This document shows, one piece after another, positions 1 to 64,000 of a stretch of 64,000 nucleotides of DNA. The stretch comes from Chloroflexota bacterium (GTDB taxonomy: Bacteria > Chloroflexota > Anaerolineae > Promineifilales > Promineifilaceae). Each line of letters opens with the position of its first letter. Position 1 is the first letter of the stretch. The stretch is taken from NCBI GenBank assembly GCA_022616275.1, contig JAKEFB010000042.1:158077-222076 (forward strand). The letters are read 5' to 3'. A program made the translations under genes and the position numbers. Below the pieces are notes generated by a model. The model searched no databases. It saw nothing but the letters and a program-made list of their open reading frames with translations, and was not told the DNA's origin.

Positions 1-957
<957 letters not shown>

Positions 958-997
958 GGGCCTGGCGTCGCCGCCCTTAGCTCATACGGAGGGTCTG

Positions 998-1555
998 ATG
1001 ATTCGTGAACTGTTGCAAGACGCTGAAAGTCGGATGCGGGGCGCTGTGGGCGCATTGGAAGCTGACCTGCACAGTTTCCGGACCGGCCGGGCCTCACCGC
1101 ACCTGCTGGATCGGCTAGAGGTGGAACTGTACGGGGTACAGATGCCCCTCAACCAGGTGGCCTCGATTTCCGTGCCTGAACCGCAACAACTGGCCATCCG
1201 ACCGTACGATCAAAATGCCCTTTCGGCCATTGAGAAAGCGATTCTCAAGTCGGACCTGGGCATTATGCCCAACAACGATGGCAAAATTATCCGCCTGAAC
1301 CTCCCCCGGTTGACGGAAGAGCGGCGGCGGGATTTAAGCAGACAAGTGGGCAGGCGTGTTGAAGAAGCAAAGGTTGCTGTGCGCAACGTGCGCCGCGATA
1401 CCTTGAACGACCTGCGCGAGATGAAAGAGGAAAAGATGATCTCGGAAGACCAGTTTTTCACTGCCCAGGATGATTTGCAAGAGTTGACGAATAAGTATAC
1501 GGATAAGATTGACGAATTGGGCCGGCAAAAAGAAGCCGAGATCATGGAAGTGTAG
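998..1555 (+). CDS. frr: Ribosome recycling factor
   Basis: The 185-aa product has the normal length for RRF, which with EF-G splits the post-termination ribosome. Diagnostic stretches are SFRTGRASPHLLDRLEVELYG near residue 25 (the tip region of the helical bundle), QLAIRPYDQNALSAIEKAI, and the C-terminal basic/coiled-coil part with EERRRDLSRQVGRRVEEAKV. The ATG at 998 is favoured over an upstream in-frame start because a clean GGAGGG ribosome site lies five bases before it and the protein then starts MIRELLQDAE. It follows pyrH by 40 bases and is probably co-transcribed. Confidence 0.96.
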   Translation: MIRELLQDAESRMRGAVGALEADLHSFRTGRASPHLLDRLEVELYGVQMPLNQVASISVPEPQQLAIRPYDQNALSAIEKAILKSDLGIMPNNDGKIIRLNLPRLTEERRRDLSRQVGRRVEEAKVAVRNVRRDTLNDLREMKEEKMISEDQFFTAQDDLQELTNKYTDKIDELGRQKEAEIMEV

Positions 1556-1557
1556 GG

Positions 1558-1594
1558 TAGAGCGAGAGCGAAAGCTAGAGCGAGAGTTAGAGTT
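1558..1594. repeat. Short tandem repeat, unit TAGAGCGAGAG
   Basis: The frr-uppS gap is filled by two copies of TAGAGCGAGAG with degenerate GAG/TAGAG units around them. It belongs to the short-unit repeats found between many genes here, and it means uppS has no obvious Shine-Dalgarno sequence. Confidence 0.6.
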
Positions 1595-1597
1595 CTG

Positions 1598-2341
1598 ATG
1601 GTTGTTCAGAAAAAGCCGCCGCTGGATTTATCGAAGCTTAAAGTCCCGACCCACATGGCCGTTATTATGGACGGCAACGGCCGGTGGGCCAGGAAGCGGG
1701 GGCTGCCGCGCCAGGCCGGGCACCGGGCCGGCGTAGAAAATTTGCGGCGGGTCATTGACGCCTGTGTGGAGTTCGGGATCAAGATTTTAACGATCTACGC
1801 TTTTTCGACTGAGAATTGGGGCCGGCCGGAAAGCGAGGTCAGGGGGCTGATGCGCATTTTCTCTCACGTCCTGGATCAGGAACTGGACGAGCTGCACGCG
1901 CAAGGGGTGTGTCTGCACCACCTGGGTGACCTGAGCGGCATTGACCCGCACCTGCAAAGGAAGGTCCTGGGCGCCATCGAGTTGACGAAAAATAATACGC
2001 GCCTGATCCTGAACGTGGCCTTCAACTACGGCGGCCGGGCCGAAATTCTGCACGCCGTCCAGCAAATTATTGCCGATGGTATTCCCCCAGAGCAGGTTAC
2101 TGAAGAGCTATTCAGCTCTTACCTGTTTACACGCGGCCTGCCTGACCCTGACCTGGTGATCCGAACCAGTGGCGAGGTCCGGGTGAGCAACTTCCTGATC
2201 TGGCAGGCGGCTTACGCGGAGTTGTACGCGGCCCCGGAATATTGGCCTGATTTCGGCCGGGAGGCGCTTTACCAGGCTCTCCTGGATTACAGCCAGCGAG
2301 AGCGACGTTATGGACGCTTGCCAGAAGCTAATGAATCCTGA
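1598..2341 (+). CDS. uppS: Undecaprenyl diphosphate synthase
   Basis: This 247-aa cis-prenyltransferase condenses isopentenyl units onto farnesyl diphosphate to make the C55 carrier used for peptidoglycan and surface glycans. The catalytic aspartate motif MDGNGRWA lies near residue 25; FSTENW follows at about 70, and the C-terminal substrate-binding block has [19 protein letters not shown] and YWPDF. Length matches the family. The gene is followed after 19 bases by cdsA, the classic pairing of lipid-carrier and phospholipid precursor genes downstream of frr. Confidence 0.96.
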
Positions 2342-2360
2342 CTAACGCTCACCCGTTTTT

Positions 2361-3188
2361 ATGCTACTGCAGCGCGCCCTGGTTACTTTTACGTTAGGGC
2401 CACTGGTTCTCTTTTTGATCTACCTGGGTGGCTGGTTTTACTTTCTGCCGCTGGCAGCCCTTTTAATTATTGCCACCATCGAATACAGCCAACTGGCCAA
2501 AAAAATGGGCTGGCAAACGCCGCTGTGGTTGTTGTTACCAGTGGTCGTGGTCCAATGGTTGCTGCCACCCCAGGTCCAGGAAGCATTGCTGGCCAGCCAG
2601 CAACTGCCGGAAGCGTGGGTGGCCATGGCCCTGGTCGCCGGCTTCATCGCTGTCACGATCTACGCTTTATGGCTGTATGAAATTAAAAAGCGGGACCTGG
2701 CAGCGGCAGACTGGCTGGCTACCGTGACGGGACTCTTTTTCCTGGGCTGGATTAGTAGCCACTTTTTTCGTTTGCGGGGCCTGGAGGAAATGGCGGCGCA
2801 GTGGACGGCGACGGCGATGGTGGGTACCTGGGTCGCCGACTCGGCCGCTTACGTGGTGGGTAAAACGATGGGACGGCACAAACTGTCGCCGCGTCTCAGT
2901 CCTAACAAAACGATTGAAGGGTACGTCGGTGGGGTGGTGGTGGGCACAGTGGTGACCGTCGGGCTGGCCGTGTACCTGGAGTTATCCCTGGCGGCTGGTA
3001 TTGTTTTGGGTCTGTTGGTTTCCGCGATCAGTCCGGCCGGCGATCTGGGTATCTCGTTGCTAAAGCGCACGGCCGGGGTGAAGGATTCGGGCAACTTGTT
3101 GCCAGGCCACGGCGGCGCACTGGACCGGATAGATAGTCTCGTTTGGTCGGTGACGATGGCCTATTACCTGGCGCTCTTTATGACCTGA
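2361..3188 (+). CDS. cdsA: Phosphatidate cytidylyltransferase (CDP-diglyceride synthase)
   Basis: The 275-aa integral membrane enzyme converts phosphatidic acid and CTP to CDP-diacylglycerol, the branch point of phospholipid synthesis. About seven hydrophobic segments can be seen from residue 8 on. The C-terminal signature is intact: SLLKRTAGVKDSGNLLPGHG followed by GALDRIDS, including the KD and the HGG..DR residues that bind metal and substrate. ADSAAYVVGKTMGRHKLSP in the middle is also typical. It is the fifth gene of the tsf-pyrH-frr-uppS-cdsA run. Confidence 0.95.
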   Translation: MLLQRALVTFTLGPLVLFLIYLGGWFYFLPLAALLIIATIEYSQLAKKMGWQTPLWLLLPVVVVQWLLPPQVQEALLASQQLPEAWVAMALVAGFIAVTIYALWLYEIKKRDLAAADWLATVTGLFFLGWISSHFFRLRGLEEMAAQWTATAMVGTWVADSAAYVVGKTMGRHKLSPRLSPNKTIEGYVGGVVVGTVVTVGLAVYLELSLAAGIVLGLLVSAISPAGDLGISLLKRTAGVKDSGNLLPGHGGALDRIDSLVWSVTMAYYLALFMT

Positions 3189-3219
3189 GTGATGAGAATG
3201 GGACGCAGGAGAGGAGAGA

Positions 3220-4233
3220 ATGCGTAAGATTGTCACCATTGAACGGTTTATCCTGGATAATCAGCCGGCCCACGCCCGGGGAGATTTTACTAACCTGTTG
3301 TACGACATTGCCCTGGCGGCTAAAGTGATTGCCCACCAAACCACGCGGGCCGGCCTGGTGGATATTCTCGGCCGGGCTGGTTCCGTCAATATCCAGGGTG
3401 AGCAGCAGATGAAGCTGGACGTGTTCGCCGACGACGTTATTTTCCGCCTATGTGACCATACCGGCCGCCTGTGTGTCATGGCTTCGGAGGAGCGGGAAGA
3501 CATTATTCCTATTCCACAAGAATTTTCCAAGGGTCGTTACGTGCTTGTTTACGATCCGCTGGACGGTTCGTCTAATATTGACGTGAACGTCAGTATTGGT
3601 ACGATTTTCTCCATTTACCGCTGCCGGGAGTGGGAAACGCGCGGCCGGCTGGAAGATTGCCTGCAGAAGGGCCGGGATCTGGTGGCCGCCGGCTATATTT
3701 TGTATGGTTCCAGCACAATGCTGGTTTATAGCACCGGCGCCGGGGTCCACGGCTTTACCCTGGACCCGGACGTTGGCGAATTTCTGCTCTCGCACCCAGA
3801 TATTATGATCCCTGAGCCGCCCAGGTATTACAGCGTCAATCACTCTTACTTCGGCCGCTGGACCACGGGGGTGCAAAAGTATGTCCGCTGGCTACAAGGG
3901 CTAGACGACTCCGACGTCAGCCCGCTTTCGGAACGGTACATTGGCTCACTGGTCGCTGATTTTCACCGCAACCTGTTGCGAGGTGGCGTCTTTTTGTACC
4001 CGGCTGAAGCCAACAAGCTGACCGGGAAGCTACGTCTGCTATACGAGGCGGCCCCCTTAGGTTTTCTGGTCGAACAGGCTGGGGGCTACGCGTCTGACGG
4101 CCGGGGGCCGATCCTGGACATTGAACCAGTGGGCCTGCACCAGCGCGTTCCGATGTTTGTCGGCAATCGCTCCCTGGTTGAAAAGGCTGAAGCTTTTATC
4201 CGAGAGTATGATATGGCAAAGGAGGAAGGGTAA
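3220..4233 (+). CDS. fbp: Fructose-1,6-bisphosphatase class 1
   Basis: The 337-aa protein hydrolyses fructose 1,6-bisphosphate to fructose 6-phosphate in gluconeogenesis or, in autotrophs, the reductive pentose phosphate cycle. Metal-site motifs are clear: EEREDI near residue 90, [19 protein letters not shown] near 110, and the substrate loop [20 protein letters not shown] near 270. The start has GAGGAGAG immediately upstream. It lies 31 bases behind cdsA, so it may share that transcript, although fbp is not a usual member of this cluster. Confidence 0.95.
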
Positions 4234-4241
4234 AAAGTATG

Positions 4242-4281
4242 TGAGTTGGCGAGTTCGCGACTGCGCGAGTTGGCGAGTTAA
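4242..4281. repeat. Short-unit repeat, GAGTTGGC/GAGTTCGC units
   Basis: GAGTTGGC, GAGTTCGC, GCGCGAGTTGGC and GAGTTAAC units follow the fbp stop. The same unit type (GCGAGTTT, GCGAGTGG) recurs at 61671-61770 and 63010-63060. Confidence 0.6.
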
Positions 4282-4292
4282 CGAAATATTAA

Positions 4293-4321
4293 TTGACGGT
4301 TATTTTTTAGCGTGTTATACT
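4293..4321 (+). promoter_or_regulatory. Sigma-70-type promoter for rho
   Basis: TTGACG at 4293-4298 and TATACT at 4316-4321 are separated by exactly 17 bases. Transcription would begin near 4328 and leave a leader of about 230 nt before rho. A second perfect -10 hexamer, TATAAT, lies at 4459-4464, but its -35 region is poor. Confidence 0.7.
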
Positions 4322-4557
4322 GACAGTTGCCCAGAGTAATTTTCAAGATGAGTATCCCCTAAACGGTAGCAAACTCAGTAGAACGTCTACCTGGCAGCCC
4401 ACCCCCAAATAGTTTTCCAAAATGCCAGTCAAAGCAACCAGGACTGCATTGTTGTACCTATAATGGGGTGGAATAAAAGTTCACCAATTGCTGACAACTA
4501 AACCTAAAATAAGCGCCTGGCTTTTCATGCAAAGCATGCCAGGTTGGAGATTACCAA
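4322..4557 (+). promoter_or_regulatory. Long rho leader with an RBS-proximal hairpin
   Basis: About 230 untranslated bases precede rho. Just before the ribosome site, CCTGG (4516-4520) pairs with CCAGG (4539-4543) and CATGC (4526-4530) with GCATG (4534-4538), leaving a bulge of CTTTT. This hairpin ends next to the GGTTGGAGA ribosome site, where it could affect rho translation. Rho is autoregulated in several bacteria through its leader; that link is an inference here. I see no ORF in the leader. Confidence 0.45.
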
Positions 4558-5835
4558 ATGGATTTTTCAAGACTTGAATCCTTAAAATTAAACGAATTAA
4601 GGGATATGGCCCGGGAAATGGACGTTTCCGGCTTCAGCACAATGAAGAAGCAGGAGTTGATCCTTGAACTCATGCGCACCCAGGCCAAGTCACAGGGGCT
4701 GGAATTTCGCGGTGGCGTCCTGGAAATTGTCGAAGATGACAAGCAAACGATGGGCTTCCTGCGCACCAACAGCTATTTGCCAGGTTCCCAGGACATTTAC
4801 GTGTCCAATTCGCAGATCCGCCGTCTGGGATTGCGAACGGGCGACATGGTTTTTGGCCAAGTTCGGATTCCTAAGGACAACGAGAAGTACTATAGCCTGC
4901 TGCGGGTGGAATCGGTCAATGCCATGGACCCGGAGATTGCCAAGCAGCGGCCGACCTTTGAGTCGCTCACCCCGATTTTCCCTCTTGAGAAGATCAAGCT
5001 GGAGACTCAGCCCAATATTCTCTCGACGCGCCTGCTGGACCTGGTTGCTCCCATCGGCCGGGGGCAGCGTGGTCTCATCGTTTCGCCGCCCAAGGCCGGT
5101 AAAACCACGGTGCTGAAGGATATTGCCAACGGCATTACCGTCAATTATTCTGATCTGCACCTGATGGTGGCCCTGGTTGGCGAGCGGCCGGAAGAGGTGA
5201 CCGACATTCAGCGGTCGGTCGAGGGCGAGGTGATTAGCTCGACCTTTGACGAGCCGGTGAAGCAGCACTGCCGGGTGGCCGAAATGGCCCTGGAGCGGGC
5301 CAAGCGCCTGGTCGAATCCGGCCGGGATGTGGTCATCCTATTGGACTCCATCACCCGGCTGGCCCGCGCCTACAACCTCACCGTCCAGCCCAGTGGCCGG
5401 ACTCTGTCCGGTGGTCTGGACCCCTCGGCCCTCTACCCGCCCAAGCGCTTCTTTGGCGCGGCCCGGAACATCGAGGAAGGTGGCAGTTTGACGATCATTG
5501 CTACCTGCCTGGTAGACACCGGCAGCCGCATGGACGACGTCATTTACGAGGAGTTCAAGGGAACGGGCAACATGGAACTCGTCCTTAGCCGGCGGATGCA
5601 GGAGCGGCGTATCTTCCCGGCCTACGACATTGAGCGGTCCAGCACCCGCCGCGAAGAGCTGTTGCTCTCCGGTGACGAACTGCAACGGGTCTACACGATG
5701 CGCCGTATGCTGGCCCACCTGATGGATACGCCCGGCTACGATATTACCAGCGCTACAGGGGCCGTTCTGCAGCGGATGCGGGAAACGCGGAATAACTACG
5801 AATTCCTGGAAACGCTGACCCGGGATATGATGTAA
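4558..5835 (+). CDS. rho: Transcription termination factor Rho
   Basis: The 425-aa hexameric RNA helicase terminates transcription by translocating along nascent RNA. Domains: a Rho_N helical domain (residues 1-45, [20 protein letters not shown]), an RNA-binding OB fold with [19 protein letters not shown] (about 50-125), and a RecA-type ATPase with Walker A PPKAGKT at 177-183 and Walker [17 protein letters not shown]. Length is normal, without the long acidic N-terminal insertion seen in Actinobacteria. It appears monocistronic: its own promoter is upstream and an intrinsic terminator downstream. Confidence 0.97.
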
Positions 5836-5876
5836 TAAGGGCTGCTCCCGACAATAGAAAATTAGCCAACGCTTAG

Positions 5877-5906
5877 AAGGCGGGCGACGCCTGTTGCCTG
5901 CTTTTT
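5877..5906 (+). terminator. Intrinsic terminator after rho
   Basis: AAGGCGGGC (5877-5885) pairs with GCCTGCTTT (5896-5904, with G-U pairs) around a 10-base loop and runs into TTTTT. It lies 40 bases after the rho stop codon. Confidence 0.7.
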
Positions 5907-5960
5907 GCCATTCCCCGGCTTTATGATAGCATCCGCCCCCGTGCTTGGCGGTAGAGTTCC

Positions 5961-7028
5961 ATGAAAGAGCAGGACAGTCTGTGGCAGCGGTATGGGGGCC
6001 ACCTGGTGCTACTTGTGGTGGCGCTATTGTTGTTTATCGGCGGCCGGATTATGGCGGCCGGCGGCCTTTTTAACGTGGACCTGGAGAGCGAACCGTTGCC
6101 GGCCGAAGGTCTGGCCGCGCCGGCCACAGCAGCGTTGGCCGTTGCACCCACCGGGCCGGCGCCGGCCGAAGCGGTGATAGATCTGTCGGGCGTGCCTGTC
6201 CTGATCAACAACAGCCTGTCCCCGAATCTGAACCCCTTTACTTACCAGGGCCAACAGCCGGAACATAACCTGATCACCTATACCGTCGAGGCAGGCGACA
6301 CACCCAACGGCATTGCCGAACAATTTAACATCGAACCGGAAACGCTTCTAGGTGGCAACCCATTCTTGAGCGAAGAGTCTAGCGCCCTGCAAACAGGGAC
6401 GGTGCTGACCATCTTGCCGATAGATGGCGTTCTGCATGACGTTCAGGAAGGGGATACGTTAGAGGCCCTGGTGGGCCAGTACGGCATTCCGGCCGAAGAT
6501 ATTATCGCCTATGAGCCGAATAACCTGGAGTTCCCCTACCGCCTCTACCCGGGCACGCAAATCCTGGTGCCGGGCGCGGTACGCGAACTGTTTGTCTGGA
6601 CTGCGCCGTCCCTGCCGCCCACGTCCGATTCCACCGGCTCCGGTATTGCTCCCCTCATCCAGGGCACAGGCACGTTTATCTGGCCGGTTGGCTACCGCCG
6701 GATCACTCAGTATTACTGGTACGGCCACCAGGCGATTGACATTGGCCTGCCGGAAGGCTCGGCCGTGGTCGCCGCGGACACCGGGACCGTCACCTGGGCG
6801 GGCTGGAACGTTTACGGCTACGGCAACCTGATCGTCGTCAACCACGGCAACGGCTACGAGACTTATTACGGCCACCTATCCAGCGTCTACGTGGTCCCGG
6901 GGCAGATTGTCTACCAGGGAAATACGATTGGCGCGTCGGGCAATACCGGCCGTTCCTCCGGCCCCCACCTCCACTTTGAGATTCGCTACTTCAATACGCT
7001 TTTAGATCCTCTAGGGATTCTGCGTTGA
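5961..7028 (+). CDS. LysM / M23 peptidoglycan endopeptidase
   Basis: The 355-aa envelope protein has one N-terminal membrane segment (about 13-34), an Ala/Pro linker, two LysM modules (about 98-150 and 153-207, each beginning VEAGDT or VQEGDT and ending in LTILP or ILVPG) and an M23 domain from about 235. The zinc/catalytic residues are present: GHQAIDIG (H and D), HLSSVYVV and the terminal HLHFE. It would bind peptidoglycan outside the membrane and cleave its peptides or activate amidases. No partner gene is adjacent; the flanking genes face away or are terminated. Confidence 0.92.
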   Translation: MKEQDSLWQRYGGHLVLLVVALLLFIGGRIMAAGGLFNVDLESEPLPAEGLAAPATAALAVAPTGPAPAEAVIDLSGVPVLINNSLSPNLNPFTYQGQQPEHNLITYTVEAGDTPNGIAEQFNIEPETLLGGNPFLSEESSALQTGTVLTILPIDGVLHDVQEGDTLEALVGQYGIPAEDIIAYEPNNLEFPYRLYPGTQILVPGAVRELFVWTAPSLPPTSDSTGSGIAPLIQGTGTFIWPVGYRRITQYYWYGHQAIDIGLPEGSAVVAADTGTVTWAGWNVYGYGNLIVVNHGNGYETYYGHLSSVYVVPGQIVYQGNTIGASGNTGRSSGPHLHFEIRYFNTLLDPLGILR

Positions 7029-7137
7029 TATTTTTGACGCAAAAGCGCAAAGATTTTTGGGTTATTGGTTATTGGACGCTCGACTAATAACTGATGACCC
7101 CAAAGCGATGGTTACTCTTGGCTTCTTGGCGTTAATT
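7029..7137. repeat. Composite short-unit repeat overlapping the rlmN 3' end
   Basis: A TTTTTGACGCAAAAGCGCAAAG arm (CGCAAAG family) is followed by GGGTTATTGGTTATTGG and, after a short loop, CTAATAACTGATGACCC, an imperfect inverted pair of the GGTTATTG family. A CTCTTGGCTTCTTGGCGTT arm then runs into the convergent rlmN gene and encodes its last residues (TPRSQE). The hairpins could act as a bidirectional terminator between the two convergent genes. Confidence 0.65.
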
Positions 7138-8179
7138 CTTGGATGGCGCGGTCGCGCAGTTGGCCGCAGCCGGCCTGGATGTCAATACCGCGCCGCACCC
7201 TGATGGTGCTGGTGACGCCATATTTAGCCAACTCAGCCTGGAAGGCGGCCACTCGCTCGCGCGAGGAGGGCTGCCCACCGTAGCCGGCCGTGGGGTTGAG
7301 GGGGATGAGGTTGACGTGGCAGAGTAGCCCCTGGAGCAGCCGGCCGAGCGCCTGGGCCTGTTCAATGGTGTCGTTTTCTCCTTCAATCAGCGCCCACTCA
7401 AAGGTAATGCGCCGGCCGGTCTTGGCGACGTAATAACGGGCGGCGTCTATCAACTCGGCAATGGGCCAGCGGCGGTTGACGGGGAGTAGCCGGTCCCGCT
7501 CCTCGTCGGTGGCGGCGTGGAGGGAGATGGCCAGCGGTGTCTGGCGCTGCTCGTCGGCGTAGCGGCGAATGGCCGGCACCAGGCCGACGGTGGAAATAGT
7601 GATTTTGCGCGCCCCCAGATTGAAACCCCGGCTATCGGTGAGAATGTCTACGGCAGCCAGGGTGTTACGGTAATTGTGGAGCGGCTCGCCCATGCCCATG
7701 ACGACAATGTTGGTTACTCGCTGGCCTTCGGCCGCCAGCTCGCGGGCCAGGTAAATGACCTGGCCCACAATCTCACCCACGCTCAGGTTGCGCATAAAGC
7801 CCATCTGGCCGGTGGCGCAAAAGACGCAACCCATGGCGCAGCCGGCCTGGCTGCTGATGCATAGGGTGCGCCGCTTTTCGTAGCGCATCAGCACCGTCTC
7901 GATAAAGTTGCCGTCGGGCAGCCGGAAGAGAACCTTTTTCGTTTGCCCGTCGCTGGAGCGCTGTTCCAGCACCGGTTGCTCCAGGCCAAGCGTGGCGACT
8001 TCGGCCAGCTTTTCCCGGAAGTCGCGGGGCAGGTTGGTCATGCCGGCAAAATCGGCGGCCAGATCCTGGTAAAGCCAGGTCCAAAGCTGCCTGGCCCGGT
8101 AGGCCGGCTGGCCCAACTCAGCCACCAGTTGGGCCAGTTCGTCAAAAGTCAGGTCGTATAAATTAATCAATTTGTCCAT
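7112..8179 (-). CDS. rlmN: Dual-specificity RNA methyltransferase RlmN
   Basis: The 355-aa radical-SAM enzyme methylates C2 of A2503 in 23S rRNA and of A37 in some tRNAs. The cluster-binding motif C114-x3-C118-x2-C121 (CAMGCVFC) is intact; GEPLHNY (SAM binding) and the Cys-containing C-terminal region with RRGIDIQAGCGQL, which supplies the second catalytic cysteine, are present. The N-terminal domain (LTFDELAQLVAELGQPAYRA) is also typical. It is last in a minus-strand run ATPase-HAD-rlmN, starting 46 bases after the HAD stop. Its final residues come from a repeat arm. Confidence 0.96.
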   Translation of the reverse strand: MDKLINLYDLTFDELAQLVAELGQPAYRARQLWTWLYQDLAADFAGMTNLPRDFREKLAEVATLGLEQPVLEQRSSDGQTKKVLFRLPDGNFIETVLMRYEKRRTLCISSQAGCAMGCVFCATGQMGFMRNLSVGEIVGQVIYLARELAAEGQRVTNIVVMGMGEPLHNYRNTLAAVDILTDSRGFNLGARKITISTVGLVPAIRRYADEQRQTPLAISLHAATDEERDRLLPVNRRWPIAELIDAARYYVAKTGRRITFEWALIEGENDTIEQAQALGRLLQGLLCHVNLIPLNPTAGYGGQPSSRERVAAFQAELAKYGVTSTIRVRRGIDIQAGCGQLRDRAIQELTPRSQE

Positions 8180-8225
8180 TGCAGGGTCGTGCCACTCCGG
8201 GGGGCGCCGACGATAAAGAGCGGCG

Positions 8226-9059
8226 TCATGGGAGACCGGCCTTTAACGCGGCAGTGAAGGCCGCCAGGTGGTCGAAGACCCAGTCAGGCTGGACGCTGGC
8301 GGTGGCAATTTCTTCGCGGCGGGAGACACCGCTGAGCAAAAGAATCGTTCGTAGCCCGGCGGCCAGGCCACCGGCAATGTCGGTGTCCAGCCGGTCGCCG
8401 ACGGCGGCCGTATCGGTCGGGACGCCGCCCAGGCGGCGCAGGGCCTCGTCGTATAGCCCCCGACCGGGCTTGCCGATAATGGTCGGCCGGACGCCGGTAG
8501 TGGCGGTGATGGCAGCCAGGATGGCCCCGGCGCCAGGCAGCAGGCCTTGCTCGGTGGGGAGCGACGGATCGGGGTTAGTGCCAAAGAAAGGGGCGCCGCC
8601 AGCCACCAGGAGGGCAGCGGCGGCCAGATCGTCGTAGCAGAAGTGGCGATCCAGGCCGGCGACGACTGCCTGGGGCTGCCCGTTGGCGACGGTTGCGGCC
8701 AGGGCCGACAGGCGGTGGACGACGGTGAAGCCGTGGTTGGCCAGGGCCTGGCGCAGGCCATCTTCGCCAATGGCCAGGATTGGCGTTCCGGGCGGGTAGT
8801 GTTGGGCCAGGTGAGCGGCGGTGGCCTCGGCCGAGTTGAGGATGCGGCCGGCCGAAAGCTGGACGCCAAAACGGGCCAGCTTGTGTACGTATTGGTCTGG
8901 GGTCAGGGTGGCGTTGTTGGTGGCCAGGATAAAGCTGATGCGCAGTTGACGCAGGGTGGCAAAAAAATCGGCCAGCCCCGGCATGGGGGTGTCGCCCCGC
9001 CAGAGGACGCCGTCCATGTCAATGATGAGATTCTTGATCGGCCGGTGTTGCTCTTTCAT
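8226..9059 (-). CDS. HAD-superfamily phosphatase, class IIA (NagD / p-nitrophenylphosphatase-like)
   Basis: The 277-aa protein has the HAD motifs in order: IIDMDGVLWRG (nucleophile D14, acid D16), ATNNATLTPDQYV (motif II; TNN is typical of class IIA), GKPGRGLYDEAL (motif III lysine) and AVGDRLDTDIAGGLAAG (motif IV). It is a cytosolic sugar- or nucleotide-phosphate phosphatase; the substrate cannot be told. I chose the ATG at 9059: an upstream extension would overlap the neighbouring ATPase gene, and this ATG is one base after that gene's stop, so translation is probably coupled. Confidence 0.88.
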   Translation of the reverse strand: MKEQHRPIKNLIIDMDGVLWRGDTPMPGLADFFATLRQLRISFILATNNATLTPDQYVHKLARFGVQLSAGRILNSAEATAAHLAQHYPPGTPILAIGEDGLRQALANHGFTVVHRLSALAATVANGQPQAVVAGLDRHFCYDDLAAAALLVAGGAPFFGTNPDPSLPTEQGLLPGAGAILAAITATTGVRPTIIGKPGRGLYDEALRRLGGVPTDTAAVGDRLDTDIAGGLAAGLRTILLLSGVSRREEIATASVQPDWVFDHLAAFTAALKAGLP

Positions 9060-9060
9060 A

Positions 9061-10353
9061 TTATGAATCTTCCAGTAACCATTCAGCGAGCGAACGAATC
9101 GTGATGGTGCCGCCGTTTTCCTCGATGGGGTTGGCATTGGCATCCGTCAAGATCAAGCTCTTCTCTATCTTAAGGGAGTGCATTGCATCCGTGAGCGCCC
9201 GAAGTTCACGCTCGCGTGTTGCCGGATTGTCCAGATGCTGCGTGACCTGAATTAATTGTCGCGATTCAGGCAGGTAGAAATCTACCTCATACCCGGTTGG
9301 AGTAGTGTAATAGTAAATCTCCTTCGTGTGCCGCCTGAGCGCCAAAAAGGCCGCGGTTTCGCGAAGCTTGCCTGTATTAGGTGAGAAAGAAAACCCTATG
9401 GCACGGGCCAGACCCGTGTCAATCGGATAGATTTTCTTGGCTGCAATCTGCTGGCGCTTAATAGAGTAGTCATATACGTTTAAGGTAAAAATCAGCCAGC
9501 TATTCTCTAAATATTCAATGTAATTCTTGATGGTATTGACGCTTCCCAGGTGGAATTGGTCTTTGAGTTTATTGAACGAAACCTGTCCGGTCGGGTTGCT
9601 CATCAAGTAGAAAGCTAACTCTTTTAGCGCCCGGACTTCCTCAATACGATAGCGTGTGGCAATATCCCGATAGAGGACATCATCATAGAGGGTGCGGAGC
9701 AAAGGGAGTTCGGGGTACTTCAAGGGATCAGGGATACCACCCAGATGCAAATACTCGTCTAGAGATTGCTGTAAACGGGCCAAATCAATGGTCGTCGGGC
9801 GGTTTAGATCGGGGAAAGGAAGTTGCCGGAACTCCAAAAATTCTCTAAATGAAAAAGGGAATAATTCAACTGGCACATAGCGGCCGGTTAGCCGGCTGCC
9901 TAATTCGCGGCTGAGCAAGGAAGCGTTCGATCCGGTGATATAAAACTTGAATCCCATATCTAAAAAGCGACGAACGAAATGTTCCCATCCTGGAATATTC
10001 TGTACCTCGTCAATCACAAAGACCTTGCGTTCGCCGAAAAGTTCAAGCAGCGCCTGATACAAATCATTGGCATCCTCAGCTTGAAAACCCAGGAGACGAT
10101 CGTCCTCGAAGTTCACATAGTAGAAATGATTCTCACCCAGACGATGAGCCAGTTGGGCCAGCAGCGTGGATTTGCCGACCCGCCGTAGGCCGGAGATCGT
10201 CACGGCGTGAGGCGGGGCGGCGGCGCGCTCGATCTCGGCTAACTGCGTCCGCTCGATTCCTGGATCGAGCTGCCAAAAAGCCTGGAATTGTTCCGACAGC
10301 ATGACCTTGATTTGTTCTTTAGTCCACTTCTCTTTCCAAGAGCTTTCAGTCAT
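9061..10353 (-). CDS. AAA-14 / DUF4143 ATPase
   Basis: This 430-aa protein has a P-loop (GLRRVGKST, residues 55-63), Walker B VFVIDEVQ (111-118), a sensor-like YITGSNASLL, and a C-terminal DUF4143 nuclease-like domain ending with EVDFYLPESRQLIQVT. The cellular role of the family is not established. The start is placed at the ATG at 10353; an upstream TTG at 10371 would lie inside the promoter. A -10 box at 10360-10365 predicts transcription starting at this ATG, so the message may be leaderless. The gene is coupled to the HAD gene downstream. Confidence 0.87.
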   Translation of the reverse strand: MTESSWKEKWTKEQIKVMLSEQFQAFWQLDPGIERTQLAEIERAAAPPHAVTISGLRRVGKSTLLAQLAHRLGENHFYYVNFEDDRLLGFQAEDANDLYQALLELFGERKVFVIDEVQNIPGWEHFVRRFLDMGFKFYITGSNASLLSRELGSRLTGRYVPVELFPFSFREFLEFRQLPFPDLNRPTTIDLARLQQSLDEYLHLGGIPDPLKYPELPLLRTLYDDVLYRDIATRYRIEEVRALKELAFYLMSNPTGQVSFNKLKDQFHLGSVNTIKNYIEYLENSWLIFTLNVYDYSIKRQQIAAKKIYPIDTGLARAIGFSFSPNTGKLRETAAFLALRRHTKEIYYYTTPTGYEVDFYLPESRQLIQVTQHLDNPATRERELRALTDAMHSLKIEKSLILTDANANPIEENGGTITIRSLAEWLLEDS

Positions 10354-10359
10354 AGTGAA

Positions 10360-10409
10360 ATAATACTGCAATTAGTTTTCGTTGACAACGAAAACTATTA
10401 AGTTATACT
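10360..10409. promoter_or_regulatory. Palindromic divergent promoter
   Basis: TAGTTTTCGTTG (10373-10384) and CAACGAAAACTA (10386-10397) form a perfect 12-bp inverted repeat around a single A. Its centre contains TTGACA on the plus strand (10382-10387), 16 bases from TATACT (10404-10409), and TTGTCA on the minus strand (10388-10383), 17 bases from TATTAT (10365-10360). Both predicted start sites fall within about three bases of the two ATG codons. A protein bound to the palindrome would block both promoters. Confidence 0.72.
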
Positions 10410-10418
10410 GGCGCTGGT

Positions 10419-11960
10419 ATGTCGCGTCAGGGCAAATGGTGGCTTGGAGCATTGGTGTGGGCGGGGGCGGCCGTGCGCTGGCACGGTCTGTTTGCCAACA
10501 GCTTTCATAGCGACGAGGCGCTCTTTGCGACCTGGGCCAGACTGATTGCAGTGTGGCGCGATCCGTTGTTGCAGGGCCAAGTTGTGGACAAGCCACCGCT
10601 CCTTTTTTATTTGCAGGCGCTGTTTTACCCGCTGTCAGGACCGGTGGAATGGGCGGCGCGCTGGCCTAATCTGATCGCTTCAGTGGCGTTGATTTCTCTC
10701 ACCGGCCGGCTGGCCTGGCAGTTGTACCGAGACGAAGTGACGGCCATCCTGGCGGCAGCTTTGGTCGCTTTTTCACCGCTGGCCATCCAGTTCAGCGCCA
10801 CGGCTTTTACCGACCCGCTGCTGACAGCCTTCCTGGTGGCGGCGCTGCTGGCGACGACCGCCGGCCGCTCGTTCCTGGCCGGTTTATTCTTTGGGCTGGC
10901 AGTGGCCACCAAGCACCAGGCCTGGCTGTTCTGGCCGTTGCTGGCTGGGCTGGCGGTGCTGGCCGGCTGGCAGCGGCGAGCCTGGGGACGCTGGGCGGCC
11001 GGGGTGGTGTTGCCTGTGCTGGCCGTGCTGCTGTGGGAGGCGGCCCGGAGCGGCGGGTTCACGCTGTGGCAGGCGCAGTGGACCGGTTATGGTGGGGTGC
11101 GGCCGGCCTGGTCGTGGGAGCTGTGGCCGCGTCTGGGCGCCTGGGGGCAGGTGTGGGGGACGCTGCTGGGATCGCCGGTGCTGGGCTTTTTTATTCTGCT
11201 GGCCCTGCCGCCGTTCCTGGCCTTGTTGATTAGCGACCAGGACCGGCCGACGGCCGTGGACCAGCTTCTGGTCGTCTACCTGGCCGGTTATTTTCTGCTG
11301 CACTGGTTCCTGGCTGTGCCGGTGTGGGATCGCTACGTGCTGCCGGCTGCGCCGCTGGCCGGGCTGGTCTTGAGCCGCTTCCTGGCCCGACTGCTGGCTT
11401 TTGGCTGGCCGGCCGTGCCCCGGCCGGTGGTGGCCTGGCTGACGCCAGGGCGACTGGTGGGCCTGCTGCTAACGGCTCTGCTGGCGGTGCAGGGGCTGGC
11501 TGTGCTGGCGGCGCGGGCCGGCGGTTTCCCGGTGGGTGGGCAGCCGGCGGCCGACAATGGGGTGGGCCAACTGGCGGCCGTTCTGGCCGACGCTCCCTAC
11601 GGCACGGTCCTCTACGACCACTGGTATAGCTGGCAGTGGCGTTATCACTTCTTTGACCGGCACGTCTTTGTGAGCTGGTTTGCCAATCCGGCCGCCCTGG
11701 TCGAGGACCTGGCCGTCTTCGGCCGGGACGGCGCTCCACGCTACCTGGCCCTGCCTGATTTGCCGGCGGCCCGGCCGGTGCAGCGGGCGGTGGTTGCGGC
11801 CGGCTTCCGGTTGGAGCCGGTGCAGAGTGTCTGGCCGACGGATGGCCGGCCGCCGCTGACGCTGTATCGCATTGTGCTTGAAGAGAATTTAATGCAAAGG
11901 CGCAGACTTTGGCCTGCCAAAGTTCGCGCAAAGATTGAATTTTTTGGGAGGGGGCGGTGA
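10419..11960 (+). CDS. GT39-family (ArnT/PMT-like) membrane glycosyltransferase
   Basis: The 513-aa multispanning protein resembles GT-C enzymes that move a sugar from a polyprenyl-phosphate donor to protein or lipid outside the membrane. The first extracytoplasmic loop has the acidic SDEALF motif (31-36), and VDKPPLLFYLQALFYPLSG matches the PMT_2 substrate loop. About ten hydrophobic segments follow, then a soluble C-terminal part. The last 20 or so residues (MQRRRLWPAKVRAK) are encoded by a CGCAAAG-type palindromic repeat (11892-11945), so the native C-terminus was probably replaced or extended. It overlaps the next gene by four bases. Confidence 0.85.
   Translation: MSRQGKWWLGALVWAGAAVRWHGLFANSFHSDEALFATWARLIAVWRDPLLQGQVVDKPPLLFYLQALFYPLSGPVEWAARWPNLIASVALISLTGRLAWQLYRDEVTAILAAALVAFSPLAIQFSATAFTDPLLTAFLVAALLATTAGRSFLAGLFFGLAVATKHQAWLFWPLLAGLAVLAGWQRRAWGRWAAGVVLPVLAVLLWEAARSGGFTLWQAQWTGYGGVRPAWSWELWPRLGAWGQVWGTLLGSPVLGFFILLALPPFLALLISDQDRPTAVDQLLVVYLAGYFLLHWFLAVPVWDRYVLPAAPLAGLVLSRFLARLLAFGWPAVPRPVVAWLTPGRLVGLLLTALLAVQGLAVLAARAGGFPVGGQPAADNGVGQLAAVLADAPYGTVLYDHWYSWQWRYHFFDRHVFVSWFANPAALVEDLAVFGRDGAPRYLALPDLPAARPVQRAVVAAGFRLEPVQSVWPTDGRPPLTLYRIVLEENLMQRRRLWPAKVRAKIEFFGRGR
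11892..11945. repeat. CGCAAAG-family palindrome inside the GT39 3' end
   Basis: GCAAAGGCGCAGACTTTGGC and GCCAAAGTTCGCGCAAAG form an imperfect inverted pair (core ACTTTGGC/GCCAAAGT). It is read in frame and supplies the protein's tail. Confidence 0.6.
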
Positions 11961-14908
11961 GCGGGCGAGGGGTGTGGCGGGCGGTGGCTCCGGGGGTGGC
12001 GCTTGTGGCGCTGGTGGGTCTCTTTTTTCAGAAGATGGCTTTCAGCAACCTGATCCTGGCCCGGGGGGATACATTTCTCTACTTTTATCCTTACTGGCAG
12101 GCGGCGGCCGGGGCGCTGCGGGCCGGCCGAATACCGCTGTGGAACCCGTACCTGTTTATGGGCGCGCCGTTCCTGGCCAACAGCCAGGCCGGCTTTTTTT
12201 ACCCGCTCAACTGGCCGCTGTGGTGGCTGTTGCCGGCGCCATACGCGGCCAGTGTGGCCATTTTGCTGCACCTGTTGATTGCCGGGGCGGGAACGTACCT
12301 GGCCGGCCGGCGCTGCCTGGGGCTGGGCCGGCCGGCGGCGTGGCTGGCAGCTGGGCTTTTCGCCCTGGGCGGCTACCTGACGGCCCAGGTGGAGCACGTG
12401 AACCAGTTGGAGGGGCTGGCCTGGCTGCCGTGGTTTTTTGTGGCCCTGGGTTCCTGGCAAGGGCAACAGGAGTGGCGAATGGTGGCTCGAGTAGCGGCGG
12501 CCGTGGCGGCTCTGTTTGCGCTGCAATTGCTGGCCGGGCATACGCAGACGGCGTTTATTAGCGCGGTAGGGGTGGGGGTGTGGGTGGTGTCACGTGTCAG
12601 GTATCAGGTGTCAGGTGTCAAATGGCAGGGGGGCAGGGGAGCAGGGGAGCAGGGGGCAGGGGGCAGGTATCAGGTGTCACGTGTCATGTTTTATTTTTTC
12701 CCGTTGTTCTTGGGAGGGGTGCTGGCGCTGGCGATGGTGGGGGGGCAGTTGTTGCCGGCGCTGGAATTGGCGCGGTATTCGAGCCGGCAGGGAGGGCTGC
12801 TGGTTAATGAGGCGCTGTCTTTCTCTTTGCACCCGCTGTTGCTGACGCGCTCGTTGTTACCGGGTTACGGGCAGTCGCTGTTTAGTGAGTACGTGGCCTT
12901 TTTGCCGCTGACGGGTTGGTTGCTGGTTTTTGTTGGGGCTTGGCGCTGGCGAGCGGAGCCGGTGGTGCGGCCGTTTGTGGTCCTGGCTGTGGTTGGCTTC
13001 TTTCTGGCGCTCGGCCGCTTTAATCCGCTGTCGTACCTGCTGGTGCAGTTGCCCGGCTTTGACCTCTTTCGCGCTCCGGCGCGCTGGCTGGCGCTGTTTG
13101 CCCTGGGCACGGCGCTGCTGGCGGGGGTGGGGTGGCAGAGAGGGCAGGGGGGCAGGGGGGCAGAGGAGACAAGGGGAGGGTCGCTCTACGAGCGGGGGGG
13201 ACCGGAGATACGGCGTCTCCCCCTCTCCCTCTCGCCCCCTCTGCTGGTCGGGACGGTGTTCCTGGTTGGGTTGATGGTGTGGGGGTTTGTGGCTGTGCCG
13301 CTGGCGCGGTGGGCGCCGGTGGGGCCGGAGGCGCCGGCCGAGTGGCCAGCAGCGCTGACAGTGGTTGGCTGGGTGGTGGAGCTGGGGTTGGGTGGTAGTT
13401 TGTTATTTTTTGACGCCAAGACGCCAAGACGCAAAGAAATTTTGAACTTTGCGTCTTGGCGTCTTGGCGTCGGAATTTTGGCTCTGGGGGCGCTGTGGCT
13501 GGCTTCGCGGAGTTTGCCTTACAACGGCCTGACGACGCCGGAGGCTTACTTTGACCTGCGGCCGGCGGTGGCGCGGTTGATGGCCGAGGCGGCTTGCGGG
13601 CAGCCGGTTTTACCCACTGATGGAAGTTGCCCCCAACCGCCGGGCCGTTTCCTGAGCCTGTCGGAGATTTTCTTTGACCCTGGCGACCAGGCGGAGATTA
13701 ACAGTATTTATGCCGGCCAACTGCCGGCCGAGGCGCTGTACGATTACACAGTGGCTATCAAGGAGAAGGAGATTATTGCCCCCAATTTGCCGCTGGCTTA
13801 CGAGTTGCCGGCGGTGGACGGCTTTGACGGGGGTATTCTGCCGCTGCGGAGTTACACGGCGCTGACGAGCCTGATTTTGCCGGAGGGGGTGGAGACGACG
13901 GACGGCCGGCTGCGGGAGCACCTGCCGGCCGTGCCGGAGGGACGCTGGCTGGACCTGTTTAACGTCCGCTACCTGGTGACGGACAAGGTGGGGGATACGT
14001 GGCGGGAGATTGGCGAGGGGCAGAGCGCCTATTTTGATTTGCAGCACCCGGCGACGCTGGCGGCCGGGGAACGGTTAACAGTAGGCTACGTACCCGATTT
14101 CCCGGCCACGGCGCTGGTTTTGATCGCCGAGGGGCAGGTGGGGACGGTGGAAGTGACGGCCGGGAACGGCAAGACGTGGACGATTGCGCCGGTGGCCATT
14201 GACAGCGGGCTGCTGCGGGCCGGCTGGCCGGAGCCGGGGCCGCGCCAGGTTTTGCCGGTGGCGGTGGCTGAGACGGTTACCTTGCAGGCGGCCGGGAGCG
14301 GGGAGTGGCGTATTCACGGGCTGACGCTGGTCAACGAGCGGGACGGCACGTTCCAGTCGCTGGTGGCCGGCAATTACCGGCTGATCCATTCGGGCGACGT
14401 GAAGATTTACGAGAACCTGGACGCGCTGCCGCGCGCTTTCCTGGTCTACGAGTGGGAATACCGGCCGGACGTGGCGTCGAGCGTGGAAGCGATGCGGGCC
14501 AGTGGCTTTGACCCGGCGCGGACGGCCGTGCTGGTGGGCGACGGGCCGTTACCGGGGGATGGTCCTGTGACGGGCGGCACGGCCCAGGTGCTGAATTACG
14601 AGCCGGAGCGGGTGGTGGTCCAGGTAGAGAGCGAGGCGGCCGGGCTATTGCTCCTGACCGACGCCTGGTATCCCGGCTGGCAGGCCACGGTTGACGGGCA
14701 ACTGGCCGCTACCTACCAGGCTGATGGCCTCTTTCGGGGGGTGATGGTCCCGGCCGGGGAGCACGAGATTATTTTTTCTTTTACGTCTAGTAGTTTTGCC
14801 GCCGGCCGGTTGTTGAGTCTAGGAGGAGTGATCGGCTGGCTCCTTCTGGTGTTTGCCGGAAATATTCCTAAGGTTTTTGACGCAAAGGCGCAAAGACGCC
14901 AAGGATAA
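11957..14908 (+). CDS. YfhO-family membrane protein carrying repeat-derived segments
   Basis: The 983-aa protein starts at a GTG overlapping the previous stop (GTGA). Its N-terminal half has many membrane spans and the YfhO pattern GDTFLYFYPYWQAA, IPLWNPYLFMGAPFLANSQAG and FYPLNW; the C-terminal half is a soluble beta-rich region with DAWYPGWQATVDGQ. In Gram-positive bacteria YfhO-type proteins glycosylate lipoteichoic acid; here the acceptor is unknown, but with the GT39 gene a surface glycosylation role is likely. Four repeat segments lie inside the frame: 12591-12687, 13133-13248, 13412-13471 and the 3' end from 14879. Confidence 0.82.
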   Translation: MSGRGVWRAVAPGVALVALVGLFFQKMAFSNLILARGDTFLYFYPYWQAAAGALRAGRIPLWNPYLFMGAPFLANSQAGFFYPLNWPLWWLLPAPYAASVAILLHLLIAGAGTYLAGRRCLGLGRPAAWLAAGLFALGGYLTAQVEHVNQLEGLAWLPWFFVALGSWQGQQEWRMVARVAAAVAALFALQLLAGHTQTAFISAVGVGVWVVSRVRYQVSGVKWQGGRGAGEQGAGGRYQVSRVMFYFFPLFLGGVLALAMVGGQLLPALELARYSSRQGGLLVNEALSFSLHPLLLTRSLLPGYGQSLFSEYVAFLPLTGWLLVFVGAWRWRAEPVVRPFVVLAVVGFFLALGRFNPLSYLLVQLPGFDLFRAPARWLALFALGTALLAGVGWQRGQGGRGAEETRGGSLYERGGPEIRRLPLSLSPPLLVGTVFLVGLMVWGFVAVPLARWAPVGPEAPAEWPAALTVVGWVVELGLGGSLLFFDAKTPRRKEILNFASWRLGVGILALGALWLASRSLPYNGLTTPEAYFDLRPAVARLMAEAACGQPVLPTDGSCPQPPGRFLSLSEIFFDPGDQAEINSIYAGQLPAEALYDYTVAIKEKEIIAPNLPLAYELPAVDGFDGGILPLRSYTALTSLILPEGVETTDGRLREHLPAVPEGRWLDLFNVRYLVTDKVGDTWREIGEGQSAYFDLQHPATLAAGERLTVGYVPDFPATALVLIAEGQVGTVEVTAGNGKTWTIAPVAIDSGLLRAGWPEPGPRQVLPVAVAETVTLQAAGSGEWRIHGLTLVNERDGTFQSLVAGNYRLIHSGDVKIYENLDALPRAFLVYEWEYRPDVASSVEAMRASGFDPARTAVLVGDGPLPGDGPVTGGTAQVLNYEPERVVVQVESEAAGLLLLTDAWYPGWQATVDGQLAATYQADGLFRGVMVPAGEHEIIFSFTSSSFAAGRLLSLGGVIGWLLLVFAGNIPKVFDAKAQRRQG
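12591..12687. repeat. In-frame repeat (GTGTCAG / GGGAGCAG units) in the yfhO-like gene
   Basis: CACGTGTCAG-GTATCAG-GTGTCAG units flank a GGCAGGGG/GAGCAGGG core, and the right edge repeats GTATCAG-GTGTCAC-GTGTCATG. It encodes about 33 residues (RYQVSGVKWQGGRGAGEQG and so on) with no similarity to membrane protein. Related sequence lies between genes at 62925-63000. Confidence 0.75.
13133..13248. repeat. Second in-frame repeat (GGGCAGGG ... CTCTCCCTCTCGCCCC) in the yfhO-like gene
   Basis: A left arm of GGGCAGGGG units plus GAGGAGAC faces a right arm GTCTCCCCCTCTCCCTC-TCGCCCC, forming a loose inverted repeat. It encodes a charged Gly/Arg/Ser/Pro segment between two hydrophobic spans. Confidence 0.6.
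13412..13471. repeat. Perfect 25-bp inverted repeat read in frame in the yfhO-like gene
   Basis: Left arm 13412-13436 and right arm 13447-13471 are exact reverse complements around a 10-base A/T loop. Each arm is two GACGCCAAG/ACGCCAAG units plus ACGCAAAG. The reading frame passes straight through and yields FDAKTPRRKE then LNFASWRLGV. It is a full copy of the CGCAAAG/CGCCAAG family. Confidence 0.92.
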
Positions 14909-14939
14909 TTAATTCTTTGCGCCTTGGCGTCTTTGCGTC
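14879..14939. repeat. CGCAAAG/CGCCAAG palindrome at the yfhO-yceI junction
   Basis: Left arm 14879-14904 (units GACGCAAAG, GCGCAAAG, ACGCCAAGG), loop ATAATTAATT, right arm 14915-14939. The arms contain the same three units, but in the right arm the second and third are swapped. The left arm supplies the yfhO C-terminus (FDAKAQRRQG) and its stop. Lying between convergent genes, the hairpin could end both transcripts. Confidence 0.85.
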
Positions 14940-14953
14940 AGATGAGACGCGCC

Positions 14954-15700
14954 TTATACGGCGTTGGCGACGAAGTCAATGGTGAGTTCGACTGTTTCTT
15001 CGACGTTGGCGACGTTGGGGACGCTGGGGATGGTCAGGCCGAAGTCGCCACGGTTGACGACGGCGCTGGCCGTGCCGGTTAGTTGAGCGTCAGAGGTAGC
15101 GGTGGCGACGACGGTAAAGACGACGGGTTGGGTTACGTCGCGAATGGTCAGGTCGCCGGCAATGGTGAAGGTGACTTCCTGGCCAACAGTGGCGCTGGTG
15201 GGGAGGCCTTCGACAGCCGTGGGGGTGAAGGTGATCAATTCGTACTGGTTCGTTTCCAGAATCCAGTTGTTGATGGCCCGATTACGCATGTTGTTGTCGG
15301 TGGCCAGGGAGCGGGCGTTGATTTGAATGACGCCGACCTGGGTGGTGGACAAATCGTCCAGGTTGAGGGCAATTTCGCCGGCGATCTGGGTGCCGGTTCC
15401 CACGACTGTCTGGCGCTGGCTGCGCAGGTCCTCGTCCAGCTCAAAGCGGACCTGGGAGCCGGCCTGGTTGATCTGATAAACCTGCACCGCGCTGGTGTTC
15501 TCTACGGCGTCGGCCGGGCCACCGTCTGTTTCGGTGGCCGTTTCTGGGGCGGTGGCGGTGGTCGCGGCCGGTGTTGCAATTTGTACGGGAATTGCTTCCA
15601 GGGGGCCGCTGGCCACTTCCGGCGCTTGCAGCAGGGCACAGCCGGCGGCCAGGGAGGCCAGTATCAATAAACCAAGTAATGTCCAAATTTGTTTTTTCAT
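14954..15700 (-). CDS. YceI-like lipoprotein
   Basis: The 248-aa product is an exported lipoprotein: a hydrophobic signal ends in the lipobox LAAGC (Cys21), followed by a Thr/Ala/Pro linker to about residue 70. A YceI domain follows: VYQINQAGSQVRFELDED at the start of the lipocalin-like barrel, then SLATDNNMRNRAINNWILET and GDLTIRDVTQPVVF. YceI proteins bind isoprenoid or amide lipids; the ligand here is unknown. I start at ATG 15700 because a GAGGA site precedes it; longer readings translate a CACAGAG repeat. No clear promoter was identified. Confidence 0.9.
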   Translation of the reverse strand: MKKQIWTLLGLLILASLAAGCALLQAPEVASGPLEAIPVQIATPAATTATAPETATETDGGPADAVENTSAVQVYQINQAGSQVRFELDEDLRSQRQTVVGTGTQIAGEIALNLDDLSTTQVGVIQINARSLATDNNMRNRAINNWILETNQYELITFTPTAVEGLPTSATVGQEVTFTIAGDLTIRDVTQPVVFTVVATATSDAQLTGTASAVVNRGDFGLTIPSVPNVANVEETVELTIDFVANAV

Positions 15701-15808
15701 CGTTAAACATCCTCGACTTTTAAGTGTTATGGTGTGACAGAGGGGTATTGTAAGTAAAAGATGTAGAGAACTTTTGGACAAATTGTTAAGAAATTGTTGC
15801 GAGGTGGG

Positions 15809-15901
15809 AACACAGAGGGCACAGAGGAGACACAGAGAATCACAGAGAACACAAGGTTTTGCTTTTTGCATTTGGAAATCTCTGCGCCTTTGCGTCAAAT
15901 T
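15809..15901. repeat. CACAGAG tandem units plus a CGCAAAG half-arm
   Basis: Four CACAGAG-type units (15811-15854), then a spacer, then CTGCGCCTTTGCGTC, a right-hand arm of the CGCAAAG family. Two families are therefore adjacent upstream of yceI and next to the thiolase stop codon. Confidence 0.75.
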
Positions 15902-15903
15902 CC

Positions 15904-17049
15904 TTATGCGCCAAAAATGTGAGTGATGACGGTGGTGGCTGCGCCGCCGACGCTTTGCATGAGGGCCAGGCGGGCGTTGGGGACCTGGCAGGGGCCGGCC
16001 CGGCCGGTGAGCTGGAGGACGATTTCGCCGACCTGGTAGAGAGCGGTGGCGCCGATGGGATGGCCGCGCGCTTTGAGGCCGCCCATGGTGGAGAGGGGAA
16101 TGCGGCCGGGCAAGCCAATCTCGCCAGCCACGGCCAGCCGCCAGCCCTGGCCGGGCGGGACAAAGCCGGCCGCTTCCAGGGAGAGGCAGGCCATGATGGT
16201 GAAGGCGTCGTGGGCCTCGAACAGGTCTACGTCGGCCGGGGAAAGACCGGCCTGGGCGAAAGCGGCGGCCACGGAGCGGCCGGCGGCGGCCAGGGCCAGA
16301 GGGTCCGGCCGGTCGGCCAGGCGGAAGCGGTCGGTGGCGGCGCTGGATGCCAGAATGTGGACGGGGTGACGGGTGAGGCGGCCGGCCAGTTCAGTCGCTG
16401 CCAGGACGACGGCGGCCGCGCCATCGCAAATGGGCGAGGAGTCGAGCAGACGGATGGGTGGGGAGACCAGGCGCGAGGCGAGGACGTCCTGAACGGTAAC
16501 GTGGCGGTCGCGGAAGAGGGCGTAGGGGTTGCCGGCGGCGTTGGCGTGGGCGTTGACCGAAAAATGGGCCAGGGCTTCGGCCGGCGGCCGGTAGCGGTCG
16601 AGGTAAAGCTGCATCAGCCGGGCGTTCTGGCTAAGTAGGGTAGCGCCACCGGGCACTTCCTGCTCGGCGTCAAGGGCCTTGGCCAGAATGGGGGTAGCTG
16701 CCCCGCCGCTCATCTTTTCCACGCCGACGACGCCCACCACGTCGGCCGTGCCGCCGGCCACGGCCAGAATGCCCATCCGCAGGGCGGCCGCGCCGGCAGC
16801 CGTGGCCGCGCCAACCTCCAGCGCTTCCACACCGGCCAGCCCGGCCTCGTCGGCAATGAGCGCGGCCAGGTGTTTCTGGCCCTGTAATTCGTCGGCCAGC
16901 ATGTTAGCGCTGTATAGAGCATCTAATTTCGTGACGCCGGCATCGGCCAAGGCCAGACGCACGGCCGTGGCCCCAAGCTGGCGCAGGCTTTGGCTATGGG
17001 CTTTCTGGACCGGAAGCTGGCCGATCCCGACGATGCTGACCTGGCGCAT
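15904..17049 (-). CDS. Thiolase-family protein lacking the nucleophilic cysteine
   Basis: This 381-aa protein aligns along its length with SCP-x-type thiolases: SIVGIGQLPVQ at the N-terminus, DSSPICDGAAAVVLA in the middle, EAHDAFTIM and GGLKARGHPIGATALYQ near the C-terminus, all with their catalytic-type histidines. Where the family has NACASG, it reads AATAAG, so residue 83 is Thr instead of the nucleophilic Cys. Condensation or thiolysis through an acyl-cysteine therefore looks impossible. The DUF35/OB-fold partner usual for archaeal-type thiolases is not next door. It diverges from the molybdenum-hydroxylase genes. Confidence 0.82.
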   Translation of the reverse strand: MRQVSIVGIGQLPVQKAHSQSLRQLGATAVRLALADAGVTKLDALYSANMLADELQGQKHLAALIADEAGLAGVEALEVGAATAAGAAALRMGILAVAGGTADVVGVVGVEKMSGGAATPILAKALDAEQEVPGGATLLSQNARLMQLYLDRYRPPAEALAHFSVNAHANAAGNPYALFRDRHVTVQDVLASRLVSPPIRLLDSSPICDGAAAVVLAATELAGRLTRHPVHILASSAATDRFRLADRPDPLALAAAGRSVAAAFAQAGLSPADVDLFEAHDAFTIMACLSLEAAGFVPPGQGWRLAVAGEIGLPGRIPLSTMGGLKARGHPIGATALYQVGEIVLQLTGRAGPCQVPNARLALMQSVGGAATTVITHIFGA

Positions 17050-17061
17050 AGTCCTCTCAAG

Positions 17062-17090
17062 TTGACAACTTATCTGGATTGCAAGATAAT
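17062..17090 (+). promoter_or_regulatory. Sigma-70-type promoter for the molybdenum-hydroxylase/amidase operon
   Basis: TTGACA (17062-17067) and GATAAT (17085-17090) are 17 bases apart, upstream of the FAD-subunit gene. The -35 lies inside the short palindrome AAGTTG-A-CAACTT. That repeats the GTTGACAAC core of the divergent promoter at 10373-10397, although the outer arms differ. Confidence 0.68.
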
Positions 17091-17108
17091 TTTTTCACCT
17101 TACCGCAA

Positions 17109-17146
17109 GAGTTAGAGTAATCAACTCTAACTCTAACTCTAACTTT
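17109..17146. repeat. GTTAGA/TCTAAC short-unit inverted repeat
   Basis: GAGTTAGAGT is followed by ACTCTAACTCTAACTCTAAC. The unit is six bases and the two halves are inverted. It lies between the promoter and the first gene of the operon, so it would be transcribed as a small hairpin leader. Confidence 0.65.
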
Positions 17147-17180
17147 TCACCACTTACCGCCGCAGGGAAGAAACCGGTCC

Positions 17181-18056
17181 ATGAAGCCAGCGCCTTTTGA
17201 ATATATCGCCCCCAATTCTTTGCGTGAAGCCCTCCACATTCTGGCCGAAAAAGGCGGTGAGGCCAAGGTGCTGGCCGGCGGCCAGAGCCTGGTGCCGGCT
17301 ATGAACTTCCGGCTGGTGCAGCCAGGTCTGCTGGTGGATCTGGATCGCATTCCCGAGCTGGCGACTATTCGCCGGGCGAGCGACGGCGGCCTGCGCCTGG
17401 GAGCGATGACCCGGCAGCGCCGGCTGGAGCGAGACCCAGTGGTGGCCGAGGTCGCGCCGCTGCTGCACGAGACGATGCCGCACGTGGCCCACGTGCAAAT
17501 TCGCAACCGGGGCACGCTGGGCGGCAGCCTGGCCCACGCCGACCCGGCGGCCGAGTTGCCGGTGATTATGGTTGCTCTGGATGGCCGTTTCCGGCTGCAA
17601 AGCGCGGCCGGTGAACGGTGGGTAGCGGCCGGGGAATTCTTCCAGGGACTCTTTACCACAGCCCTGGCGCCGGAGGAGGTCCTGGTGGAGGTGGCCGTCC
17701 CACCGCGGCCGCCCCGCACCGGCTGGGCCTTCGTCGAGTTTGCCCGCCGCCGGGGAGATTACGCGCTGTTGGGCGTGGCTGCACTGCTGACGCTGGACGA
17801 GAACGGCGTTTGTCGCCAGGCGCGGCTGGTCTACCTGAACGCCGGCGAAACCCCGGTGAATGCCCGCCAGGCGGCGACGACACTGGTAGGAGAGGAACCA
17901 TCGCCGGAACGGTTTGCGGCCGCGGCCGAGGTGGCGGTGGAAAAGGAAATTAACCCTGGCGGCGACATCCACGCCTCGGCCGCTTACCTGCGCCACCTGG
18001 CCCGGGTGCTCACCCGGCGGGCGTTGGAAACGGCCGTGGGGCGGGTGAGATCATAG
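17181..18056 (+). CDS. Molybdenum hydroxylase FAD subunit (CoxM/CutM/XdhB type)
   Basis: The 291-aa flavoprotein subunit passes electrons from the Fe-S subunit to an acceptor in xanthine-dehydrogenase-family enzymes. FAD-site motifs are AGGQSLVPAMNFRLVQP near residue 32 and RNRGTLGGSLAHADPAAELP near 111; the C-terminal CO_deh_flav_C part begins near 180 (GWAFVEFARRRGDYALLGVA). The small subunit follows about 100 bases later, but the large subunit lies at 33786, an unusual split. Substrate specificity cannot be read from this subunit. Confidence 0.93.
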   Translation: MKPAPFEYIAPNSLREALHILAEKGGEAKVLAGGQSLVPAMNFRLVQPGLLVDLDRIPELATIRRASDGGLRLGAMTRQRRLERDPVVAEVAPLLHETMPHVAHVQIRNRGTLGGSLAHADPAAELPVIMVALDGRFRLQSAAGERWVAAGEFFQGLFTTALAPEEVLVEVAVPPRPPRTGWAFVEFARRRGDYALLGVAALLTLDENGVCRQARLVYLNAGETPVNARQAATTLVGEEPSPERFAAAAEVAVEKEINPGGDIHASAAYLRHLARVLTRRALETAVGRVRS

Positions 18057-18085
18057 GAGTCTGCGTTAAAGAGACCCTGCAAGTT

Positions 18086-18119
18086 GGGGCACGAAGCGTG
18101 CGGGGCACGAAACGTGCCC
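18086..18119. repeat. GGGGCACGA-type palindromic repeat
   Basis: GGGGCACGAAGCGTGC is followed by GGGGCACGAAACGTGCCC, two imperfect palindromes of the family seen at 199-222. It lies between the FAD and Fe-S subunit genes. Confidence 0.7.
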
Positions 18120-18159
18120 TCGGAAACCTGCGGGGTCGGATAGCGTGGATAAGCGAAGG

Positions 18160-18681
18160 ATGACAGAGCGCGTGCATAGCATCACCGTCACCGTCAATGG
18201 CAAACCGTACCAACTACAGGTTGAGCCGCGCCTGTTGCTGTCTGATTTCCTGCGCCACGAACTGGGCCTGACCGGCACTCACGTCGGCTGTGAACACGGC
18301 GTCTGTGGGGCCTGCACCATTTTGTTTGACGGCCAGTCAGCTCGTTCGTGCATTATGCTGGCCGTGCAGGCCAACGGCCACACTATTACCACGGTCGAAG
18401 GGCTGGCCAGCGGCCCGGTGCGCGACGCGGCCGACGCCGGCCACCTGCATCCCCTCCAGCGCGCTTTTTGGGAGGCTCACGGCTTGCAGTGTGGCTTTTG
18501 CACCCCTGGTTTTCTCATGACGCTCATTCCTTTCCTGGAGGAAAACCCTGCACCCAGCGAAGCAGAAATTCGGGAGGCTATTTCCGGTAATTTGTGTCGC
18601 TGTACTGGCTACCAGCACATCGTGGATGCGGTAACGCTAGCAGCCGCCATGCTACAGGGTGACCGCCCGGGGGCCACATGA
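18160..18681 (+). CDS. Molybdenum hydroxylase [2Fe-2S] subunit (CoxS/CutS/XdhC type)
   Basis: The 173-aa subunit binds two [2Fe-2S] clusters. The plant-ferredoxin-type cluster uses CEHGVCGACTILFDGQSARSC; the second uses CGFCTPGFLM and CRCTGYQHIVDAV. It relays electrons from the molybdenum centre to FAD. I place the start at ATG 18160 (MTERVHSITVTVNGKPYQLQ); a GTG at 18145 would add five residues. The stop overlaps the amidase start by four bases, so the two are translationally coupled. Confidence 0.94.
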   Translation: MTERVHSITVTVNGKPYQLQVEPRLLLSDFLRHELGLTGTHVGCEHGVCGACTILFDGQSARSCIMLAVQANGHTITTVEGLASGPVRDAADAGHLHPLQRAFWEAHGLQCGFCTPGFLMTLIPFLEENPAPSEAEIREAISGNLCRCTGYQHIVDAVTLAAAMLQGDRPGAT

Positions 18682-19982
18682 ACGGGTTGCCGGTCACCTT
18701 GCCCCTCTTGCCGCTGGTGAACGGTCTGCGTTCGGGCGAAATTCCCCTGTTCAATTACCTGGACCAACTGGAAGCCCTTTTTCAGCAACGTGAACCGGAG
18801 GTACACTCTTTTTTACCGGAGGAGGGGCGGTTTGACCGGCTGCGCCGCGAGGCGCAACAGTTGCTCGACCATTACCCGCAACCCCTGACCCGGCCGCCGC
18901 TCTTTGGCATTCCCGTGGGGGTAAAGGATATCTTCCACGCAAAAGGTTTTGAAACGCGGGGTGGCAGCAGCCTGCCGCCGGAGGTGCTGCGCGGGCCGGA
19001 AGCGCGCAGCGTCACGCTGCTGAAAGAGGCCGGAGCCTTGATTTTGGGCAAGACGGTCTCGACCGAGTTTGCCTACTTTGGCCCAGGACCAACCCGTAAC
19101 CCCCATTGTCTGACTCACACGCCCGGCGGCTCCAGCAGCGGTTCAGCCGCGGCCGTAGCTGCTAATCTTTGTCCGATTGCTTTGGGGACCCAGACTATTG
19201 GCTCGATCATCCGGCCGGCCTCGTTTTGCGGTGTGGTCGGCTATAAACCGAGCTACGACCGGGTGACCCGGGCCGGCGTCATCCCGCTGGCGCCGTCGCT
19301 GGACCACGTCGGCGTTTTTACGGCCGGGGTGGCCGGGGCCGAGCTGGTGGCCAGTATTTTGTGCCCGGACTGGCACCTGGCCATCACCGGGCGACGGCCG
19401 GTCCTGGGCGTGCCGGAAGGCCCCTACCTGGAACGGGCTTCGGCCGAGGGGCTGGCCCATTTTGAGGCCACCTGCCAGCGGCTGGCCGAGGCCGGTTGTG
19501 TAATCCGGCGGTCGCCGACCATGCCTGATTTTGACGAGATCGTCGTCCGCCATAATTTGATCGTCGCGGCCGAGGCTGCCCAGGTTCACGCCGATTGGTT
19601 TGCCAACTACAGCGAGCTGTACCACCAGCGGACGGCCGATTTGATCCGGCGTGGCCGGCCTGTCGCGGTGGGTGATCTGGCCGAAGCCCTCACCGGCCGG
19701 CGGCGCTTGCGGCAGGAGCTGATCATGCTGATGGATGAGCAGGGCCTGGATTTGTGGATTACGCCAGCCGCGCCCGGCCCAGCACCAGAAGGGCTGGATA
19801 GCACCGGCGACCCGGTGATGAATCTTCCCTGGACCCACAGCGGGTTGCCGAGCGTTAACCTGCCGGCCGGGGCCAACGAGGCCGGATTGCCACTTGGCTT
19901 GCAGGTGGCCGGCCGCTGGTACGAGGACGAGACGTTGCTGGAGTGGGCGGCCGAACTGGAACCGGTGGTCCGGGCAAATTAG
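18678..19982 (+). CDS. Amidase-signature family hydrolase
   Basis: The 434-aa protein has the Ser-cisSer-Lys machinery: the lysine in FGIPVGVKDIF, the serine-rich GGSSSGSAAAVAA, and the nucleophile region GTQTIGSIIRPASFCGVVGY, where GGSI is IGSI. It hydrolyses an amide, ureide or aryl amide. Because it is coupled to a molybdenum-hydroxylase subunit and lies near an FdrA-like protein, it may cleave a ring-opened ureido or amide intermediate (ureidomalonase and allophanate hydrolase belong to this family). GatA is unlikely because gatB and gatC are not present. Confidence 0.88.
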   Translation: MNGLPVTLPLLPLVNGLRSGEIPLFNYLDQLEALFQQREPEVHSFLPEEGRFDRLRREAQQLLDHYPQPLTRPPLFGIPVGVKDIFHAKGFETRGGSSLPPEVLRGPEARSVTLLKEAGALILGKTVSTEFAYFGPGPTRNPHCLTHTPGGSSSGSAAAVAANLCPIALGTQTIGSIIRPASFCGVVGYKPSYDRVTRAGVIPLAPSLDHVGVFTAGVAGAELVASILCPDWHLAITGRRPVLGVPEGPYLERASAEGLAHFEATCQRLAEAGCVIRRSPTMPDFDEIVVRHNLIVAAEAAQVHADWFANYSELYHQRTADLIRRGRPVAVGDLAEALTGRRRLRQELIMLMDEQGLDLWITPAAPGPAPEGLDSTGDPVMNLPWTHSGLPSVNLPAGANEAGLPLGLQVAGRWYEDETLLEWAAELEPVVRAN

Positions 19983-20005
19983 CAGGCTTTTAGAGAGATT
20001 CTTGG

Positions 20006-20059
20006 GGTTCGTAGTAACCGTTTCAGCGGTCAAACGACTAAAGCCGTTACTACAAACCA
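20006..20059. repeat. GTAGTAAC imperfect palindrome
   Basis: GGTTCGTAGTAACCGTTTCA and its partner ending CCGTTACTACAAACC form an imperfect inverted repeat just before the CBS gene's ribosome site. The arms differ from the 7-8-base families. Confidence 0.65.
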
Positions 20060-20073
20060 GGGAGAATGATGAT

Positions 20074-20523
20074 ATGATGATCGTCAACCAGATTCTGCAG
20101 ACGAAGGGACACGACGTATGGGCGATTAGCCCCGATACGCCGGTAGTAGAAGCTCTCCAAGTGATGGCCCAAAAGCGGATTGGCGCTTTGCTGGTCATGG
20201 AGGAAGGGCAGGTGCAGGGCATTTTTTCCGAGCGAGATTATGCCCGCAAAGTGGTGCTGGAAGGCCGCTCGGCCACCGATACGCCGGTAGGCGAGATCAT
20301 GACGGCCAAGGTTTTTTACGTCCGGCCGGACAACACCGTGGAAGATTGTATGGCTATTATGACCGAGAAACGGATTCGCCATTTGCCCGTTTTTGCCGGC
20401 GACCACCTGGTCGGGGTCATCTCTATTGGCGACGTGGTCAAGGCGATGATTTCGGACCGGGAGTTTATGATTGAGCAACTGGTCAATTACATTGAAGGCC
20501 GGCGGTCGGCGGTGGTGATATAG
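20074..20523 (+). CDS. Two-CBS-domain protein
   Basis: The 149-aa cytosolic protein is a Bateman module of two CBS repeats: VVEALQVMAQKRIGALLVME with GIFSERDYARKVVLEGRSA, then TVEDCMAIMTEKRIRHLPVF with LVGVISIGDVVKAMI. Such modules bind adenosyl ligands and sense energy charge. The start at ATG 20074 follows an AGGGAGA site; longer readings translate the palindrome. It sits between amidase and fdrA with repeats on both sides and has no obvious dedicated partner. Confidence 0.9.
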   Translation: MMIVNQILQTKGHDVWAISPDTPVVEALQVMAQKRIGALLVMEEGQVQGIFSERDYARKVVLEGRSATDTPVGEIMTAKVFYVRPDNTVEDCMAIMTEKRIRHLPVFAGDHLVGVISIGDVVKAMISDREFMIEQLVNYIEGRRSAVVI

Positions 20524-20524
20524 G

Positions 20525-20583
20525 AGGTAATTAGGTAATTAGGTAATTGGGTAATTACCCAATTACTTAATTACTCAATTACT
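20525..20583. repeat. TAATTAGG-unit repeat with a perfect 24-bp palindrome
   Basis: Octamer units GGTAATTA/GGTAATTG run into the perfect palindrome GTAATTGGGTAA plus its complement (20543-20566), then AATTACTT-AATTACTC units in the opposite orientation. It fills the gap between the CBS gene and fdrA. Confidence 0.88.
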
Positions 20584-20596
20584 ATACCCCTGTTTT

Positions 20597-22267
20597 ATGA
20601 ACGTTATTCAATACCAGGTGCGAGTCGGGGCCTATTACGACTCCATCGTCTTGATGCAGTTGCAGCGGGCCCTGGCCGGTTTGCCTGGCGTGTTGGATGC
20701 CGGCGTGGTGATGGCTACGCCGGCTAACCGCGAGCTGCTGGCGGCCAGCGGCTTGCTGCCGGAGGCGGCGGCCAATCCCGACGACCTGCTGATCGTGGTC
20801 AAGGCCGGCGACGCGGCCGCGGCCAAGGCGGCCCTGGCCCAGGTGGACGGGCTGTTGGCCCGCCGTCGCAGTAGCGGCGAACAGGCCTTCCGGCCGCGCA
20901 GCCTGGAGGTGGCGGTCAAACTGCTACCGGAGGCGCGGTGGGTGCTGGTTTCCGTGCCCGGCCGGTACGCCGCCGGGGTAGCTGGCGACGCCCTCCGGCT
21001 CGGCCGGCACGTCTTCCTCTATAGCGACAACGTGGCCCTGGAAGACGAGATCGCGCTGAAGCAGAGCGCCCGTGGCAAAGGGCTGTTGGTGATGGGGCCG
21101 GACTGCGGTACGGCGATCATTAACGGCGTGGGGCTGGGCTTTGCCAACCGGGTGCGGCGCGGTCCGGTAGGGCTGGTCGGCGCGTCTGGGACCGGCCTGC
21201 AGGGGGTAACCAGCGCCATTCACAATCAGGGCGGCGGTATCTCCCAGGCTATTGGGACCGGCGGCCGGGACTTGAAGGCCAGGGTCGGGGCCATCACTGC
21301 CCACCAGGCGTTGGAGCTGCTGGCCCGTGACTCCAATACGCGGGTGATTGTCCTGGTTTCCAAGCCGCCAGCGGCGGAGGTGGCGGCCGGCCTGCTGGCC
21401 GCTGCCCGGGCCACGGGCAAACCGGTCGTCGTGGAATTTATCGGCTATCCGCCGCCCGGGCGGCAAGTGGGCAACCTCCACTTTGCTACCAACCTGGCCG
21501 AAGCGGCCGGGCTGGCCGTGGAACTGGCCCAGGGCGAACATGCCCCGACGACCGGGACGCCGCCACTGGCCGGTTGCCTGCGGGGCCTCTTCTCCGGCGG
21601 AACGCTGGCTTACGAAGCAGTCCTGGCTTTGCAGGCCGTCCTGGCGCCGCTGTTCAGCAACACGCCGTTGCACGAATCTCAGCGCCTGCCCGACCCTCTG
21701 TATAGCCAGGGCCATACCATCCTGGACCTGGGCGAGGACATCTTTACCCAAGGCCGGCTGCACCCGATGATGGACAACGAATTGCGCCTGCGCCGGTTGC
21801 GCCAGGAAGCAGCCGACCCGGAGGTGGCCGTCATTCTTCTGGACGTGGTCCTGGGCGAAGGGGCGCACCCGGACCCGGCGGCCGAGCTGGCCCCGGCCAT
21901 TGCCGGCGTCAAGGCGGCCCGCCCCCTGGAGGTAGTCGCCGTCGTCGTTGGCACAGACCAGGACCCACAAGAGCTGGCCGGCCAGGTGGAACGCCTGGAA
22001 GCGGCCGGCGCAGTCGTCTTCCGAGACGTAACCCAGGCCGCGCAGCATGTGGCCCAGCGCCTGGGCCAGAAAATAGAGCAGGCTGCCCCGGCCGTGGACC
22101 TGGAACCGTTCCAGGCGCCGTTGGCAGCCGTAAACGTCGGCCTGGAATCGTTTCACGACAGCCTGGTGGCCCAGGGGGCAAAGGCGGTCCAGGTAGAGTG
22201 GCGGCCGCCGGCCGGGGGAAATGAGAAGTTAATGGCGTTATTGGCGAAGATGAAATCTAATGGGTAA
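20597..22267 (+). CDS. fdrA: FdrA-like protein (AllF-type carbamoyltransferase component)
   Basis: The 556-aa protein matches FdrA, a relative of the succinyl-CoA synthetase alpha chain. Motifs include MGPDCGTAIINGVGLGFAN (about 166-184), VGASGTGLQGVTSAI (194-208) and AIGTGGRDL (218-226); the C-terminal half has a second CoA-ligase-like unit (VILLDVVLGEGAHPDPA). In E. coli, FdrA (AllF), YlbE (AllG, DUF1116) and YlbF (AllH, DUF2877) together form oxamate carbamoyltransferase. A DUF1116 protein is two genes downstream here. The actual carbamoyl acceptor is unknown, and neither an AllH homologue nor a carbamate kinase is in the window. Confidence 0.9.
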   Translation: MNVIQYQVRVGAYYDSIVLMQLQRALAGLPGVLDAGVVMATPANRELLAASGLLPEAAANPDDLLIVVKAGDAAAAKAALAQVDGLLARRRSSGEQAFRPRSLEVAVKLLPEARWVLVSVPGRYAAGVAGDALRLGRHVFLYSDNVALEDEIALKQSARGKGLLVMGPDCGTAIINGVGLGFANRVRRGPVGLVGASGTGLQGVTSAIHNQGGGISQAIGTGGRDLKARVGAITAHQALELLARDSNTRVIVLVSKPPAAEVAAGLLAAARATGKPVVVEFIGYPPPGRQVGNLHFATNLAEAAGLAVELAQGEHAPTTGTPPLAGCLRGLFSGGTLAYEAVLALQAVLAPLFSNTPLHESQRLPDPLYSQGHTILDLGEDIFTQGRLHPMMDNELRLRRLRQEAADPEVAVILLDVVLGEGAHPDPAAELAPAIAGVKAARPLEVVAVVVGTDQDPQELAGQVERLEAAGAVVFRDVTQAAQHVAQRLGQKIEQAAPAVDLEPFQAPLAAVNVGLESFHDSLVAQGAKAVQVEWRPPAGGNEKLMALLAKMKSNG

Positions 22268-22279
22268 TTCGCCTGTTAT

Positions 22280-22327
22280 CTGGTTATTGGTTATTGGCTA
22301 TTGAGCTAATGGCTAATAACTTAATAG
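22280..22327. repeat. GGTTATTG-unit inverted repeat
   Basis: GGTTATTG-GTTATTGGCTATT is followed after GAGCT by AATGGCTAATAAC, which matches the left arm at 11 of 13 paired positions. It fills the gap between fdrA and the kinase. The same family occurs at 7060-7100. Confidence 0.7.
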
Positions 22328-22365
22328 CAGGCTATTTCTGAGCAGTTTATCGAGAGACATTTCGT

Positions 22366-25300
22366 ATGCCTGATACTCCTCCTCCTACCTGGATTGGTCG
22401 TACCCTTGGCGGGCGGTACAGAATTGAGACCCTGCTCGGCCATGGGGGTATGTCTACCGTTTACAAGGCCAGCGACCCCAATTTGCAGCGGACGGTGGCC
22501 ATCAAGATGATCCACCCCCACCTGTCCGACAACCCCCAATTTGTCAGGCGTTTCGAGCAGGAGGCGGCGGCCGTGGCCCGGCTGCGCCACCCCAACATTG
22601 TCCAGGTCTACGACTTTAGCCAGCAACAGGGGGTCCACTACATCGTTATGGAGTTTGTCCCCGGGGAGACGCTGGAGCAGCGACTGGAATCGTTGCGTAA
22701 GGCTAATCTACGTTTGCCGCTGGAAGAGACGTTGCGCACGATGCTGGCCCTATGCGACGCCGTGGCTTACGCCCACGAACAGAACATGATCCACCGCGAT
22801 CTGAAGCCGTCCAACGTGATCATCAACCTGGTGGGCCAGGTCATTCTGACAGATTTTGGCGTGGCCAAGCTCGTCGGCGGCCGCTCTCTCACCGAAACGG
22901 GAGCGACCATCGGTACGGCCTCTTACATGTCGCCGGAACAGGTGACCGGCGAACCGGTAGACCATCGGGCCGACATTTACGCCTTGGGGGTGATGCTCTA
23001 CGAAATGGCGGCCGGCAAGCCGCCCTTTGAAGGCTCGTCACCCCTGACGGTGATGATGGCCCACGTCAACGAACCGGTGCCGGACATCCGCTTGACCAAC
23101 AGCAACATACCCGATTCCCTGGTGGCCGTCCTGGGCAAGGCCCTGGCTAAGAAACCGGTTCACCGCTTCCAATCGGCCCTGGAAATGGCCACGGCTTTGC
23201 AGGTTATTGGCCAGCAAATGATCGGGACTGCTTCCCGGCACGCGCTGCGCAGCACCGGAGGCTCTGCCAGGGTAACAAGCGACGTGGACACCCTCCCGGT
23301 GGGTGGGCAACCTGTCTCTGGGACGCAGCTAGTTACCCCGCGGCCGCCAGAGCGGGCTACAGCACCTGCACTGGCCGAATCCGCCGCGCCCAGGGCTAAA
23401 CGTAGAAGCCGGGCCCCTCTATACGCGGCCGTGGCCGCTATAGGAGTTCTTTTGCTGTTGCTCCTGGTGGCCGGCGCTTTTCTCCTGGTACCCCGCTTCT
23501 TCCGCACCTTGCCGGCTTCGGCCGGGATGGTCCGGGTTCCGGCCGGCGCGTATACCGTGGGCCTGGAAGGCGACGGCAGCAACTACGCCGCAGTCCGGCA
23601 AGTAGAGCTGGACGAATTTTGGATTGACCGGTACGAGGTCAGCAACGGCCAGTACGCCGAGTACGTGGCCGAGACAGACGGGCCGCGGCCATCCACCTGG
23701 GACGGCGGCAGCGCGCCGGCCGGCCAGGCGGACTACCCGGTCCAGGGTGCCAGTTGGGCGATGGCCAGCGCCTACTGCGAGTGGGCCAACAAACGGCTGC
23801 CTACAGAGGCGGAGTGGGAGGTGGCGGCTCGTGGCGCGGCGGGGCTGCTCTTCCCCTGGGGCAACGAGGCCGGCCTGGTCCGGCTTCCCCAGGGCAGCAG
23901 CTATCCGGTCGGCACGGTCCCGGCCAACCGCAGCCAGTTCGGCCTGTTTGACGCGGCCGGCAACGTCTGGGAGTGGGTAGATGAGCCTTATGAGGCGGTC
24001 CCCAATGGGCAGTTTGTTCTACGGGGCGGGGCGCACGACTTTTTGAAGGATATGGCCTACCGGCTGGTGGGCGACCCTACCGTGCCGACGATGTTTGCCA
24101 CGGCCGGCTTCCGCTGCGCGGCCGATGAGGTGGAGGTGGTCCCCGACGAAACGCTGCTGGTCTCCGATAATTTTGCCAACCCGCAGAGCGGCTGGCCGGA
24201 GATGAGAGAGGGCAGCACGCTCTTTGGCTACCACCCACCAAGCTACTACCACGTCCAATCCGGGGAGGCCAACCACGTGACGACCGTCTTTTACGGCGAG
24301 ACGTTCAAGGATATCAGTGTAGAAACTGCCGTGCTGGTGGACAGCACCGACAGCCAGGACGGCAACTTCCGCTATGGCCTGGCCTACGGCCAGCCAGAGG
24401 GGGCCTTGTACGTCTTTACCGTCTCGCCCCGCGCCGGGGCCTGGCAGGTGTTGCGGAGCACGCCAGACGGGCTGGAAGAGCTGCTCCAGGGGCCGGCCGA
24501 GGGCTTGCAAGGGTTGTCGGGCATTACCGATACATTGCGGGTGGACGCCGCCAACGGCGCTTTGACGTTTGCGATTAACCACCAGGTCGTGGTCCAGGTT
24601 ACGCCGGATAGTGGCCTACCGGCCGGCGACGTAGGCTTCTACGTGGAGACGTTTGACGAGACGCGAGCCCACGTCCACTACGATTCTCTGGCCATCCAGC
24701 AGTTGGTTTCCGGGGCGGCCGTGAACGCGCTGCTGTCGGACGATTTTGCCAACCCGGCCAGCGGCTGGCCGGAGGTCTCCGAGGGCAGCACCCTGTCCGG
24801 TTACCACCCGCCGGATTATTATCACGTCCAGTCAGAGGAACCGAATCACCGCAGCACGGCTTTTTACGATCAGGAGTTCGGGGACTTTACGATGGAAAGC
24901 CTGGTCTTTGTTGATAGCACAGATACCCAGGACGGCGATTTTTACTACGGCCTGGCCGTACGCCGCAACGGCGAGAGCTATTATGCCTTCCTGGTGTCGC
25001 CCCGGGCCGGGGCCTGGCAGGTGTTGAAAAGCAGCGCCACGGGCCAGCAGCTTCTGGCCGAGGGTGCGGCGACGTTGAACGGCCTGGCTGGCCGGGACCT
25101 GCTGCGGGTGGATGCCCAGGGGCCGGAATTGGTTTTCCACATTAACGGCCAGGCAGTGGCCCACGTGAGCGATAGCGAATACACCAGCGGGCAGGTTGGG
25201 TTCGTGGTAGAGACGGTGGACGAGACCAGGGCACACATTCACTACGAGTCGTTGCTGGTGACCGAGGTGGCGATGGACCTGGAGGCAGCGCCGACGGCCG

Positions 25301-26850
25301 TCTCGACCGGACCAACGCCAGGCAGCGAAACACCGCCCACGCCCGAGCCGACGGCGGAGCCGACTACGGCGTCGGTGGAGACGCCCACACCGGAAACGCC
25401 GGCGTCACCGTCCCAGGGGATGGTCCGGGTGGCGGCCGGGGCGTATACGGTTGGCGCGGCCGGATCGCCAGTCACGTTGAGTGAGTTTTGGATTGACGCC
25501 TACGAGGTGAGCAACGTCCAATACGCCCGTTTTCTGGCTGAGAATGGCGGCGACGCACCGGCTACGTGGGCCGGGGGCAACATCCCGGCCGGGTTGGAAG
25601 ATCACCCGGTGGAAGGGCTGACCTGGAACCAGGCGGCCGCTTATTGCGGCTGGGCCGGAAAACGCCTGCCGACTGAGACAGAGTGGGAAGCGGCAGCGCG
25701 TGGGCCGCAGGGCTGGCTCTATCCCTGGGGCAACGAGCGCAGCGCCGTGCCTTTGCCGACCAGCGGCACTTACACCGTCGGCGCCATTCCGGCCAACCGC
25801 AGCTTTTTTGGCGCTTTCGACATGGCCGGCAACGTCTGGGAGTGGGTGGATCAGCCTTACCTGGTGGTCCCGGAAGGGCAACAGGTGCTACGGGGCGGGG
25901 CCAACAATTTCCAGAATGACATGACTTTCCGGGCCGTGGGCGACCCGAACAGCAATATTATGTTTACTAATGCCGGGATTCGCTGCGCGGCCAGCCAGGT
26001 GGCGGTGGAGCTGGAAGGGGCGGTGTTGTTAACGGACAATTTTGCCGACCTGAACAGCGGTTGGTGGCAGGCGGCCGCGCCGGTTGGCCCCTATTTTTAC
26101 GGCTACCATCCGACTGATTTTTACCACGTCCAGGTGAGCGCGCCGGGTGATTGCCTTTCGGTTTACCACGATGTGACGCTGGACAATTTTATGGCCGAGG
26201 TGGACGTGTTTATCGCAGCGACGAATACGGAAAACGGCAATTTCCGCTATGGGCTGATGGTGCGGGAGACGGACAGCGACTTCTACGCCTTTGTCATTGC
26301 GCCGCGCAGCCAGAGCTGGCAGGTGTTGAAGAGCGCGCCAGAGGGGTTGCTGCTGATGGACGAAGGGCAGCAAACGACGATCCGGGGGGCCGGACAGGAA
26401 GTGAAGGACCGGCTGTTCGTCATTGCCAATGGGCCGGAGCTGACCTTCTTCGTCAACGGCGCGCTGGTCAGCCGGGTGTATGACGCTGATTACAGCAGTG
26501 GCCACGTTGGCTTTATGGTCGAGACGCTGGACGAAACGTACGCCCACGTTCACTATGACACCATTACCGTCTGGAGCCTGCCGCCGGGCGCGGCGGCGCC
26601 AGCGGGCGCGCCGCCGGCCAACCCGCAGTACCCGGTCAATGCGCCTATTTGCCGGGGGACGGTCTCGGCCGATAATTTGCTGTTGAGCTTTATCAGCTAC
26701 CAGATCAAGCCGGGCGATACGCTGATCGAGATAGCTCAAGAGTTTGGGGTGACGGTCGAGGATATCCTGGGCGCGAACGGCCGGACGATCGAGACGCCCA
26801 GTTTTATTCGCGCCGGCCAGACGATTGTCATTCCCCAACCGGAGGGATAG
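22366..26850 (+). CDS. Giant membrane Ser/Thr kinase with two SUMF domains, three beta-sandwich units and LysM
   Basis: The 1494-aa protein starts with a Hanks-type kinase (10-275): GHGGMSTVYKA, VAIKMI, HRDLKPSN near 142, DFGVAKL near 163 and SPEQ. A membrane segment lies near 348-371. Outside it come a SUMF/FGE-like domain (about 387-585, GMVRVPAGAYTVG to GFRCA), two LamG-like units (SDNFANPQSGWPE ... DETRAHVHY), a Thr/Pro linker, a second SUMF domain (from about 1018), a third LamG-like unit and a terminal LysM (from about 1444). It is likely a cell-wall-sensing receptor kinase. It separates fdrA from its expected partner and is only two bases from it. Confidence 0.88.
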   Translation: MPDTPPPTWIGRTLGGRYRIETLLGHGGMSTVYKASDPNLQRTVAIKMIHPHLSDNPQFVRRFEQEAAAVARLRHPNIVQVYDFSQQQGVHYIVMEFVPGETLEQRLESLRKANLRLPLEETLRTMLALCDAVAYAHEQNMIHRDLKPSNVIINLVGQVILTDFGVAKLVGGRSLTETGATIGTASYMSPEQVTGEPVDHRADIYALGVMLYEMAAGKPPFEGSSPLTVMMAHVNEPVPDIRLTNSNIPDSLVAVLGKALAKKPVHRFQSALEMATALQVIGQQMIGTASRHALRSTGGSARVTSDVDTLPVGGQPVSGTQLVTPRPPERATAPALAESAAPRAKRRSRAPLYAAVAAIGVLLLLLLVAGAFLLVPRFFRTLPASAGMVRVPAGAYTVGLEGDGSNYAAVRQVELDEFWIDRYEVSNGQYAEYVAETDGPRPSTWDGGSAPAGQADYPVQGASWAMASAYCEWANKRLPTEAEWEVAARGAAGLLFPWGNEAGLVRLPQGSSYPVGTVPANRSQFGLFDAAGNVWEWVDEPYEAVPNGQFVLRGGAHDFLKDMAYRLVGDPTVPTMFATAGFRCAADEVEVVPDETLLVSDNFANPQSGWPEMREGSTLFGYHPPSYYHVQSGEANHVTTVFYGETFKDISVETAVLVDSTDSQDGNFRYGLAYGQPEGALYVFTVSPRAGAWQVLRSTPDGLEELLQGPAEGLQGLSGITDTLRVDAANGALTFAINHQVVVQVTPDSGLPAGDVGFYVETFDETRAHVHYDSLAIQQLVSGAAVNALLSDDFANPASGWPEVSEGSTLSGYHPPDYYHVQSEEPNHRSTAFYDQEFGDFTMESLVFVDSTDTQDGDFYYGLAVRRNGESYYAFLVSPRAGAWQVLKSSATGQQLLAEGAATLNGLAGRDLLRVDAQGPELVFHINGQAVAHVSDSEYTSGQVGFVVETVDETRAHIHYESLLVTEVAMDLEAAPTAVSTGPTPGSETPPTPEPTAEPTTASVETPTPETPASPSQGMVRVAAGAYTVGAAGSPVTLSEFWIDAYEVSNVQYARFLAENGGDAPATWAGGNIPAGLEDHPVEGLTWNQAAAYCGWAGKRLPTETEWEAAARGPQGWLYPWGNERSAVPLPTSGTYTVGAIPANRSFFGAFDMAGNVWEWVDQPYLVVPEGQQVLRGGANNFQNDMTFRAVGDPNSNIMFTNAGIRCAASQVAVELEGAVLLTDNFADLNSGWWQAAAPVGPYFYGYHPTDFYHVQVSAPGDCLSVYHDVTLDNFMAEVDVFIAATNTENGNFRYGLMVRETDSDFYAFVIAPRSQSWQVLKSAPEGLLLMDEGQQTTIRGAGQEVKDRLFVIANGPELTFFVNGALVSRVYDADYSSGHVGFMVETLDETYAHVHYDTITVWSLPPGAAAPAGAPPANPQYPVNAPICRGTVSADNLLLSFISYQIKPGDTLIEIAQEFGVTVEDILGANGRTIETPSFIRAGQTIVIPQPEG

Positions 26851-26852
26851 AG

Positions 26853-28094
26853 ATGCTTGACATTGACCAGGCTAACCGGACGGCCGTGGAACGGATGATG
26901 TCGGCCCGGCCGATCCTGGCCGGGGTGGCGACGGCGCGAGAGGTGATTCCCGGCCTGCGCGATAACCTGCTGCTACACGCCGGCCCGCCAATTGAGTGGG
27001 AGCGGATGTCTGGACCGCTACGGGGGGCGATTATTGGCGCGTTGATTTTTGAGGGGCTGGCCAACGATGAAAAGGAAGCCGTAGACATGGTGCAGGCGGG
27101 CGAAATTGATTTTGAGCCTTGCCATCATTATCAGGCCGTCGGCCCGATGGCCGGGGTGACTTCGGCCTCGATGAAGGTCTACGTGGTTGATAACGCCACG
27201 CACGGCAACAAGGCCTACTCCAACCTGAACGAGGGTTACGGCAAGGTACTGCGCTATGGGGCGTACGGCGAGGAGGTCATTGATAAATTGCGCTGGATGA
27301 ACGAAACGATGGGGCCGATCCTGGCCGAGGCGCTGGGCCAGAGCGAGGGAGTAGACATCCGCGCCCTGCTTGCCGAAGCACTGCACATGGGTGACGAGGG
27401 GCACAACCGCAATAAGGCCGGCTCGATTATTTTTACCACCCGGCTGGCCCCGCTGATTGCCCGGGTAGTGGACGATAAGGAGGTGGAGGCCCGGGTGCTG
27501 AAGTTCCTGGGCGACAACGCCTTGAGCGTGCTGAACCCGGTGATGGCGGCGTGCAAGGCGATGGCCGACGCGGCCCACGGGGTGGAGGGCAGCACGCTGG
27601 TGACGACGATGGCCCGCAACGGCACGGACTTTGGCATCCGGGTGAGCGGGCTGGGCGAGCGCTGGTTTACGGCCCCGGCCGGTATTCCCGATGGCCTCTA
27701 TTTCCCTGGCTTTACCAGCCAGCACGCCAACGCCGACATTGGGGACAGCACGATTACGGAAACGGCCGGGATTGGGGCGTTTGCGATGGCGGCCGCGCCG
27801 GCGATTGTGACGTTTATCAGCGGCACGCCGCAGGATGCGCTGAACGCCACGTTGGAGATGTACGAGATTACGACGGCCGAGCATAGTCACTTTACGATTC
27901 CTGTGCTGGATTTCCGGGGGACGCCGGTGGGTATTGATATTCGTAAGGTGGTTGAATTGGGAATTACCCCTCGCGTGAATACCGGGATTGCCCACAAGGA
28001 AGCGGGTGTAGGTCAGGTAGGGGCGGGGTTGGTGCGGCCGCCGCTGGAGATTTTTGAAGAAGCTCTGGTAGCGTTTGCCGAGAGGTATCTATAA
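26853..28094 (+). CDS. DUF1116 protein (YlbE/AllG-like carbamoyltransferase component)
   Basis: The 413-aa protein belongs to DUF1116: ANRTAVERMMSARPILAGVA at the N-terminus, GPMAGVTSASMKVYVVDN near 94, LHMGDEGHNRNKAGS and VMAACKAMADAAHGVEGSTL, then IGDSTITETAGIGAFAMAAA. The E. coli homologue YlbE (AllG) is required with FdrA for oxamate carbamoyltransferase activity. The start ATG lies two bases after the kinase stop, so its translation probably depends on the kinase message. Length agrees with the family. The substrate is inferred only by analogy. Confidence 0.9.
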   Translation: MLDIDQANRTAVERMMSARPILAGVATAREVIPGLRDNLLLHAGPPIEWERMSGPLRGAIIGALIFEGLANDEKEAVDMVQAGEIDFEPCHHYQAVGPMAGVTSASMKVYVVDNATHGNKAYSNLNEGYGKVLRYGAYGEEVIDKLRWMNETMGPILAEALGQSEGVDIRALLAEALHMGDEGHNRNKAGSIIFTTRLAPLIARVVDDKEVEARVLKFLGDNALSVLNPVMAACKAMADAAHGVEGSTLVTTMARNGTDFGIRVSGLGERWFTAPAGIPDGLYFPGFTSQHANADIGDSTITETAGIGAFAMAAAPAIVTFISGTPQDALNATLEMYEITTAEHSHFTIPVLDFRGTPVGIDIRKVVELGITPRVNTGIAHKEAGVGQVGAGLVRPPLEIFEEALVAFAERYL

Positions 28095-28103
28095 TTGGGT
28101 AAC

Positions 28104-28352
28104 ATGAACACAATAACTGTCAGCCAGGCAGAGGCTAATTTGCGGAAGGTCATCCAGCAGGTTCTCGATGACGTCGAACCAACCATTGTCACTACTGAGA
28201 GTGGTGATAGTGTTGTGATCCTCTCGCTTGACGAGTATAACGCCTGGCAGGAAACGCTCTATTTGCTCTCTACACCGGCTAATGCCGAGCATCTGCGCCG
28301 GTCAATTGCCGAGGACAAAGCTGGTTATGCCATGCTCGGCCCCACCGAATGA
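28104..28352 (+). CDS. Orphan Phd/YefM-family antitoxin
   Basis: The 82-aa protein fits the YefM fold: MNTITVSQAEANLRKVIQQV (DNA-binding N-terminus), PTIVTTESGDSVVILSLDEY, and a C-terminal helix with LLSTPANAEHLRRSIAED that would neutralise a toxin. The ATG at 28104 is used rather than a TTG nine bases earlier. No YoeB/RelE-type toxin follows; instead two hairpins end the transcript. It starts nine bases after the DUF1116 stop, so it would be expressed with that operon. Confidence 0.88.
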   Translation: MNTITVSQAEANLRKVIQQVLDDVEPTIVTTESGDSVVILSLDEYNAWQETLYLLSTPANAEHLRRSIAEDKAGYAMLGPTE

Positions 28353-28395
28353 ATTCGGTGGCTATTAATAGAAAAACATGTTCAAACATGTTTTT
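28343..28395 (+). terminator. Two stacked hairpins ending the fdrA/DUF1116 operon
   Basis: CCACCGAAT/ATTCGGTGG spans the yefM stop codon (28342-28361). AAAAACATG (28372-28380) pairs with CATGTTTTT (28387-28395) around TTCAAA, giving a T-run after the stem on the plus strand and an A-run before it. This is a good intrinsic, potentially bidirectional terminator. Confidence 0.8.
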
Positions 28396-28675
28396 GAGTT
28401 GAATTATCGAATTACCTCAATAAGTCAGGTTAACAATGGTTGTTACCTCCAGTGGTCCGAACCCCGTCTGACGTGGCCTGGCGGTGGCCAGGCTTCCTAT
28501 CTGTAGACGGTTGATATTGTTTCGGTAGATCGCGCCGGAAGGCGGGTGAGGCGCCTGCGCTTCCGGGGTGTGGCGATCGGCCGGGTTTGGATCAAGGGCC
28601 GGCGGGCCGTTGGGAAGCAGGCTGCTTCTTGGTGGCCTGATTTCTGATTGGCGTGCCGGCCGATAGGAGGCAACA
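28396..28675 (+). promoter_or_regulatory. 280-base non-coding leader with several hairpins
   Basis: No convincing ORF is seen. Predicted stems include GCCTGG/CCAGGC near 28474-28492, CCGGAAG (28535-28541) with CTTCCGG (28560-28566), and GAAGC/GCTTC near 28618-28633. The region ends in GATAGGAGGCAACA before the hydrolase ATG. It may be a structured 5' leader, but I recognise no known riboswitch class in it. Confidence 0.4.
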
Positions 28676-29620
28676 ATGAGCAACTTAACAGTTAAAGAGA
28701 TCGAACAGGAATACCACCACCTGGCGCAGGCAGGGGCGTATGAGCAAGCGTTGGCGCTGGCGACGCGGGAGGCGCATCAGTTCCCGGAACACGCCCAGCG
28801 GATTGTGTACTACTGGCGTTTTCGGATGGCCGCTTTGCTGGGCGAGGCAGAGCTGACTTTGCAGTTGTTGGATGAGGCGCTCCAGGCCGGGCATTGGTAC
28901 AGTGGGCTGGAGGAGGATTCGGACTTTGCGCTGTTGTCCGGCCGGCCTGAGTTTGAACACCTGGGGCAACGATGCCGGGAAAGGCGGGCAGAGGCTATGG
29001 CGGCGGCCGTGCCGGTGATGGAAACCCTGGAACCGGGGCAGGCGGCCCAGCCTTATCCGCTGCTCATGGCCTTGCACGGCAACAACAGCACGGTGGCCGG
29101 CTTTCAGCGACACTGGCAAACGGCCGTGGCGGCCGGTTGGCTGGTCGGGCTGCCGCAATCTTCCCAGCAATATGGGCCGGACAATTACTCGTGGATGGAT
29201 TGGGAATGGTCTATCCAGGAAGCGCAGCAGCAGTGGCGGGCGCTACAGAGCAGTTACCCGGTGGATGCAGAACGGGTTGTGCTGGCCGGTTTCTCGATGG
29301 GTGGCGGCCTGGCTACCTACCTGGCCTTAAGCGGTACGATCCAGGTTCGCGGCCTCGTCCTGGTGGCGCCGTTTTTGCCGGACCCCAAGAATATGATTCC
29401 GCACCTCGAAGCAAGGAAGTATGGCACCGATTTACGGGTGTACCTGGCCGCCAGTGAGCAGGATGAGTATTGCCTGGATGTAGCCCGGCAGTTGGCCGAT
29501 TTTTTGCCACGCTATGAGGTGGCCTGCCAACTGGAAGTCTTTAGCGACCTGGGACACAGCTTTCCGGTGCAGCTTGAGCAGAATTTACCTCAGGTACTGG
29601 CTTTCGTAACGCAGTCGTAG
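28676..29620 (+). CDS. Alpha/beta hydrolase (phospholipase/carboxylesterase type)
   Basis: The 314-aa cytosolic protein has a helical N-terminal part of about 110 residues, then an alpha/beta hydrolase domain beginning YPLLMALHGNNSTVAGF. The nucleophile elbow is GFSMGG, the acid probably the Asp in ASEQDEYC, and the histidine lies in LGHSFP. No signal peptide is visible. It heads the transcript carrying the cyclase genes, so it may act on an ester or lactone in the same pathway; the substrate is unknown. Confidence 0.86.
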   Translation: MSNLTVKEIEQEYHHLAQAGAYEQALALATREAHQFPEHAQRIVYYWRFRMAALLGEAELTLQLLDEALQAGHWYSGLEEDSDFALLSGRPEFEHLGQRCRERRAEAMAAAVPVMETLEPGQAAQPYPLLMALHGNNSTVAGFQRHWQTAVAAGWLVGLPQSSQQYGPDNYSWMDWEWSIQEAQQQWRALQSSYPVDAERVVLAGFSMGGGLATYLALSGTIQVRGLVLVAPFLPDPKNMIPHLEARKYGTDLRVYLAASEQDEYCLDVARQLADFLPRYEVACQLEVFSDLGHSFPVQLEQNLPQVLAFVTQS

Positions 29621-29629
29621 CATCTTTTT

Positions 29630-29665
29630 CAGGCGCCAGGCACTCGCAGAAGTGCCTGGCGCCTG
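29630..29665 (+). terminator. Perfect 15-bp hairpin after the alpha/beta hydrolase
   Basis: CAGGCGCCAGGCACT (29630-29644) pairs perfectly with 29651-29665 around CGCAGA. No T-run follows, so it is better read as a palindromic repeat or mRNA stabiliser than a certain terminator. The next gene's ribosome site (AAGGAGG) follows directly. Confidence 0.6.
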
Positions 29666-29682
29666 AGTAGAAGGAGGCGCCG

Positions 29683-30557
29683 ATGAAATTTATTGACCTG
29701 ACCATCCCTCTCGGTATTGGTACTCCTCCCTGGCCAACGTATGAGCCGTTGCAGGTGAAGTATTTTAAGCGACTGGCGCCAAACGGGGCGAATGGGCAAT
29801 TGGTTACGCATAGTAACCATATTGGGACGCACCTGGATGGGGAGATTCATTTTTATACGCCGGGGAAGGATATTGCTTCGCTGGACTTTGAGTTCCTGGC
29901 GGGCGAGGCGGCCGTGGTGGACTTGAGCGATTGCTGTGGCGATTACGACGTGTATACGCCGGAGATGATTGAGGAGCGGGTAGCGGTGCGGGAGGGGGAC
30001 ATTCTCATTATCCACACCGGCTACCACCATTTTGGTTGGGACCAGCCGTATGGCAACGAAATGCGTTATATGGTGCGGCACCCGGGGCCGGACGGCCGTT
30101 TTGCCCATTGGCTGGAGCAGAAGCGGATCAAGTGGATTGGGGTGGACTGCGGCAGCGCCGACCACCCGATGAATACCAAGATCCGGGAGTGGATGCCGGC
30201 CAGGCGGAAGAGGTGGACCGGCACTTCCGGGAGAAGTATGGAAAGCCGCTGGCGGAGTATTTCACGCCAGACATGTACCAGATGATGCACCTGTGGCTGT
30301 TCCACAAGGGTATTATTCACGCGGAGTGCGTCGGCGGGGACATTGATTTGCTGGTTAACCGGCGGGTGCAGGTGGGGTGTTTTCCCTGGCGTTTTGTGGA
30401 CGGGGAGGCCAGCATCGCTCGCATTGTGGCGATGGTGGGCGACGGCGAATACAAACAACTGATGGCGAAAAAGGCAAATATGCCTAAAACGCGCTTTGGC
30501 GATTGCTATGACCCGGTACACGTGGAAAGGCTAGGAGGGCGAGGGAAGACGTATTAA
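29683..30557 (+). pseudogene. Cyclase-family hydrolase interrupted by a frameshift
   Basis: The first 170 residues are a normal cyclase (kynurenine-formamidase/isatin-hydrolase superfamily) with the complete metal motif HIGTHLDGEIHF. Near 30195-30205, after MNTKIREWMP, homology jumps to the next frame back (AEEVDRHFREKYGKPLAEYF ... GIIHAECVGGDIDLL) and continues to 30557. Comparison with the paralogue at 31640-33304 shows both halves belong to one protein of about 290 aa. A one-base loss or a sequencing/assembly error fits; no classic slippery heptamer is seen. If it is an error, this is an active metal-dependent ring- or amide-hydrolase. Confidence 0.82.
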
Positions 30558-30578
30558 GGTTTGTACCGCTGAGCAATT

Positions 30579-30607
30579 TGACATCCAGGCCTATAAGCCG
30601 TTACGAT
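30579..30607 (+). promoter_or_regulatory. Candidate promoter for the DUF5678/retropepsin pair
   Basis: TTGACA (30579-30584) and TACGAT (30602-30607) are 17 bases apart. A start near 30614 would give a leader of about 36 nt to the ATG at 30650. The -10 is two bases off consensus. Confidence 0.45.
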
Positions 30608-30649
30608 CACCGGCAAGCGTCTCCGACAACAGGAGAGGAGGTGAATAAA

Positions 30650-31141
30650 ATGAGAGTGGTAACAAAAAAGGGCAAAATCAAGTCCAGCCAGCGAGGCGCA
30701 CCGGATGAGAAGATGGCGGCTTTAGAAGCGGCCGCCCAGGCAAAGGACGATCAGGCCTTCTGGCGCGCTTACCAGGCGATCACCTGGACTGACCGCCCGG
30801 CGAGCGACTTTGTCCATGCGGTCAATCTGGCCTTGATGGCCGGGGCCTACATCACTGCCCGCAACCTGGCCCAAGAGGGACACGAACTTCATCCCGACCA
30901 TGCTGAGCTAGAAAAAATGGCCTACGTGCTGGCGCCACCCCAGGCTCGCGTTGTCAAGAGTGAGAACCAGGCTGGCCGCAAAGCCAATCATCAATGGCTG
31001 AAAGAACACAGGTCGGAGTATAGAGGCCAATGGGTTGCCCTCCGCGATGGAGAATTGCTGGGCGCGGCCGCTTCGCCCGCCGATCTGGAAGCGCAGGTGG
31101 GTGAAATCAGGGATAAGGAAATTTTGCTCACTATCGTCTGA
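30650..31141 (+). CDS. DUF5678-containing protein
   Basis: The 163-aa protein has an N-terminal basic tail (KKGKIKSSQRG), a helical TPR-like middle (about 20-95) and a C-terminal DUF5678-like segment WLKEHRSEYRGQWVALRDGE followed by LLGAAASPADLEAQ. The function of the family is unknown. The ATG at 30650 is chosen for the strong GAGGAGG site just upstream. The next gene begins three bases after its stop, and such pairs with an aspartyl-protease-like protein recur in this lineage (recollection, not tested). Its place inside the catabolic region has no obvious pathway meaning. Confidence 0.72.
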   Translation: MRVVTKKGKIKSSQRGAPDEKMAALEAAAQAKDDQAFWRAYQAITWTDRPASDFVHAVNLALMAGAYITARNLAQEGHELHPDHAELEKMAYVLAPPQARVVKSENQAGRKANHQWLKEHRSEYRGQWVALRDGELLGAAASPADLEAQVGEIRDKEILLTIV

Positions 31142-31143
31142 TC

Positions 31144-31599
31144 ATGTTGCTCAGCTTTCGCAACGGCCGGCCCTTCGCTACCGGCAGTATGCCTTACGAG
31201 TATCCACCACCGGGCTCCGGTGAGGTTGCTACTCGTATCCTGGTAACAGTAGCTATCGGTTCCCAACAGACGAGAGCCATCCTGGATACTGGCGCGCCCT
31301 ACGTTATTTGCGATCCCCGCCTGATTCCTCACCTCCCCATCACTTCTACTAGCACCCTGGAACAAACCAAACTCCTCATTCGTGGCCATTGGGTGAGAGG
31401 AACGCTCCATCGTTTGCCAGTTAATTTCCTGGCTGTGGAAGGGGAAGATTTGGAAGTAGACGCCACAGTCTTCCTGCCCGATCTAGAGGCTGACAGTTGG
31501 GGGAATTTGCCTTCATTTATTGGCTTAACTGGTTGCCTGGAAAGAATACGTTTTGCCGTAGATCCGGGCGATGACACTTTCTACTTTGGGCCATTGTGA
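31144..31599 (+). CDS. Retropepsin-like aspartic protease-fold protein
   Basis: The 151-aa single-domain protein carries the aspartic protease signature ILDTGAPYVIC near residue 43 and a second part FIGLTGCLERIRFAVDP near the end, as in bacterial retropepsin-like proteins that dimerise to form one active site. There is no signal peptide or membrane segment. It starts three bases after the DUF5678 gene and is probably co-translated with it. It may process its partner or another cytosolic protein; nothing indicates a retroelement. Confidence 0.78.
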   Translation: MLLSFRNGRPFATGSMPYEYPPPGSGEVATRILVTVAIGSQQTRAILDTGAPYVICDPRLIPHLPITSTSTLEQTKLLIRGHWVRGTLHRLPVNFLAVEGEDLEVDATVFLPDLEADSWGNLPSFIGLTGCLERIRFAVDPGDDTFYFGPL

Positions 31600-31639
31600 A
31601 CCGGGTATTGGCCCCAATAACACAAGAGAGGAGAGCACC

Positions 31640-33304
31640 ATGAACCACGAACGACTCATCCATATTTTAAGCGATTCCAGATGGTATGACTTGACGCAGG
31701 CGCTGAGTATTTTTACGCCGCCGTGGCCGGGGGAGATGCCGCTGCAGGTGTATTTTTTTAAGCGGCTGACGGGGTCGTGGGGCGGGGGGCAGGGGGCGAA
31801 TGGGCAGATTATTGAGTGGAGTAATAACACGGGGACGCACCTGGTCGGGCCGCGGGCGTTTCATTCGGGGGCGCGGGCGATGGCCGACATTCCGTTGAGT
31901 GATTTGTGCGGCGAAGGGGTGGTGGTCGATATTTCTGACGCTGTGTCGGACTACAGCTTCTATACGCCGGAGATGATTACCGGCCGGGTGAGGGTGAAAG
32001 AGGGGGACATCCTGCTGATTAACACTGGTTACCACAAGCATGGCTGGGACCAGCCGGACACGCCGAACCCGGCCGCCCAGGGCGGGATTGAGAATAAGGA
32101 GTTTGGCTATTACGTGCGCCACCCCGGCCCGTCACCGGAGTTTTTCCGCTGGGCGCTAGATATGAAGCTGAAGCTGATTGGAGTGGACTGCGGCAGCGCC
32201 GAGCACCCGATGAATACCAGCATCCGCACTATGCACGGCCGGGAGTTTGAGAAGGCGGAGGCGAAGCTGAAGGAGACGCACGGCCGGTCGTGGGACGAGA
32301 TGTTCCCCCCAGAGGCTTACCACGAGTTGACCCGGGTGGTCATGCCCAAAGCCGGGTTGCTGCTGGCCGAATCGTTGGGTGGGGAGATTGGCCAACTGAG
32401 CAACCAGCGGGCCTGGATGATGATGATGCCCATCCCGTTTATGGAGGTGGAGTCGGCCTGGTGCCGGGCGGTGGCACTGCAAGGCCCGGCGGGGATGAGT
32501 GAGGACGAGTTTTTTGGCTTGATGCGCTCGGCTGGGGTGCTGGACATGACATTGCCGTTTAGCGTGCAAACACCACAGTGGGCCAATTACGAGCCGCTGA
32601 GCGTGAAGTATACCAAGCGGGTGGGCGGGCAATATTTTGGCCTGGGACGCAATAACGCCCACTGCCGGGCCAGCTTCCACCTGGCAACGCATATGGATGG
32701 GGAGAAGCATTTCTGGGCCGCCGGCCGGACGATTGGCCAGATGCCGTTTGACTACTGGTTCGGCCCTGGCGTGATTGCCGACATCTCCAACATGGTCAGC
32801 AACTCTAGCGTCTATACGCCGGCGATGGTCGAAAGCGTGGCCGAAGTCCGGGAGGGGGATATTCTGATTATCAAGACCGGCTGGCACAAATATGGCTGGA
32901 ATAGCCCCGACTCGGATGAGTTTCGTTATATGATCAAGCACCCCGGCCCGTCGCCGGATTTTGCCGACTGGTGCCTGGAGAAGAAGATCAAGTGGCTGGG
33001 GGTGGACTGTGTGGCCATGGAGCACCCGATGAACACTATCCAGCGTCTCTGGCACCCCAAGACTTTTGAAGAGGCCGACCGCAAGCTGATGGAACAGTAT
33101 GGCAAGAATTGGGACGAGATGTACCCGCTGGACAAGTATTACCAGGATATGCACTTGAACCTGTTCCCCAAGGGCATCGTCCACGCCGAGAACCTGGGCA
33201 TGGATATTGCTCTGGCTGAAAGCGGCCGGTATTTCATCGCCGGCTTCCTGCAAAAAGCGATGGAAACCACCTCTATGTGGGGTCGCTTTGTTGCATTCAA
33301 ATGA
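31640..33304 (+). CDS. Tandem cyclase-domain protein, one domain apparently inactive
   Basis: The 554-aa protein is two cyclase-family domains in one chain (about 1-275 and 285-554). Domain 2 keeps the metal motif as HLATHMDGEKHF. Domain 1 has NTGTHLVGPRAF at the same place: the first His is Asn63, the Asp is Val69 and the third His is Ala73, so only His67 remains. Both domains keep the family's later GVDCGSAEHPMNT or GVDCVAMEHPMNT motif. The start is ATG 31640, preceded by GAGAGGAGAG. It probably opens a cyclic amide or acts on an amide with domain 2, while domain 1 may be structural or regulatory. Confidence 0.9.
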   Translation: MNHERLIHILSDSRWYDLTQALSIFTPPWPGEMPLQVYFFKRLTGSWGGGQGANGQIIEWSNNTGTHLVGPRAFHSGARAMADIPLSDLCGEGVVVDISDAVSDYSFYTPEMITGRVRVKEGDILLINTGYHKHGWDQPDTPNPAAQGGIENKEFGYYVRHPGPSPEFFRWALDMKLKLIGVDCGSAEHPMNTSIRTMHGREFEKAEAKLKETHGRSWDEMFPPEAYHELTRVVMPKAGLLLAESLGGEIGQLSNQRAWMMMMPIPFMEVESAWCRAVALQGPAGMSEDEFFGLMRSAGVLDMTLPFSVQTPQWANYEPLSVKYTKRVGGQYFGLGRNNAHCRASFHLATHMDGEKHFWAAGRTIGQMPFDYWFGPGVIADISNMVSNSSVYTPAMVESVAEVREGDILIIKTGWHKYGWNSPDSDEFRYMIKHPGPSPDFADWCLEKKIKWLGVDCVAMEHPMNTIQRLWHPKTFEEADRKLMEQYGKNWDEMYPLDKYYQDMHLNLFPKGIVHAENLGMDIALAESGRYFIAGFLQKAMETTSMWGRFVAFK

Positions 33305-33305
33305 A

Positions 33306-33338
33306 GCCACGAATTACACGAATTAAACGAATTTTTAT
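33306..33338. repeat. Left inverted end of a GxxExxY cassette
   Basis: GCCACGAATTACACGAAT followed by TAAACGAATTTTTAT begins two bases after the stop of the tandem cyclase gene. Its outer 18 bases are the exact reverse complement of the outer 18 bases of the right end (33740-33771), and ACGAATTTT near the inner edge also matches. Confidence 0.85.
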
Positions 33339-33347
33339 AGGTGCCGG

Positions 33348-33719
33348 ATGGGAGAGGTTTTATACAAAGAGCTATCATACACTATTGTCGGTGCGGCAAT
33401 GGAAGTGCATCGTATTCTTGGATCAGGGTTCCTGGAGAGAGTTTACCAGGCTGCATTGGCTCACGAGTTGACTTTGCGGGGTGTCGTCTTTGAGCAATAC
33501 AAACGGTTGCCTGTATATTACAAAGGTGTGCTGGTTGGTGATTATGAGGCCGATTTTGTGGTGGAAGATAGGCTCATTCTTGAAATTAAGGCCATTTCAC
33601 AGCTCATTAAACAGCACGAGGCTCAGGCTCAAAATTATCTGGCGGCTACCGGGTTTCGACTGGCGATTCTACTCAATTTTGGCACAGCATCACTTCAGCA
33701 AAAGCGTGTGGTAAAGTAA
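33348..33719 (+). CDS. GxxExxY protein
   Basis: The 123-aa protein has the family's defining GSGFLERVY after a helical start (ELSYTIVGAAMEVHRIL), then VYYKGVLVGDYEADFVVEDR and LILEIKAI, an arrangement reminiscent of a PD-(D/E)XK nuclease core (D, then E-x-K). Its biological role is not established. It sits alone between two catabolic genes, bounded by matched inverted repeats of the CACGAAT family, so it looks like inserted cargo rather than part of the pathway. Confidence 0.88.
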   Translation: MGEVLYKELSYTIVGAAMEVHRILGSGFLERVYQAALAHELTLRGVVFEQYKRLPVYYKGVLVGDYEADFVVEDRLILEIKAISQLIKQHEAQAQNYLAATGFRLAILLNFGTASLQQKRVVK

Positions 33720-33739
33720 TACCAAATCCCAATCAATAG

Positions 33740-33771
33740 ATAAAATTCGTGCCATTCGTGTAATTCGTGGC
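33740..33771. repeat. Right inverted end of the GxxExxY cassette
   Basis: ATAAAATTCGTGCC and ATTCGTGTAATTCGTGGC form the mirror of 33306-33338. It ends 15 bases before the large-subunit ATG, so the insertion lies tightly between two genes. No convincing target-site duplication is visible. Confidence 0.85.
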
Positions 33772-33785
33772 AAAGGATAAGAAAC

Positions 33786-36143
33786 ATGGCGACGCAGTTT
33801 TTTGGGGAGCGGATAAGAAGGAATGAGGACCCGCGGTTGCTGACGGGGCAGGCGCTGTTTGTGGACGACGTGCATTTGCCGGGGATGGCTCACGTGGCTT
33901 TTTTGCGTAGCCCTCATGCCCATGCCCGAATTGTAAAGATTGACGTCTCGGCCGCCCTGGAGGTCGAGGGAGTGGTTGCGGTCTACACGGCGGCCGACTT
34001 GGGCGATTACTGGAAGCCGGGACCGCTGCTGGTGCCACCACCGCCGGTAGAGGGTAAGGTCTTCAACGAACGGACGCAGGTGCCGCTGGCCAGGGATAAG
34101 GTCCGCTTTGTCGGCGAGCCGGTGGTGATGGTGGTGGCGGAGAGCCGCTATGTGGCCGAGGATGCGGCCGAGCGCATCTGGGTGGAGTATGACTCGCTGC
34201 CGGCCGTGGTGGAGCTGGAGGCGGCCCTGCAGGAGGGGGTGGCGCTGGTCCACGAGGACGTGGGATCTAACGTCGCCGCCCACGTGGTCCAGATCAAGGG
34301 CGACTACGCGGCCATCCGCGACCAGGCCCACCTGATCGTCCGGCGGTGCCTGGACTACGACCGGGGCACGGCCGCGGCGATGGAGAATCGCGGCATCGTC
34401 GCCGAATGGGACCCGCGTGGCCAGCGGTTGACCGTCTGGGATACCACTCAGGCTCCGATTCCTATTCGCAACGGCCTGGCCGGGATGTTGGACCTATCTG
34501 AGAACCAGGTGCGGGTCATCGCCCCGTTCATCGGCGGCGGTTTTGGCCCCAAGATCATGATGTTTTACCAGGAGGAAGTGCTCGTTCCCTGGGCGGCGAT
34601 GCAGCTCAACCGGCCGGTCAAGTGGATTGAGGACCGGTCGGAAAATTTTGTGGCTACTACCCACGAGCGGGGCCAGATTCACGAGGCTGAAATGGCGCTG
34701 GACCAGGACGGCCGCATTCTGGGGATCCACGACGTTTTTCTGCACGACGCCGGGGCGTACGTGCCCTACGGCCTGACCGTGCCGTTGAACAGCCAGTGTA
34801 CGCTCCTTGGCCCTTACCACGTTCCCAACTACACTAGTGAGTTTACGGCCGTTTTTACGAACAAGAGCATCGTCACGCCGTACCGAGGGGCCGGCCGGCA
34901 GCACGGGGTTTTCGTCATGGAACGGCTGCTGGATATTGCCGCGCGGGAGTTGGGGCTGGACCGCAACGAGATCCGCCGCCGCAACTATATTCCGCCGGAC
35001 GCTTTCCCTTACGACAACAAAATCATTTACCAGGACTTTGCCCCCCTGGTCTATGACAGCGGCAACTACCAGCCGATCCTGGACAAGGCCCTGGCTATGA
35101 TCGGCTACGACGAGTTTGTTAAGGAGATCCAGCCCAAGGCCCGCGCCGAAGGGCGGCGGCTGGGCATTGGCGTGGTCTCCTACGTCGAAGGGACGGGTAT
35201 TGGCCCGTACGAAGGGGCCAGGGTCCAGGTGCAGGCCAGCGGCAAGGTTAGCGTGGTGACGGGGGTGGGCACGCAGGGCCAGGGGCATTTTACCAGCTTT
35301 GCCCAAATTGTGGCTGACCAGGTGGGCGTGGAGGTGGGCGACGTGGAGGTGGTGACCGGCGACACCGACCAGTTTCATTGGGGGACGGGCACGTTTGCCA
35401 GTCGGGGGGCGGTGGTGGCCGGCAACGCCATCAACGAGGCGGCCAGGGACGTGCAGCGGAAGATTTTGCATCTTGCCGGCGAATTGCTGGAAGCGGCCGA
35501 AGAGGACCTGGAGATCGTCAAGGGCGAGGTGCGGGTGAAGGGGGCGCCCGGCCGGGCCATTTCGCTGGGCCAACTGGCGCAGGAAGCCAACCCACTGCGG
35601 GGGGCGGTCAAGCCGGGCACGGAACCTGGCCTGGAAGCAACCAACTACTTTGGCCCGGCCCGAGGGGCGACGGCCAGCGGCGTTCACGCCGGCATTGTCG
35701 AGGTGGACCCGGAGACGCTGGATGTGAAGTTTTTGAAGTACGTGGTGGTGCATGATTGCGGCCGGGTCATTAACCCGCTCATCCTGGACGGCCAGGTGCA
35801 GGGCGGGGTGGCCCAGGGGATCGGCAATGCCTTTTACGAGGAGCTGGTCTACGACGAGAACGGCCAGTTGCTCAACGGCTCGTTCATGGACTTCCTGCTG
35901 CCCACGGCGCTGGACGTGCCGCGCGTGGAGGTGGGCCATGAGGAGACGCCATCGCCCCTGAACCCGTTGGGGATTAAGGGGGCCGGCGAAGCCGGGGCGA
36001 TTCCTACCGGGGCGCTCTTTGCCCAGGCGGTGGAGGACGCGCTGGAGAACCGGGTGGAAATCCTGGAAATTCCGCTCAACCCCAGCCGGTTGTGGGAATT
36101 GGTGCAGGCGGCCGGACGTGGAGGAAAATCGGAAGCTGTCTAG
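33786..36143 (+). CDS. Molybdenum hydroxylase large subunit (form II CoxL-like)
   Basis: The 785-aa catalytic subunit binds the molybdopterin cofactor in the xanthine-dehydrogenase/aldehyde-oxidase family. Visible motifs are GERIRRNEDPRLLTGQ at the N-terminus, FIGGGFGPKI, the active-site loop TPYRGAGRQ near 364, GVGTQGQGHFTSFAQIV, and the catalytic glutamate loop GIKGAGEAGAIPTG near 733. PYRGAGR is of the form II type, so true CO dehydrogenase (which has a Cys in this loop) is unlikely. It probably hydroxylates an N-heterocycle or aldehyde. Its FAD and Fe-S subunits are 15 kb upstream. Confidence 0.93.
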   Translation: MATQFFGERIRRNEDPRLLTGQALFVDDVHLPGMAHVAFLRSPHAHARIVKIDVSAALEVEGVVAVYTAADLGDYWKPGPLLVPPPPVEGKVFNERTQVPLARDKVRFVGEPVVMVVAESRYVAEDAAERIWVEYDSLPAVVELEAALQEGVALVHEDVGSNVAAHVVQIKGDYAAIRDQAHLIVRRCLDYDRGTAAAMENRGIVAEWDPRGQRLTVWDTTQAPIPIRNGLAGMLDLSENQVRVIAPFIGGGFGPKIMMFYQEEVLVPWAAMQLNRPVKWIEDRSENFVATTHERGQIHEAEMALDQDGRILGIHDVFLHDAGAYVPYGLTVPLNSQCTLLGPYHVPNYTSEFTAVFTNKSIVTPYRGAGRQHGVFVMERLLDIAARELGLDRNEIRRRNYIPPDAFPYDNKIIYQDFAPLVYDSGNYQPILDKALAMIGYDEFVKEIQPKARAEGRRLGIGVVSYVEGTGIGPYEGARVQVQASGKVSVVTGVGTQGQGHFTSFAQIVADQVGVEVGDVEVVTGDTDQFHWGTGTFASRGAVVAGNAINEAARDVQRKILHLAGELLEAAEEDLEIVKGEVRVKGAPGRAISLGQLAQEANPLRGAVKPGTEPGLEATNYFGPARGATASGVHAGIVEVDPETLDVKFLKYVVVHDCGRVINPLILDGQVQGGVAQGIGNAFYEELVYDENGQLLNGSFMDFLLPTALDVPRVEVGHEETPSPLNPLGIKGAGEAGAIPTGALFAQAVEDALENRVEILEIPLNPSRLWELVQAAGRGGKSEAV

Positions 36144-36189
36144 GTTCTTCCGTGTGAGCTGGGGTGGGATGTGTGACGGCGCCGGCCGC

Positions 36190-36326
36190 ACCTGTATTTT
36201 TTGGCCCGGCAATCCCTCTGTGTATGTGGCGATACCAAGGGTTTTGCCGCCATCACCAGTTACAAGTGCCGTTTGGGGACAAGTGATCCGGAGCCTTCAA
36301 GAGTAGACGGGGATGAAGTTTCTTTT
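36190..36326 (+). promoter_or_regulatory. Leader of response regulator 1, duplicated at 38892
   Basis: This stretch from CCTGTATTTTTTGGCCCGGC to the ATG matches the leader of the second regulator. Both copies can form a hairpin: CCC...GGG around GTAT-(GTRGCG)-ATAC (here 36214-36241), and two of the differences fall in the unpaired bases. No known riboswitch is recognised. Confidence 0.5.
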
Positions 36327-37028
36327 ATGAAAGATGTGAAAGTTCTCGTTATTGACGACGATACCCACTTATGTACGCTCCTGGAGATGACGTTTAGCCG
36401 GGTGGGCGCCCACGTTTACATGGCCCATGAGGGCGCCAAGGGCCTGCAGATGCTCTATGCCCACCGGCCGGACCTGGTGATCCTGGATATTATGATGCCG
36501 GGAACGGACGGGTGGGATACATGCCGCCAGATCCGCCAGCTTTCTGACGTGCCTATCATTATGCTGACGGCCCTGCACGACGATAGAGAAATTGTGCGTG
36601 GCCTGGAGGCGGGGGCTGACGATTACGTGAGCAAGCCGTTTAGCGGCGACGTTTTGCTGGCCCGGGCCAGGGCCGTGTTGCGACGAAGTAAATCGTCTGA
36701 TACTGAGGACAAGGGTCTCCTTTACCAGGATGACTACCTTTCCATTGACCTGAATGGCCGGCGCGTAGCGGTGCGCGGCCGGCTAGTCAAACTGAGCGCT
36801 ACCGAGTTTGGCGTGCTGGCTTACTTGCTGCAAAATGCCGGCCGGGTCTGCACCTTTGAGCAAATCCTGACCAACGTCTGGGGAGACGAGTACCGCGACA
36901 GCGCCGACTACGTCCACGTCTATATCTGGCACTTACGGCAAAAATTAGAAGAGAATCCCAAACAACCCAAATATCTCCTCACAGAACACTCCATCGGCTA
37001 TCGTTTTCAGAAACAGCCGGCCGGCTAG
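36327..37028 (+). CDS. OmpR/PhoB-family response regulator, copy 1
   Basis: The 233-aa two-domain regulator has a receiver with acidic pocket D10-D12, phosphorylation site D54 (LVILDIMMPG), T81 and K103, then a winged-helix DNA-binding domain (about 135-230) with LSATEFGVLAYLLQNAGRV and YVHVYIWHLRQKLEENPKQP. No histidine kinase is adjacent, so it is an orphan. A near-identical paralogue with the same leader lies at 39025. The ATG at 36327 is supported because the paralogue starts at the same position of the alignment. Confidence 0.93.
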   Translation: MKDVKVLVIDDDTHLCTLLEMTFSRVGAHVYMAHEGAKGLQMLYAHRPDLVILDIMMPGTDGWDTCRQIRQLSDVPIIMLTALHDDREIVRGLEAGADDYVSKPFSGDVLLARARAVLRRSKSSDTEDKGLLYQDDYLSIDLNGRRVAVRGRLVKLSATEFGVLAYLLQNAGRVCTFEQILTNVWGDEYRDSADYVHVYIWHLRQKLEENPKQPKYLLTEHSIGYRFQKQPAG

Positions 37029-37137
37029 GTAACAGTTCCACCCAGCCAGTGGAATTGGCCGGCTGAAAATGGAAACCCCCCTCAGGGGTTAGGGTAGGTT
37101 GATTGGGGGTCAGCCGAAAACTCCTTCGTTTGTGAAA

Positions 37138-37193
37138 TTTTAAACAAAATTTAAGAATACTTTGAGAGCCTTTAAAGAAGGCCGGGCTATAAT
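37138..37193 (+). promoter_or_regulatory. Candidate OmpR-type operator and promoter of the secreted-protein gene
   Basis: TTTAA occurs at 37139-37143 and 37150-37154, exactly 11 bases apart, in the contexts TTTTAAAC and TTTAAGA; PhoB/OmpR regulators bind such direct repeats. A perfect TATAAT lies at 37188-37193 with no good -35, as expected for an activated promoter. The regulators on either side are obvious candidates. The rest of the 37029-37322 gap shows only a weak hairpin (ACCCC/GGGGT near 37073) and a leader of about 120 nt. Confidence 0.45.
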
Positions 37194-37322
37194 GAAAATA
37201 GCGCGTGTCCAGTACCAGCCGGTGAAACGCACCCGGCCGGAGTAGGGGGCAGTTATTTTTCGAGCTATCCCTATCAAAGCGTATCCAGACTATTTCCAAA
37301 CGAATCAAGGAGTAGATTTAAA

Positions 37323-38801
37323 ATGAGTGCCAGAAAAGTTTTGCTATTGACAGTTGTGTTGTTGTCGCTCGCGGGGGGTTTTGCCGTGTTCCGGCCGGCG
37401 GGAGCCACACACGTGGAGCCGATTCTTATAGCGGACAATCCGTCGTGTGAGGATTTAGGCTATATCTACGGGTTGAAGTTCGATTACCCTGACGATTCTA
37501 CCGGAGGCACGTACCCTATTGGGACGGGAACTGTCAGCTGGTCAACAGACGGAACCTACATGGACTGGAGTTCCACCTTCGGCATTGACGCTGTCATCGT
37601 CAAGGGCGGTTCAAATGCTAACCTGTATATTTACGATCCGCCGGCCGAGTCCTTTGGCGACAGCGGGCTCCATTCACCTATTAACCCCAATAATGGCGAT
37701 CCCTTCGGCCTGAGCCACGTCGAATTTTGCTACGACTATGAAGTCGTGGTGGAGAAGAGCGCCGAAACCTCCTTCACCCGCACCTGGACGTGGATTATTG
37801 ACAAGGTGGGTGATCAAAGTGAGTTGATCCTTTCCCCTGGCCAGACGTTCGCCGTGAACTATGAAGTCACCGTGGACGCAACGTACACCGATAGCGATTG
37901 GGTCGTCAGCGGAACCATCTCCATTTTCAATCCCGATCCAGAAAATGCAGCTACGACCACCGGCGTTGAGGATGTGGTATCCCCGGACATCGTGGCGCCT
38001 GTAGAGTGTGGGGTAACCTTCCCCTATAGTCTGCCAGCAGGCCAAACCCTTGTATGCACCTACAGCACTAATTTACCCGATGGCAGTGACCGCACCAACA
38101 CAGCCACGGTAACTACCAGTGGCGTCGTTGGCGGCGGCAGCGACACGGCGGCCGTTACCTTCGGCGACCCCACGACGGAGGTTGACGAGTGTATTGACGT
38201 GTCCGACACCAACGTTGGCTTCCTGGGAACGGTTTGCGCGGCCGACGCTCCGGTAACCTTTAGCTATAGCCTCGTGGTCGGCCCCTACGATGTTTGCGGC
38301 ACCTACACGGTGGACAATACCGCTTCCTTCGTCAGCAACGACACGGGCGCGACCGGTTCGGACACCTGGACCATCACGGTAGACGTACCGTGCGCCGGCG
38401 GCTGCTCGCTGACGCCCGGCTACTGGAAGACCCATTCCGAGTATGGGCCAGCGCCGTACGACGATACCTGGGCCATGCTGCCCAACGGGGCCGACACGCC
38501 ATTCTTTGACACCGGCCAGAGCTGGTACGAGGTGTTGTGGACGCCACCGGCCGGCGGCAACGCCTATTACATTCTGGCCCATGCTTACATTGCTGCTTAT
38601 CTGAACGGGTTGAACGGCGCGGACACTTCGGCCATCGCTACCGAACTGGCCCACGCGGCCGATCTGCTGAACGAGTACGACGGCAATCCGAAGGCGATGA
38701 GCCAGATCAAGGGGGCGGTGCGGCAGGACTTTATCCAGACGGCCTACGTGCTCGACCAGTACAACAACGGCGCCATTGGCCCCGGCCACTGCTCTGAATA
38801 A
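37323..38801 (+). CDS. Secreted beta-sandwich protein with SLTPGYWKTH C-terminal domain
   Basis: The 492-aa exported protein has a signal peptide (VLLLTVVLLSLAGGFAVF, cleavage near residue 29), an N-terminal Cys-containing region, a DUF11-like beta-sandwich with SAETSFTRTWTWIIDKVGD and NTATVTTSG, and a C-terminal domain from about 360 beginning CSLTPGYWKTHSEYGPAP, seen in many bacterial surface proteins. There is no membrane anchor. It sits between the twin regulators and has an ACCCC/GGGGT hairpin upstream and a strong terminator downstream, so it is a single-gene unit. Function is unknown; an extracellular matrix or adhesion role is a guess. Confidence 0.8.
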   Translation: MSARKVLLLTVVLLSLAGGFAVFRPAGATHVEPILIADNPSCEDLGYIYGLKFDYPDDSTGGTYPIGTGTVSWSTDGTYMDWSSTFGIDAVIVKGGSNANLYIYDPPAESFGDSGLHSPINPNNGDPFGLSHVEFCYDYEVVVEKSAETSFTRTWTWIIDKVGDQSELILSPGQTFAVNYEVTVDATYTDSDWVVSGTISIFNPDPENAATTTGVEDVVSPDIVAPVECGVTFPYSLPAGQTLVCTYSTNLPDGSDRTNTATVTTSGVVGGGSDTAAVTFGDPTTEVDECIDVSDTNVGFLGTVCAADAPVTFSYSLVVGPYDVCGTYTVDNTASFVSNDTGATGSDTWTITVDVPCAGGCSLTPGYWKTHSEYGPAPYDDTWAMLPNGADTPFFDTGQSWYEVLWTPPAGGNAYYILAHAYIAAYLNGLNGADTSAIATELAHAADLLNEYDGNPKAMSQIKGAVRQDFIQTAYVLDQYNNGAIGPGHCSE

Positions 38802-38829
38802 CCTGGCCGAGCATGGCTAACGGTGAAAC

Positions 38830-38862
38830 AAGGGCGACGGGACACACCCCGTCGCCCTTTTT
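38830..38862 (+). terminator. Strong intrinsic terminator
   Basis: AAGGGCGACGGG (38830-38841) pairs with CCCGTCGCCCTT (38848-38859) around ACACAC, and five T residues (38858-38862) follow. It ends the secreted-protein transcript. Confidence 0.92.
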
Positions 38863-38891
38863 GTGTCTGTTGGCCTGGAAAGCGGCGGCCG

Positions 38892-39024
38892 GTCCTGTAT
38901 TTTTGGCCCGGCAATCCCGCTGTGTATGTAGCGATACCAAGGGTTTGCTGCTATCATCATGTAATTGTTACCAGTGCCGTTTGGGTCTGGGGCCTGCAGG
39001 CGTAGACGGGGATGAGGTTTCCTC
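38892..39024 (+). promoter_or_regulatory. Leader of response regulator 2, duplicate of 36190-36326
   Basis: It shares CCTGTATTTTTGGCCCGGCA, the CTGTGTATGT-GCGATACCAAGGG hairpin (38916-38943) and GTAGACGGGGATGA with the first copy. The stems are conserved. The middle (38955-38995) has diverged most. Confidence 0.5.
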
Positions 39025-39732
39025 ATGAAAAACGTGAAAGTTCTGGTTATTGACGACGATACTCATTTATGTGCGCTCCTGAAGACGACGTTTAGCCGGG
39101 CGGGCGCTCACGTTTACGTGGCCTATGGGGGCGCCACGGGACTTCAGATGCTCTATGCGCACCGGCCGGACCTGGTGATCCTGGACATTATGATGCCGGG
39201 AACGAATGGATGGGATATGTGCCGCCAGATTCGCCAGCTTTCTGACGTGCCGATCATTATGTTGACGGCCTTGCAAGACGATAGTGAAATTGTGCGTGGT
39301 CTGGAGGCCGGGGCTGACGATTACGTTACCAAGCCTTTTAGTGGCGACGTTTTGCTGGCCCGGGCACGGGCGGTGTTACGCCGGCATGGATCGGCCGTAT
39401 CGGCCGATACGGCCGATGGAGGAGTTGTTTACGACGATGGTCACCTTTCTATTGACATGGACGGCCGACGGGTAGCGGTGGGCGGCCAGCCGGTCAAGTT
39501 AAGCGCTACCGAGCTTGGCGTGCTGATCTACCTGCTGCAAAACGCCGGCCGGGTCTGCACCTTCGAGCAAATCCTGACCAACGTCTGGGGGGACGAGTAC
39601 CGCGATAGCGCAGATCATGTTCACGTTTATGTCTGGCATTTGCGACAGAAGTTAGAAAAGAACCCCAAACAACCCCAGTATATCCTCACTGAGCCTATCG
39701 GCTACAGTTTTCAGAAGCGGCCGGCCGACTAG
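39025..39732 (+). CDS. OmpR/PhoB-family response regulator, copy 2
   Basis: The 235-aa paralogue of the protein at 36327 keeps the same receiver residues (D10-D12, D54, T81, K103) and the same winged helix (LSATELGVLIYLLQNAGRV, HVHVYVWHLRQKLEKNPKQP). Differences concentrate in the inter-domain linker, where it has SADTAD encoded by a GGCCGTATC/GGCCGATAC stretch. Leader and gene were duplicated together. There is no adjacent kinase. Either regulator could control the secreted-protein gene lying between them. Confidence 0.93.
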   Translation: MKNVKVLVIDDDTHLCALLKTTFSRAGAHVYVAYGGATGLQMLYAHRPDLVILDIMMPGTNGWDMCRQIRQLSDVPIIMLTALQDDSEIVRGLEAGADDYVTKPFSGDVLLARARAVLRRHGSAVSADTADGGVVYDDGHLSIDMDGRRVAVGGQPVKLSATELGVLIYLLQNAGRVCTFEQILTNVWGDEYRDSADHVHVYVWHLRQKLEKNPKQPQYILTEPIGYSFQKRPAD

Positions 39733-39744
39733 TGAGAACTCCTA

Positions 39745-40503
39745 ATGAATTTCACGAATAAAGTGGTGTTGGTGACTGGGGCTTCGCGGGGGATCGGCCG
39801 GGCTATTGCGCAGCAATTTGCCGAAACCGGGGCGCGGGTGGCGCTGCATTACCATCGCAACCGGGCGGCGGCCGAGGAGGCGCTGGCAGCGTTGCCGGGC
39901 GGCCGGCACCACCTGTTCCAGGCCGACCAGGCCAGCCCGGAGGAGACGCAAAGGCTAGTGGAGGCGGTGGTGGCCGAGATGGGCCGGATTGACGTGCTGG
40001 TGAATAACGCCGGGATTTATGAGGAACACCCGCCGGCCGGGGTAAGCTACGGGGCCTGGCAGGCGGCCTGGCAGCAAACGCTGGCGACGAACCTGGTTGG
40101 CCCGGCGAACCTGTGTTACTGTGTGGCCCAACAGATGATCGCTCAGAGCGGCGGCCGGATTGTGAATATTTCCTCGCGGGGCGCTTTTCGCGGCGAGCCG
40201 GACGCGCCGGCTTACGGGGCCAGCAAGGCCGGGCTGAACGCCATGAGCCAGTCGCTGGCTAAGGCGCTGGCGCCGCACGGCATTTTTGTCTGCGTCGTCG
40301 CTCCCGGCTGGGTGGAAACGGACATGGCCGCCGAGACGCTGGCCGGGCCGGCCGGGGCGGAAATCCGGGCGCAAAGCCCACTGAACCGGGTGGCCCGGCC
40401 GGACGAGGTGGCCCGGGCGGTGTTGTTCCTGGCTTCGGAAGGGACCGATTTTCTCACCGGCTGCATTGTGGATGTCAACGGCGCTTCGTATTTGCGGACG
40501 TAA
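39745..40503 (+). CDS. SDR-family NAD(P)-dependent oxidoreductase
   Basis: The 252-aa classical short-chain dehydrogenase has TGASRGIG (11-18), NNAG, the catalytic Ser in [16 protein letters not shown] and the PGWVETDM loop. It reduces or oxidises a keto/hydroxy substrate; similarity to FabG-type enzymes is general. It begins 12 bases after the second regulator and could share its transcript, though no functional tie is evident. The C-terminal CIVDVNGAS fits the family end, so the protein is complete. Confidence 0.9.
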
Positions 40504-40505
40504 CG

Positions 40506-40596
40506 TTAAAAACGCGAATGGCGCAAATAGACGAATGACGCGAATTTTTTATTAATCATTCGCGCCATTCGCTTATTCGCGTGATTCGCGATTAAA
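40506..40596. repeat. CGCGAATG-unit inverted repeat (empty form of the CGAAT family)
   Basis: Left arm: CGCGAATGGCGCAAAT, GACGAATGACGCGAATT. Right arm: ATTCGCGCCATTCGC, TTATTCGCGTGATTCGCG. They are inverted around TTTTATTAATC. The inner edge CGAATTTTTTAT resembles the inner edge of the GxxExxY cassette ends. Confidence 0.8.
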
Positions 40597-40607
40597 ATGA
40601 CCTATCT

Positions 40608-41255
40608 GTGAGCAGTCCTCGTTTTCAAATGCGGCAGTGCCGGCAGGGTGAATGCCGGTTTCGCTTTCCGGCGCCGGCCGGGGGCGCGGAGGGGGAGCGC
40701 TGCCCGCGCTGCGGTGGGCCAACGGATCCGGTTGGGTTGCCCTATAGCGGCCAACGGGCTGAACGGCGAGGTATACCGGCCGGCGGCCCGGCGGTGGAAG
40801 CGCTGCTGGACAACATCCGCAGCATTTACAACGTCGGCTCGATGTTCCGAACGGCCGACGGGGCCGGTATTCGCCACCTGCGCCTGGCCGGCATCACGCC
40901 GACGCCGGCCCATCCCAGGGTGGCCAAAACGGCGCTGGGGGCGGAGCAAAGTGTGCCCTGGAGCTACACTCCTAACGGCCTGGAAGCGGCCGTGGCCCTG
41001 AAGGAAAGAGGCTATCGCCTGTGGGCGCTGGAAGGCGGGCCGCGAGCCGAGCCGCTCTTTACGGCCACCGGGTTGGACGGCCCGCCGATTGTGCTGGTGG
41101 TCGGTAACGAACTGGCCGGTGTGGACCCGGCCGTCCTGGCCGAGTGTGAGCGGGTCTTTTACCTGCCCATGCAGGGGGAGAAAGGATCGTTGAACGTGGT
41201 GGTAGCGTTTGGGATTGCGGCCTACTTTGTGCGTTATAGGCTGGCCGGTTTTTGA
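40608..41255 (+). CDS. TrmH/SpoU-family RNA methyltransferase with zinc ribbon
   Basis: The 215-aa protein has an N-terminal Cys cluster (CRQGECRFRFP ... CPRCGG) likely to bind zinc, followed by a SPOUT domain: DNIRSIYNVGSMFRTADGAG, VLVVGNELAGVDPAVL and LPMQGEKGSLNVVVAFGIA, the three TrmH motifs. It would 2'-O-methylate a ribose in tRNA or rRNA with SAM; the target is unknown. A GTG at 40608 is used; the ATG at 40629 (MRQCRQGECR) is a good alternative because it keeps all four cysteines. Confidence 0.86.
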   Translation: MSSPRFQMRQCRQGECRFRFPAPAGGAEGERCPRCGGPTDPVGLPYSGQRAERRGIPAGGPAVEALLDNIRSIYNVGSMFRTADGAGIRHLRLAGITPTPAHPRVAKTALGAEQSVPWSYTPNGLEAAVALKERGYRLWALEGGPRAEPLFTATGLDGPPIVLVVGNELAGVDPAVLAECERVFYLPMQGEKGSLNVVVAFGIAAYFVRYRLAGF

Positions 41256-41287
41256 ACCTCCCGGAGGTTCCAAACCTCCGGGAGGTT
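41255..41287 (+). terminator. Double AACCTCC(C/G)GGAGGTT palindrome
   Basis: AACCTCCCGGAGGTT (41255-41269) and AACCTCCGGGAGGTT (41273-41287) are each nearly self-complementary and also pair with each other. The element begins at the trmH-like stop codon. It lacks a T-run, so it is a palindromic repeat with possible terminator activity. Confidence 0.6.
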
Positions 41288-41300
41288 GCCAAATGTGCCG

Positions 41301-41328
41301 TTGACAGGGGTGTGGCTTGCAATACAAT
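41301..41328 (+). promoter_or_regulatory. Strong sigma-70-type promoter of the ABC importer
   Basis: TTGACA (41301-41306) and TACAAT (41323-41328) are 16 bases apart. Transcription from about 41335 rules out the upstream TTG at 41317 as the start of the permease gene and supports the ATG at 41350, with a leader of about 15 nt. Confidence 0.75.
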
Positions 41329-41349
41329 AACAGCACCCAGGTCAGTGTT

Positions 41350-42291
41350 ATGACTGATTCCTTGACACACCACCCGGCCGAAGTGGCCAGAAGCAGCAAT
41401 AGAATGACCAGCCTTTCCAGGCCCTCGTGGCAAGTGGCGCGGCCGGTGCGGCGGGCGCTCTCGTTTGTGTTGATGTTGCTGTTGCTGGCCCTGGTCTGGG
41501 AGGGAATGAAGTGGTTGGGCGGCAACCCCTGGCGGCCGGATGCCAATCCGCTGGGCATTGAACACGACCCGCCATACCGCTGGAAAGTTGCCTCTGACCT
41601 TAACCTGCCCCACCTGTGGGACATTGGCCGGGCCTTTTCTGAGCCGGCGCGGCGCAACGGGCCGCCGCTGGTGAACCTCCTGGCCGGGGCCGCCCTTTTC
41701 ACCTTCCGCGAGGCCATTACCGGCTTTTTGTTTGGCGCGTTGCTGGGGCTGCTTCTGGGAACGATCTTTGCCCATTCCGGCCTTTTGGAACGAGGCCTGA
41801 TGCCCTACGTGGTCGCCTCGCAGACTGTCCCTATCCTGGCTATTGCCCCGATGGTCATTATCTGGCTGAAGGCCGGCTGGGTTTCGGTGGCGGTTATTTC
41901 CGCTTACCTGACCTTTTTCCCGGTAACGATTAACACGCTGCGCGGACTGCGCTCGGCGGACCCGGTGGCCCTGGAGCTAATGCGGTCTTACGCCGCCAGT
42001 CGCTGGCAGACGTTGTGGAAGCTGCGCTTCCCGGCCGCCCTGCCGTACATTTTCACGGCGCTGAAAGTCTCGGCCACGGCCAGCGTGGTGGGGGCGATTA
42101 TCGGCGAACTGCCGTCGGGCATTCGCGATGGTCTGGGCGGGGCGATTCTCAACTTTAACCAGTATTACATTAGCGGCCCGTCGAAGCTGTGGGCGGCGAT
42201 TGTGGCCACGGCGGTGATCGGCATTGCCTTTTTTGTCATTATCACTCTCCTGGAGGCGGTGGTGGTGCGCGGGCGGCGGGAAGAGGAGTAA
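41350..42291 (+). CDS. ABC transporter permease 1 (SsuC/ThiX/RibX type)
   Basis: The 313-aa inner-membrane protein has a short cytoplasmic N-terminus and a large first extracytoplasmic segment, then about six spans. The EAA loop that contacts the ATPase is ELMRSYAASRWQTLWKLRFP near residue 208. It belongs to the BPD_transp_1 group used for taurine, sulfonate, thiamine-precursor, riboflavin and pyrimidine uptake. A second, different permease at 43133 suggests a heterodimeric channel. The start is fixed by the promoter at 41301. Confidence 0.9.
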   Translation: MTDSLTHHPAEVARSSNRMTSLSRPSWQVARPVRRALSFVLMLLLLALVWEGMKWLGGNPWRPDANPLGIEHDPPYRWKVASDLNLPHLWDIGRAFSEPARRNGPPLVNLLAGAALFTFREAITGFLFGALLGLLLGTIFAHSGLLERGLMPYVVASQTVPILAIAPMVIIWLKAGWVSVAVISAYLTFFPVTINTLRGLRSADPVALELMRSYAASRWQTLWKLRFPAALPYIFTALKVSATASVVGAIIGELPSGIRDGLGGAILNFNQYYISGPSKLWAAIVATAVIGIAFFVIITLLEAVVVRGRREEE

Positions 42292-42332
42292 TTGGGTAAT
42301 TGGAGATTAGAGATTGGAGATTGGAGATTGGT
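42292..42332. repeat. GGAGATT tandem units
   Basis: TTGGGTAATTGGAGATTAGAGATTGG and further AGATTGG copies fill the gap between permease 1 and the ATPase gene. The period is seven bases; no inverted arm is seen. Confidence 0.65.
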
Positions 42333-42344
42333 GGTTGAGTAACT

Positions 42345-43136
42345 ATGTCTGGTGATGCGGCGGTGGTTTCGGTGCAGGGGGTGAGTAAGATTTTTGGCGA
42401 GGGTAGCGCCAACCGGACGATCGCGCTTCAGGATATTAACCTGACTATCGAGCCGGGGGAGTTTATTTCGCTAATTGGGCCGTCTGGTTGCGGCAAGTCT
42501 ACGCTGCTGCGCCTGGTGGGCGACCTGATTGCACCGACGACGGGCACGGTCCTGGTCAACGGCAAGCCAGCTCCCCAGGCGCGCCTGGACCAGGATTACG
42601 GGATGGTGTTCCAGGCCCCGGTACTGTACGACTGGCGGAGTGTCAGTAAAAACGTCCAGTTGCCGCTGGAGCTGATGGGCTACGGCCGGCAGGAACGGAA
42701 GCAGCGGGCCGAGGAGATGCTGGCCCTGGTAGAGCTGGGCGGCTTTGAGCGCCACTATCCCTGGCAGTTGTCCGGCGGGATGCAGCAGCGGGTGTCCATT
42801 GCCCGGGCCCTGGCCTTCAAGCCGTCCATTCTATTGATGGACGAGCCGTTTGGCGCGCTCGACGAAATGACCCGCGAGCGGATGAATATGGAGCTGTACA
42901 ACATCTGGCAACGGACTGGCACGACGATTATTTTTGTCACCCACAGTATTCTGGAAGCCGTTTTCCTCTCCACCCGGGTGGTGGTGATGTCGGCCCGGCC
43001 CGGCCGGATTGCGGCCGAGATTGCTATAAACCTGCCGGCGCCGCGCGTTTTTGAGACCCGCGAAGACCCGCGCTTTTTTGAGCTGGCGACGAAGCTGCGC
43101 GAGGCGCTGCGGCACTCGGAAGGGGGTTTTCATTGA
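42345..43136 (+). CDS. ABC transporter ATPase (SsuB/TauB type)
   Basis: The 263-aa nucleotide-binding subunit has Walker A GPSGCGKST (45-53), a Q-loop (MVFQAPVLYDWRSV), signature LSGGMQQRVSIARAL, Walker B ILLMDEPFGALDEM and the switch His in FVTHSILEAVFLS. It powers uptake through the flanking permeases. Its stop codon overlaps the TTG start of permease 2 (TTGA), so the two are translationally coupled. Confidence 0.94.
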   Translation: MSGDAAVVSVQGVSKIFGEGSANRTIALQDINLTIEPGEFISLIGPSGCGKSTLLRLVGDLIAPTTGTVLVNGKPAPQARLDQDYGMVFQAPVLYDWRSVSKNVQLPLELMGYGRQERKQRAEEMLALVELGGFERHYPWQLSGGMQQRVSIARALAFKPSILLMDEPFGALDEMTRERMNMELYNIWQRTGTTIIFVTHSILEAVFLSTRVVVMSARPGRIAAEIAINLPAPRVFETREDPRFFELATKLREALRHSEGGFH

Positions 43137-44026
43137 GCAAGGGGCGAACTGGCGAGTCGCCGGCCGGCGCAGAAGTAGACGCTACCGGTTTCAGCGACGT
43201 GGCCCAGGCGGTGGACACAGCTCTAGGCGCGCCTGGCTCCCGAACTTCCGAGCGGGAGCGGCTGGGCCGTTATCTGCCGGCTGTGGTGGTCTTTGTGGTG
43301 GCCATTGCGCTGTGGGAGTTCCTGGTCTGGGCGCTGAAGATTGAGGTGTTTTTGCTGCCCCGGCCGTCGGTTATCGCCCGGACTTTTGTCGAGAATTTTG
43401 AGCGGCTGGGCCACATCGGCTGGTTTACGACGAAAGAGGCGCTGGGCGGGTTTGCCATTGGCTGCAGCCTGGGCATCCTGGTGGCCCTGGCCACAGCCCG
43501 CTGGACGACAGCCAGCGAAACGCTGTTGCCGTTTGCCATTGCCGCCAACTCGGTGCCGATCATTGCTTTTGCGCCGATCTTGAATAACTGGTTTGGTATT
43601 GACAACCCGCTGGCCAAGATGATGATCGTGGCCGTGATTGTCTTTTTCCCAATGATGATTAACACGGTGCGGGGGCTGACGCTGGTGGACCCGGCCGCGC
43701 TGGAGCTGATGCGTTCTTACGCGGCCAGCGAGTTCGAGATTTTGCGCCACCTGCGCCTGCCCAATGCCCTGCCTTACATGTTTAACGCTTTCAAGGTGGC
43801 GGCCGCTCTGAGCATGATTGGCGCGGTGGTGAGCGAGTATTTTGGCGGCAACCGCTCGGCGCTGGGGGTGTTTATTACTCAAGAGGCAGCCCAGTTCCGC
43901 TTTGAAAAAGCCTGGGCGGCGATTATCGTGGCCTGTGTGGTGGGGATTACCTTTTACCTGGTGATCCTTGGGATTGAGCGTCTGGTTATTCCCTGGCACG
44001 CTTCGTTGCGGCCGGAGGGGGAATAG
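43133..44026 (+). CDS. ABC transporter permease 2
   Basis: The 297-aa permease is of the same family as the one at 41350. Spans begin near residue 42 (LPAVVVFVVAIALWEFLVW), and the EAA loop is ELMRSYAASEFEILRHLRLP. Translation starts at a TTG overlapping the ATPase stop. Having two permeases for one ATPase indicates a heterodimeric membrane domain. In Chloroflexus the related RibXYZ importer takes up riboflavin, but family membership alone does not fix the substrate here. Confidence 0.9.
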   Translation: MSKGRTGESPAGAEVDATGFSDVAQAVDTALGAPGSRTSERERLGRYLPAVVVFVVAIALWEFLVWALKIEVFLLPRPSVIARTFVENFERLGHIGWFTTKEALGGFAIGCSLGILVALATARWTTASETLLPFAIAANSVPIIAFAPILNNWFGIDNPLAKMMIVAVIVFFPMMINTVRGLTLVDPAALELMRSYAASEFEILRHLRLPNALPYMFNAFKVAAALSMIGAVVSEYFGGNRSALGVFITQEAAQFRFEKAWAAIIVACVVGITFYLVILGIERLVIPWHASLRPEGE

Positions 44027-44293
44027 GGAACACAGAGGGCACAGAGGAGGCACAGAGAGCACAGAGAGAAAACAGAGTTTTTCTTTGTGGGTTTTGAGTG
44101 GGGTTGTAGGTTGCCCCTCTTAGAAGAGCCTTGTTTCTGGATGATTGTCGAAGGATAGGTGAAGGAGGTGAGGTTGGGTGGATGAAGGTTTAGCGGCCGT
44201 GGCTGGAAGCCGGCCATCGTTGGGAACCGGCCATGGCTTAAGGATGGTTAAAGAGGCGATTTGCCAAATCGCCCTACAAAATAGGAGGAGAAG
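44027..44293 (+). promoter_or_regulatory. Intergenic region with CACAGAG repeat and a hairpin before the binding-protein gene
   Basis: CACAGAGG-type units occupy 44031-44078, ending in GAGTTTTTCTTTG. GGCGATTTG (44255-44263) pairs with CAAATCGCC (44265-44273), a palindrome probably of another dispersed family. The ribosome site AGGAGGAGA follows. I find no TPP (CUGAGA) or FMN riboswitch core, although the neighbouring importer family often has one. Confidence 0.55.
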
Positions 44294-45460
44294 ATGAAGC
44301 TGTTTAATCGCAAGTTTATTATTTTGTTGCTCGTTTCAGGTTTGATCTCGGTGGCCTGTGGTGGGCCGGCGGCCGAGCCGACCCGGCCGCCGCAGCCGAC
44401 CGACGTGCCCGTCGTCGAGCCGACTGAAGAAACAGCGGCTGAGTTGACGCCGGTCACGCTGCAGTTGCAGTGGGTGGCCCAGTCGCAGTTTGCCGGCTAT
44501 TACGCGGCTAAAGACCTGGGCTTTTATGAAGATGAGGGGCTGGACGTGACCATCCTGGAAGGGGCGGTGGACATTGTGCCACAACAGGTGGTGGCGGCCG
44601 GGGAGGCGGAGTTTGGCATCGCCTGGGTGCCCAAGATGCTGGCTTCGCGAGAACAGGGCGCCGACCTGGTGAATATTGCCCAGGTGTTCCAGCGCAGCGG
44701 CACCTTGCAAGTGGCCTGGGCCGACTCCGGAATTGAAACCGTGGAAGATTGGGCCGGGAAGCGCGTCGGGACCTGGGGCTTCGGCAATGAGTGGGAAGTG
44801 TTTGCTGCGCTGCGCCAGGCCGGGATTGAGCCGGACGATCCCAACCAGGTGACGATTGTCCAGCAGCCGTTTGACATGGCCTTGCTGCTGAACCGGGAAA
44901 TTGACGTGGCCCAGGCAGAAATTTACAACGAGTACGCCCAGTTGCTGGAGGCGCCCAACCCGGAGACGGGCGAGCTGTACCAGCCGGAAGATTTTACCGT
45001 CTTCGACTACAACGAGATCGGCACGGCCATGCTGCAGGACCACATCTTCGTCCGCCAGGAGTGGCTGGCTGAGGAGGGCAACGAGGACATTGCCTCGCGT
45101 TTCCTGCGGGCCACCTTCCGGGGCTGGATCCACTGCCGCGATAACTTTGACGAGTGCGTGCAGATTGTCCTGAACAATGGCCCGACGCTGGGCGAAGGGC
45201 ACATGCGCTGGATGTTGAACGAGATCAACGCGTTGATCTGGCCGTCGCCGGAGGGGATTGGAGTGATGAACATGGACCTCTACCAGCAGACGGTAGACAT
45301 CTCGGTGGAATTCGGCGTGATTACGGTGGCGCCGGATGCCGAAGCGCTGCGCGCCGACCTGGCCCAGGCCGCGGTGACGGCCCTGCAAGAGGAGGGTTTA
45401 GACACCGCCGGTGGGGATTACACCAAGCAGGCGGTGGAGGTGACGCCGGGCGGCGAATAA
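44294..45460 (+). CDS. NMT1/THI5-like substrate-binding lipoprotein
   Basis: The 388-aa lipoprotein has a signal ending in ISVAC (Cys22) and a Pro/Thr/Glu linker, then a periplasmic-binding fold opening LQLQWVAQSQFAGYYAAKDL and GFYEDEGLDVTILEG, the hallmark of the THI5/SsuA group that binds pyrimidine, riboflavin, hydantoin or aromatic N-compounds. It delivers substrate to the two-permease importer upstream. The position of the CACAGAG repeat suggests separate, higher expression, as is common for binding proteins. Confidence 0.92.
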   Translation: MKLFNRKFIILLLVSGLISVACGGPAAEPTRPPQPTDVPVVEPTEETAAELTPVTLQLQWVAQSQFAGYYAAKDLGFYEDEGLDVTILEGAVDIVPQQVVAAGEAEFGIAWVPKMLASREQGADLVNIAQVFQRSGTLQVAWADSGIETVEDWAGKRVGTWGFGNEWEVFAALRQAGIEPDDPNQVTIVQQPFDMALLLNREIDVAQAEIYNEYAQLLEAPNPETGELYQPEDFTVFDYNEIGTAMLQDHIFVRQEWLAEEGNEDIASRFLRATFRGWIHCRDNFDECVQIVLNNGPTLGEGHMRWMLNEINALIWPSPEGIGVMNMDLYQQTVDISVEFGVITVAPDAEALRADLAQAAVTALQEEGLDTAGGDYTKQAVEVTPGGE

Positions 45461-45477
45461 AGGGGAGGAGGTGACAG

Positions 45478-45548
45478 GCTAACCGAAGCGGTTAGCTCGG
45501 TGACAAGGTGAGGTTGAAACCCCGCAGGTCTCCGACCTGCGGGGTTTC
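45478..45548 (+). terminator. Two hairpins after the ABC operon
   Basis: GCTAACCG/CGGTTAGC (45478-45496) is followed by the perfect 15-bp stem 45516-45530 with 45534-45548 (GAAACCCCGCAGGTC and complement). No long T-run follows the second, so efficiency is uncertain. The stem ends three bases from the next gene's ribosome site. Confidence 0.65.
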
Positions 45549-45559
45549 ATGGGGTGATG

Positions 45560-46426
45560 ATGGTTTTGGTAACGGGCGCGGCCGGGAAGACCGGCCGCGC
45601 TGTTATTCAGGCGTTGGTTAAGCGGGGTGCGGCAGTGCGGGCGCTGGTCCGCCGGGAGGAGCAGCGCCGGCCGGTGGAGGCGCTGGGGGCGCAGGAGACG
45701 ATCTGCGGCGATATGGGCGACCCGGCCGTGCTGCAGCGGGCGGCCGAGGGTATTCGCGCCGTCTACCACATTTGCCCCAACGTGAGTCCAGATGAGGTGG
45801 CGATTGGCCAGGCCGCTATGGCGGCGGCGCGGGCGGCCGGGGTGGCCCATTTTGTTTATCATTCGGTCCTTCATCCGCAGACAGAGGCGATGCCCCATCA
45901 CTGGCTCAAGCTGCGGGTCGAGGAGTTATTGCTGGCGTCGGGCCTGCCGTTTACGATCTTGCAGCCGGCGGCCTATATGCAGAACGTCCTGGCCGGCTGG
46001 CCGGCCGTGGTCGAGCAGGGCATTTACCGGGTCCCGTATCCGGTGGAAACGCGCCTGAGCATGGTTGACCTGGAGGACGTGGCCGAAGCGGCGGGGGCCG
46101 TCCTGACCGAGGCCGGGCACGCGGGAGCGACGTACGAACTGGTTGGCTCGGAACCGTTGAGCCAGGTGGAGGTGGCCGAAGTCTTGAGCCGGGCATTGGG
46201 CCGGCTGGTGCAGGCGGAACAGACCCCGATTGAAATTTGGCAGGGCGAGGCCGTGGCCGGTGGGATGGGCGCGTACCAGGTGGAGACGCTGGTGAAGATG
46301 TTTGCCTACTACGAGCGTTACGGTTTCTGGGGGAATAGCAACGCTTTGGGCTGGCTGCTCGGCCGGCGGCCGGCTTCGTTCGCGGAGTTTGTGGGGAAGG
46401 TGGTGGAGACTTCCGGCCGCTTCTAA
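45560..46426 (+). CDS. NmrA-like NAD(P)-binding protein
   Basis: The 288-aa atypical SDR has the dinucleotide motif VTGAAGKTG at its start and keeps FVYHSVLHPQ and LPFTILQPAAYMQN of the NmrA/QOR2 group, but not the classical YxxxK. These proteins sense NADP redox state or reduce quinones. Starts at 45554 (GTG), 45557 and 45560 are possible; I use 45560 because it yields the standard MVLVTG start with GGGG five bases upstream. The stop abuts the remnant of a Doc toxin on the other strand. Confidence 0.82.
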   Translation: MVLVTGAAGKTGRAVIQALVKRGAAVRALVRREEQRRPVEALGAQETICGDMGDPAVLQRAAEGIRAVYHICPNVSPDEVAIGQAAMAAARAAGVAHFVYHSVLHPQTEAMPHHWLKLRVEELLLASGLPFTILQPAAYMQNVLAGWPAVVEQGIYRVPYPVETRLSMVDLEDVAEAAGAVLTEAGHAGATYELVGSEPLSQVEVAEVLSRALGRLVQAEQTPIEIWQGEAVAGGMGAYQVETLVKMFAYYERYGFWGNSNALGWLLGRRPASFAEFVGKVVETSGRF

Positions 46427-46509
46427 CAAAATATGCCAACTGAGCCGCCGGACTGGGCCATCACGCGGGTATAGATTTCCAGCACTTCGTTGACTGTGAG
46501 ATAACGCAC
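46423..46509 (-). pseudogene. Truncated Doc/Fic toxin remnant
   Basis: Reading leftward from a GTG that overlaps the antitoxin stop (TAGTG), 28 residues can be translated: VRYLTVNEVLEIYTRV followed by MAQSGGSVGI, the standard beginning of death-on-curing (Doc) toxins. Homology then ends abruptly at FC-stop, exactly where the convergent NmrA-like gene ends. The catalytic HPFxxGN part is absent, so the toxin is dead and most of the gene has been deleted. Confidence 0.75.
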
Positions 46510-46706
46510 TACGCCAGCCGCCGGTAGAGTTCAGCGTTTTTGTCAAGGATGTATTCTAGCGCCTGTAAAAATTCTTCGTCAGGGCGGGTAAGCAATTCTT
46601 CCACACTGGCGCGCACCAGTTCTTCGGGTGTAATGCTGAAGCGGTTGGCAATTTCGTTGAGTTTTTGCAAACGATCGTCGGGTAGAGTGATAGTAATGCT
46701 CGTCAC
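46509..46706 (-). CDS. Ribbon-helix-helix antitoxin-like protein
   Basis: The 65-aa protein has a beta-strand TSITITLPDDRLQKLNEIAN followed by two helices (ITPEELVRASVEELL), the CopG/Arc-type ribbon-helix-helix that binds DNA as a dimer, and a C-terminal helix that would contact a toxin. Translation starts at a GTG with AGGAG about 12 bases upstream. It overlaps by one base the truncated Doc gene that follows, so it is the surviving antitoxin of a broken operon. Confidence 0.8.
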   Translation of the reverse strand: MTSITITLPDDRLQKLNEIANRFSITPEELVRASVEELLTRPDEEFLQALEYILDKNAELYRRLA

Positions 46707-46763
46707 AGCTCATTTTCTCCTAGCCATAGTCTACCTGTGGATGAAAAAGAATGCCAGGTAGGG

Positions 46764-46769
46764 TATACT
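46764..46769 (+). promoter_or_regulatory. -10 element upstream of prs
   Basis: TATACT at 46764-46769 lies 46 bases before the prs ATG. The -35 region is weak (ATGAAA at 17 bases), so the call rests on the -10 alone. Confidence 0.35.
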
Positions 46770-46814
46770 ACGGCCGTCTATCGGGGTGTTTTTGAGTCCA
46801 GCAGGAGGGTCACG

Positions 46815-47792
46815 ATGAGTTTGCAACCAATTGATCCCAGCGACGTCCGTTTTTTCAGCGGCAGCTCCCACCCGCAACTGGCCAGGGACATAGCCGCGCA
46901 TTTGGGGTTGCCGTTGGAAGCGACGCACATCAGCCGTTTCAGCAACGACAACCTGTACATTCAACTGGGGGCCAGCGTGCGCGGCCGGCGGGTGTACATC
47001 GTCCAGTCCCTTTTTCCGCCGGTGAACGACCACCTGGTGGAGCTATTGATGATGCTGGATATTGCCCGCTCGGCCGCGGCCAAGGAGATTCACGCCGTCA
47101 TTCCTTACTTCTCCTTTGCCCGGTCGGACAAGAAAGACGCGCCGCGCATCTCCATTACCGCCCGGCTGGTGGCCGATTTGCTGACCACGGCCGGGGCGAC
47201 CCAGGTGATGACGATGATGCTCCACTCGCCCCAGGTCCACGGCTTCTTCAGCATTCCGGCCGATCCGCTGACGGCCCGGCCGGTGTTCGAGCGCCACTTC
47301 CTGCAGCGCGACCTGGGTAATACCATCGTCGTAGCCCCCGACGTGGGCCACGCCAAGTCGGCCGGGCGTTTTGCCGAGAGCCTGGGGCTGCCGGTGGCGG
47401 CCGGCAATAAGGAGCGGGTGTCGGACACGGAGGTCAAGATTAGCGGGCTGGTCGGCCGGCAGGTCAAAGGCTTTCGCCGCGCGTTGATTTACGACGACGA
47501 AATCGCCACGGGGTCGTCGGTAGTGGAAATGAGCCACCTGTTAGTGGAGAACGGAATCGAAGAAATCTGGGCCGTTTGCACCCACGGCGTTTTTGTCGGC
47601 GGGGCGCTGCAAAAGCTGGCGGCCGTGCCCCAGATTACGGAGATTGTGACGACCGACACGGTTTACATTCCGCCGGAAAAGCGAGCGCCAAACCTGCACA
47701 TCCTGTCGGTCGCCCCGGTGTTTGGGGACGCCATCCAGCGCAACTATCTACGCATGTCTATTGAAGGGCTGTTTGTGTATGGCGACAGTTAA
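46815..47792 (+). CDS. prs: Ribose-phosphate pyrophosphokinase (PRPP synthase)
   Basis: The 325-aa enzyme makes PRPP from ribose 5-phosphate and ATP for nucleotide, His and Trp synthesis. It has FSGSSHPQLARDIAAHLG at the N-terminus, RFSNDNLYIQ, the metal/ATP flexible region with PYFSFARSDKKD, LHSPQVHGFF, and the PRPP loop reading LIYDDEIATGSSVVE. VAPDVGHAKSAGRFA differs from the usual PDxGGxxRA, so this is a divergent class. GGAGGG precedes the ATG at 46815. Its end overlaps the following MFS gene by 14 bases. Confidence 0.9.
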   Translation: MSLQPIDPSDVRFFSGSSHPQLARDIAAHLGLPLEATHISRFSNDNLYIQLGASVRGRRVYIVQSLFPPVNDHLVELLMMLDIARSAAAKEIHAVIPYFSFARSDKKDAPRISITARLVADLLTTAGATQVMTMMLHSPQVHGFFSIPADPLTARPVFERHFLQRDLGNTIVVAPDVGHAKSAGRFAESLGLPVAAGNKERVSDTEVKISGLVGRQVKGFRRALIYDDEIATGSSVVEMSHLLVENGIEEIWAVCTHGVFVGGALQKLAAVPQITEIVTTDTVYIPPEKRAPNLHILSVAPVFGDAIQRNYLRMSIEGLFVYGDS

Positions 47793-49023
47793 CCCCCGGC
47801 GGGCCCTGGTAGCCATCAGCCTGGCGACCGGGTTGTCTCTGCTGGGGGATACGACGCTGTACACGGTGCTGCCGACGCACACGGCCGTGGCCGGGGTGTT
47901 GGTGGGGGACGTCGGCATCCTGCTTTCGGCCAACCGCTTCATCCGCCTGGCCCTGAACGGTCCGGTTGGGGTGGTGGTTGACCGCTGGCCACGCCGCCGG
48001 ATTTTTGTCCCGGCGGTGTTCTTGGGGGCCGTTTCCACGGCCCTCTACGCCCTGGACCAGGGCTACTGGCCCTTGCTGCTCGGCCGGCTGTTGTGGGGCC
48101 TGGCCTGGGTGGGCATCTGGATTGGCGGCAACGCCATTGTCCTAGACATCAGTCAGGCTGATAACCGGGGGCGTTGGGTGGGGCGCTACCACGTTTCCTT
48201 TTACCTGGGCGCGGCGGCCGGCAGCGGCCTGGGCGGCTTCCTGACCGACCTGCTGGGCTACCACTGGGCGATGGGCGTGGCGGCCGGGCTGGCGTTGTTT
48301 GGGGCGCTGTTTGCCTGGTTGTTTTTGCCGGAGACGGCCCTGTTGCGGGGTGAACTACGGGCTAGGCAACCAGCCGAGCCGACCAGGACGCCTGGCCGGC
48401 CGCGGGCGCAGATGAGGACGGCCATGACCGCGGCCGTGGCCTTGTTAGGTGTGAACCGGCTGGTGATGGCTGGTATTCTGTTTGCAACCTTTAACCTTTT
48501 CCTGGCCCAACGGTTGGGAGAAACGGTGATAATCGCCGGGCGACAGGTGGGAGTAGCCACGTTGACCGGGTTAGCCCTGGGGGCGAGCACCCTGATCAGC
48601 ACCCTCTCGGCTCCTCTGGCCGGCCGGCTGACCGACCGGCTGGGTGAGCGCTGGCGGGTGGCAGCCGGGAGCTTATTGTCCGGGGCGGTGGGCTTTGTCC
48701 TGGTGGCAGTAGGCACGCCGCTGACTATCCTTCTGGGACTGCCCCTGACTTCGGCCGCCAGCGGCAGCAACCAGGGGTTGTCTACGGCGCTCACCGGGGA
48801 TTTGTCCGGCCGGAGCAGGCAGGGCCGGCAACTAGGGGTACTCTTTACAGTTGGGGATTTAACCAGCGCGATAGGACCACCCCTGGCTTATAACTTGAAT
48901 AAATTCGTCTCGCTGGAGATGATCTACCTCTTTAGCGCCGGCCTGTTGGGGTTGGTGTTCTTATTAGTGCTGTCTCTGGCGTTGCGGCAGGGCCACGGCC
49001 AACTATTGGAGCCTGTGATTTAG
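47779..49023 (+). CDS. MFS transporter
   Basis: The 414-aa protein has 12 predicted membrane spans in two halves joined by a basic loop (RARQPAEPTRTPGRPRAQ). Motif A-like sequence lies after span 2 (GPVGVVVDRWPRRRIFV) and after span 8 (GRLTDRLGERWR). It is probably a drug/metabolite efflux or uptake carrier; the substrate is unknown. The ATG at 47779 lies inside the prs 3' end, giving a 14-base overlap and coupled translation. Confidence 0.87.
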   Translation: MATVNPRRALVAISLATGLSLLGDTTLYTVLPTHTAVAGVLVGDVGILLSANRFIRLALNGPVGVVVDRWPRRRIFVPAVFLGAVSTALYALDQGYWPLLLGRLLWGLAWVGIWIGGNAIVLDISQADNRGRWVGRYHVSFYLGAAAGSGLGGFLTDLLGYHWAMGVAAGLALFGALFAWLFLPETALLRGELRARQPAEPTRTPGRPRAQMRTAMTAAVALLGVNRLVMAGILFATFNLFLAQRLGETVIIAGRQVGVATLTGLALGASTLISTLSAPLAGRLTDRLGERWRVAAGSLLSGAVGFVLVAVGTPLTILLGLPLTSAASGSNQGLSTALTGDLSGRSRQGRQLGVLFTVGDLTSAIGPPLAYNLNKFVSLEMIYLFSAGLLGLVFLLVLSLALRQGHGQLLEPVI

Positions 49024-49031
49024 ATTTTATC

Positions 49032-49080
49032 ATCGCGAATGACACGAATGAGCGTACAACGCTTCACGAATGACGCGGAT
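49032..49080. repeat. CGAATGA-family repeat with GCGTACAACGC core
   Basis: CGCGAATGACACGAATGA, GCGTACAACGCTTCACGAAT and GACGCGGATG. The core GCGTACAACGC can fold on itself. The same core with the same flanking CGAATGA and TTCACGAATG recurs at 59531-59575. Confidence 0.75.
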
Positions 49081-49099
49081 GTTTTTAATTATCATAGGG

Positions 49100-50695
49100 T
49101 TATTGAGGGTTGAGGAGGGTAGTCAGGTAGTAGACCTGGCGGCGGATGGCTGAGGCTTCCCAGAGCTCGGCCGGGCGGGGCTGGCCACCAAACTGGATGA
49201 CGGCCGGGACGAGTTCTAGCTGGCGGACCCCATCCTGATCTAGCCAGACGTTTAGTATGGTTGTTGAGGGATCGCCATCAATCTCAAAAGCGAAATTGCC
49301 CAGGCCGTAGACGATAACACCCCCCTGGTAAAATTCGATGCCCTGCAAAATGTGGGCGTGGTGGCCAATGACCAGGCTGGCCCCGGCGTCAATGGCGGCG
49401 CGAGAGGCAGCCACCTGGGGTGGGCTGGGTTCGGCGACATACTCATAACCGCTGTGCAAGAGAACGATGACCAGATCGGCTTGCTGCCGGGCGTCGGCGA
49501 CGTCGGCGGCAATCTGGTCTGGGAAGGCCCAGGCCAGGCCGGGACTGCTGCCGGTGGCCGTCCAAAGCTGGGTATCAAAGCCGCTGACCTCCACCGGCAC
49601 ATGGACGTAGCCCAGGAAAGCCAGGGTCAGGCCGTTGACCTGGTGGAAGTAGGGTGTACGGGCTTCGGCGGTGTTGGCTCCTGCACCCACAGCGGCAATA
49701 CCCTGTTCTTGCAACAGGCCGATGCCTTGCAGCAGGGCTTCCGGCCCGAAGTCCATGGCGTGGTTGTTGGCCAGAGAGAGCACGTCGAAACCAGCCATGG
49801 CCAGGGAGTTGGCAGCGGCCGGCGGGGCCTGGAAGGTGTAGCTCTTGCCGGCCGGCTGGCCGGCGTCGCCTAAGGACGACTCCAGGTTGCCAACGGTCAG
49901 GTCGGCGTTTTGCAGCAGGCCGGCCACCTGGGCAAAGGGATAGGCCAGGTCGCCCTGCTGAATGGCGTAGCCCAGCGCCCGATCCAACATGACGTCGCCG
50001 ACGGCCGCCAGGTGAAGTATCTGGTCCGGCATGGGGTTGCCCTGGAGGGTGGCGGCCAGCTCGGCAGCGGCGGACTCGAAGCCTGGCGCGGCGACGAGGG
50101 ACCAGGGCTGCTGCAGCGGGTAGGTGGGGTCGGCCGGATGGAGGCCGTCAATGCGGAGCGGCTTTTGAGCGGGGGACAGGTCGGCCCAGGGCACGACCGT
50201 GACCAGGGGATGGCCTTCCTGGAGAATACTCTGCGCTTCTCTCCAGGTTGTTCCTTCCCAGTTGGTGGTGAAGGGTACGGCCAGGGCCAGTGGTTGCTGC
50301 CCAACGAGGAACCCGCCGTCTCCTGTGCTGAGGGTAATGCCGGCCGACTCCTGGCCGTCCACCAGTTGCCAATCCCAGGCTGTCTGGCCAGCCGCCAGTT
50401 GGGCCAGGGCCTGGATAACGGCCGGCTGCCACTCTGGGGGGGCGGCAATGGCTACTAACGGTCTAGGGGTGGGTGAGGGGGTCGGGGAGCGAAGGAGCAG
50501 GGGAGCAGGGGAGACAAAGGGAAGGGGTGTGGGGGTGTAGGGGTGTGGGGGCGTGGGGGTGTGGTTCTGTGGTTGTGTAGGGGTGTGGGGGTGTGGGGGT
50601 GTAGGGGTGTTATTGCCCCGACAAGTGGCGAGAAGCAGGGCGAAGGAGGCCAGGAGAATAAAGAGCAGCGGCCGGGCTTTTTTTATGGGACGCAT
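49100..50695 (-). CDS. CapA-family lipoprotein (poly-gamma-glutamate-synthesis-type phosphoesterase)
   Basis: The 531-aa lipoprotein has a signal ending LLATC (Cys25) and a long Thr/Pro/His linker made from repeated HPHTPT-type units. After a region of about 150 residues comes a metallophosphoesterase-like CapA domain: VGDVMLDRALG, NLESSLG, LSLANNHAMDFG, VLLHSGYEY and GHHAHILQGIEFY. CapA proteins work outside the membrane in polymer export or hydrolysis; whether poly-gamma-glutamate is involved is unknown, since capB and capC are absent. It overlaps the downstream M15 gene's region by 13 bases. Confidence 0.87.
   Translation of the reverse strand: MRPIKKARPLLFILLASFALLLATCRGNNTPTPPHPHTPTQPQNHTPTPPHPYTPTPLPFVSPAPLLLRSPTPSPTPRPLVAIAAPPEWQPAVIQALAQLAAGQTAWDWQLVDGQESAGITLSTGDGGFLVGQQPLALAVPFTTNWEGTTWREAQSILQEGHPLVTVVPWADLSPAQKPLRIDGLHPADPTYPLQQPWSLVAAPGFESAAAELAATLQGNPMPDQILHLAAVGDVMLDRALGYAIQQGDLAYPFAQVAGLLQNADLTVGNLESSLGDAGQPAGKSYTFQAPPAAANSLAMAGFDVLSLANNHAMDFGPEALLQGIGLLQEQGIAAVGAGANTAEARTPYFHQVNGLTLAFLGYVHVPVEVSGFDTQLWTATGSSPGLAWAFPDQIAADVADARQQADLVIVLLHSGYEYVAEPSPPQVAASRAAIDAGASLVIGHHAHILQGIEFYQGGVIVYGLGNFAFEIDGDPSTTILNVWLDQDGVRQLELVPAVIQFGGQPRPAELWEASAIRRQVYYLTTLLNPQ
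50470..50640. repeat. GGGGTGTG tandem units encoding the CapA linker
   Basis: GGGGTGTG/GGGGTGTAG units and, nearer the domain, GGGAGCAGGGGAGCAGGGG form a low-complexity tract. On the minus strand it reads TPTPPHPHTPT and LLLRSPTPSPTP. It is the same G-rich unit class as the insert at 12591-12687, here serving as a lipoprotein tether. Confidence 0.65.
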
Positions 50696-51609
50696 GGGGC
50701 GGGCTGGGTGAGCAGGAGGTACTCGGTCAGGGTGAGGCCTTGTGTTTTCAGCAGGGTGGCTAGTTCGGGGCCGACGTAGCGGTAGTGCCAGGGTTCATAG
50801 AAGAAGCCGGTCAGGTCAAAGGCTTCGCGCGGGTAGCTGAGGGTGAAGCCGTACTCATGGGCGTGTTCGGCCAGCCACTGCCCCTCACTGGTCATGTAAA
50901 AGTAAGTGTGGAACTGGATGTTCTCCTGGCCGACAATTCCGGGCAGCTCCGGCGAGCCAAAGTCAATCGTCGTTCCAAGCTGGTGTTCGCTATGGCCGGG
51001 TGGAGCGCTGACGATGGCGGCGCTGTCTGGCGTCTGGGTCTGCCATTTGTTCCAGGCGATGGCCTGGGCAGCATAGCTGCGGTAGCCGGAGACGATGGTG
51101 GGCTGCAAGCCGGCCGCCAGCATGTCGTTAATGAGGCGGACCAGGGGTTCGACGAGCACCTGGCGAACCTCGGTGGGGTAGCCCAGGGTAATGGTTACGG
51201 GCAAGTAGTCGGACAGCGGCGCCAGATCGGCCGGCTCGTAGTCGCGGCTCAGTCCATACTGGCGGGTGACCAGAATAAGCAAGTTGTCGGTCGGTACGCG
51301 TTGTTCGCACGAACTAATAGCGGTTGGCGTCGCTGTGGCGGTAGCCGTTGCCGTGGCTGTGGCCGTAGCTTTGGCCGTGGGAGATGGTGTGGTAGTGGGA
51401 TTAGGAGTGGCGGTAGGGGGCGTGGTCAGGGTCAGTGGTGGCGGGAGGAAAGGTTGAGCCGAGGAAGAGTTCATAGGTACAACTCTGGTAGCTGCCAATG
51501 TAATTCCCGTTGGTTCTGGCGTAGATACATAGTTTTTACTTATAACTTCGGCCGTTTGGCAAGCACCTAAAAGGGCTGTTAATACGACAAATAATAGTAA
51601 AGGACGCAT
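50683..51609 (-). CDS. M15-family (VanY-like) D-Ala-D-Ala carboxypeptidase lipoprotein
   Basis: The 308-aa lipoprotein has a signal ending LLGAC (Cys17), a linker containing an Ala-Thr dipeptide tract (ATATATATATATAT), and an M15B domain: IVSGYRSYAAQ, GHSEHQLGTTIDFGSP (zinc His and Asp) and EPWHYRYVG (catalytic Glu and zinc His). It trims peptidoglycan stem peptides outside the membrane. It is transcribed first, with capA-like overlapping its end, so the two envelope enzymes form one unit. Confidence 0.92.
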   Translation of the reverse strand: MRPLLLFVVLTALLGACQTAEVISKNYVSTPEPTGITLAATRVVPMNSSSAQPFLPPPLTLTTPPTATPNPTTTPSPTAKATATATATATATATPTAISSCEQRVPTDNLLILVTRQYGLSRDYEPADLAPLSDYLPVTITLGYPTEVRQVLVEPLVRLINDMLAAGLQPTIVSGYRSYAAQAIAWNKWQTQTPDSAAIVSAPPGHSEHQLGTTIDFGSPELPGIVGQENIQFHTYFYMTSEGQWLAEHAHEYGFTLSYPREAFDLTGFFYEPWHYRYVGPELATLLKTQGLTLTEYLLLTQPAPCVP

Positions 51610-52145
51610 GGCTAGAAATTGTACTGTTGCAAGAGCACTCTAACCAGCCACGACTTATCGTTAACCAGGCGATAGCCGTTTATTAATCGGCCGTTAGTAA
51701 GAAACACCTACACTTTGTCAGACATTCTCTTACAACTTTAGCACCCGTTTTCTTGCTTGCATGTTCGGATTGTTCTTAGTAACATCCTTTTTTGCTGTAA
51801 AGCTATTGTGGAGTGAGGCCAATAGATCTAGAAGCTATCTACGTGCCGAGTTTTTGATAGTAGAGGTAGAGTAGTTTGGGGCCAGTCTTCTACATCGTAT
51901 ATTAAGACAGCCGGCTAATACGAAGCCGTATCACGTCAACGCCGTTTAAAGCGTGTGGCAGCGGATTGAATAGTGGGTGCGTGCCAGGATTCCGCCTGAT
52001 CTCTTACGGCCCGTCACTCCATTCACGAATGGCTATATACGACTTGAATGCAGCGGCATAAAGCAAAAGGTTATGTCTTAAGGGCGGAGCATGCCTGCAG
52101 GTAGTATAATAGAAAGGCCATTTGCTGAAGAGAGTAATTCCCCGA
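51610..52145 (+). promoter_or_regulatory. Gene-free region with a promoter for the sialidase-like operon
   Basis: More than 500 bases without a credible ORF and less GC-rich than the flanks. It contains no short-unit repeat. Near the right end TATAAT (52105-52110) is a perfect -10, with a poor -35 (GGGCGG region); transcription would start near 52117. The left part should contain the promoter of the minus-strand M15 gene, but I cannot place it. Confidence 0.45.
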
Positions 52146-54857
52146 ATGACGTTAAATAGAAAACGCTGTTTTACTGCCTTTGTCCTGTTTTTCTTACTGA
52201 GCCTGACGTCCGTTGCCAGCCTGAGCGTTGCTGTCCGTGTGGCAGCTCAATCTGGCAACGGAAGCTGGAGTACCCCGGTAAACATTTCCCAATCAGGTGC
52301 AGCTACCAGTCCTCAAATAGTGGTAGATGCCAGTGGCACGGTTCATGTTGTCTGGCAGGATAGCTTGGCCGGCTTTGTCTATATGCGCGGCGATGGGGAA
52401 ACGTGGGACTCAGCGACGCCCGTCGAGTTGCCTTTCGGCCGGCAGATCTTTTTGCTGGGGGGTGGGTCTTCGCGGCCGCTCTATACACCCCTGCTCAAGG
52501 CCGACAGCAGCGGCCGTATTCACGCCTTTTGGATGGATGACGAACAGGCGTTGTTTTATAGTCGCGTAACGACCGAGGAGTTCAGTACTCTGGCTTCCTG
52601 GACAAATCGCCAGCAATTGGGAGAGGCTGCGTTAGACGTAGAAGTGGCCGTTGACACGGCCGGCCGCCTGCATTTGAGTTACGTGCGGCCGTTGGACAGC
52701 GACCAGTTTCCCGCCGGCATTTACTATCGCCAGTCGAGCGACGGCGGCACCACCTGGACTAACCCGGTTCTGTTGTACGCCTCTCCTTATTTTCGTGTCC
52801 TGGCAGCCAGCGATGCTCACTTGCAGGTAGTCACCCTAGAGACAGGCCAAGTTGTGGTGGCCTGGGATAACCGGCCGCAGGAGCGGATTTTCACAGCCCG
52901 TTCGGCCGACGGCGGCGCTACCTGGGAAGCTCCAGTGGAGATAGACCGTCGCCAGGAAAGCGACGGTGAGTTATCGGCCGGTCCTAACCAGATTACCCTT
53001 TTAGCCCTGGGGAATACCCTGCACATGATGTGGCAGGCCGGCCACGATGGCTTTGAATGCGCCCAGTATTACCAGCAATCCGCCGACGGTGGCGCTACCT
53101 GGCAGTTGCGGCGGCGCATACCCGAGACGGCCGAAGGCTGCCTGGAGACTGGCCAGTTTCTTGTTGGCCCAGGCGACCTGCTCATGTTGCTGGCCGCCAG
53201 TGACACAGGCGCCTATTTGCTGGCCTGGGATGGCGCACAGTGGAGCGACCCACGACGCCAGGCAGTCCTGGCTGCTTTTCTGAACCCGGAAACTTACCGG
53301 ACGGTCGAGTTTGGTTGCCGGCAGGCCGTCCCGGTTGGCGAACGCCTATTGGTGATAGGATGTGATGCGGCCGGCAACCGGAAAGATGTCTGGCTGGTCT
53401 CCCGGCCTCTGCCAGAGGTCATGGCCGAGTTTACGGCTGGTACCACAGGTATCTGGCGCTCGCCGGCTGCCGTGACGACCAGCGACAGTCCTAACGCCTT
53501 TCTCTGGCCGGCGCTGGTGGCCGACGCCGACGGGCAGTTACACGCCTTCTGGAGCCAGGCGGCCGGCGGGTCGGCGACGATCCATTATGCCCGTTGGGAC
53601 GGTCTCAACTGGTCGCAGCCAGTAGACGTGCTGGCTTCGCCGGAAGGGCAACCGGCCGAAGAGCCGGCCGTGGCTATCTATGGCGATCGTTTGCTGGTAA
53701 CCTGGAGCAGCGGCCAGGGAGGTGAGGTGTATTTTAGCCAGTCGCCGGCAGGCCTGGCCATATCACCGGCCGAATGGCTCGAGCCCGTACCCCTTCCCAT
53801 ACCTCGAATAACGGCTGGCGCTCCAACCATCGCTGTGAATGGCAACGGCGATATTTATGTTGCTTATACACTTCGCTTTAATGAGGATCGCGGTGTTTAT
53901 CTGACCCGGTCGGAAGATGGTGGTAGTAGCTGGAGCGATCCTTTGCTGGTGTTTGACGGTGTAGCAGCCGGGTGGGAGGTAGTTGACCAGCCATCGTTGG
54001 TTGTCACCGGAGACGGTGTGTTACACGCTATGTGGATGCATCGTTCCCTGCCGCCTGCCAATACACCGTTGGCTCTAGCTTATGCGGCTTCAACAGACAA
54101 TGGCGAAACCTGGTCAGAGGCGAACGAGTTTCCTTTTGAAGCAACACCACCCGTATGGGGAGATCTGGTTGCTTCGGGGTTGGAAACAGTACACCGGGTC
54201 TGGCAAGAAAATGAAGAAAATGACCCGGGTACTTTTTGGGCGCAGGTTTCACCAGACGGTGGGCTGTCCTGGGAACGGCCGGTGCGTATTTCTGACGTGG
54301 GGAACCCGGCCGGACCGGCGACGTTGACGGTGGATGGAGCTGGCCGGCCGGTATTGTTGCAGATGGTTAATGCCGCCGGCGAAACGGCCGGTGACGTTCT
54401 ACCAGTTATTCAACAGTGGTCCTGGACGGAGGGGGGCTGGACAACTGGTGAGAGCCTGGTACTGGCAACTGGCGCGAGCCAGGGACAAAACGACTTGGCC
54501 GCTGTGGTAGCCGCTGGCGGGAACCTGGGTGTCATTTACACTGGTCTGACGTTGAATGTAGAAACCGGCCGGGCGCAAGAAGCCCTCCTATTTAACCAGC
54601 GAGCGTTGGAATTGGTGGTGGCGACGCCGACCCCTTCACCACAACCTACCAGCGGTACATCACAAACACCAGAGCCGACGTTAACCCCGACCCTTTCTCC
54701 CCTCCGGCCGACGCCCACGGCTGTTTTTCCAAGAGACCTCAGTCAGGGGACTCTGGCCGGTGGTGGGCTAGGGTCAGTAGCGGCATTTGTGCCTGTTGGC
54801 CTGGTTGTTCTGGTCGTCTTGTTTGTAGGGATGCGTATGGTGCGCGGGAATCGCTGA
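52146..54857 (+). CDS. Membrane-anchored sialidase-like (BNR/Asp-box) surface protein
   Basis: The 903-aa protein has a signal peptide (about 1-32, FVLFFLLSLTSVASLSVAV), a beta-propeller-like ectodomain with six Asp boxes (SSDGGTTW, SADGGATW twice, SEDGGSSW, STDNGETW, SPDGGLSW), a Thr/Pro stalk and a C-terminal span (VAAFVPVGLVVLVVLFVG) with a basic tail. Asp boxes occur in sialidases and other propellers, but the catalytic Arg triad cannot be confirmed, so an enzymatic role is uncertain. I use ATG 52146; a TTG at 52122 is possible. The stop overlaps the TPR gene by one base. Confidence 0.82.
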   Translation: MTLNRKRCFTAFVLFFLLSLTSVASLSVAVRVAAQSGNGSWSTPVNISQSGAATSPQIVVDASGTVHVVWQDSLAGFVYMRGDGETWDSATPVELPFGRQIFLLGGGSSRPLYTPLLKADSSGRIHAFWMDDEQALFYSRVTTEEFSTLASWTNRQQLGEAALDVEVAVDTAGRLHLSYVRPLDSDQFPAGIYYRQSSDGGTTWTNPVLLYASPYFRVLAASDAHLQVVTLETGQVVVAWDNRPQERIFTARSADGGATWEAPVEIDRRQESDGELSAGPNQITLLALGNTLHMMWQAGHDGFECAQYYQQSADGGATWQLRRRIPETAEGCLETGQFLVGPGDLLMLLAASDTGAYLLAWDGAQWSDPRRQAVLAAFLNPETYRTVEFGCRQAVPVGERLLVIGCDAAGNRKDVWLVSRPLPEVMAEFTAGTTGIWRSPAAVTTSDSPNAFLWPALVADADGQLHAFWSQAAGGSATIHYARWDGLNWSQPVDVLASPEGQPAEEPAVAIYGDRLLVTWSSGQGGEVYFSQSPAGLAISPAEWLEPVPLPIPRITAGAPTIAVNGNGDIYVAYTLRFNEDRGVYLTRSEDGGSSWSDPLLVFDGVAAGWEVVDQPSLVVTGDGVLHAMWMHRSLPPANTPLALAYAASTDNGETWSEANEFPFEATPPVWGDLVASGLETVHRVWQENEENDPGTFWAQVSPDGGLSWERPVRISDVGNPAGPATLTVDGAGRPVLLQMVNAAGETAGDVLPVIQQWSWTEGGWTTGESLVLATGASQGQNDLAAVVAAGGNLGVIYTGLTLNVETGRAQEALLFNQRALELVVATPTPSPQPTSGTSQTPEPTLTPTLSPLRPTPTAVFPRDLSQGTLAGGGLGSVAAFVPVGLVVLVVLFVGMRMVRGNR

Positions 54858-55924
54858 TGAAAAGAGCCTGGCCGCCGCGCGCGCTGCTCTGGTTGGGAGC
54901 GGCCGGCGTCGTGGTTGTGATGACCCTCTATCCACTTTTCGACGTGGCCCTGGGCAACGTCGTCGCTGTTCAAACCTTAAAATCGGCCGGCGCCACGAGC
55001 GTCACCGATCCACCAGTTCCTCAGGGATGGGAAGGTTGCCGAACCGCCCACGCCACCGGCCGTTACTACCTGCTACATGGCGAAGCAGCCAGGGCGATGC
55101 CGACGCTGGAAAAAGGCGTGACCTGCGGTGGAGATCGCTGGGCCTGGTTTGATCTGGGCTGGGCGCAGTACCTCACCGGCGACCTGGAGAACGCCGCCCA
55201 CAGTTGGGCTATGGCCGGCGCTTACGATCATGCGGCCAACCTGGCGCGGCAAATTGCCCAGGAGGGCGACGTCGAAAAGACGGTGGCGGCCTGGGAGTTC
55301 GCCGCGGCCGTGGACCCAGAAGCGCAGGCTCCCTACGTCGAGATGGCTCGCCTGTTTCTGGTTTCAGACCCGGCCAGGGCGGAGGCGCTGTTGCAACAGG
55401 CCATCGAGGTGAATCCAAACGAAATCCTGGCTTACCTGGAATTGGCCGGCTTTTACGTGACTCAACAGCAAGATCTGGAGCAAGCCCACGTTTATTATCA
55501 GATGGCGCTGACCCAGGCGCCGGAAAACATCGTGGTGCTAACGCGCCTGGCAGAAAACGCGGTCCGGCTCGGCCGGACGGCCGAGGCGATTGAGCACTGG
55601 CAGCAGATTGCGGCGCTTTCGGAGGAGAGGCGAGCCCTGGCCTATTATACAATTGGCAACCTGACGCTGGCCGATAACAACGTGGCCTCAGCCCTGGAGT
55701 TCTTCCGGCAGGCTGTGGTCATTGAGCCGGCCAATAGCCAATATCTGCGAGGTCTGGCCCAGGCTTATGTCGCGGCCGGTTGCCAGGAGCAAGCCAGAGC
55801 AACTTACCAGCGCCTGCTGGGCCTGGAGCTGACGCCAGAACTCTGGGCGCAAATAGAGGCGGAGTTGGGTGAGTTAGCGAGTGCCCAGCAAGTGGAAGGA
55901 GTCAATTGTCCGGCGCTGCCATGA
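54857..55924 (+). CDS. TPR-repeat membrane protein
   Basis: The 355-aa protein has one N-terminal span (ALLWLGAAGVVVVMTLYPLF) and an extracytoplasmic array of tetratricopeptide repeats (about 70-340), for example AYLELAGFYVTQQQDLEQAH and TRLAENAVRLGRTAEAIEHW. TPRs mediate protein-protein contacts, often in glycan or exopolysaccharide assembly. It begins at TGATG overlapping the sialidase-like stop and ends with a four-base overlap into the dehydrogenase, so it belongs to the same operon. Confidence 0.86.
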   Translation: MKRAWPPRALLWLGAAGVVVVMTLYPLFDVALGNVVAVQTLKSAGATSVTDPPVPQGWEGCRTAHATGRYYLLHGEAARAMPTLEKGVTCGGDRWAWFDLGWAQYLTGDLENAAHSWAMAGAYDHAANLARQIAQEGDVEKTVAAWEFAAAVDPEAQAPYVEMARLFLVSDPARAEALLQQAIEVNPNEILAYLELAGFYVTQQQDLEQAHVYYQMALTQAPENIVVLTRLAENAVRLGRTAEAIEHWQQIAALSEERRALAYYTIGNLTLADNNVASALEFFRQAVVIEPANSQYLRGLAQAYVAAGCQEQARATYQRLLGLELTPELWAQIEAELGELASAQQVEGVNCPALP

Positions 55925-56883
55925 GCGATTTGCACGTTTTCATCTCGACCTCGTCGTTTGGCAATATGGATCGGCAACCGCTGGCAATGCTGGAAGCGGC
56001 CGGTATTGTCTATCGTTTGAACCCATACGGCCGGAAACTGAAGCCCGAGGAAAGTGTTCAACTGCTAGTCGGTGTAGACGGCCTGATAGCCGGCACCGAA
56101 CTGCTAGACCGGGGCGTTCTGGCTCAGGCCCCTCGCCTGCGTATTGTCTCCCGTTGCGGCACGGGCCTGGACAGCGTGGACCTGGCAGCGGCGGCCGAGC
56201 TGGGTATCCGGGTGACGAATACACCCGACGCCCACGTGGATGCGGTGGCTGAGCTGACCCTGGCCGGCATCCTGGATTTACTGCGGCGGGTCTCTTGCGC
56301 CGACCACCTGGTACGCCAGGGGCAGTGGGTGAAGCCGATGGGCCGGCTGCTGCGGGGTAAAACGGTGGGTATTGTCGGCCTGGGGCGGGTGGGCAAGGCG
56401 TTGGTGCAGTTGTTGCAACCGTTTGCCGTGACTGTTCTGGCCTATGACCCGTACCAGGACCCGGTTTTTGCCGGCCAATATGGCGTGCGGTACATTCCAC
56501 TGGAGGAGCTATTAGGCGCGGCCGACGTGGTTAGCCTGCACCTGTCCTATAGCCGTGAGCTGCGCCACTTTGTGGACGGAACGCGCCTGGCGCTGATGAA
56601 GCCGGAGGCTATCCTGGTCAACGTGGCTCGAGGCGGGTTGGTAGACGAGGCGGCGCTGGCAGCTTGTTTGCAATCGGGCCGGCTGGCCGGCGCCTACCTG
56701 GATACTTTTGAGCAGGAACCATACCAGGGGCCGCTGGCCGGGCTGGAGAACGTGGTCTTGACGCCGCACATTGGCTCCTACGCGGCCGAGGCCCGGCTAC
56801 GTATGGAGATGGAAGCGGTGGAAAACCTGCTGCGCTTTTTCCAGGAAAACGGCCGGTTGCCGGCCGGTGTGAGGGAAAGGTGA
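55921..56883 (+). CDS. D-isomer-specific 2-hydroxyacid dehydrogenase (SerA-like)
   Basis: The 320-aa NAD-dependent enzyme has the Rossmann motif VGIVGLGRVGKAL (about 145), the catalytic Arg in LVNVARGGLVDE, the Glu region DTFEQEP and the catalytic His in LTPHIGSYAAEARL. There is no C-terminal ACT domain, unlike many SerA enzymes. In a sugar operon such enzymes can supply a keto- or hydroxy-acid for an unusual sugar; the substrate is unknown. The start overlaps the TPR stop (ATGA) and the end overlaps the epimerase start (GTGA). Confidence 0.88.
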   Translation: MSDLHVFISTSSFGNMDRQPLAMLEAAGIVYRLNPYGRKLKPEESVQLLVGVDGLIAGTELLDRGVLAQAPRLRIVSRCGTGLDSVDLAAAAELGIRVTNTPDAHVDAVAELTLAGILDLLRRVSCADHLVRQGQWVKPMGRLLRGKTVGIVGLGRVGKALVQLLQPFAVTVLAYDPYQDPVFAGQYGVRYIPLEELLGAADVVSLHLSYSRELRHFVDGTRLALMKPEAILVNVARGGLVDEAALAACLQSGRLAGAYLDTFEQEPYQGPLAGLENVVLTPHIGSYAAEARLRMEMEAVENLLRFFQENGRLPAGVRER

Positions 56884-57788
56884 GCAAAGTCGCAGTCACG
56901 GGCGGTTCGGGCTTTTTAGGTAGCCACGTGGCGGCCGCCTTGACGGATCAGGGATATGAGGTTGTCATTTTTGACCGGCGGCCATCGTCTTACCTGCTAC
57001 CAGGCCAGAAAATGGTGGTGGGTGACATCCGAGAGCCGGCGGCCGTGGAGGAGGCGCTGGCCGGCTGCGAGGTCGTTTACCACCTGGCGGCGCTGGCCGA
57101 TTTGAACACTGCCCGCACCCGGCCGGTGGACACCGTTCACCTGAACATCGCCGGCACGGTCAATTGCCTGGAGGCAGCCCGCAAGACCAATGTCCGGCGG
57201 TTCATGTTTGCCAGCACGATTTACGTCTATAGCCGGGCGGGTGGTTTTTATCGCTGTAGCAAGCAGGCTGGCGAGGCTTATATTGAAGAGTACCATCGCC
57301 AGTTTGGCCTGGAGTACACCATTTTGCGGTATGGTAGCCTGTATGGCCCGCACGCCGACGAGAGCAACGGCGTTTACCGGCTGTTGTTGCAGGCGGCGAC
57401 GACCGGCCGCATTCGCCACACGGGGAGCCCGGACGAGAGCCGGGAATACATTCACGTGGAAGACGCCGCCCGGCTGAGCGTGACTGCCCTGGACGAAGGT
57501 TATGCCAACCGCCACCTGGTGCTGACCGGCCATTACCCGATGCGCCTGCGCGACCTGTTTACGATGTTCTCCGAGATTTTGGGCCGGCCGGTTGACGTCG
57601 AATACACGCCGCCGCCTGAAGGGGAGCCGGATGGCCATTACAAGGTTACGCCGTATGCTTTTAATCCGCGGGTCGGCCGCAAGCTGACGGCCAGTTATTA
57701 CGTGGACATGGGCCAGGGACTTTTACAAATGCTGGAACAGCTTTATGAGGAGGGGCGGGTATCCGTGGATATGGAGTTGACTAGTTAG
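56880..57788 (+). CDS. NAD-dependent sugar epimerase/dehydratase
   Basis: The 302-aa extended SDR has VTGGSGFLGSHVA at its start (GxxGxxG), VVYHLAALAD, the Ser region FMFASTIYVYS, the catalytic pair in YRCSK (Y-x3-K) and a C-terminal substrate domain (RLLLQAATTGRIRHTGSPDE). It likely epimerises or dehydrates an NDP-sugar. Translation starts at a GTG overlapping the previous stop and the next gene starts two bases after its own stop. Confidence 0.9.
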   Translation: MSKVAVTGGSGFLGSHVAAALTDQGYEVVIFDRRPSSYLLPGQKMVVGDIREPAAVEEALAGCEVVYHLAALADLNTARTRPVDTVHLNIAGTVNCLEAARKTNVRRFMFASTIYVYSRAGGFYRCSKQAGEAYIEEYHRQFGLEYTILRYGSLYGPHADESNGVYRLLLQAATTGRIRHTGSPDESREYIHVEDAARLSVTALDEGYANRHLVLTGHYPMRLRDLFTMFSEILGRPVDVEYTPPPEGEPDGHYKVTPYAFNPRVGRKLTASYYVDMGQGLLQMLEQLYEEGRVSVDMELTS

Positions 57789-57790
57789 TT

Positions 57791-58510
57791 ATGCACGTTG
57801 CCATTATTACCGCCCGGGCTGGGAGCAAATCAATCACTGATAAGAATGTTTATCAGGTTCAGGGCCAGCCATTGGTGGCTTACCCGATCCAGGCGGCGCT
57901 GGCAGCACGCCGGGTGAGCAAAATCTTTGTCTCGACCGATGGCCAATCTATTGCCGAGGTCGGCCGGGAGATGGGCTGCGAGATTATCTGGCGGCCGGAG
58001 GAGCTATGCGGCGACCACGTGAACCACGGCGAGGTCATCAAGCACGCCGTCGAATGGGTGGACGAGCGGTATCCCCAACTGGAAAGTGTCGTCTTGCTCC
58101 TCGGTAATACGGTGATGATAGATGGCGAGCTGATTGACGACAGCTTGCAAATCCTGGAGGAACGGCCGGACCTGGACTCGGTGATGAGTGTCTGGGAGGC
58201 GGCCGACGACCACCCTTTCCGCTCCTTGCAAATCAAGGATGGGCTGCTGCGGCCGTATGGCGACGAAAACCGGCAGGTGTCTACAGAACGGCAGTCCTAC
58301 CCTAAAGCGTATTACTATGACCAGGGTATCTGGACGTTTCGTAAGGGGTGTGTCCAGCATCACGACGGCCCCAATCCGTGGTGGTGGATGGGCAAACGTT
58401 CTTATCCGATTGTACGCAACTGGGTTACCGGCCGGGATATTCACACTCATCTGGACGTCAGTATCGCCGAGTGGTGGCTGGCGAATTATCCGGAGATTCG
58501 TCGGCTTTAG
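57791..58510 (+). CDS. CMP-sugar synthetase (acylneuraminate cytidylyltransferase family)
   Basis: The 239-aa enzyme joins CTP and an acidic or keto sugar to make a CMP-sugar. It has the nucleotide-binding start IITARAGSKSITDKN (usual form PARGGSKGIPxKN), FVSTDGQSIAEVGREMGCEI and DSVMSVWEAADDHPF. Since no sialic, legionaminic or pseudaminic synthase is nearby, the sugar is unknown. It closes the overlapping run from 52146 and is followed by a HAD phosphatase, a partnership common for such sugars. Confidence 0.88.
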   Translation: MHVAIITARAGSKSITDKNVYQVQGQPLVAYPIQAALAARRVSKIFVSTDGQSIAEVGREMGCEIIWRPEELCGDHVNHGEVIKHAVEWVDERYPQLESVVLLLGNTVMIDGELIDDSLQILEERPDLDSVMSVWEAADDHPFRSLQIKDGLLRPYGDENRQVSTERQSYPKAYYYDQGIWTFRKGCVQHHDGPNPWWWMGKRSYPIVRNWVTGRDIHTHLDVSIAEWWLANYPEIRRL

Positions 58511-58547
58511 AGCAGACGACAGACGACGGACGACAGACGAGGGAAAG
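58511..58547. repeat. CAGACGA heptamer tandem repeat
   Basis: AGCAGACGACAGACGACGGA and CGACAGACGAG: about four seven-base units between the synthetase stop and the HAD gene. There is no inverted arm. Confidence 0.7.
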
Positions 58548-58549
58548 TT

Positions 58550-59224
58550 ATGTCCCTACCTACTCAACTAAAAGCCATCATCTTCGATTTTGATGGGGTC
58601 ATCCTGGAGTCGGGGGACATAAAGACCCAGGCCTTTCTGGAGCTTTTTGCCGATTATCCCGACCACCAGCCGGCCATCTTGCAGCACCATCTGGCCAACC
58701 TGGGTGTGTCCCGTTACGACAAATTTGCCTGGATTTACCGGGAGTTGTTAGCCCGGCCGCTGGCCGAGGCGGAACGGGAACGGCTGGGCTGTGATTTTTC
58801 GGCCATCGTGCTGGACAAGGTTTTACGTTGCCCATTTGTGCCAGGCGCACTGGACGCGCTGCAATTGTTGCAGCCGCATTACTGCCTGTTTGTGGCTTCG
58901 GGCACACCGCAGGAAGAGCTGGAATTCATCGTCCGGCGGCGCAACCTGAATGGTTACTTTGCCGAAGTGTGGGGCGCGCCGTGCAAAAAGGCAGAGATTA
59001 TCCGGGGTATCCTGGAGCGACACGGCCTGGAACCTGAGGAAACGATGATGGTCGGGGATGGGCTGTCGGATTATGAAGCGGCCGTGGCGACCAGGGTTGG
59101 TTTTATTGCCCGTGATACGCCCGAACAGCAGCACAAGTGGTGCGAGTTAAACGTTAGCCGGGTGGCCGACCTGAACGAGCTTGGTTTGCTGATGGGAATG
59201 TCGTATACTTCCGGGCTTGTTTGA
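58550..59224 (+). CDS. HAD-superfamily phosphatase (class IA)
   Basis: The 224-aa protein has motif I IIFDFDGVILESGDIKTQ, motif II FVASGTPQEEL, the lysine in APCKKAEII and motif IV MMVGDGLSDYEAAVA. An alpha-helical cap lies between residues 20 and 90. In this setting it may dephosphorylate the sugar-9-phosphate or similar precursor of the CMP-sugar; that is inference from neighbourhood. It starts two bases after a CAGACGA repeat. Confidence 0.86.
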   Translation: MSLPTQLKAIIFDFDGVILESGDIKTQAFLELFADYPDHQPAILQHHLANLGVSRYDKFAWIYRELLARPLAEAERERLGCDFSAIVLDKVLRCPFVPGALDALQLLQPHYCLFVASGTPQEELEFIVRRRNLNGYFAEVWGAPCKKAEIIRGILERHGLEPEETMMVGDGLSDYEAAVATRVGFIARDTPEQQHKWCELNVSRVADLNELGLLMGMSYTSGLV

Positions 59225-59237
59225 CTGTAATTTTTCA

Positions 59238-59325
59238 GGGGAACACAGAGATCACGGAGTAGGGCAACCAAGGGTTACACGGGGATCGGCAATCAAGGAT
59301 TGCTCAGCGAGAGCACAAAGTTTAA
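59238..59325. repeat. Degenerate CACAGAG repeat and small hairpin
   Basis: GAACACAGAGATCACGGAGT and GAGAGCACAAAG are degraded CACAGAG units. Between them GGCAATC and GATTGCTC can pair. AAAGGAGG for the next gene follows. Confidence 0.5.
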
Positions 59326-59337
59326 AAGGAGGTTGAG

Positions 59338-59520
59338 ATGAGGAACTTTATTCGAGGAATGATTACGAATACGGGGGTCGTGGGCGAGTTTTTCCAGTTT
59401 TTGTGGGCGCGCAAGCTGTGGTGGCTGATTCCCATGGTCACCGTATTGATGCTCTTTGCCTTGTTGCTAATCTTTGCCTCTTCTTCTGGTATCGCGCCTT
59501 TCATCTATACGCTGTTTTAA
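59338..59520 (+). CDS. DUF5989 small membrane protein
   Basis: The 60-aa protein has a short amphipathic start (GVVGEFFQFLWARKLWWLIP), one transmembrane helix (MVTVLMLFALLLIFASSSG) and the conserved tail APFIYTLF. Proteins of this family are commonly encoded next to NodU/CmcH carbamoyltransferases together with an SxtJ-like protein, exactly as here. The role is unknown; it may anchor or help the carbamoyltransferase act on a membrane-bound substrate. AAAGGAGG lies eight bases before the ATG. Confidence 0.85.
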   Translation: MRNFIRGMITNTGVVGEFFQFLWARKLWWLIPMVTVLMLFALLLIFASSSGIAPFIYTLF

Positions 59521-59525
59521 GAGAT

Positions 59526-59580
59526 TTATCGCGAATGAGCGTACAACGCTTCACGAATGGGCGAATGACGCGAATGTGTT
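59526..59580. repeat. CGAATGA-family repeat with GCGTACAACGC core, second copy
   Basis: CGCGAATGA, GCGTACAACGCTTCACGAAT, GGGCGAATGACGCGAATG. It shares a 28-base block with the copy at 49032-49080, including the foldable GCGTACAACGC. Confidence 0.75.
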
Positions 59581-59600
59581 TTTTCAAGAAGGGGTAAAAC

Positions 59601-59831
59601 GTGGGTTTGTTGAAGAAAATATGGGAGGGTTGGAAGGCGTTCGGCCGCTTTATGGGCAATATGGTGGCCCGGGTGGTGCTGAGCCTTTTTTACTTTACCG
59701 TTTTCGTGCCTTTTGGGATTGGGGTGCGTTTGTTCTCTGATCCGCTGCAAATCAAGGGGGAGCGACCGAACGGCTGGCAGGAGCGGACGACGGGGGACCA
59801 GAGTTTGGAAGAGGTCGGGAGGCAGTTCTAG
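59601..59831 (+). CDS. SxtJ-like small membrane protein
   Basis: The 76-aa protein has an amphipathic start (LLKKIWEGWKAFGRFMGN), a hydrophobic segment (VVLSLFYFTVFVPFGIGV), then RLFSDPLQIK and a polar tail ending in LEEVGRQF. This layout (membrane segment, then a DPL motif) is that of SxtJ-family proteins linked to carbamoyltransferases. It uses a GTG start and ends three bases before the carbamoyltransferase start, so the pair is probably co-translated. Confidence 0.72.
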   Translation: MGLLKKIWEGWKAFGRFMGNMVARVVLSLFYFTVFVPFGIGVRLFSDPLQIKGERPNGWQERTTGDQSLEEVGRQF

Positions 59832-59834
59832 CTA

Positions 59835-61670
59835 GTGAATATCTTAGGCATCTCTTGCTACTATCACGACGCGGCCGCCGCGCTGTTGGTGGACGGTGTC
59901 CTGGTGGCCGCGGCCGAAGAGGAACGCTTCACCCGCAAGAAGCACGACCACAGCTTCCCCAAGAACGCCATTCAATTTTGCCTGGCCCACGCCGGGCTGG
60001 CGGCGGCCGACCTGGATTACGTGGTCTTTTACGAGAAGCCACTGCTCAAGTTCGAGCGGATTTTGCAGACGACGTTGAGCACGTTTCCCAGGTCGTGGGC
60101 GGTGTTCCGCGAATCTATGGTGACGTGGTTCGACGAGAAGTTGTGGATTAAGAGCCAGATTCAGAACGGCGTGGATATACAGCCCAGCAAAATCCTGTTT
60201 GTCGAGCACCACCTGAGCCATGCAGCCAGCGCCATGTTTTGCTCGCCTTACCGGGAAGCGGCCGTGGTCACCATTGACGGCGTGGGCGAGTGGACGACGG
60301 CGACGATGGGCCAGGCAACGGCCGACTGGAACGGCCAGGGGCAGAACCACATTGAACTGGCGCGGGAGCTGCGGTTTCCCCATTCACTCGGCCTGCTCTA
60401 CTCGGCTTTTACTGCTTTCCTGGGTTTCCGGGTCAACAACGGCGAGTATAAAGTCATGGGTATGGCCCCTTATGGCCAGCCCCGCTACCTGGACGAGGTC
60501 TACAAAGTCGTTAAGGTGGACGACGACGGCGGCGTGACGCTGAATATGGAGTATTTCAGCTTCCACTACTCAACTAAAAATACGTTCAACGGCAAGTTTG
60601 TGGAGTTGTTTGGCCCGCCGCGCCGGCCGGAGTCGGAGTTTTTTACGGCGAGCACCCACCCGCGCAAAGACCACCCCCACTGGGATGAGGCGACGGCGGC
60701 GCAGAACCAGAAGTACGCGGATATTGCGGCCAGCATCCAGCAGGTGACGGAAGAGATTATGCTGAGGATGGCCGGCAGCGCTCACCGCCTCAGCGGCTCG
60801 AAGAACCTGGTGATGGCGGGGGGCGTGGCTTTGAATAGCGTGGCCAACGGCCGGATTATGCGCGAAAGCCCGTTTGAGAGTCTCTTCATCCAGCCGGCGG
60901 CCGGCGATTCCGGCGGGGCGATTGGCGCGGCGCTGTACGCTTACCACGTCATTTTCGGTAAGCCGCGCAAGTTCACGATGGAGCACGCTTACTGGGGGGC
61001 GGAGTATGGCGAGGCGCAGATGGCCGAGGCGATCGGGGCGGCCGGCTTTGGCTGCGAGCAGTTTAACGACGAGGACAAAATGCTGGACCAGGCAGTAGAC
61101 ACGCTGCTGCAGAGCAAGGTCCTGGGCTGGTATCGCGGCCGGTTCGAGTGGGGACCGCGCGCGCTGGGCAACCGCTCGATCATTGCCGATCCCCGGCGAG
61201 AAGAGATTAAGGAAATTGTCAACACCAAGATCAAGTTCCGGGAGCCGTTCCGGCCGTTTGCGCCGGTGATTATGGAGGAGCGAGCGGGCGAGTACTTCAC
61301 GACGCCGGGCCTGGACAGCCAGTACCCACCGCGTTATATGCTGATGGTCTCGCCGATCGCAGAGGACAAGTGCGACAAGATTCAGGCTGTCTGCCACAAT
61401 GGGACCGGCCGGATGCAGACGGTGCGGGAGGAGTGGAACAGCGGGTATTACAACCTGATTAAGAAGTTCGACCAGGCGACGGGGGTGCCGGTGTTGCTGA
61501 ATACTTCCTATAACCTGCGCGGCGAGCCGATCGTCAATACGCCGCAGGAGGCGTTGAACACGTTTGCAGCTTCGGACATTGACTTGCTGGTGATGGGGCC
61601 GTTCCTGGTGCGAAAGCCGGAGGGATACCGGGCGAGGGGGTCGCATTTGTCGGCGGAGCAGGTGGACTGA
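59835..61670 (+). CDS. NodU/CmcH-family O-carbamoyltransferase
   Basis: The 611-aa enzyme transfers a carbamoyl group from carbamoyl phosphate, through carbamoyl-AMP, to a hydroxyl of a sugar or other metabolite. The N-terminal YrdC-like/kinase-fold half has GISCYYHDAAAALLVDG, VEHHLSHAASAMF and GVGEWTTA; the C-terminal half has MAGGVALNSVANGRI, RFEWGPRALGNRSI and LLNTSYNLRGEPIVN. The GTG at 59835 gives the standard MNILGISCYYHD start. With DUF5989 and SxtJ-like neighbours and sugar genes on both sides, the acceptor is probably a surface sugar. Confidence 0.94.
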   Translation: MNILGISCYYHDAAAALLVDGVLVAAAEEERFTRKKHDHSFPKNAIQFCLAHAGLAAADLDYVVFYEKPLLKFERILQTTLSTFPRSWAVFRESMVTWFDEKLWIKSQIQNGVDIQPSKILFVEHHLSHAASAMFCSPYREAAVVTIDGVGEWTTATMGQATADWNGQGQNHIELARELRFPHSLGLLYSAFTAFLGFRVNNGEYKVMGMAPYGQPRYLDEVYKVVKVDDDGGVTLNMEYFSFHYSTKNTFNGKFVELFGPPRRPESEFFTASTHPRKDHPHWDEATAAQNQKYADIAASIQQVTEEIMLRMAGSAHRLSGSKNLVMAGGVALNSVANGRIMRESPFESLFIQPAAGDSGGAIGAALYAYHVIFGKPRKFTMEHAYWGAEYGEAQMAEAIGAAGFGCEQFNDEDKMLDQAVDTLLQSKVLGWYRGRFEWGPRALGNRSIIADPRREEIKEIVNTKIKFREPFRPFAPVIMEERAGEYFTTPGLDSQYPPRYMLMVSPIAEDKCDKIQAVCHNGTGRMQTVREEWNSGYYNLIKKFDQATGVPVLLNTSYNLRGEPIVNTPQEALNTFAASDIDLLVMGPFLVRKPEGYRARGSHLSAEQVD

Positions 61671-61800
61671 CGAGTGGGTGAGTTTGCGAGTGGGCGAGTT
61701 TGCGAGTGGGCGAGTTTGCGAGTAGGCAGGGGGGCGAGAGGGCGAGTTTGCAAGTAGGCGAGTAGGCGAGTGGGCAGGGGGCAGGATGGAGTGGGAAGGG
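61671..61800. repeat. GCGAGTTT/GCGAGTGG octamer tandem array
   Basis: At least eight GCGAG-type octamers in direct order (CGAGTGGG, TGAGTTTG, CGAGTGGG and so on), then GGGCAGGG units. It follows the carbamoyltransferase stop and forms the left edge of the HEPN-MNT island. Confidence 0.8.
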
Positions 61801-61803
61801 GGG

Positions 61804-61850
61804 CAAGGTGAGCAAGGTGCGCATGATTAATATATTGTTTAAGGGGGTGG
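61804..61850. repeat. Direct repeat, left copy, flanking HEPN-MNT
   Basis: GGCAAGGTGAGCAAGG, CATGATTAATA and AAGGGGGTG recur in the same order and orientation at 63083-63128 (GTCAAGGTGAGCAAGG, CATGATCAATA, AAGGGGGTG). The two copies bracket the HEPN-MNT genes. Confidence 0.65.
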
Positions 61851-61915
61851 GGTGGTTGGTGGCCGGCGGCTGTGTGTTTGGGAGGGGGAGCGGCCGGGGT
61901 GAAGGTTGTGGATGT

Positions 61916-61944
61916 CTGCCATCTGCCAACGATGGTGGTACAAT
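61916..61944 (+). promoter_or_regulatory. Candidate promoter of the HEPN-MNT pair
   Basis: CTGCCA (61916-61921) and TACAAT (61939-61944) are 17 bases apart. The -10 is good and the -35 matches at four of six positions. Confidence 0.4.
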
Positions 61945-62004
61945 GTGAGTATGGCAAGGGCACGTTCTCATCAAGAAACTGTCTGACTGTCAGGAGAATA
62001 AGTT

Positions 62005-62415
62005 TTGGCCTCACGTCATGAAGCCTGGCTGAAGCAGGCAGAACGGGATTTGGAGCACGCACGCCATGCACTGGGAGATGGCGATTATGAGTGGTCCTGC
62101 TTTGCTGCCCAGCAGGCGGCCGAGAAAGCGGTCAAGGCACTTTACCAGCGAGCAGGTGGCTTGGCCTGGGGCCATTCGGTAACGTCGCTCTTGGAGGCGT
62201 TACCCGAGCCGTGGCAGGTAGACAGCTCGCTGATTGATGCCGGGAAAGAGTTGGACAAGCATTATATTCCCGCACGCTATCCGAATTCGCACCCGGAAGG
62301 GGCACCCTATGAGTACTATACAAAAGGCGAAGCGCAACGGGCCGTCGGTCACGCGGAAGGAATCATCCGCTTCTGTGCAGATATTCTGGCTGGACCGAAA
62401 GGCGACGATTCGTAG
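62005..62415 (+). CDS. HEPN-domain protein (toxin or RNase partner of MNT)
   Basis: The 136-aa all-helical protein has WLKQAERDLEHARHALGDGD, CFAAQQAAEKAVKALYQ and a C-terminal DKHYIPARYPNSHPEGAP then YTKGEAQRAVGHAEGIIRFC, the typical HEPN plan. HEPN proteins are often RNases held in check by a partner nucleotidyltransferase. The canonical RxxxxxH is not certain; candidates lie around RAGGLAWGH. The TTG at 62005 is fixed by AGGAG eight bases upstream. Its 3' end overlaps the MNT gene. Confidence 0.88.
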   Translation: MASRHEAWLKQAERDLEHARHALGDGDYEWSCFAAQQAAEKAVKALYQRAGGLAWGHSVTSLLEALPEPWQVDSSLIDAGKELDKHYIPARYPNSHPEGAPYEYYTKGEAQRAVGHAEGIIRFCADILAGPKGDDS

Positions 62416-62911
62416 GTTGCAGGCGGCCGTCGAAGCTTTAGCTCAGCGCTATGAGGAGATTGAGGAGGTGATCCTCTTTGGTTCGCTGGCGCGGGGTGAG
62501 GCGGCACCAGGGAGTGACGCCGATTTGCTAGTCATATTGCGTGAGAGTGACCTGCCGTTCCTGGAACGAAGCGTTCGCTACCGGCCGGCGGCGGCCGGCC
62601 TGCCGGTGGATGTGTTTGCCTATCGGCGCGCTGAGTTGGAGGAGATGTTGGCGAATGGGAATCCGTTGATAGAGCAGGCATTGGGCGAGGGTATATCATT
62701 GTTTGCCAGAAGAGCGGCCGGGGAGATTGACTCAGGCTATGAGCACCGTTTTCTTGAGCTTTATGAGCGGTTCAAAGAAGGGGCCATTAGCCTAAATTAT
62801 TTTGCCCAAGAACTTGGGCTTGGTCTGCGTGGCCTGTATGCGGAGCTGGAGCGAAGAGGTTTGCCAAGTTCAAACATCCCCGTTGAGGCCTTGCAAGAAG
62901 ATGGTGATTGA
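62375..62911 (+). CDS. MNT-type minimal nucleotidyltransferase
   Basis: The protein of about 178 aa has the polymerase-beta fold motif LFGSLARGEAAPGSDADLLV (G-S-x3-G then D-x-D) and a later VDVFAYRRAELEEML. MNT antitoxins in HEPN-MNT modules AMPylate a tyrosine of the HEPN toxin. The start is uncertain: a GTG at 62375 (MQIFWLDRKATIRRL) overlaps the HEPN gene by 41 bases; an ATG at 62309 would give a longer, compositionally odd N-terminus. A C-terminal helical extension (HRFLELYERFKEGAISLNYF) looks like a degron- or UPF0175-like helix and is not assigned. Confidence 0.82.
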   Translation: MQIFWLDRKATIRRLQAAVEALAQRYEEIEEVILFGSLARGEAAPGSDADLLVILRESDLPFLERSVRYRPAAAGLPVDVFAYRRAELEEMLANGNPLIEQALGEGISLFARRAAGEIDSGYEHRFLELYERFKEGAISLNYFAQELGLGLRGLYAELERRGLPSSNIPVEALQEDGD

Positions 62912-63128
62912 GGGCATACAGAGAGTGGCAAGTATGCAGGTGGCAAGTGGCAGGGGGCAGGATGACAAGGTGACAGGATGGCAAAGTGACAAGGTGACAA
63001 GGGGGTGCGTGGCAAGTTTGCAGGTGGGCGAGTATGCGAGTGTGGGAGTGGGCAAGTGGACAAGTTGGCAGGTGGCAAGGTGGTCAAGGTGAGCAAGGAG
63101 ATCATGATCAATAGTATAAAGGGGGTGA
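62912..63128. repeat. GGCAAGTG/GACAAGGT octamer array with right direct-repeat copy
   Basis: GTGGCAAGTATGCAGGTGGC, GACAAGGTGACAGGATGGC and GCGAGTATGCGAGTGTGGG units run in direct order, then the second copy of the direct repeat (63083-63128). It mirrors the composition of the left flank (61671-61850). Confidence 0.7.
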
Positions 63129-63220
63129 CCTGGTTTCGCCGGTTGAGACCGGCCGTGTTTAGCGGGGTGCGTTGCCTGCTTAAGGCGAGTGAGGCGGCCG
63201 GTGCGAATGGGAGAAGATGA
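63104..63220 (+). CDS. Possible 38-aa ORF coupled to the aminotransferase gene
   Basis: An ATG at 63104 with AAGGAG four bases upstream opens a 38-residue frame (MINSIKGVTWFRRLRPAVF ...) whose TGA overlaps the aminotransferase ATG (ATGA). The left direct-repeat copy can encode a similar start, MINILFKGVGW. It may be a real leader peptide, or a repeat that happens to read through. I do not recognise the sequence. Confidence 0.3.
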   Translation: MINSIKGVTWFRRLRPAVFSGVRCLLKASEAAGANGRR

Positions 63221-64000
63221 GCGAGTATAAGATTCCGTTCAATAAGCCGTTTGTGGCGGGGGATGAGTTCCGGTATATGGCCCAGGCGATGGAGCGGGGG
63301 CATATTTCCGGGGACGGCTATTTTAGTAAGCAGTGCCACGGGCTGCTGGAGGAGAGCCTGGGAGTGCGGCGGGCGCTGCTGACGACTTCGTGTACGCACG
63401 CGCTGGAGATGGCGGCGCTGCTGTTGGATATTCGGCCGGGGGACGAGGTGATTATCCCTTCGTTCACTTTTGTCTCGGCGGCGAACGCTTTTGTGCTGCG
63501 GGGGGCGCGGCCGGTGTTTGCGGACATCCGGCCGGATACGCTGAACATTGACGAGAGCCAACTAGAAGGGCTCATTACGCCACGGACGAAGGCGATTGTG
63601 GTGATGCACTACGGCGGGGTGGGCTGTGAGATGGACGCAATCATGGAAATTGCCGGCCGGCATGGGGTGGCGGTGGTGGAGGATAATGCGCACGGGCTGT
63701 TTGGCAAGTATCGCGGCCGGTACCTGGGGACGTTTGGCTGTCTGGCGACGTTGAGCTTTCACGAGACGAAGAATTTTAGCTGTGGCGAGGGCGGGGCGCT
63801 GTTGATTAATGACGCGGCGCTGGTAGAGCGGGCGGAGATTATCCGGGAGAAGGGGACGGACCGCAGCCGCTTTTTCCGGGGCCAGGTGGACAAGTATACG
63901 TGGGTGGACGTGGGCTCGAGCTACCTGTCTTCGGATTTGCTGGCGGCGTTTCTGTACGCCCAACTCGAGGCGCGGGAGGAGATCCAGGCGCGGCGGCGGC
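63217..64000 (+). CDS. dTDP-4-amino-4,6-dideoxygalactose transaminase (WecE/RffA type), N-terminal part
   Basis: 261 residues are visible before the window ends. The PLP-dependent sugar aminotransferase (DegT/DnrJ/EryC1 family) closely follows E. coli WecE: IPFNKPFVAGDEFRYMAQAM, ALLTTSCTHALEMAALLLDI, GDEVIIPSFTFVSAANAFVL, the Schiff-base lysine in SFHETKNFSCGEGGALLI, and EKGTDRSRFFRGQVDKYTW. It would aminate a 4-keto-6-deoxy sugar for a surface glycan. The ATG at 63217 has GGGAGAAG just upstream. The gene continues beyond 64000. Confidence 0.93.
   Translation, partial: MSEYKIPFNKPFVAGDEFRYMAQAMERGHISGDGYFSKQCHGLLEESLGVRRALLTTSCTHALEMAALLLDIRPGDEVIIPSFTFVSAANAFVLRGARPVFADIRPDTLNIDESQLEGLITPRTKAIVVMHYGGVGCEMDAIMEIAGRHGVAVVEDNAHGLFGKYRGRYLGTFGCLATLSFHETKNFSCGEGGALLINDAALVERAEIIREKGTDRSRFFRGQVDKYTWVDVGSSYLSSDLLAAFLYAQLEAREEIQARRR

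Follow-up and report, generated by a model that had tools for sequence, protein, structure and literature searches.

A conserved molybdenum hydroxylase, cyclase and FdrA-AllG gene cluster in Chloroflexota: a candidate operon for the catabolism of pyrimidine-type nucleobases

Gene content of the locus

The window, i.e., the entire 64-kb stretch of DNA analysed, carries on its plus strand all the parts named in an initial annotation (molybdenum hydroxylase subunits, an amidase, FdrA-like and DUF1116 proteins, cyclase-family domains and a THI5-like importer), as confirmed by Pfam and NCBIfam scans of the window genes. The features are as follows, with the evidence for each in brackets.

17181..18056, +, CoxM-type FAD subunit of a molybdenum hydroxylase (Pfam FAD_binding_5, CO_deh_flav_C; kept in the operon of relatives)
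18145..18681, +, CoxS-type [2Fe-2S] subunit (Pfam Fer2_2; kept in the operon of relatives)
18678..19982, +, amidase-signature enzyme, candidate malonamate hydrolase (Pfam Amidase)
19894..20523, +, protein with two CBS domains, likely insertion, outside the conserved core (Pfam CBS)
20597..22267, +, FdrA/AllF, carbamoyltransferase subunit (NCBIfam FdrA, identity to E. coli FdrA)
22366..26850, +, inserted protein kinase, FGE-sulfatase and LysM protein of 1494 aa (Pfam)
26853..28094, +, AllG/DUF1116, carbamoyltransferase subunit (Pfam AllG)
28676..29620, +, alpha/beta hydrolase, likely insertion (Pfam)
29683..30285, +, cyclase 1 (PF04199), frameshifted (Pfam, motif, three-frame translation)
31571..33304, +, cyclase 2 with two cyclase domains, candidate ring-opening hydrolase (Pfam Cyclase twice, motifs, alignment)
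33348..33719, +, GxxExxY-type protein, likely insertion (Pfam PDDEXK_3)
33786..36143, +, CoxL-type molybdopterin subunit, candidate uracil-type ring hydroxylase (Pfam, motif, solved relative)
41317..42291, +, ABC permease of the importer (Pfam BPD_transp_1)
42345..43136, +, ABC ATPase of the importer (Pfam ABC_tran)
43133..44026, +, ABC permease of the importer (Pfam BPD_transp_1)
44294..45460, +, NMT1/THI5-like substrate-binding protein (Pfam NMT1)
45554..46426, +, NmrA-like reductase, operon-linked in some relatives (Pfam NmrA)

Several genes within this span look like insertions, namely those for the kinase/FGE/LysM protein, the CBS protein, the alpha/beta hydrolase and the GxxExxY-type protein, together with two small ORFs. 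The true start of the CBS gene probably lies further downstream than called, because the called start overlaps with the amidase gene. The kinase/FGE/LysM gene is absent from the same position in every other mapped locus, and its label gave no matches in 131 loci of the type A defined below (E 1e-30); weaker ORFs resembling it occur at other positions in two loci (L058 and L174), and the protein is not taken as part of the proposed pathway. As seen from the locus maps, a GxxExxY-type gene is also present near some other copies of the operon. No allantoin genes were recognized among the window genes scanned (15904-51609).

Conservation of the gene set

The AllG protein of the window falls into a clade, here termed type A, which a quick tree separates from E. 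coli AllG. The conserved gene order in the relatives is CoxM-CoxS-amidase-FdrA-AllG(DUF1116)-cyclase-CoxL, to which the window copy adds the inserted genes and a frameshift in the first cyclase gene. Among 132 distinct type-A loci, many of them located on short contigs, 103 contain a cyclase gene, 98 a Cox subunit gene and 89 both. Core genes within 12 kb of AllG are encoded on the same strand as AllG in 488 of 500 cases, arranged in two main orders, and none of the core families was present in 20 control stretches drawn from two of the operon-bearing genomes. NmrA-like genes were found in 23 of 131 type-A loci vs. none of the 20 control stretches. When 12 genomes were compared by hand, a cyclase gene was located within 10 kb of AllG in all 12 and a MoCoBD_2 gene in 11. 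The two-domain cyclase occurs in 48 of 298 genomes of the class, 44 of which are among the 120 genomes with AllG, and in 35 of these 44 the two genes are no more than 10 kb apart; in the family of the window, it is present in all ten genomes with AllG and in none of the seven without. The type-B AllG loci (n = 34) do not contain the amidase (0/34), and AllH is found in nine of them.

These data show a gene set whose linkage is conserved in Anaerolineae as well as in MAGs with other phylum labels, with a degree of grouping that exceeds chance. The co-occurrence of fdrA, DUF1116, cyclase and Cox genes suggested initially is thus borne out in order, strand and linkage, and the scattering in relatives that would speak against a common pathway is mostly not seen. 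Exceptions do exist: a cyclase is missing from 29 of the 132 type-A loci; some of these are cut by contig ends, but the Acidobacteriota loci L219 and L220 are without it in a cluster that is otherwise complete. In the family of the window, four of ten AllG loci (L034, L036, L038 and L040, of which one is a contig of 5 kb) are devoid of cyclase or Cox genes in the examined stretch, and the two-domain cyclase and AllG are encoded on different contigs in six of ten cases. The proposal of the initial annotation that import, ring hydroxylation, ring opening to a ureido acid and phosphorolysis of the carbamoyl group form one pathway is partly supported, in that the genes are a conserved set, albeit one that is split in some family members. 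No paper describing this operon was found in the literature searched.

Molybdenum hydroxylase and cyclases

The CoxL subunit carries the motif PYRGAGR instead of the AYxCSFR motif of form I aerobic CO dehydrogenases, which is not present in the window protein. Its best solved relative is quinoline 2-oxidoreductase, and the glutamate region is kept as in this enzyme and the form II CoxL-like hydroxylases, from which the window protein differs in its operon context. In NCBIfam, CoxL is assigned to the aerobic CO dehydrogenase subunit model CODH_aero_grp5 (994 bits, cut-off 950). The best matches for CoxM and CoxS are glyceraldehyde dehydrogenase subunits, under the respective cut-offs.

Pfam scores (107 bits for cyclase 1, 198 bits over two stretches for cyclase 2, cut-off 23) and motif reading confirmed the three cyclase domains with intact or altered metal motifs. 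We take the HxGTHxD-type motif of family PF04199 to be the metal motif; it is intact in cyclase 1 (SNHIGTHLDGEIHF), and its His-His-Asp residues are also kept in domain 2 of cyclase 2 (HLATHMD). Not every domain retains it, as domain 1 of cyclase 2 shows the altered version SNNTGTHLVGPRAF (NTGTHLV); all 12 aligned two-domain proteins lack the first His and the Asp in this domain. The cyclases share their domain and, in part, the metal motif with kynurenine formamidase, but differ by the two-domain fusion with a fixed altered motif in the first domain, and they score far under the cut-off of the arylformamidase model. A frameshift near position 30200 cuts cyclase 1 short, with the remainder running to about 30557 in another frame, as seen from a three-frame translation set beside the 291-aa homologue of locus L033; the ORF comprises 200 aa vs. 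about 291 aa in full-length-looking homologues.

FdrA, AllG and carbamate kinase

FdrA of the window is 41% identical to E. coli FdrA (NCBIfam NF004760, 533.5 bits, cut-off 433), and AllG is 52% identical to its E. coli counterpart (Pfam PF06545, 319 bits, cut-off 27). To our knowledge, and within the literature searched, FdrA/DUF1116 proteins have been tied to only one tested enzyme, whose activity in E. coli also needs AllH. Both AllH (DUF2877) and carbamate kinase are absent from the window, as noted initially. In the remaining genome (98% complete), AllH was likewise detected neither by the Pfam model, for which the E. coli control was positive, nor by a full-length profile, and it went undetected in 18 of 40 such genomes, the window's own included in the 18. 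A carbamate-kinase-type gene was found on another contig, scoring slightly under the cut-off (348 vs. 358 bits); sharing 38% identity with AllK, the carbamate kinase of E. coli, and 54% with the copy encoded in the operon of locus L041, it is a probable carbamate kinase by sequence. In that same-family genome (G281), a carbamate kinase gene scoring over the cut-off is located inside the operon, which supports carbamoyl phosphate as product.

The E. coli AllFGH enzyme (oxamic transcarbamylase, FdrA-YlbE-YlbF) interconverts oxalurate plus phosphate and oxamate plus carbamoyl phosphate (PMC11326118). The system studied here shares with it the FdrA and AllG subunits, as well as a carbamate-kinase-type gene located in the genome and, for one relative, in the operon, but differs by the undetected AllH, the separate AllG clade and the linkage to molybdenum hydroxylase, cyclase and amidase genes.

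Amidase, importer and linked genes

The best solved relatives of the window amidase are malonamidase E2 entries (best 172 bits). Although distant from this enzyme, it contains the sequence TQTIGSIIRP with an Arg at Ser+3, corresponding to TQTGGSVIRP in malonamidase E2 (MAE2), and the Ser-x-x-Arg-Pro signature is present in 33 of 40 distinct operon amidases examined. Its best NCBIfam matches are GatA and generic amidases, under cut-off. Operon-linked AMP ligases of relatives match best to malonyl-CoA synthase in all eight cases tested (one over, seven under cut-off), and linked family III CoA-transferases to succinate-glutarate CoA-transferase in all three (416-427 bits, under cut-off; a type-B locus contributed one of them), with further matches to oxalate CoA-transferase models at 287-292 bits. 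The similarities of the ligases and the amidase suggest that the product of the pathway is probably malonate.

Three kinds of carrier occur beside the operon across relatives, the THI5-type importer among them, and ABC permease and ATPase genes like those at 41317-44026 adjoin the operon in some relatives. The solved relatives of the binding protein are 4nmy (64.6 bits), followed by the pyrimidine-compound binder 3ix1 (46 bits), and its best NCBIfam match is the aliphatic-sulfonate SsuA family, far under cut-off (29.5 vs. 163.5 bits), which leaves a sulfonate, the unrelated ligand mentioned initially, as a possible alternative. Other loci encode NCS2 permeases, for which uracil permease is the best match in three of three cases tested (two type-A loci and one type-B locus; under cut-off), or Bmp/Nup-type ABC genes (17 of 132 type-A loci). 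Linked amidohydrolases match best to cytosine deaminase (four of four tested, under cut-off), and dihydropyrimidinase genes adjoining the operon scored over the cut-off in both cases tested. Cytosine deaminase, malonyl-CoA synthase, dihydropyrimidinase and NCS2 permease are not among the window genes scanned, and the respective evidence comes from the relatives. Note that most of these name-giving matches (permease, deaminase, CoA-transferase and seven of eight ligases) lie under the curated cut-offs. The carrier, deaminase and dihydropyrimidinase genes together suggest that the substrate is probably a pyrimidine. The cluster of one relative (L172) also contains malate synthase and isocitrate lyase family genes, so glyoxylate chemistry would suit it equally.

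Discussion

As judged from family assignments and gene linkage, we consider it reasonably probable that these genes act together as an operon for breaking down a pyrimidine-type nucleobase. The THI5-type ABC importer (an NCS2 permease or nucleoside-type ABC system in relatives) would take up uracil or a similar base, which the CoxMSL hydroxylase would then oxidize, in the case of uracil to barbiturate. A cyclase-family hydrolase would then open the ring to ureidomalonate, an acylurea like oxalurate, which may be phosphorolysed by FdrA-AllG to carbamoyl phosphate and the amide malonamate. The amidase would release malonate and ammonia from the latter, with malonyl-CoA presumably formed in lineages carrying the linked ligase, and the probable carbamate kinase encoded elsewhere in the genome would convert carbamoyl phosphate to ATP and carbamate. 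The described oxidative pyrimidine route proceeds via barbiturate, barbiturase and ureidomalonase to malonate and urea (PMC3758960). The proposed intermediates and the malonate product are the same, with the molybdenum hydroxylase as predicted first step, whereas the ring opener would be a cyclase and the carbamoyl group would leave as carbamoyl phosphate rather than urea. Barbiturase (PF09663) gave no matches in 40 genomes in a search run without a positive control.

More tentatively, and as a possibility rather than a probability, these genes may represent an undescribed energy-conserving oxidative pyrimidine pathway, in which the two-domain cyclase acts as barbiturate hydrolase next to the molybdenum hydroxylase, and a two-subunit, AllH-free FdrA-AllG serves as ureidomalonate carbamoyltransferase providing carbamoyl phosphate for ATP synthesis. 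Such a pathway would be widespread among the Anaerolineae and would also occur in MAGs with labels such as Acidobacteriota and Gemmatimonadota. If so, oxidative pyrimidine degradation with a gain of ATP from the carbamoyl moiety would be a trait of many uncultured Chloroflexota and members of other lineages. Ureidomalonate as a novel carbamoyltransferase substrate, along with a novel hydrolase for ring opening, would become directly testable, and the question would arise why part of the clade manages without AllH. The widely conserved cluster would then add a further version to a route of pyrimidine degradation that has rarely been described.

An unlikely alternative is that oxidation of a hydantoin-type ring yields parabanate, which the cyclase opens to oxalurate; as in E. 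coli, FdrA-AllG would cleave the latter into oxamate and carbamoyl phosphate, and the amidase would form oxalate from oxamate. Oxalurate and oxamate are indeed the only demonstrated AllFGH substrate pair known to us (PMC11326118), and dihydropyrimidinase/hydantoinase genes beside some operons, the CoA-transferase matches to oxalate models (287-292 bits) and the glyoxylate-shunt family genes of one relative would all fit. However, the ligases and CoA-transferases are closer to malonyl-CoA synthase (8/8) and succinate-glutarate CoA-transferase (3/3), all but one under cut-off, the amidase is nearest to malonamidase E2 among solved structures, the type-A AllG proteins are separate from that of E. 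coli in the quick tree, and uracil-type permeases and cytosine-deaminase-like genes would be unexpected for a hydantoin.

Similarly improbable is a pathway for another nucleobase or N-heteroaromatic compound (of the hypoxanthine/xanthine, nicotinate or quinoline type), from which the cyclase would generate an aryl or acyl urea to be phosphorolysed by FdrA-AllG. Carriers of the NCS2 and Bmp types are used for purines as well, and CoxL is nearest to quinoline 2-oxidoreductase. In addition, nitrifier contigs carry allFGHK genes, accompanied by purE in some archaeal cases, and purine products have been proposed for them (PMC12625717). Against this, the best matches of the permeases and deaminases are pyrimidine-related, and purine rings would leave the malonate-type ligase and the malonamidase-like amidase unexplained. 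Finally, a chance assembly of a CO dehydrogenase and unrelated genes in a large genome, as might be read from the NCBIfam call of CoxL, the insertions in the span and the separated genes of some family members, is very improbable and largely refuted by the gene order, strand and co-occurrence conserved across many lineages, with the PYRGAGR motif in place of AYxCSFR also speaking against it.

Conservation of the gene set

A DUF1116 protein (AllG) is encoded in 120 of the 298 genomes of the class (132 match rows). The survey was built from 120 stretches around these matches, 10 further rows from nine genomes being left out, and from 80 loci of named genomes, which represent the best 80 of at least 568 relative-encoding stretches and stem partly from the same genomes. 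AllG was called in 199 of the resulting 201 loci (including the window), yielding 183 distinct proteins, which were divided by bit score against the window AllG into 132 of the window's type (type A), 34 of type B and 17 of type C; partial ORFs at contig ends may be mistyped by this procedure. The labels of loci beyond the Chloroflexota include Acidobacteriota, Gemmatimonadota, KSB1, Armatimonadota, Symbiobacterium, and Puniceispirillum, as far as the fallible labels of metagenome-assembled genomes go. Genes were called with a simple script that may miss short or odd ones, and the Pfam and NCBIfam scans covered one or a few members per neighbour family.

The initial annotation had assembled the genes of the window into a single pathway of import, ring hydroxylation, ring opening to a ureido acid, and carbamoyl phosphorolysis. 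The co-occurrence in relatives expected from this proposal is borne out in gene order, strand and content, but the genes are split in some members of the window's own family. Among the 132 distinct type A loci, FdrA (AllF) is present in at least 110, a Cox subunit in at least 98, a cyclase in at least 103, and a cyclase together with a Cox subunit in at least 89, all of these being lower bounds because many contigs are short. Core genes within 12 kb share the strand of AllG in 488 of 500 cases. As judged from the 65 loci with FdrA, cyclase and CoxL all on that strand, the commonest order is FdrA-AllG-Cyc-CoxM-CoxS-CoxL (26 loci), followed by that of the window, CoxM-CoxS-Amidase-FdrA-AllG-Cyc-CoxL (20 loci). 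The median gaps amount to 24 bp between FdrA and AllG (83 adjacent pairs), 57 bp between AllG and cyclase (75 pairs), and 67 bp between cyclase and CoxL (25 pairs). Twenty control stretches (20 kb each; two of the same genomes) contained no genes for FdrA, AllG, cyclase, Cox, amidase, NCS2, Bmp, AllH, AMP ligase, or dihydropyrimidinase, and the labels among the matches listed for them were ABC (three), CoA-transferase III (one), and SDR (one).

When 12 genomes were compared by hand, a cyclase was located at most 10 kb from AllG in all of them and MoCoBD_2 in 11. Of the 298 genomes, 48 encode the two-domain cyclase, and 44 of these also contain AllG (hypergeometric probability 7e-16, a value which ignores kinship); in 35 of the 44, both genes lie within 10 kb of each other. 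In the window's family, it is present in all 10 genomes with AllG and in none of the seven without. The stretches fetched from this family show no cyclase or Cox gene near AllG in four of 10 cases (L034, L036, L038, and L040, the last being a contig of only 5.3 kb), and the two-domain cyclase is found on a different contig in six of the 10 genomes. In G244, G254, and G281, AllG is on a short contig or close to a contig end, and the two genes look truly apart in G151, G181, and G234. Co-occurrence in the window's family is therefore tighter than adjacency.

The window locus and its insertions

The window belongs to a metagenome-assembled genome of 8.53 Mb (98% complete, 5.5% contamination), whose class is Anaerolineae (Chloroflexota) to judge from named relatives. 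All parts of the proposed pathway were recovered on the plus strand as originally placed, namely CoxM, CoxS, the amidase, FdrA, AllG, cyclase 1, the two-domain cyclase 2, CoxL, and the ABC importer with its THI5-like binding protein. The same span contains genes outside the conserved order, among them two small ORFs and genes for a CBS protein, an alpha/beta hydrolase, a GxxExxY protein, and two response regulators, as well as one large insertion:

22366-26850, protein kinase + FGE-sulfatase + LysM protein of 1494 aa, inserted between fdrA and allG

This gene is separated from its neighbours by gaps of 98 and 2 bp and is found at that place in no other mapped locus. A small ORF 3' of allG (about 28104-28355) appears by eye to code for a YefM-type antitoxin, and an ORF pair between both cyclases (30578-31599) consists of a DUF5678-like member (21.1 bits, cut-off 23.2) and a second one resembling, again by eye, a retropepsin-type protease. 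Other loci also show genes between FdrA and AllG, such as that for a cytochrome P450 in L040 (2069-3259) and ORFs of similar size in L187, L195, and L197. In 15 of the first 121 loci, FdrA-AllG is accompanied by a linked gene for a protein family of about 242 aa (U242; L147:1892-2617 and relatives), of which the one member scanned gave no Pfam match.

Cyclases

The cyclases beside AllG in the 132 type A loci are either of a single-domain form with the motif GTHLDAP or ATHLDSP (49 loci), of the two-domain form (42 loci, plus six alongside a third form), or of the third form alone, with the motif GTHLDGE (four loci); the form is ambiguous in two loci, and 29 have no cyclase. The altered metal motif noted in the initial annotation is genuine: in each of the 12 two-domain proteins aligned, the first His and the Asp are missing from the motif of domain 1 and retained in domain 2, and this shared loss identifies the alteration as an old, fixed feature. 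Cyclase 1 of the window (29683-30557) belongs to the third form and contains a frameshift near 30200, which should be recent or an assembly error, because the remainder is still well readable in a different frame. Cyclase form and amidase are associated (Fisher p 0.006), but this result stems from related loci and does not constitute independent evidence. A tryptophan/kynurenine route was dismissed, as the arylformamidase model yields 49 and 57 bits against a cut-off of 223.

Carbamoyltransferase, AllH and carbamate kinase

FdrA and AllG of the window are 41 and 52% identical to their E. coli counterparts. According to the E. coli study, AllF, AllG, and AllH are all required for the reversible conversion of oxalurate and phosphate to oxamate and carbamoyl phosphate, which was assayed in the oxalurate-forming direction (PMC11326118). 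AllH (DUF2877), absent from the window, was not found elsewhere in its genome with either of two models, and a divergent version was rejected because one of the two, a full-length profile (A2), gave no match. AllH was likewise not found in 18 of 40 genomes with type A AllG, counting that of the window and the single-contig genome G236. The other 22 encode it near the operon in some cases (e.g., L085, L111, L033, and L039) and on other contigs elsewhere; in G018 it adjoins a second AllG of type C. Gene f20 of the Caldilineaceae-type loci was rejected as a substitute for AllH (hhalign probability 0.2). In a quick tree, whose branches are long in the part with type C and E. coli, a branch with an SH-aLRT support of 99% separates the type A AllGs from the E. 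coli protein and from types B and C.

As to carbamate kinase, which had also been noted as absent from the window, the genome contains one candidate on another contig, scoring 348 bits against a cut-off of 358 and sharing 54% identity with a gene of G281, a member of the same family. The kinase gene of G281 is located between AllG and the cyclase (L041) and scores above the curated cut-off; this operon copy represents the best genomic hint at carbamoyl phosphate as the product. Kinases above the cut-off are encoded in 25 of the 40 type A genomes, and a carbamate kinase gene lies close by in just two of 131 type A loci.

The reading frames that surround AllG in G030 (L090) and G131 (L110) are 995 and 1169 aa long and suggest fusions, perhaps of FdrA with AllG. 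Four type B loci (L059, L064, L070, and L097) contain carboxyltransferase and OadB-type genes, with AllH in three of them and no cyclase within the stretch; the carboxyltransferase of L064 matches methylmalonyl-CoA decarboxylase best, below the cut-off. These loci perhaps represent a different FdrA-AllG system.

Substrate and products

The active-site loop of CoxL reads PYRGAGR, and the glutamate region GIKGAGEAG is retained. The closest solved structure is quinoline 2-oxidoreductase (538 bits), followed by the CoxL of CO dehydrogenase (504 bits). NCBIfam assigns CoxL to the group 5 subunits of aerobic CO dehydrogenase (994 bits, cut-off 950) and gives glyceraldehyde dehydrogenase subunits, below cut-off, as best matches of CoxM and CoxS. 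CO oxidation was rejected as the function in view of the PYRGAGR motif, and it would leave the linkage to cyclase and carbamoyltransferase unexplained.

The companion genes of related loci point to a pyrimidine as the likely substrate ring. NCS2 permeases from two type A loci (L042 and L085) and one of type B (L062) score 215-259 bits with the uracil permease model (cut-off 477) and 129-140 bits with that of xanthine permease. Amidohydrolases encoded directly 3' of CoxL or AllH (L154, L157, L159, and L179) match cytosine deaminase best (258-288 bits, cut-off 438), such genes being present in five of 131 type A loci. The dihydropyrimidinase label occurs in 16 of 132 type A loci, and the genes adjoining the operon were above cut-off in both cases tested (L037 and L106). 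Bmp/Nup-type ABC genes are found in 17 and THI5-type binding proteins in nine of the 132 loci. The THI5 protein of the window is closest to 4nmy, a solute-binding protein with unnamed ligand, and then to 3ix1, a named pyrimidine-compound binding protein; among NCBIfam models, it scores best with SsuA, a family of the sulfonate type (29.5 bits, cut-off 163.5).

On the product side, the companion genes point to a C3 dicarboxylate as the probable acid. AMP ligases match malonyl-CoA synthase best in eight of eight cases (488-565 bits, one above the cut-off of 558). Linked CoA-transferases (L092 and L130 of type A, L082 of type B) match succinate-glutarate CoA-transferase best in all three cases (416-427 bits, cut-off 750), ahead of the oxalate CoA-transferase model (287-292 bits). 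The best solved relatives of the window amidase are entries of malonamidase E2 (172 bits), followed by a 'probable amidase' (156 bits), and NCBIfam gives GatA and another amidase as best matches (183 bits, below cut-off). Malonamidase E2 (TQTGGSVIRP) and the operon amidases (TQTIGSIIRP in the window) have in common an Arg at position +3 from the signature Ser; in malonamidase E2, this Arg (Arg-158) binds malonamate. One comparison of 40 distinct operon amidases showed the residue in 33; the other seven, which gave no reading in that comparison, comprise four partial ORFs, two long ORFs for which a separate reading likewise gave Arg at Ser+3 (L219 and L220), and a divergent amidase with Arg at Ser+2 (L162). 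One Amidase-family paralogue of the same genome reads GGSVRQP. Of the 132 loci, 36 have the amidase only, 22 a CN-hydrolase only, four both, and 70 neither, giving a weak indication of mutual exclusion; at least two kinds of CN-hydrolase are represented among those tested.

Proposed pathway

Gene linkage and family assignments are established, and from these we infer every reaction of the pathway. Uracil would be hydroxylated to barbiturate, which the cyclase would open to ureidomalonate. FdrA-AllG would then cleave this acylurea by phosphorolysis to malonamate and carbamoyl phosphate, from which carbamate kinase could generate ATP. The amidase may convert malonamate to malonate, and the ligase, where present, may yield malonyl-CoA. 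The main rival is an operon for oxalurate, to be cleaved to oxamate as in E. coli, because it requires no new substrate for FdrA-AllG; the scores of the CoA-transferases and AMP ligases agree better with the malonate route from uracil.

The latter differs from the described oxidative route, in which barbiturase and ureidomalonase produce malonate and urea rather than carbamoyl phosphate, and which was termed rare because AtzD/Bar homologues were found in 3% of 6423 genomes (PMC3758960). Barbiturase-family genes were found in none of the 40 type A AllG genomes by a search run without positive control. One operon copy (L172:1359-4333) contains genes of the malate synthase and isocitrate lyase families between NCS2 permease/CoxG and XdhC. 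The operon is not described in any of the titles and abstract beginnings listed by literature searches, which covered a minority of subscription journals and no bioRxiv preprints. The nearest published arrangement among these is that of allFGHK beside biuret genes in nitrifiers (PMC12625717).
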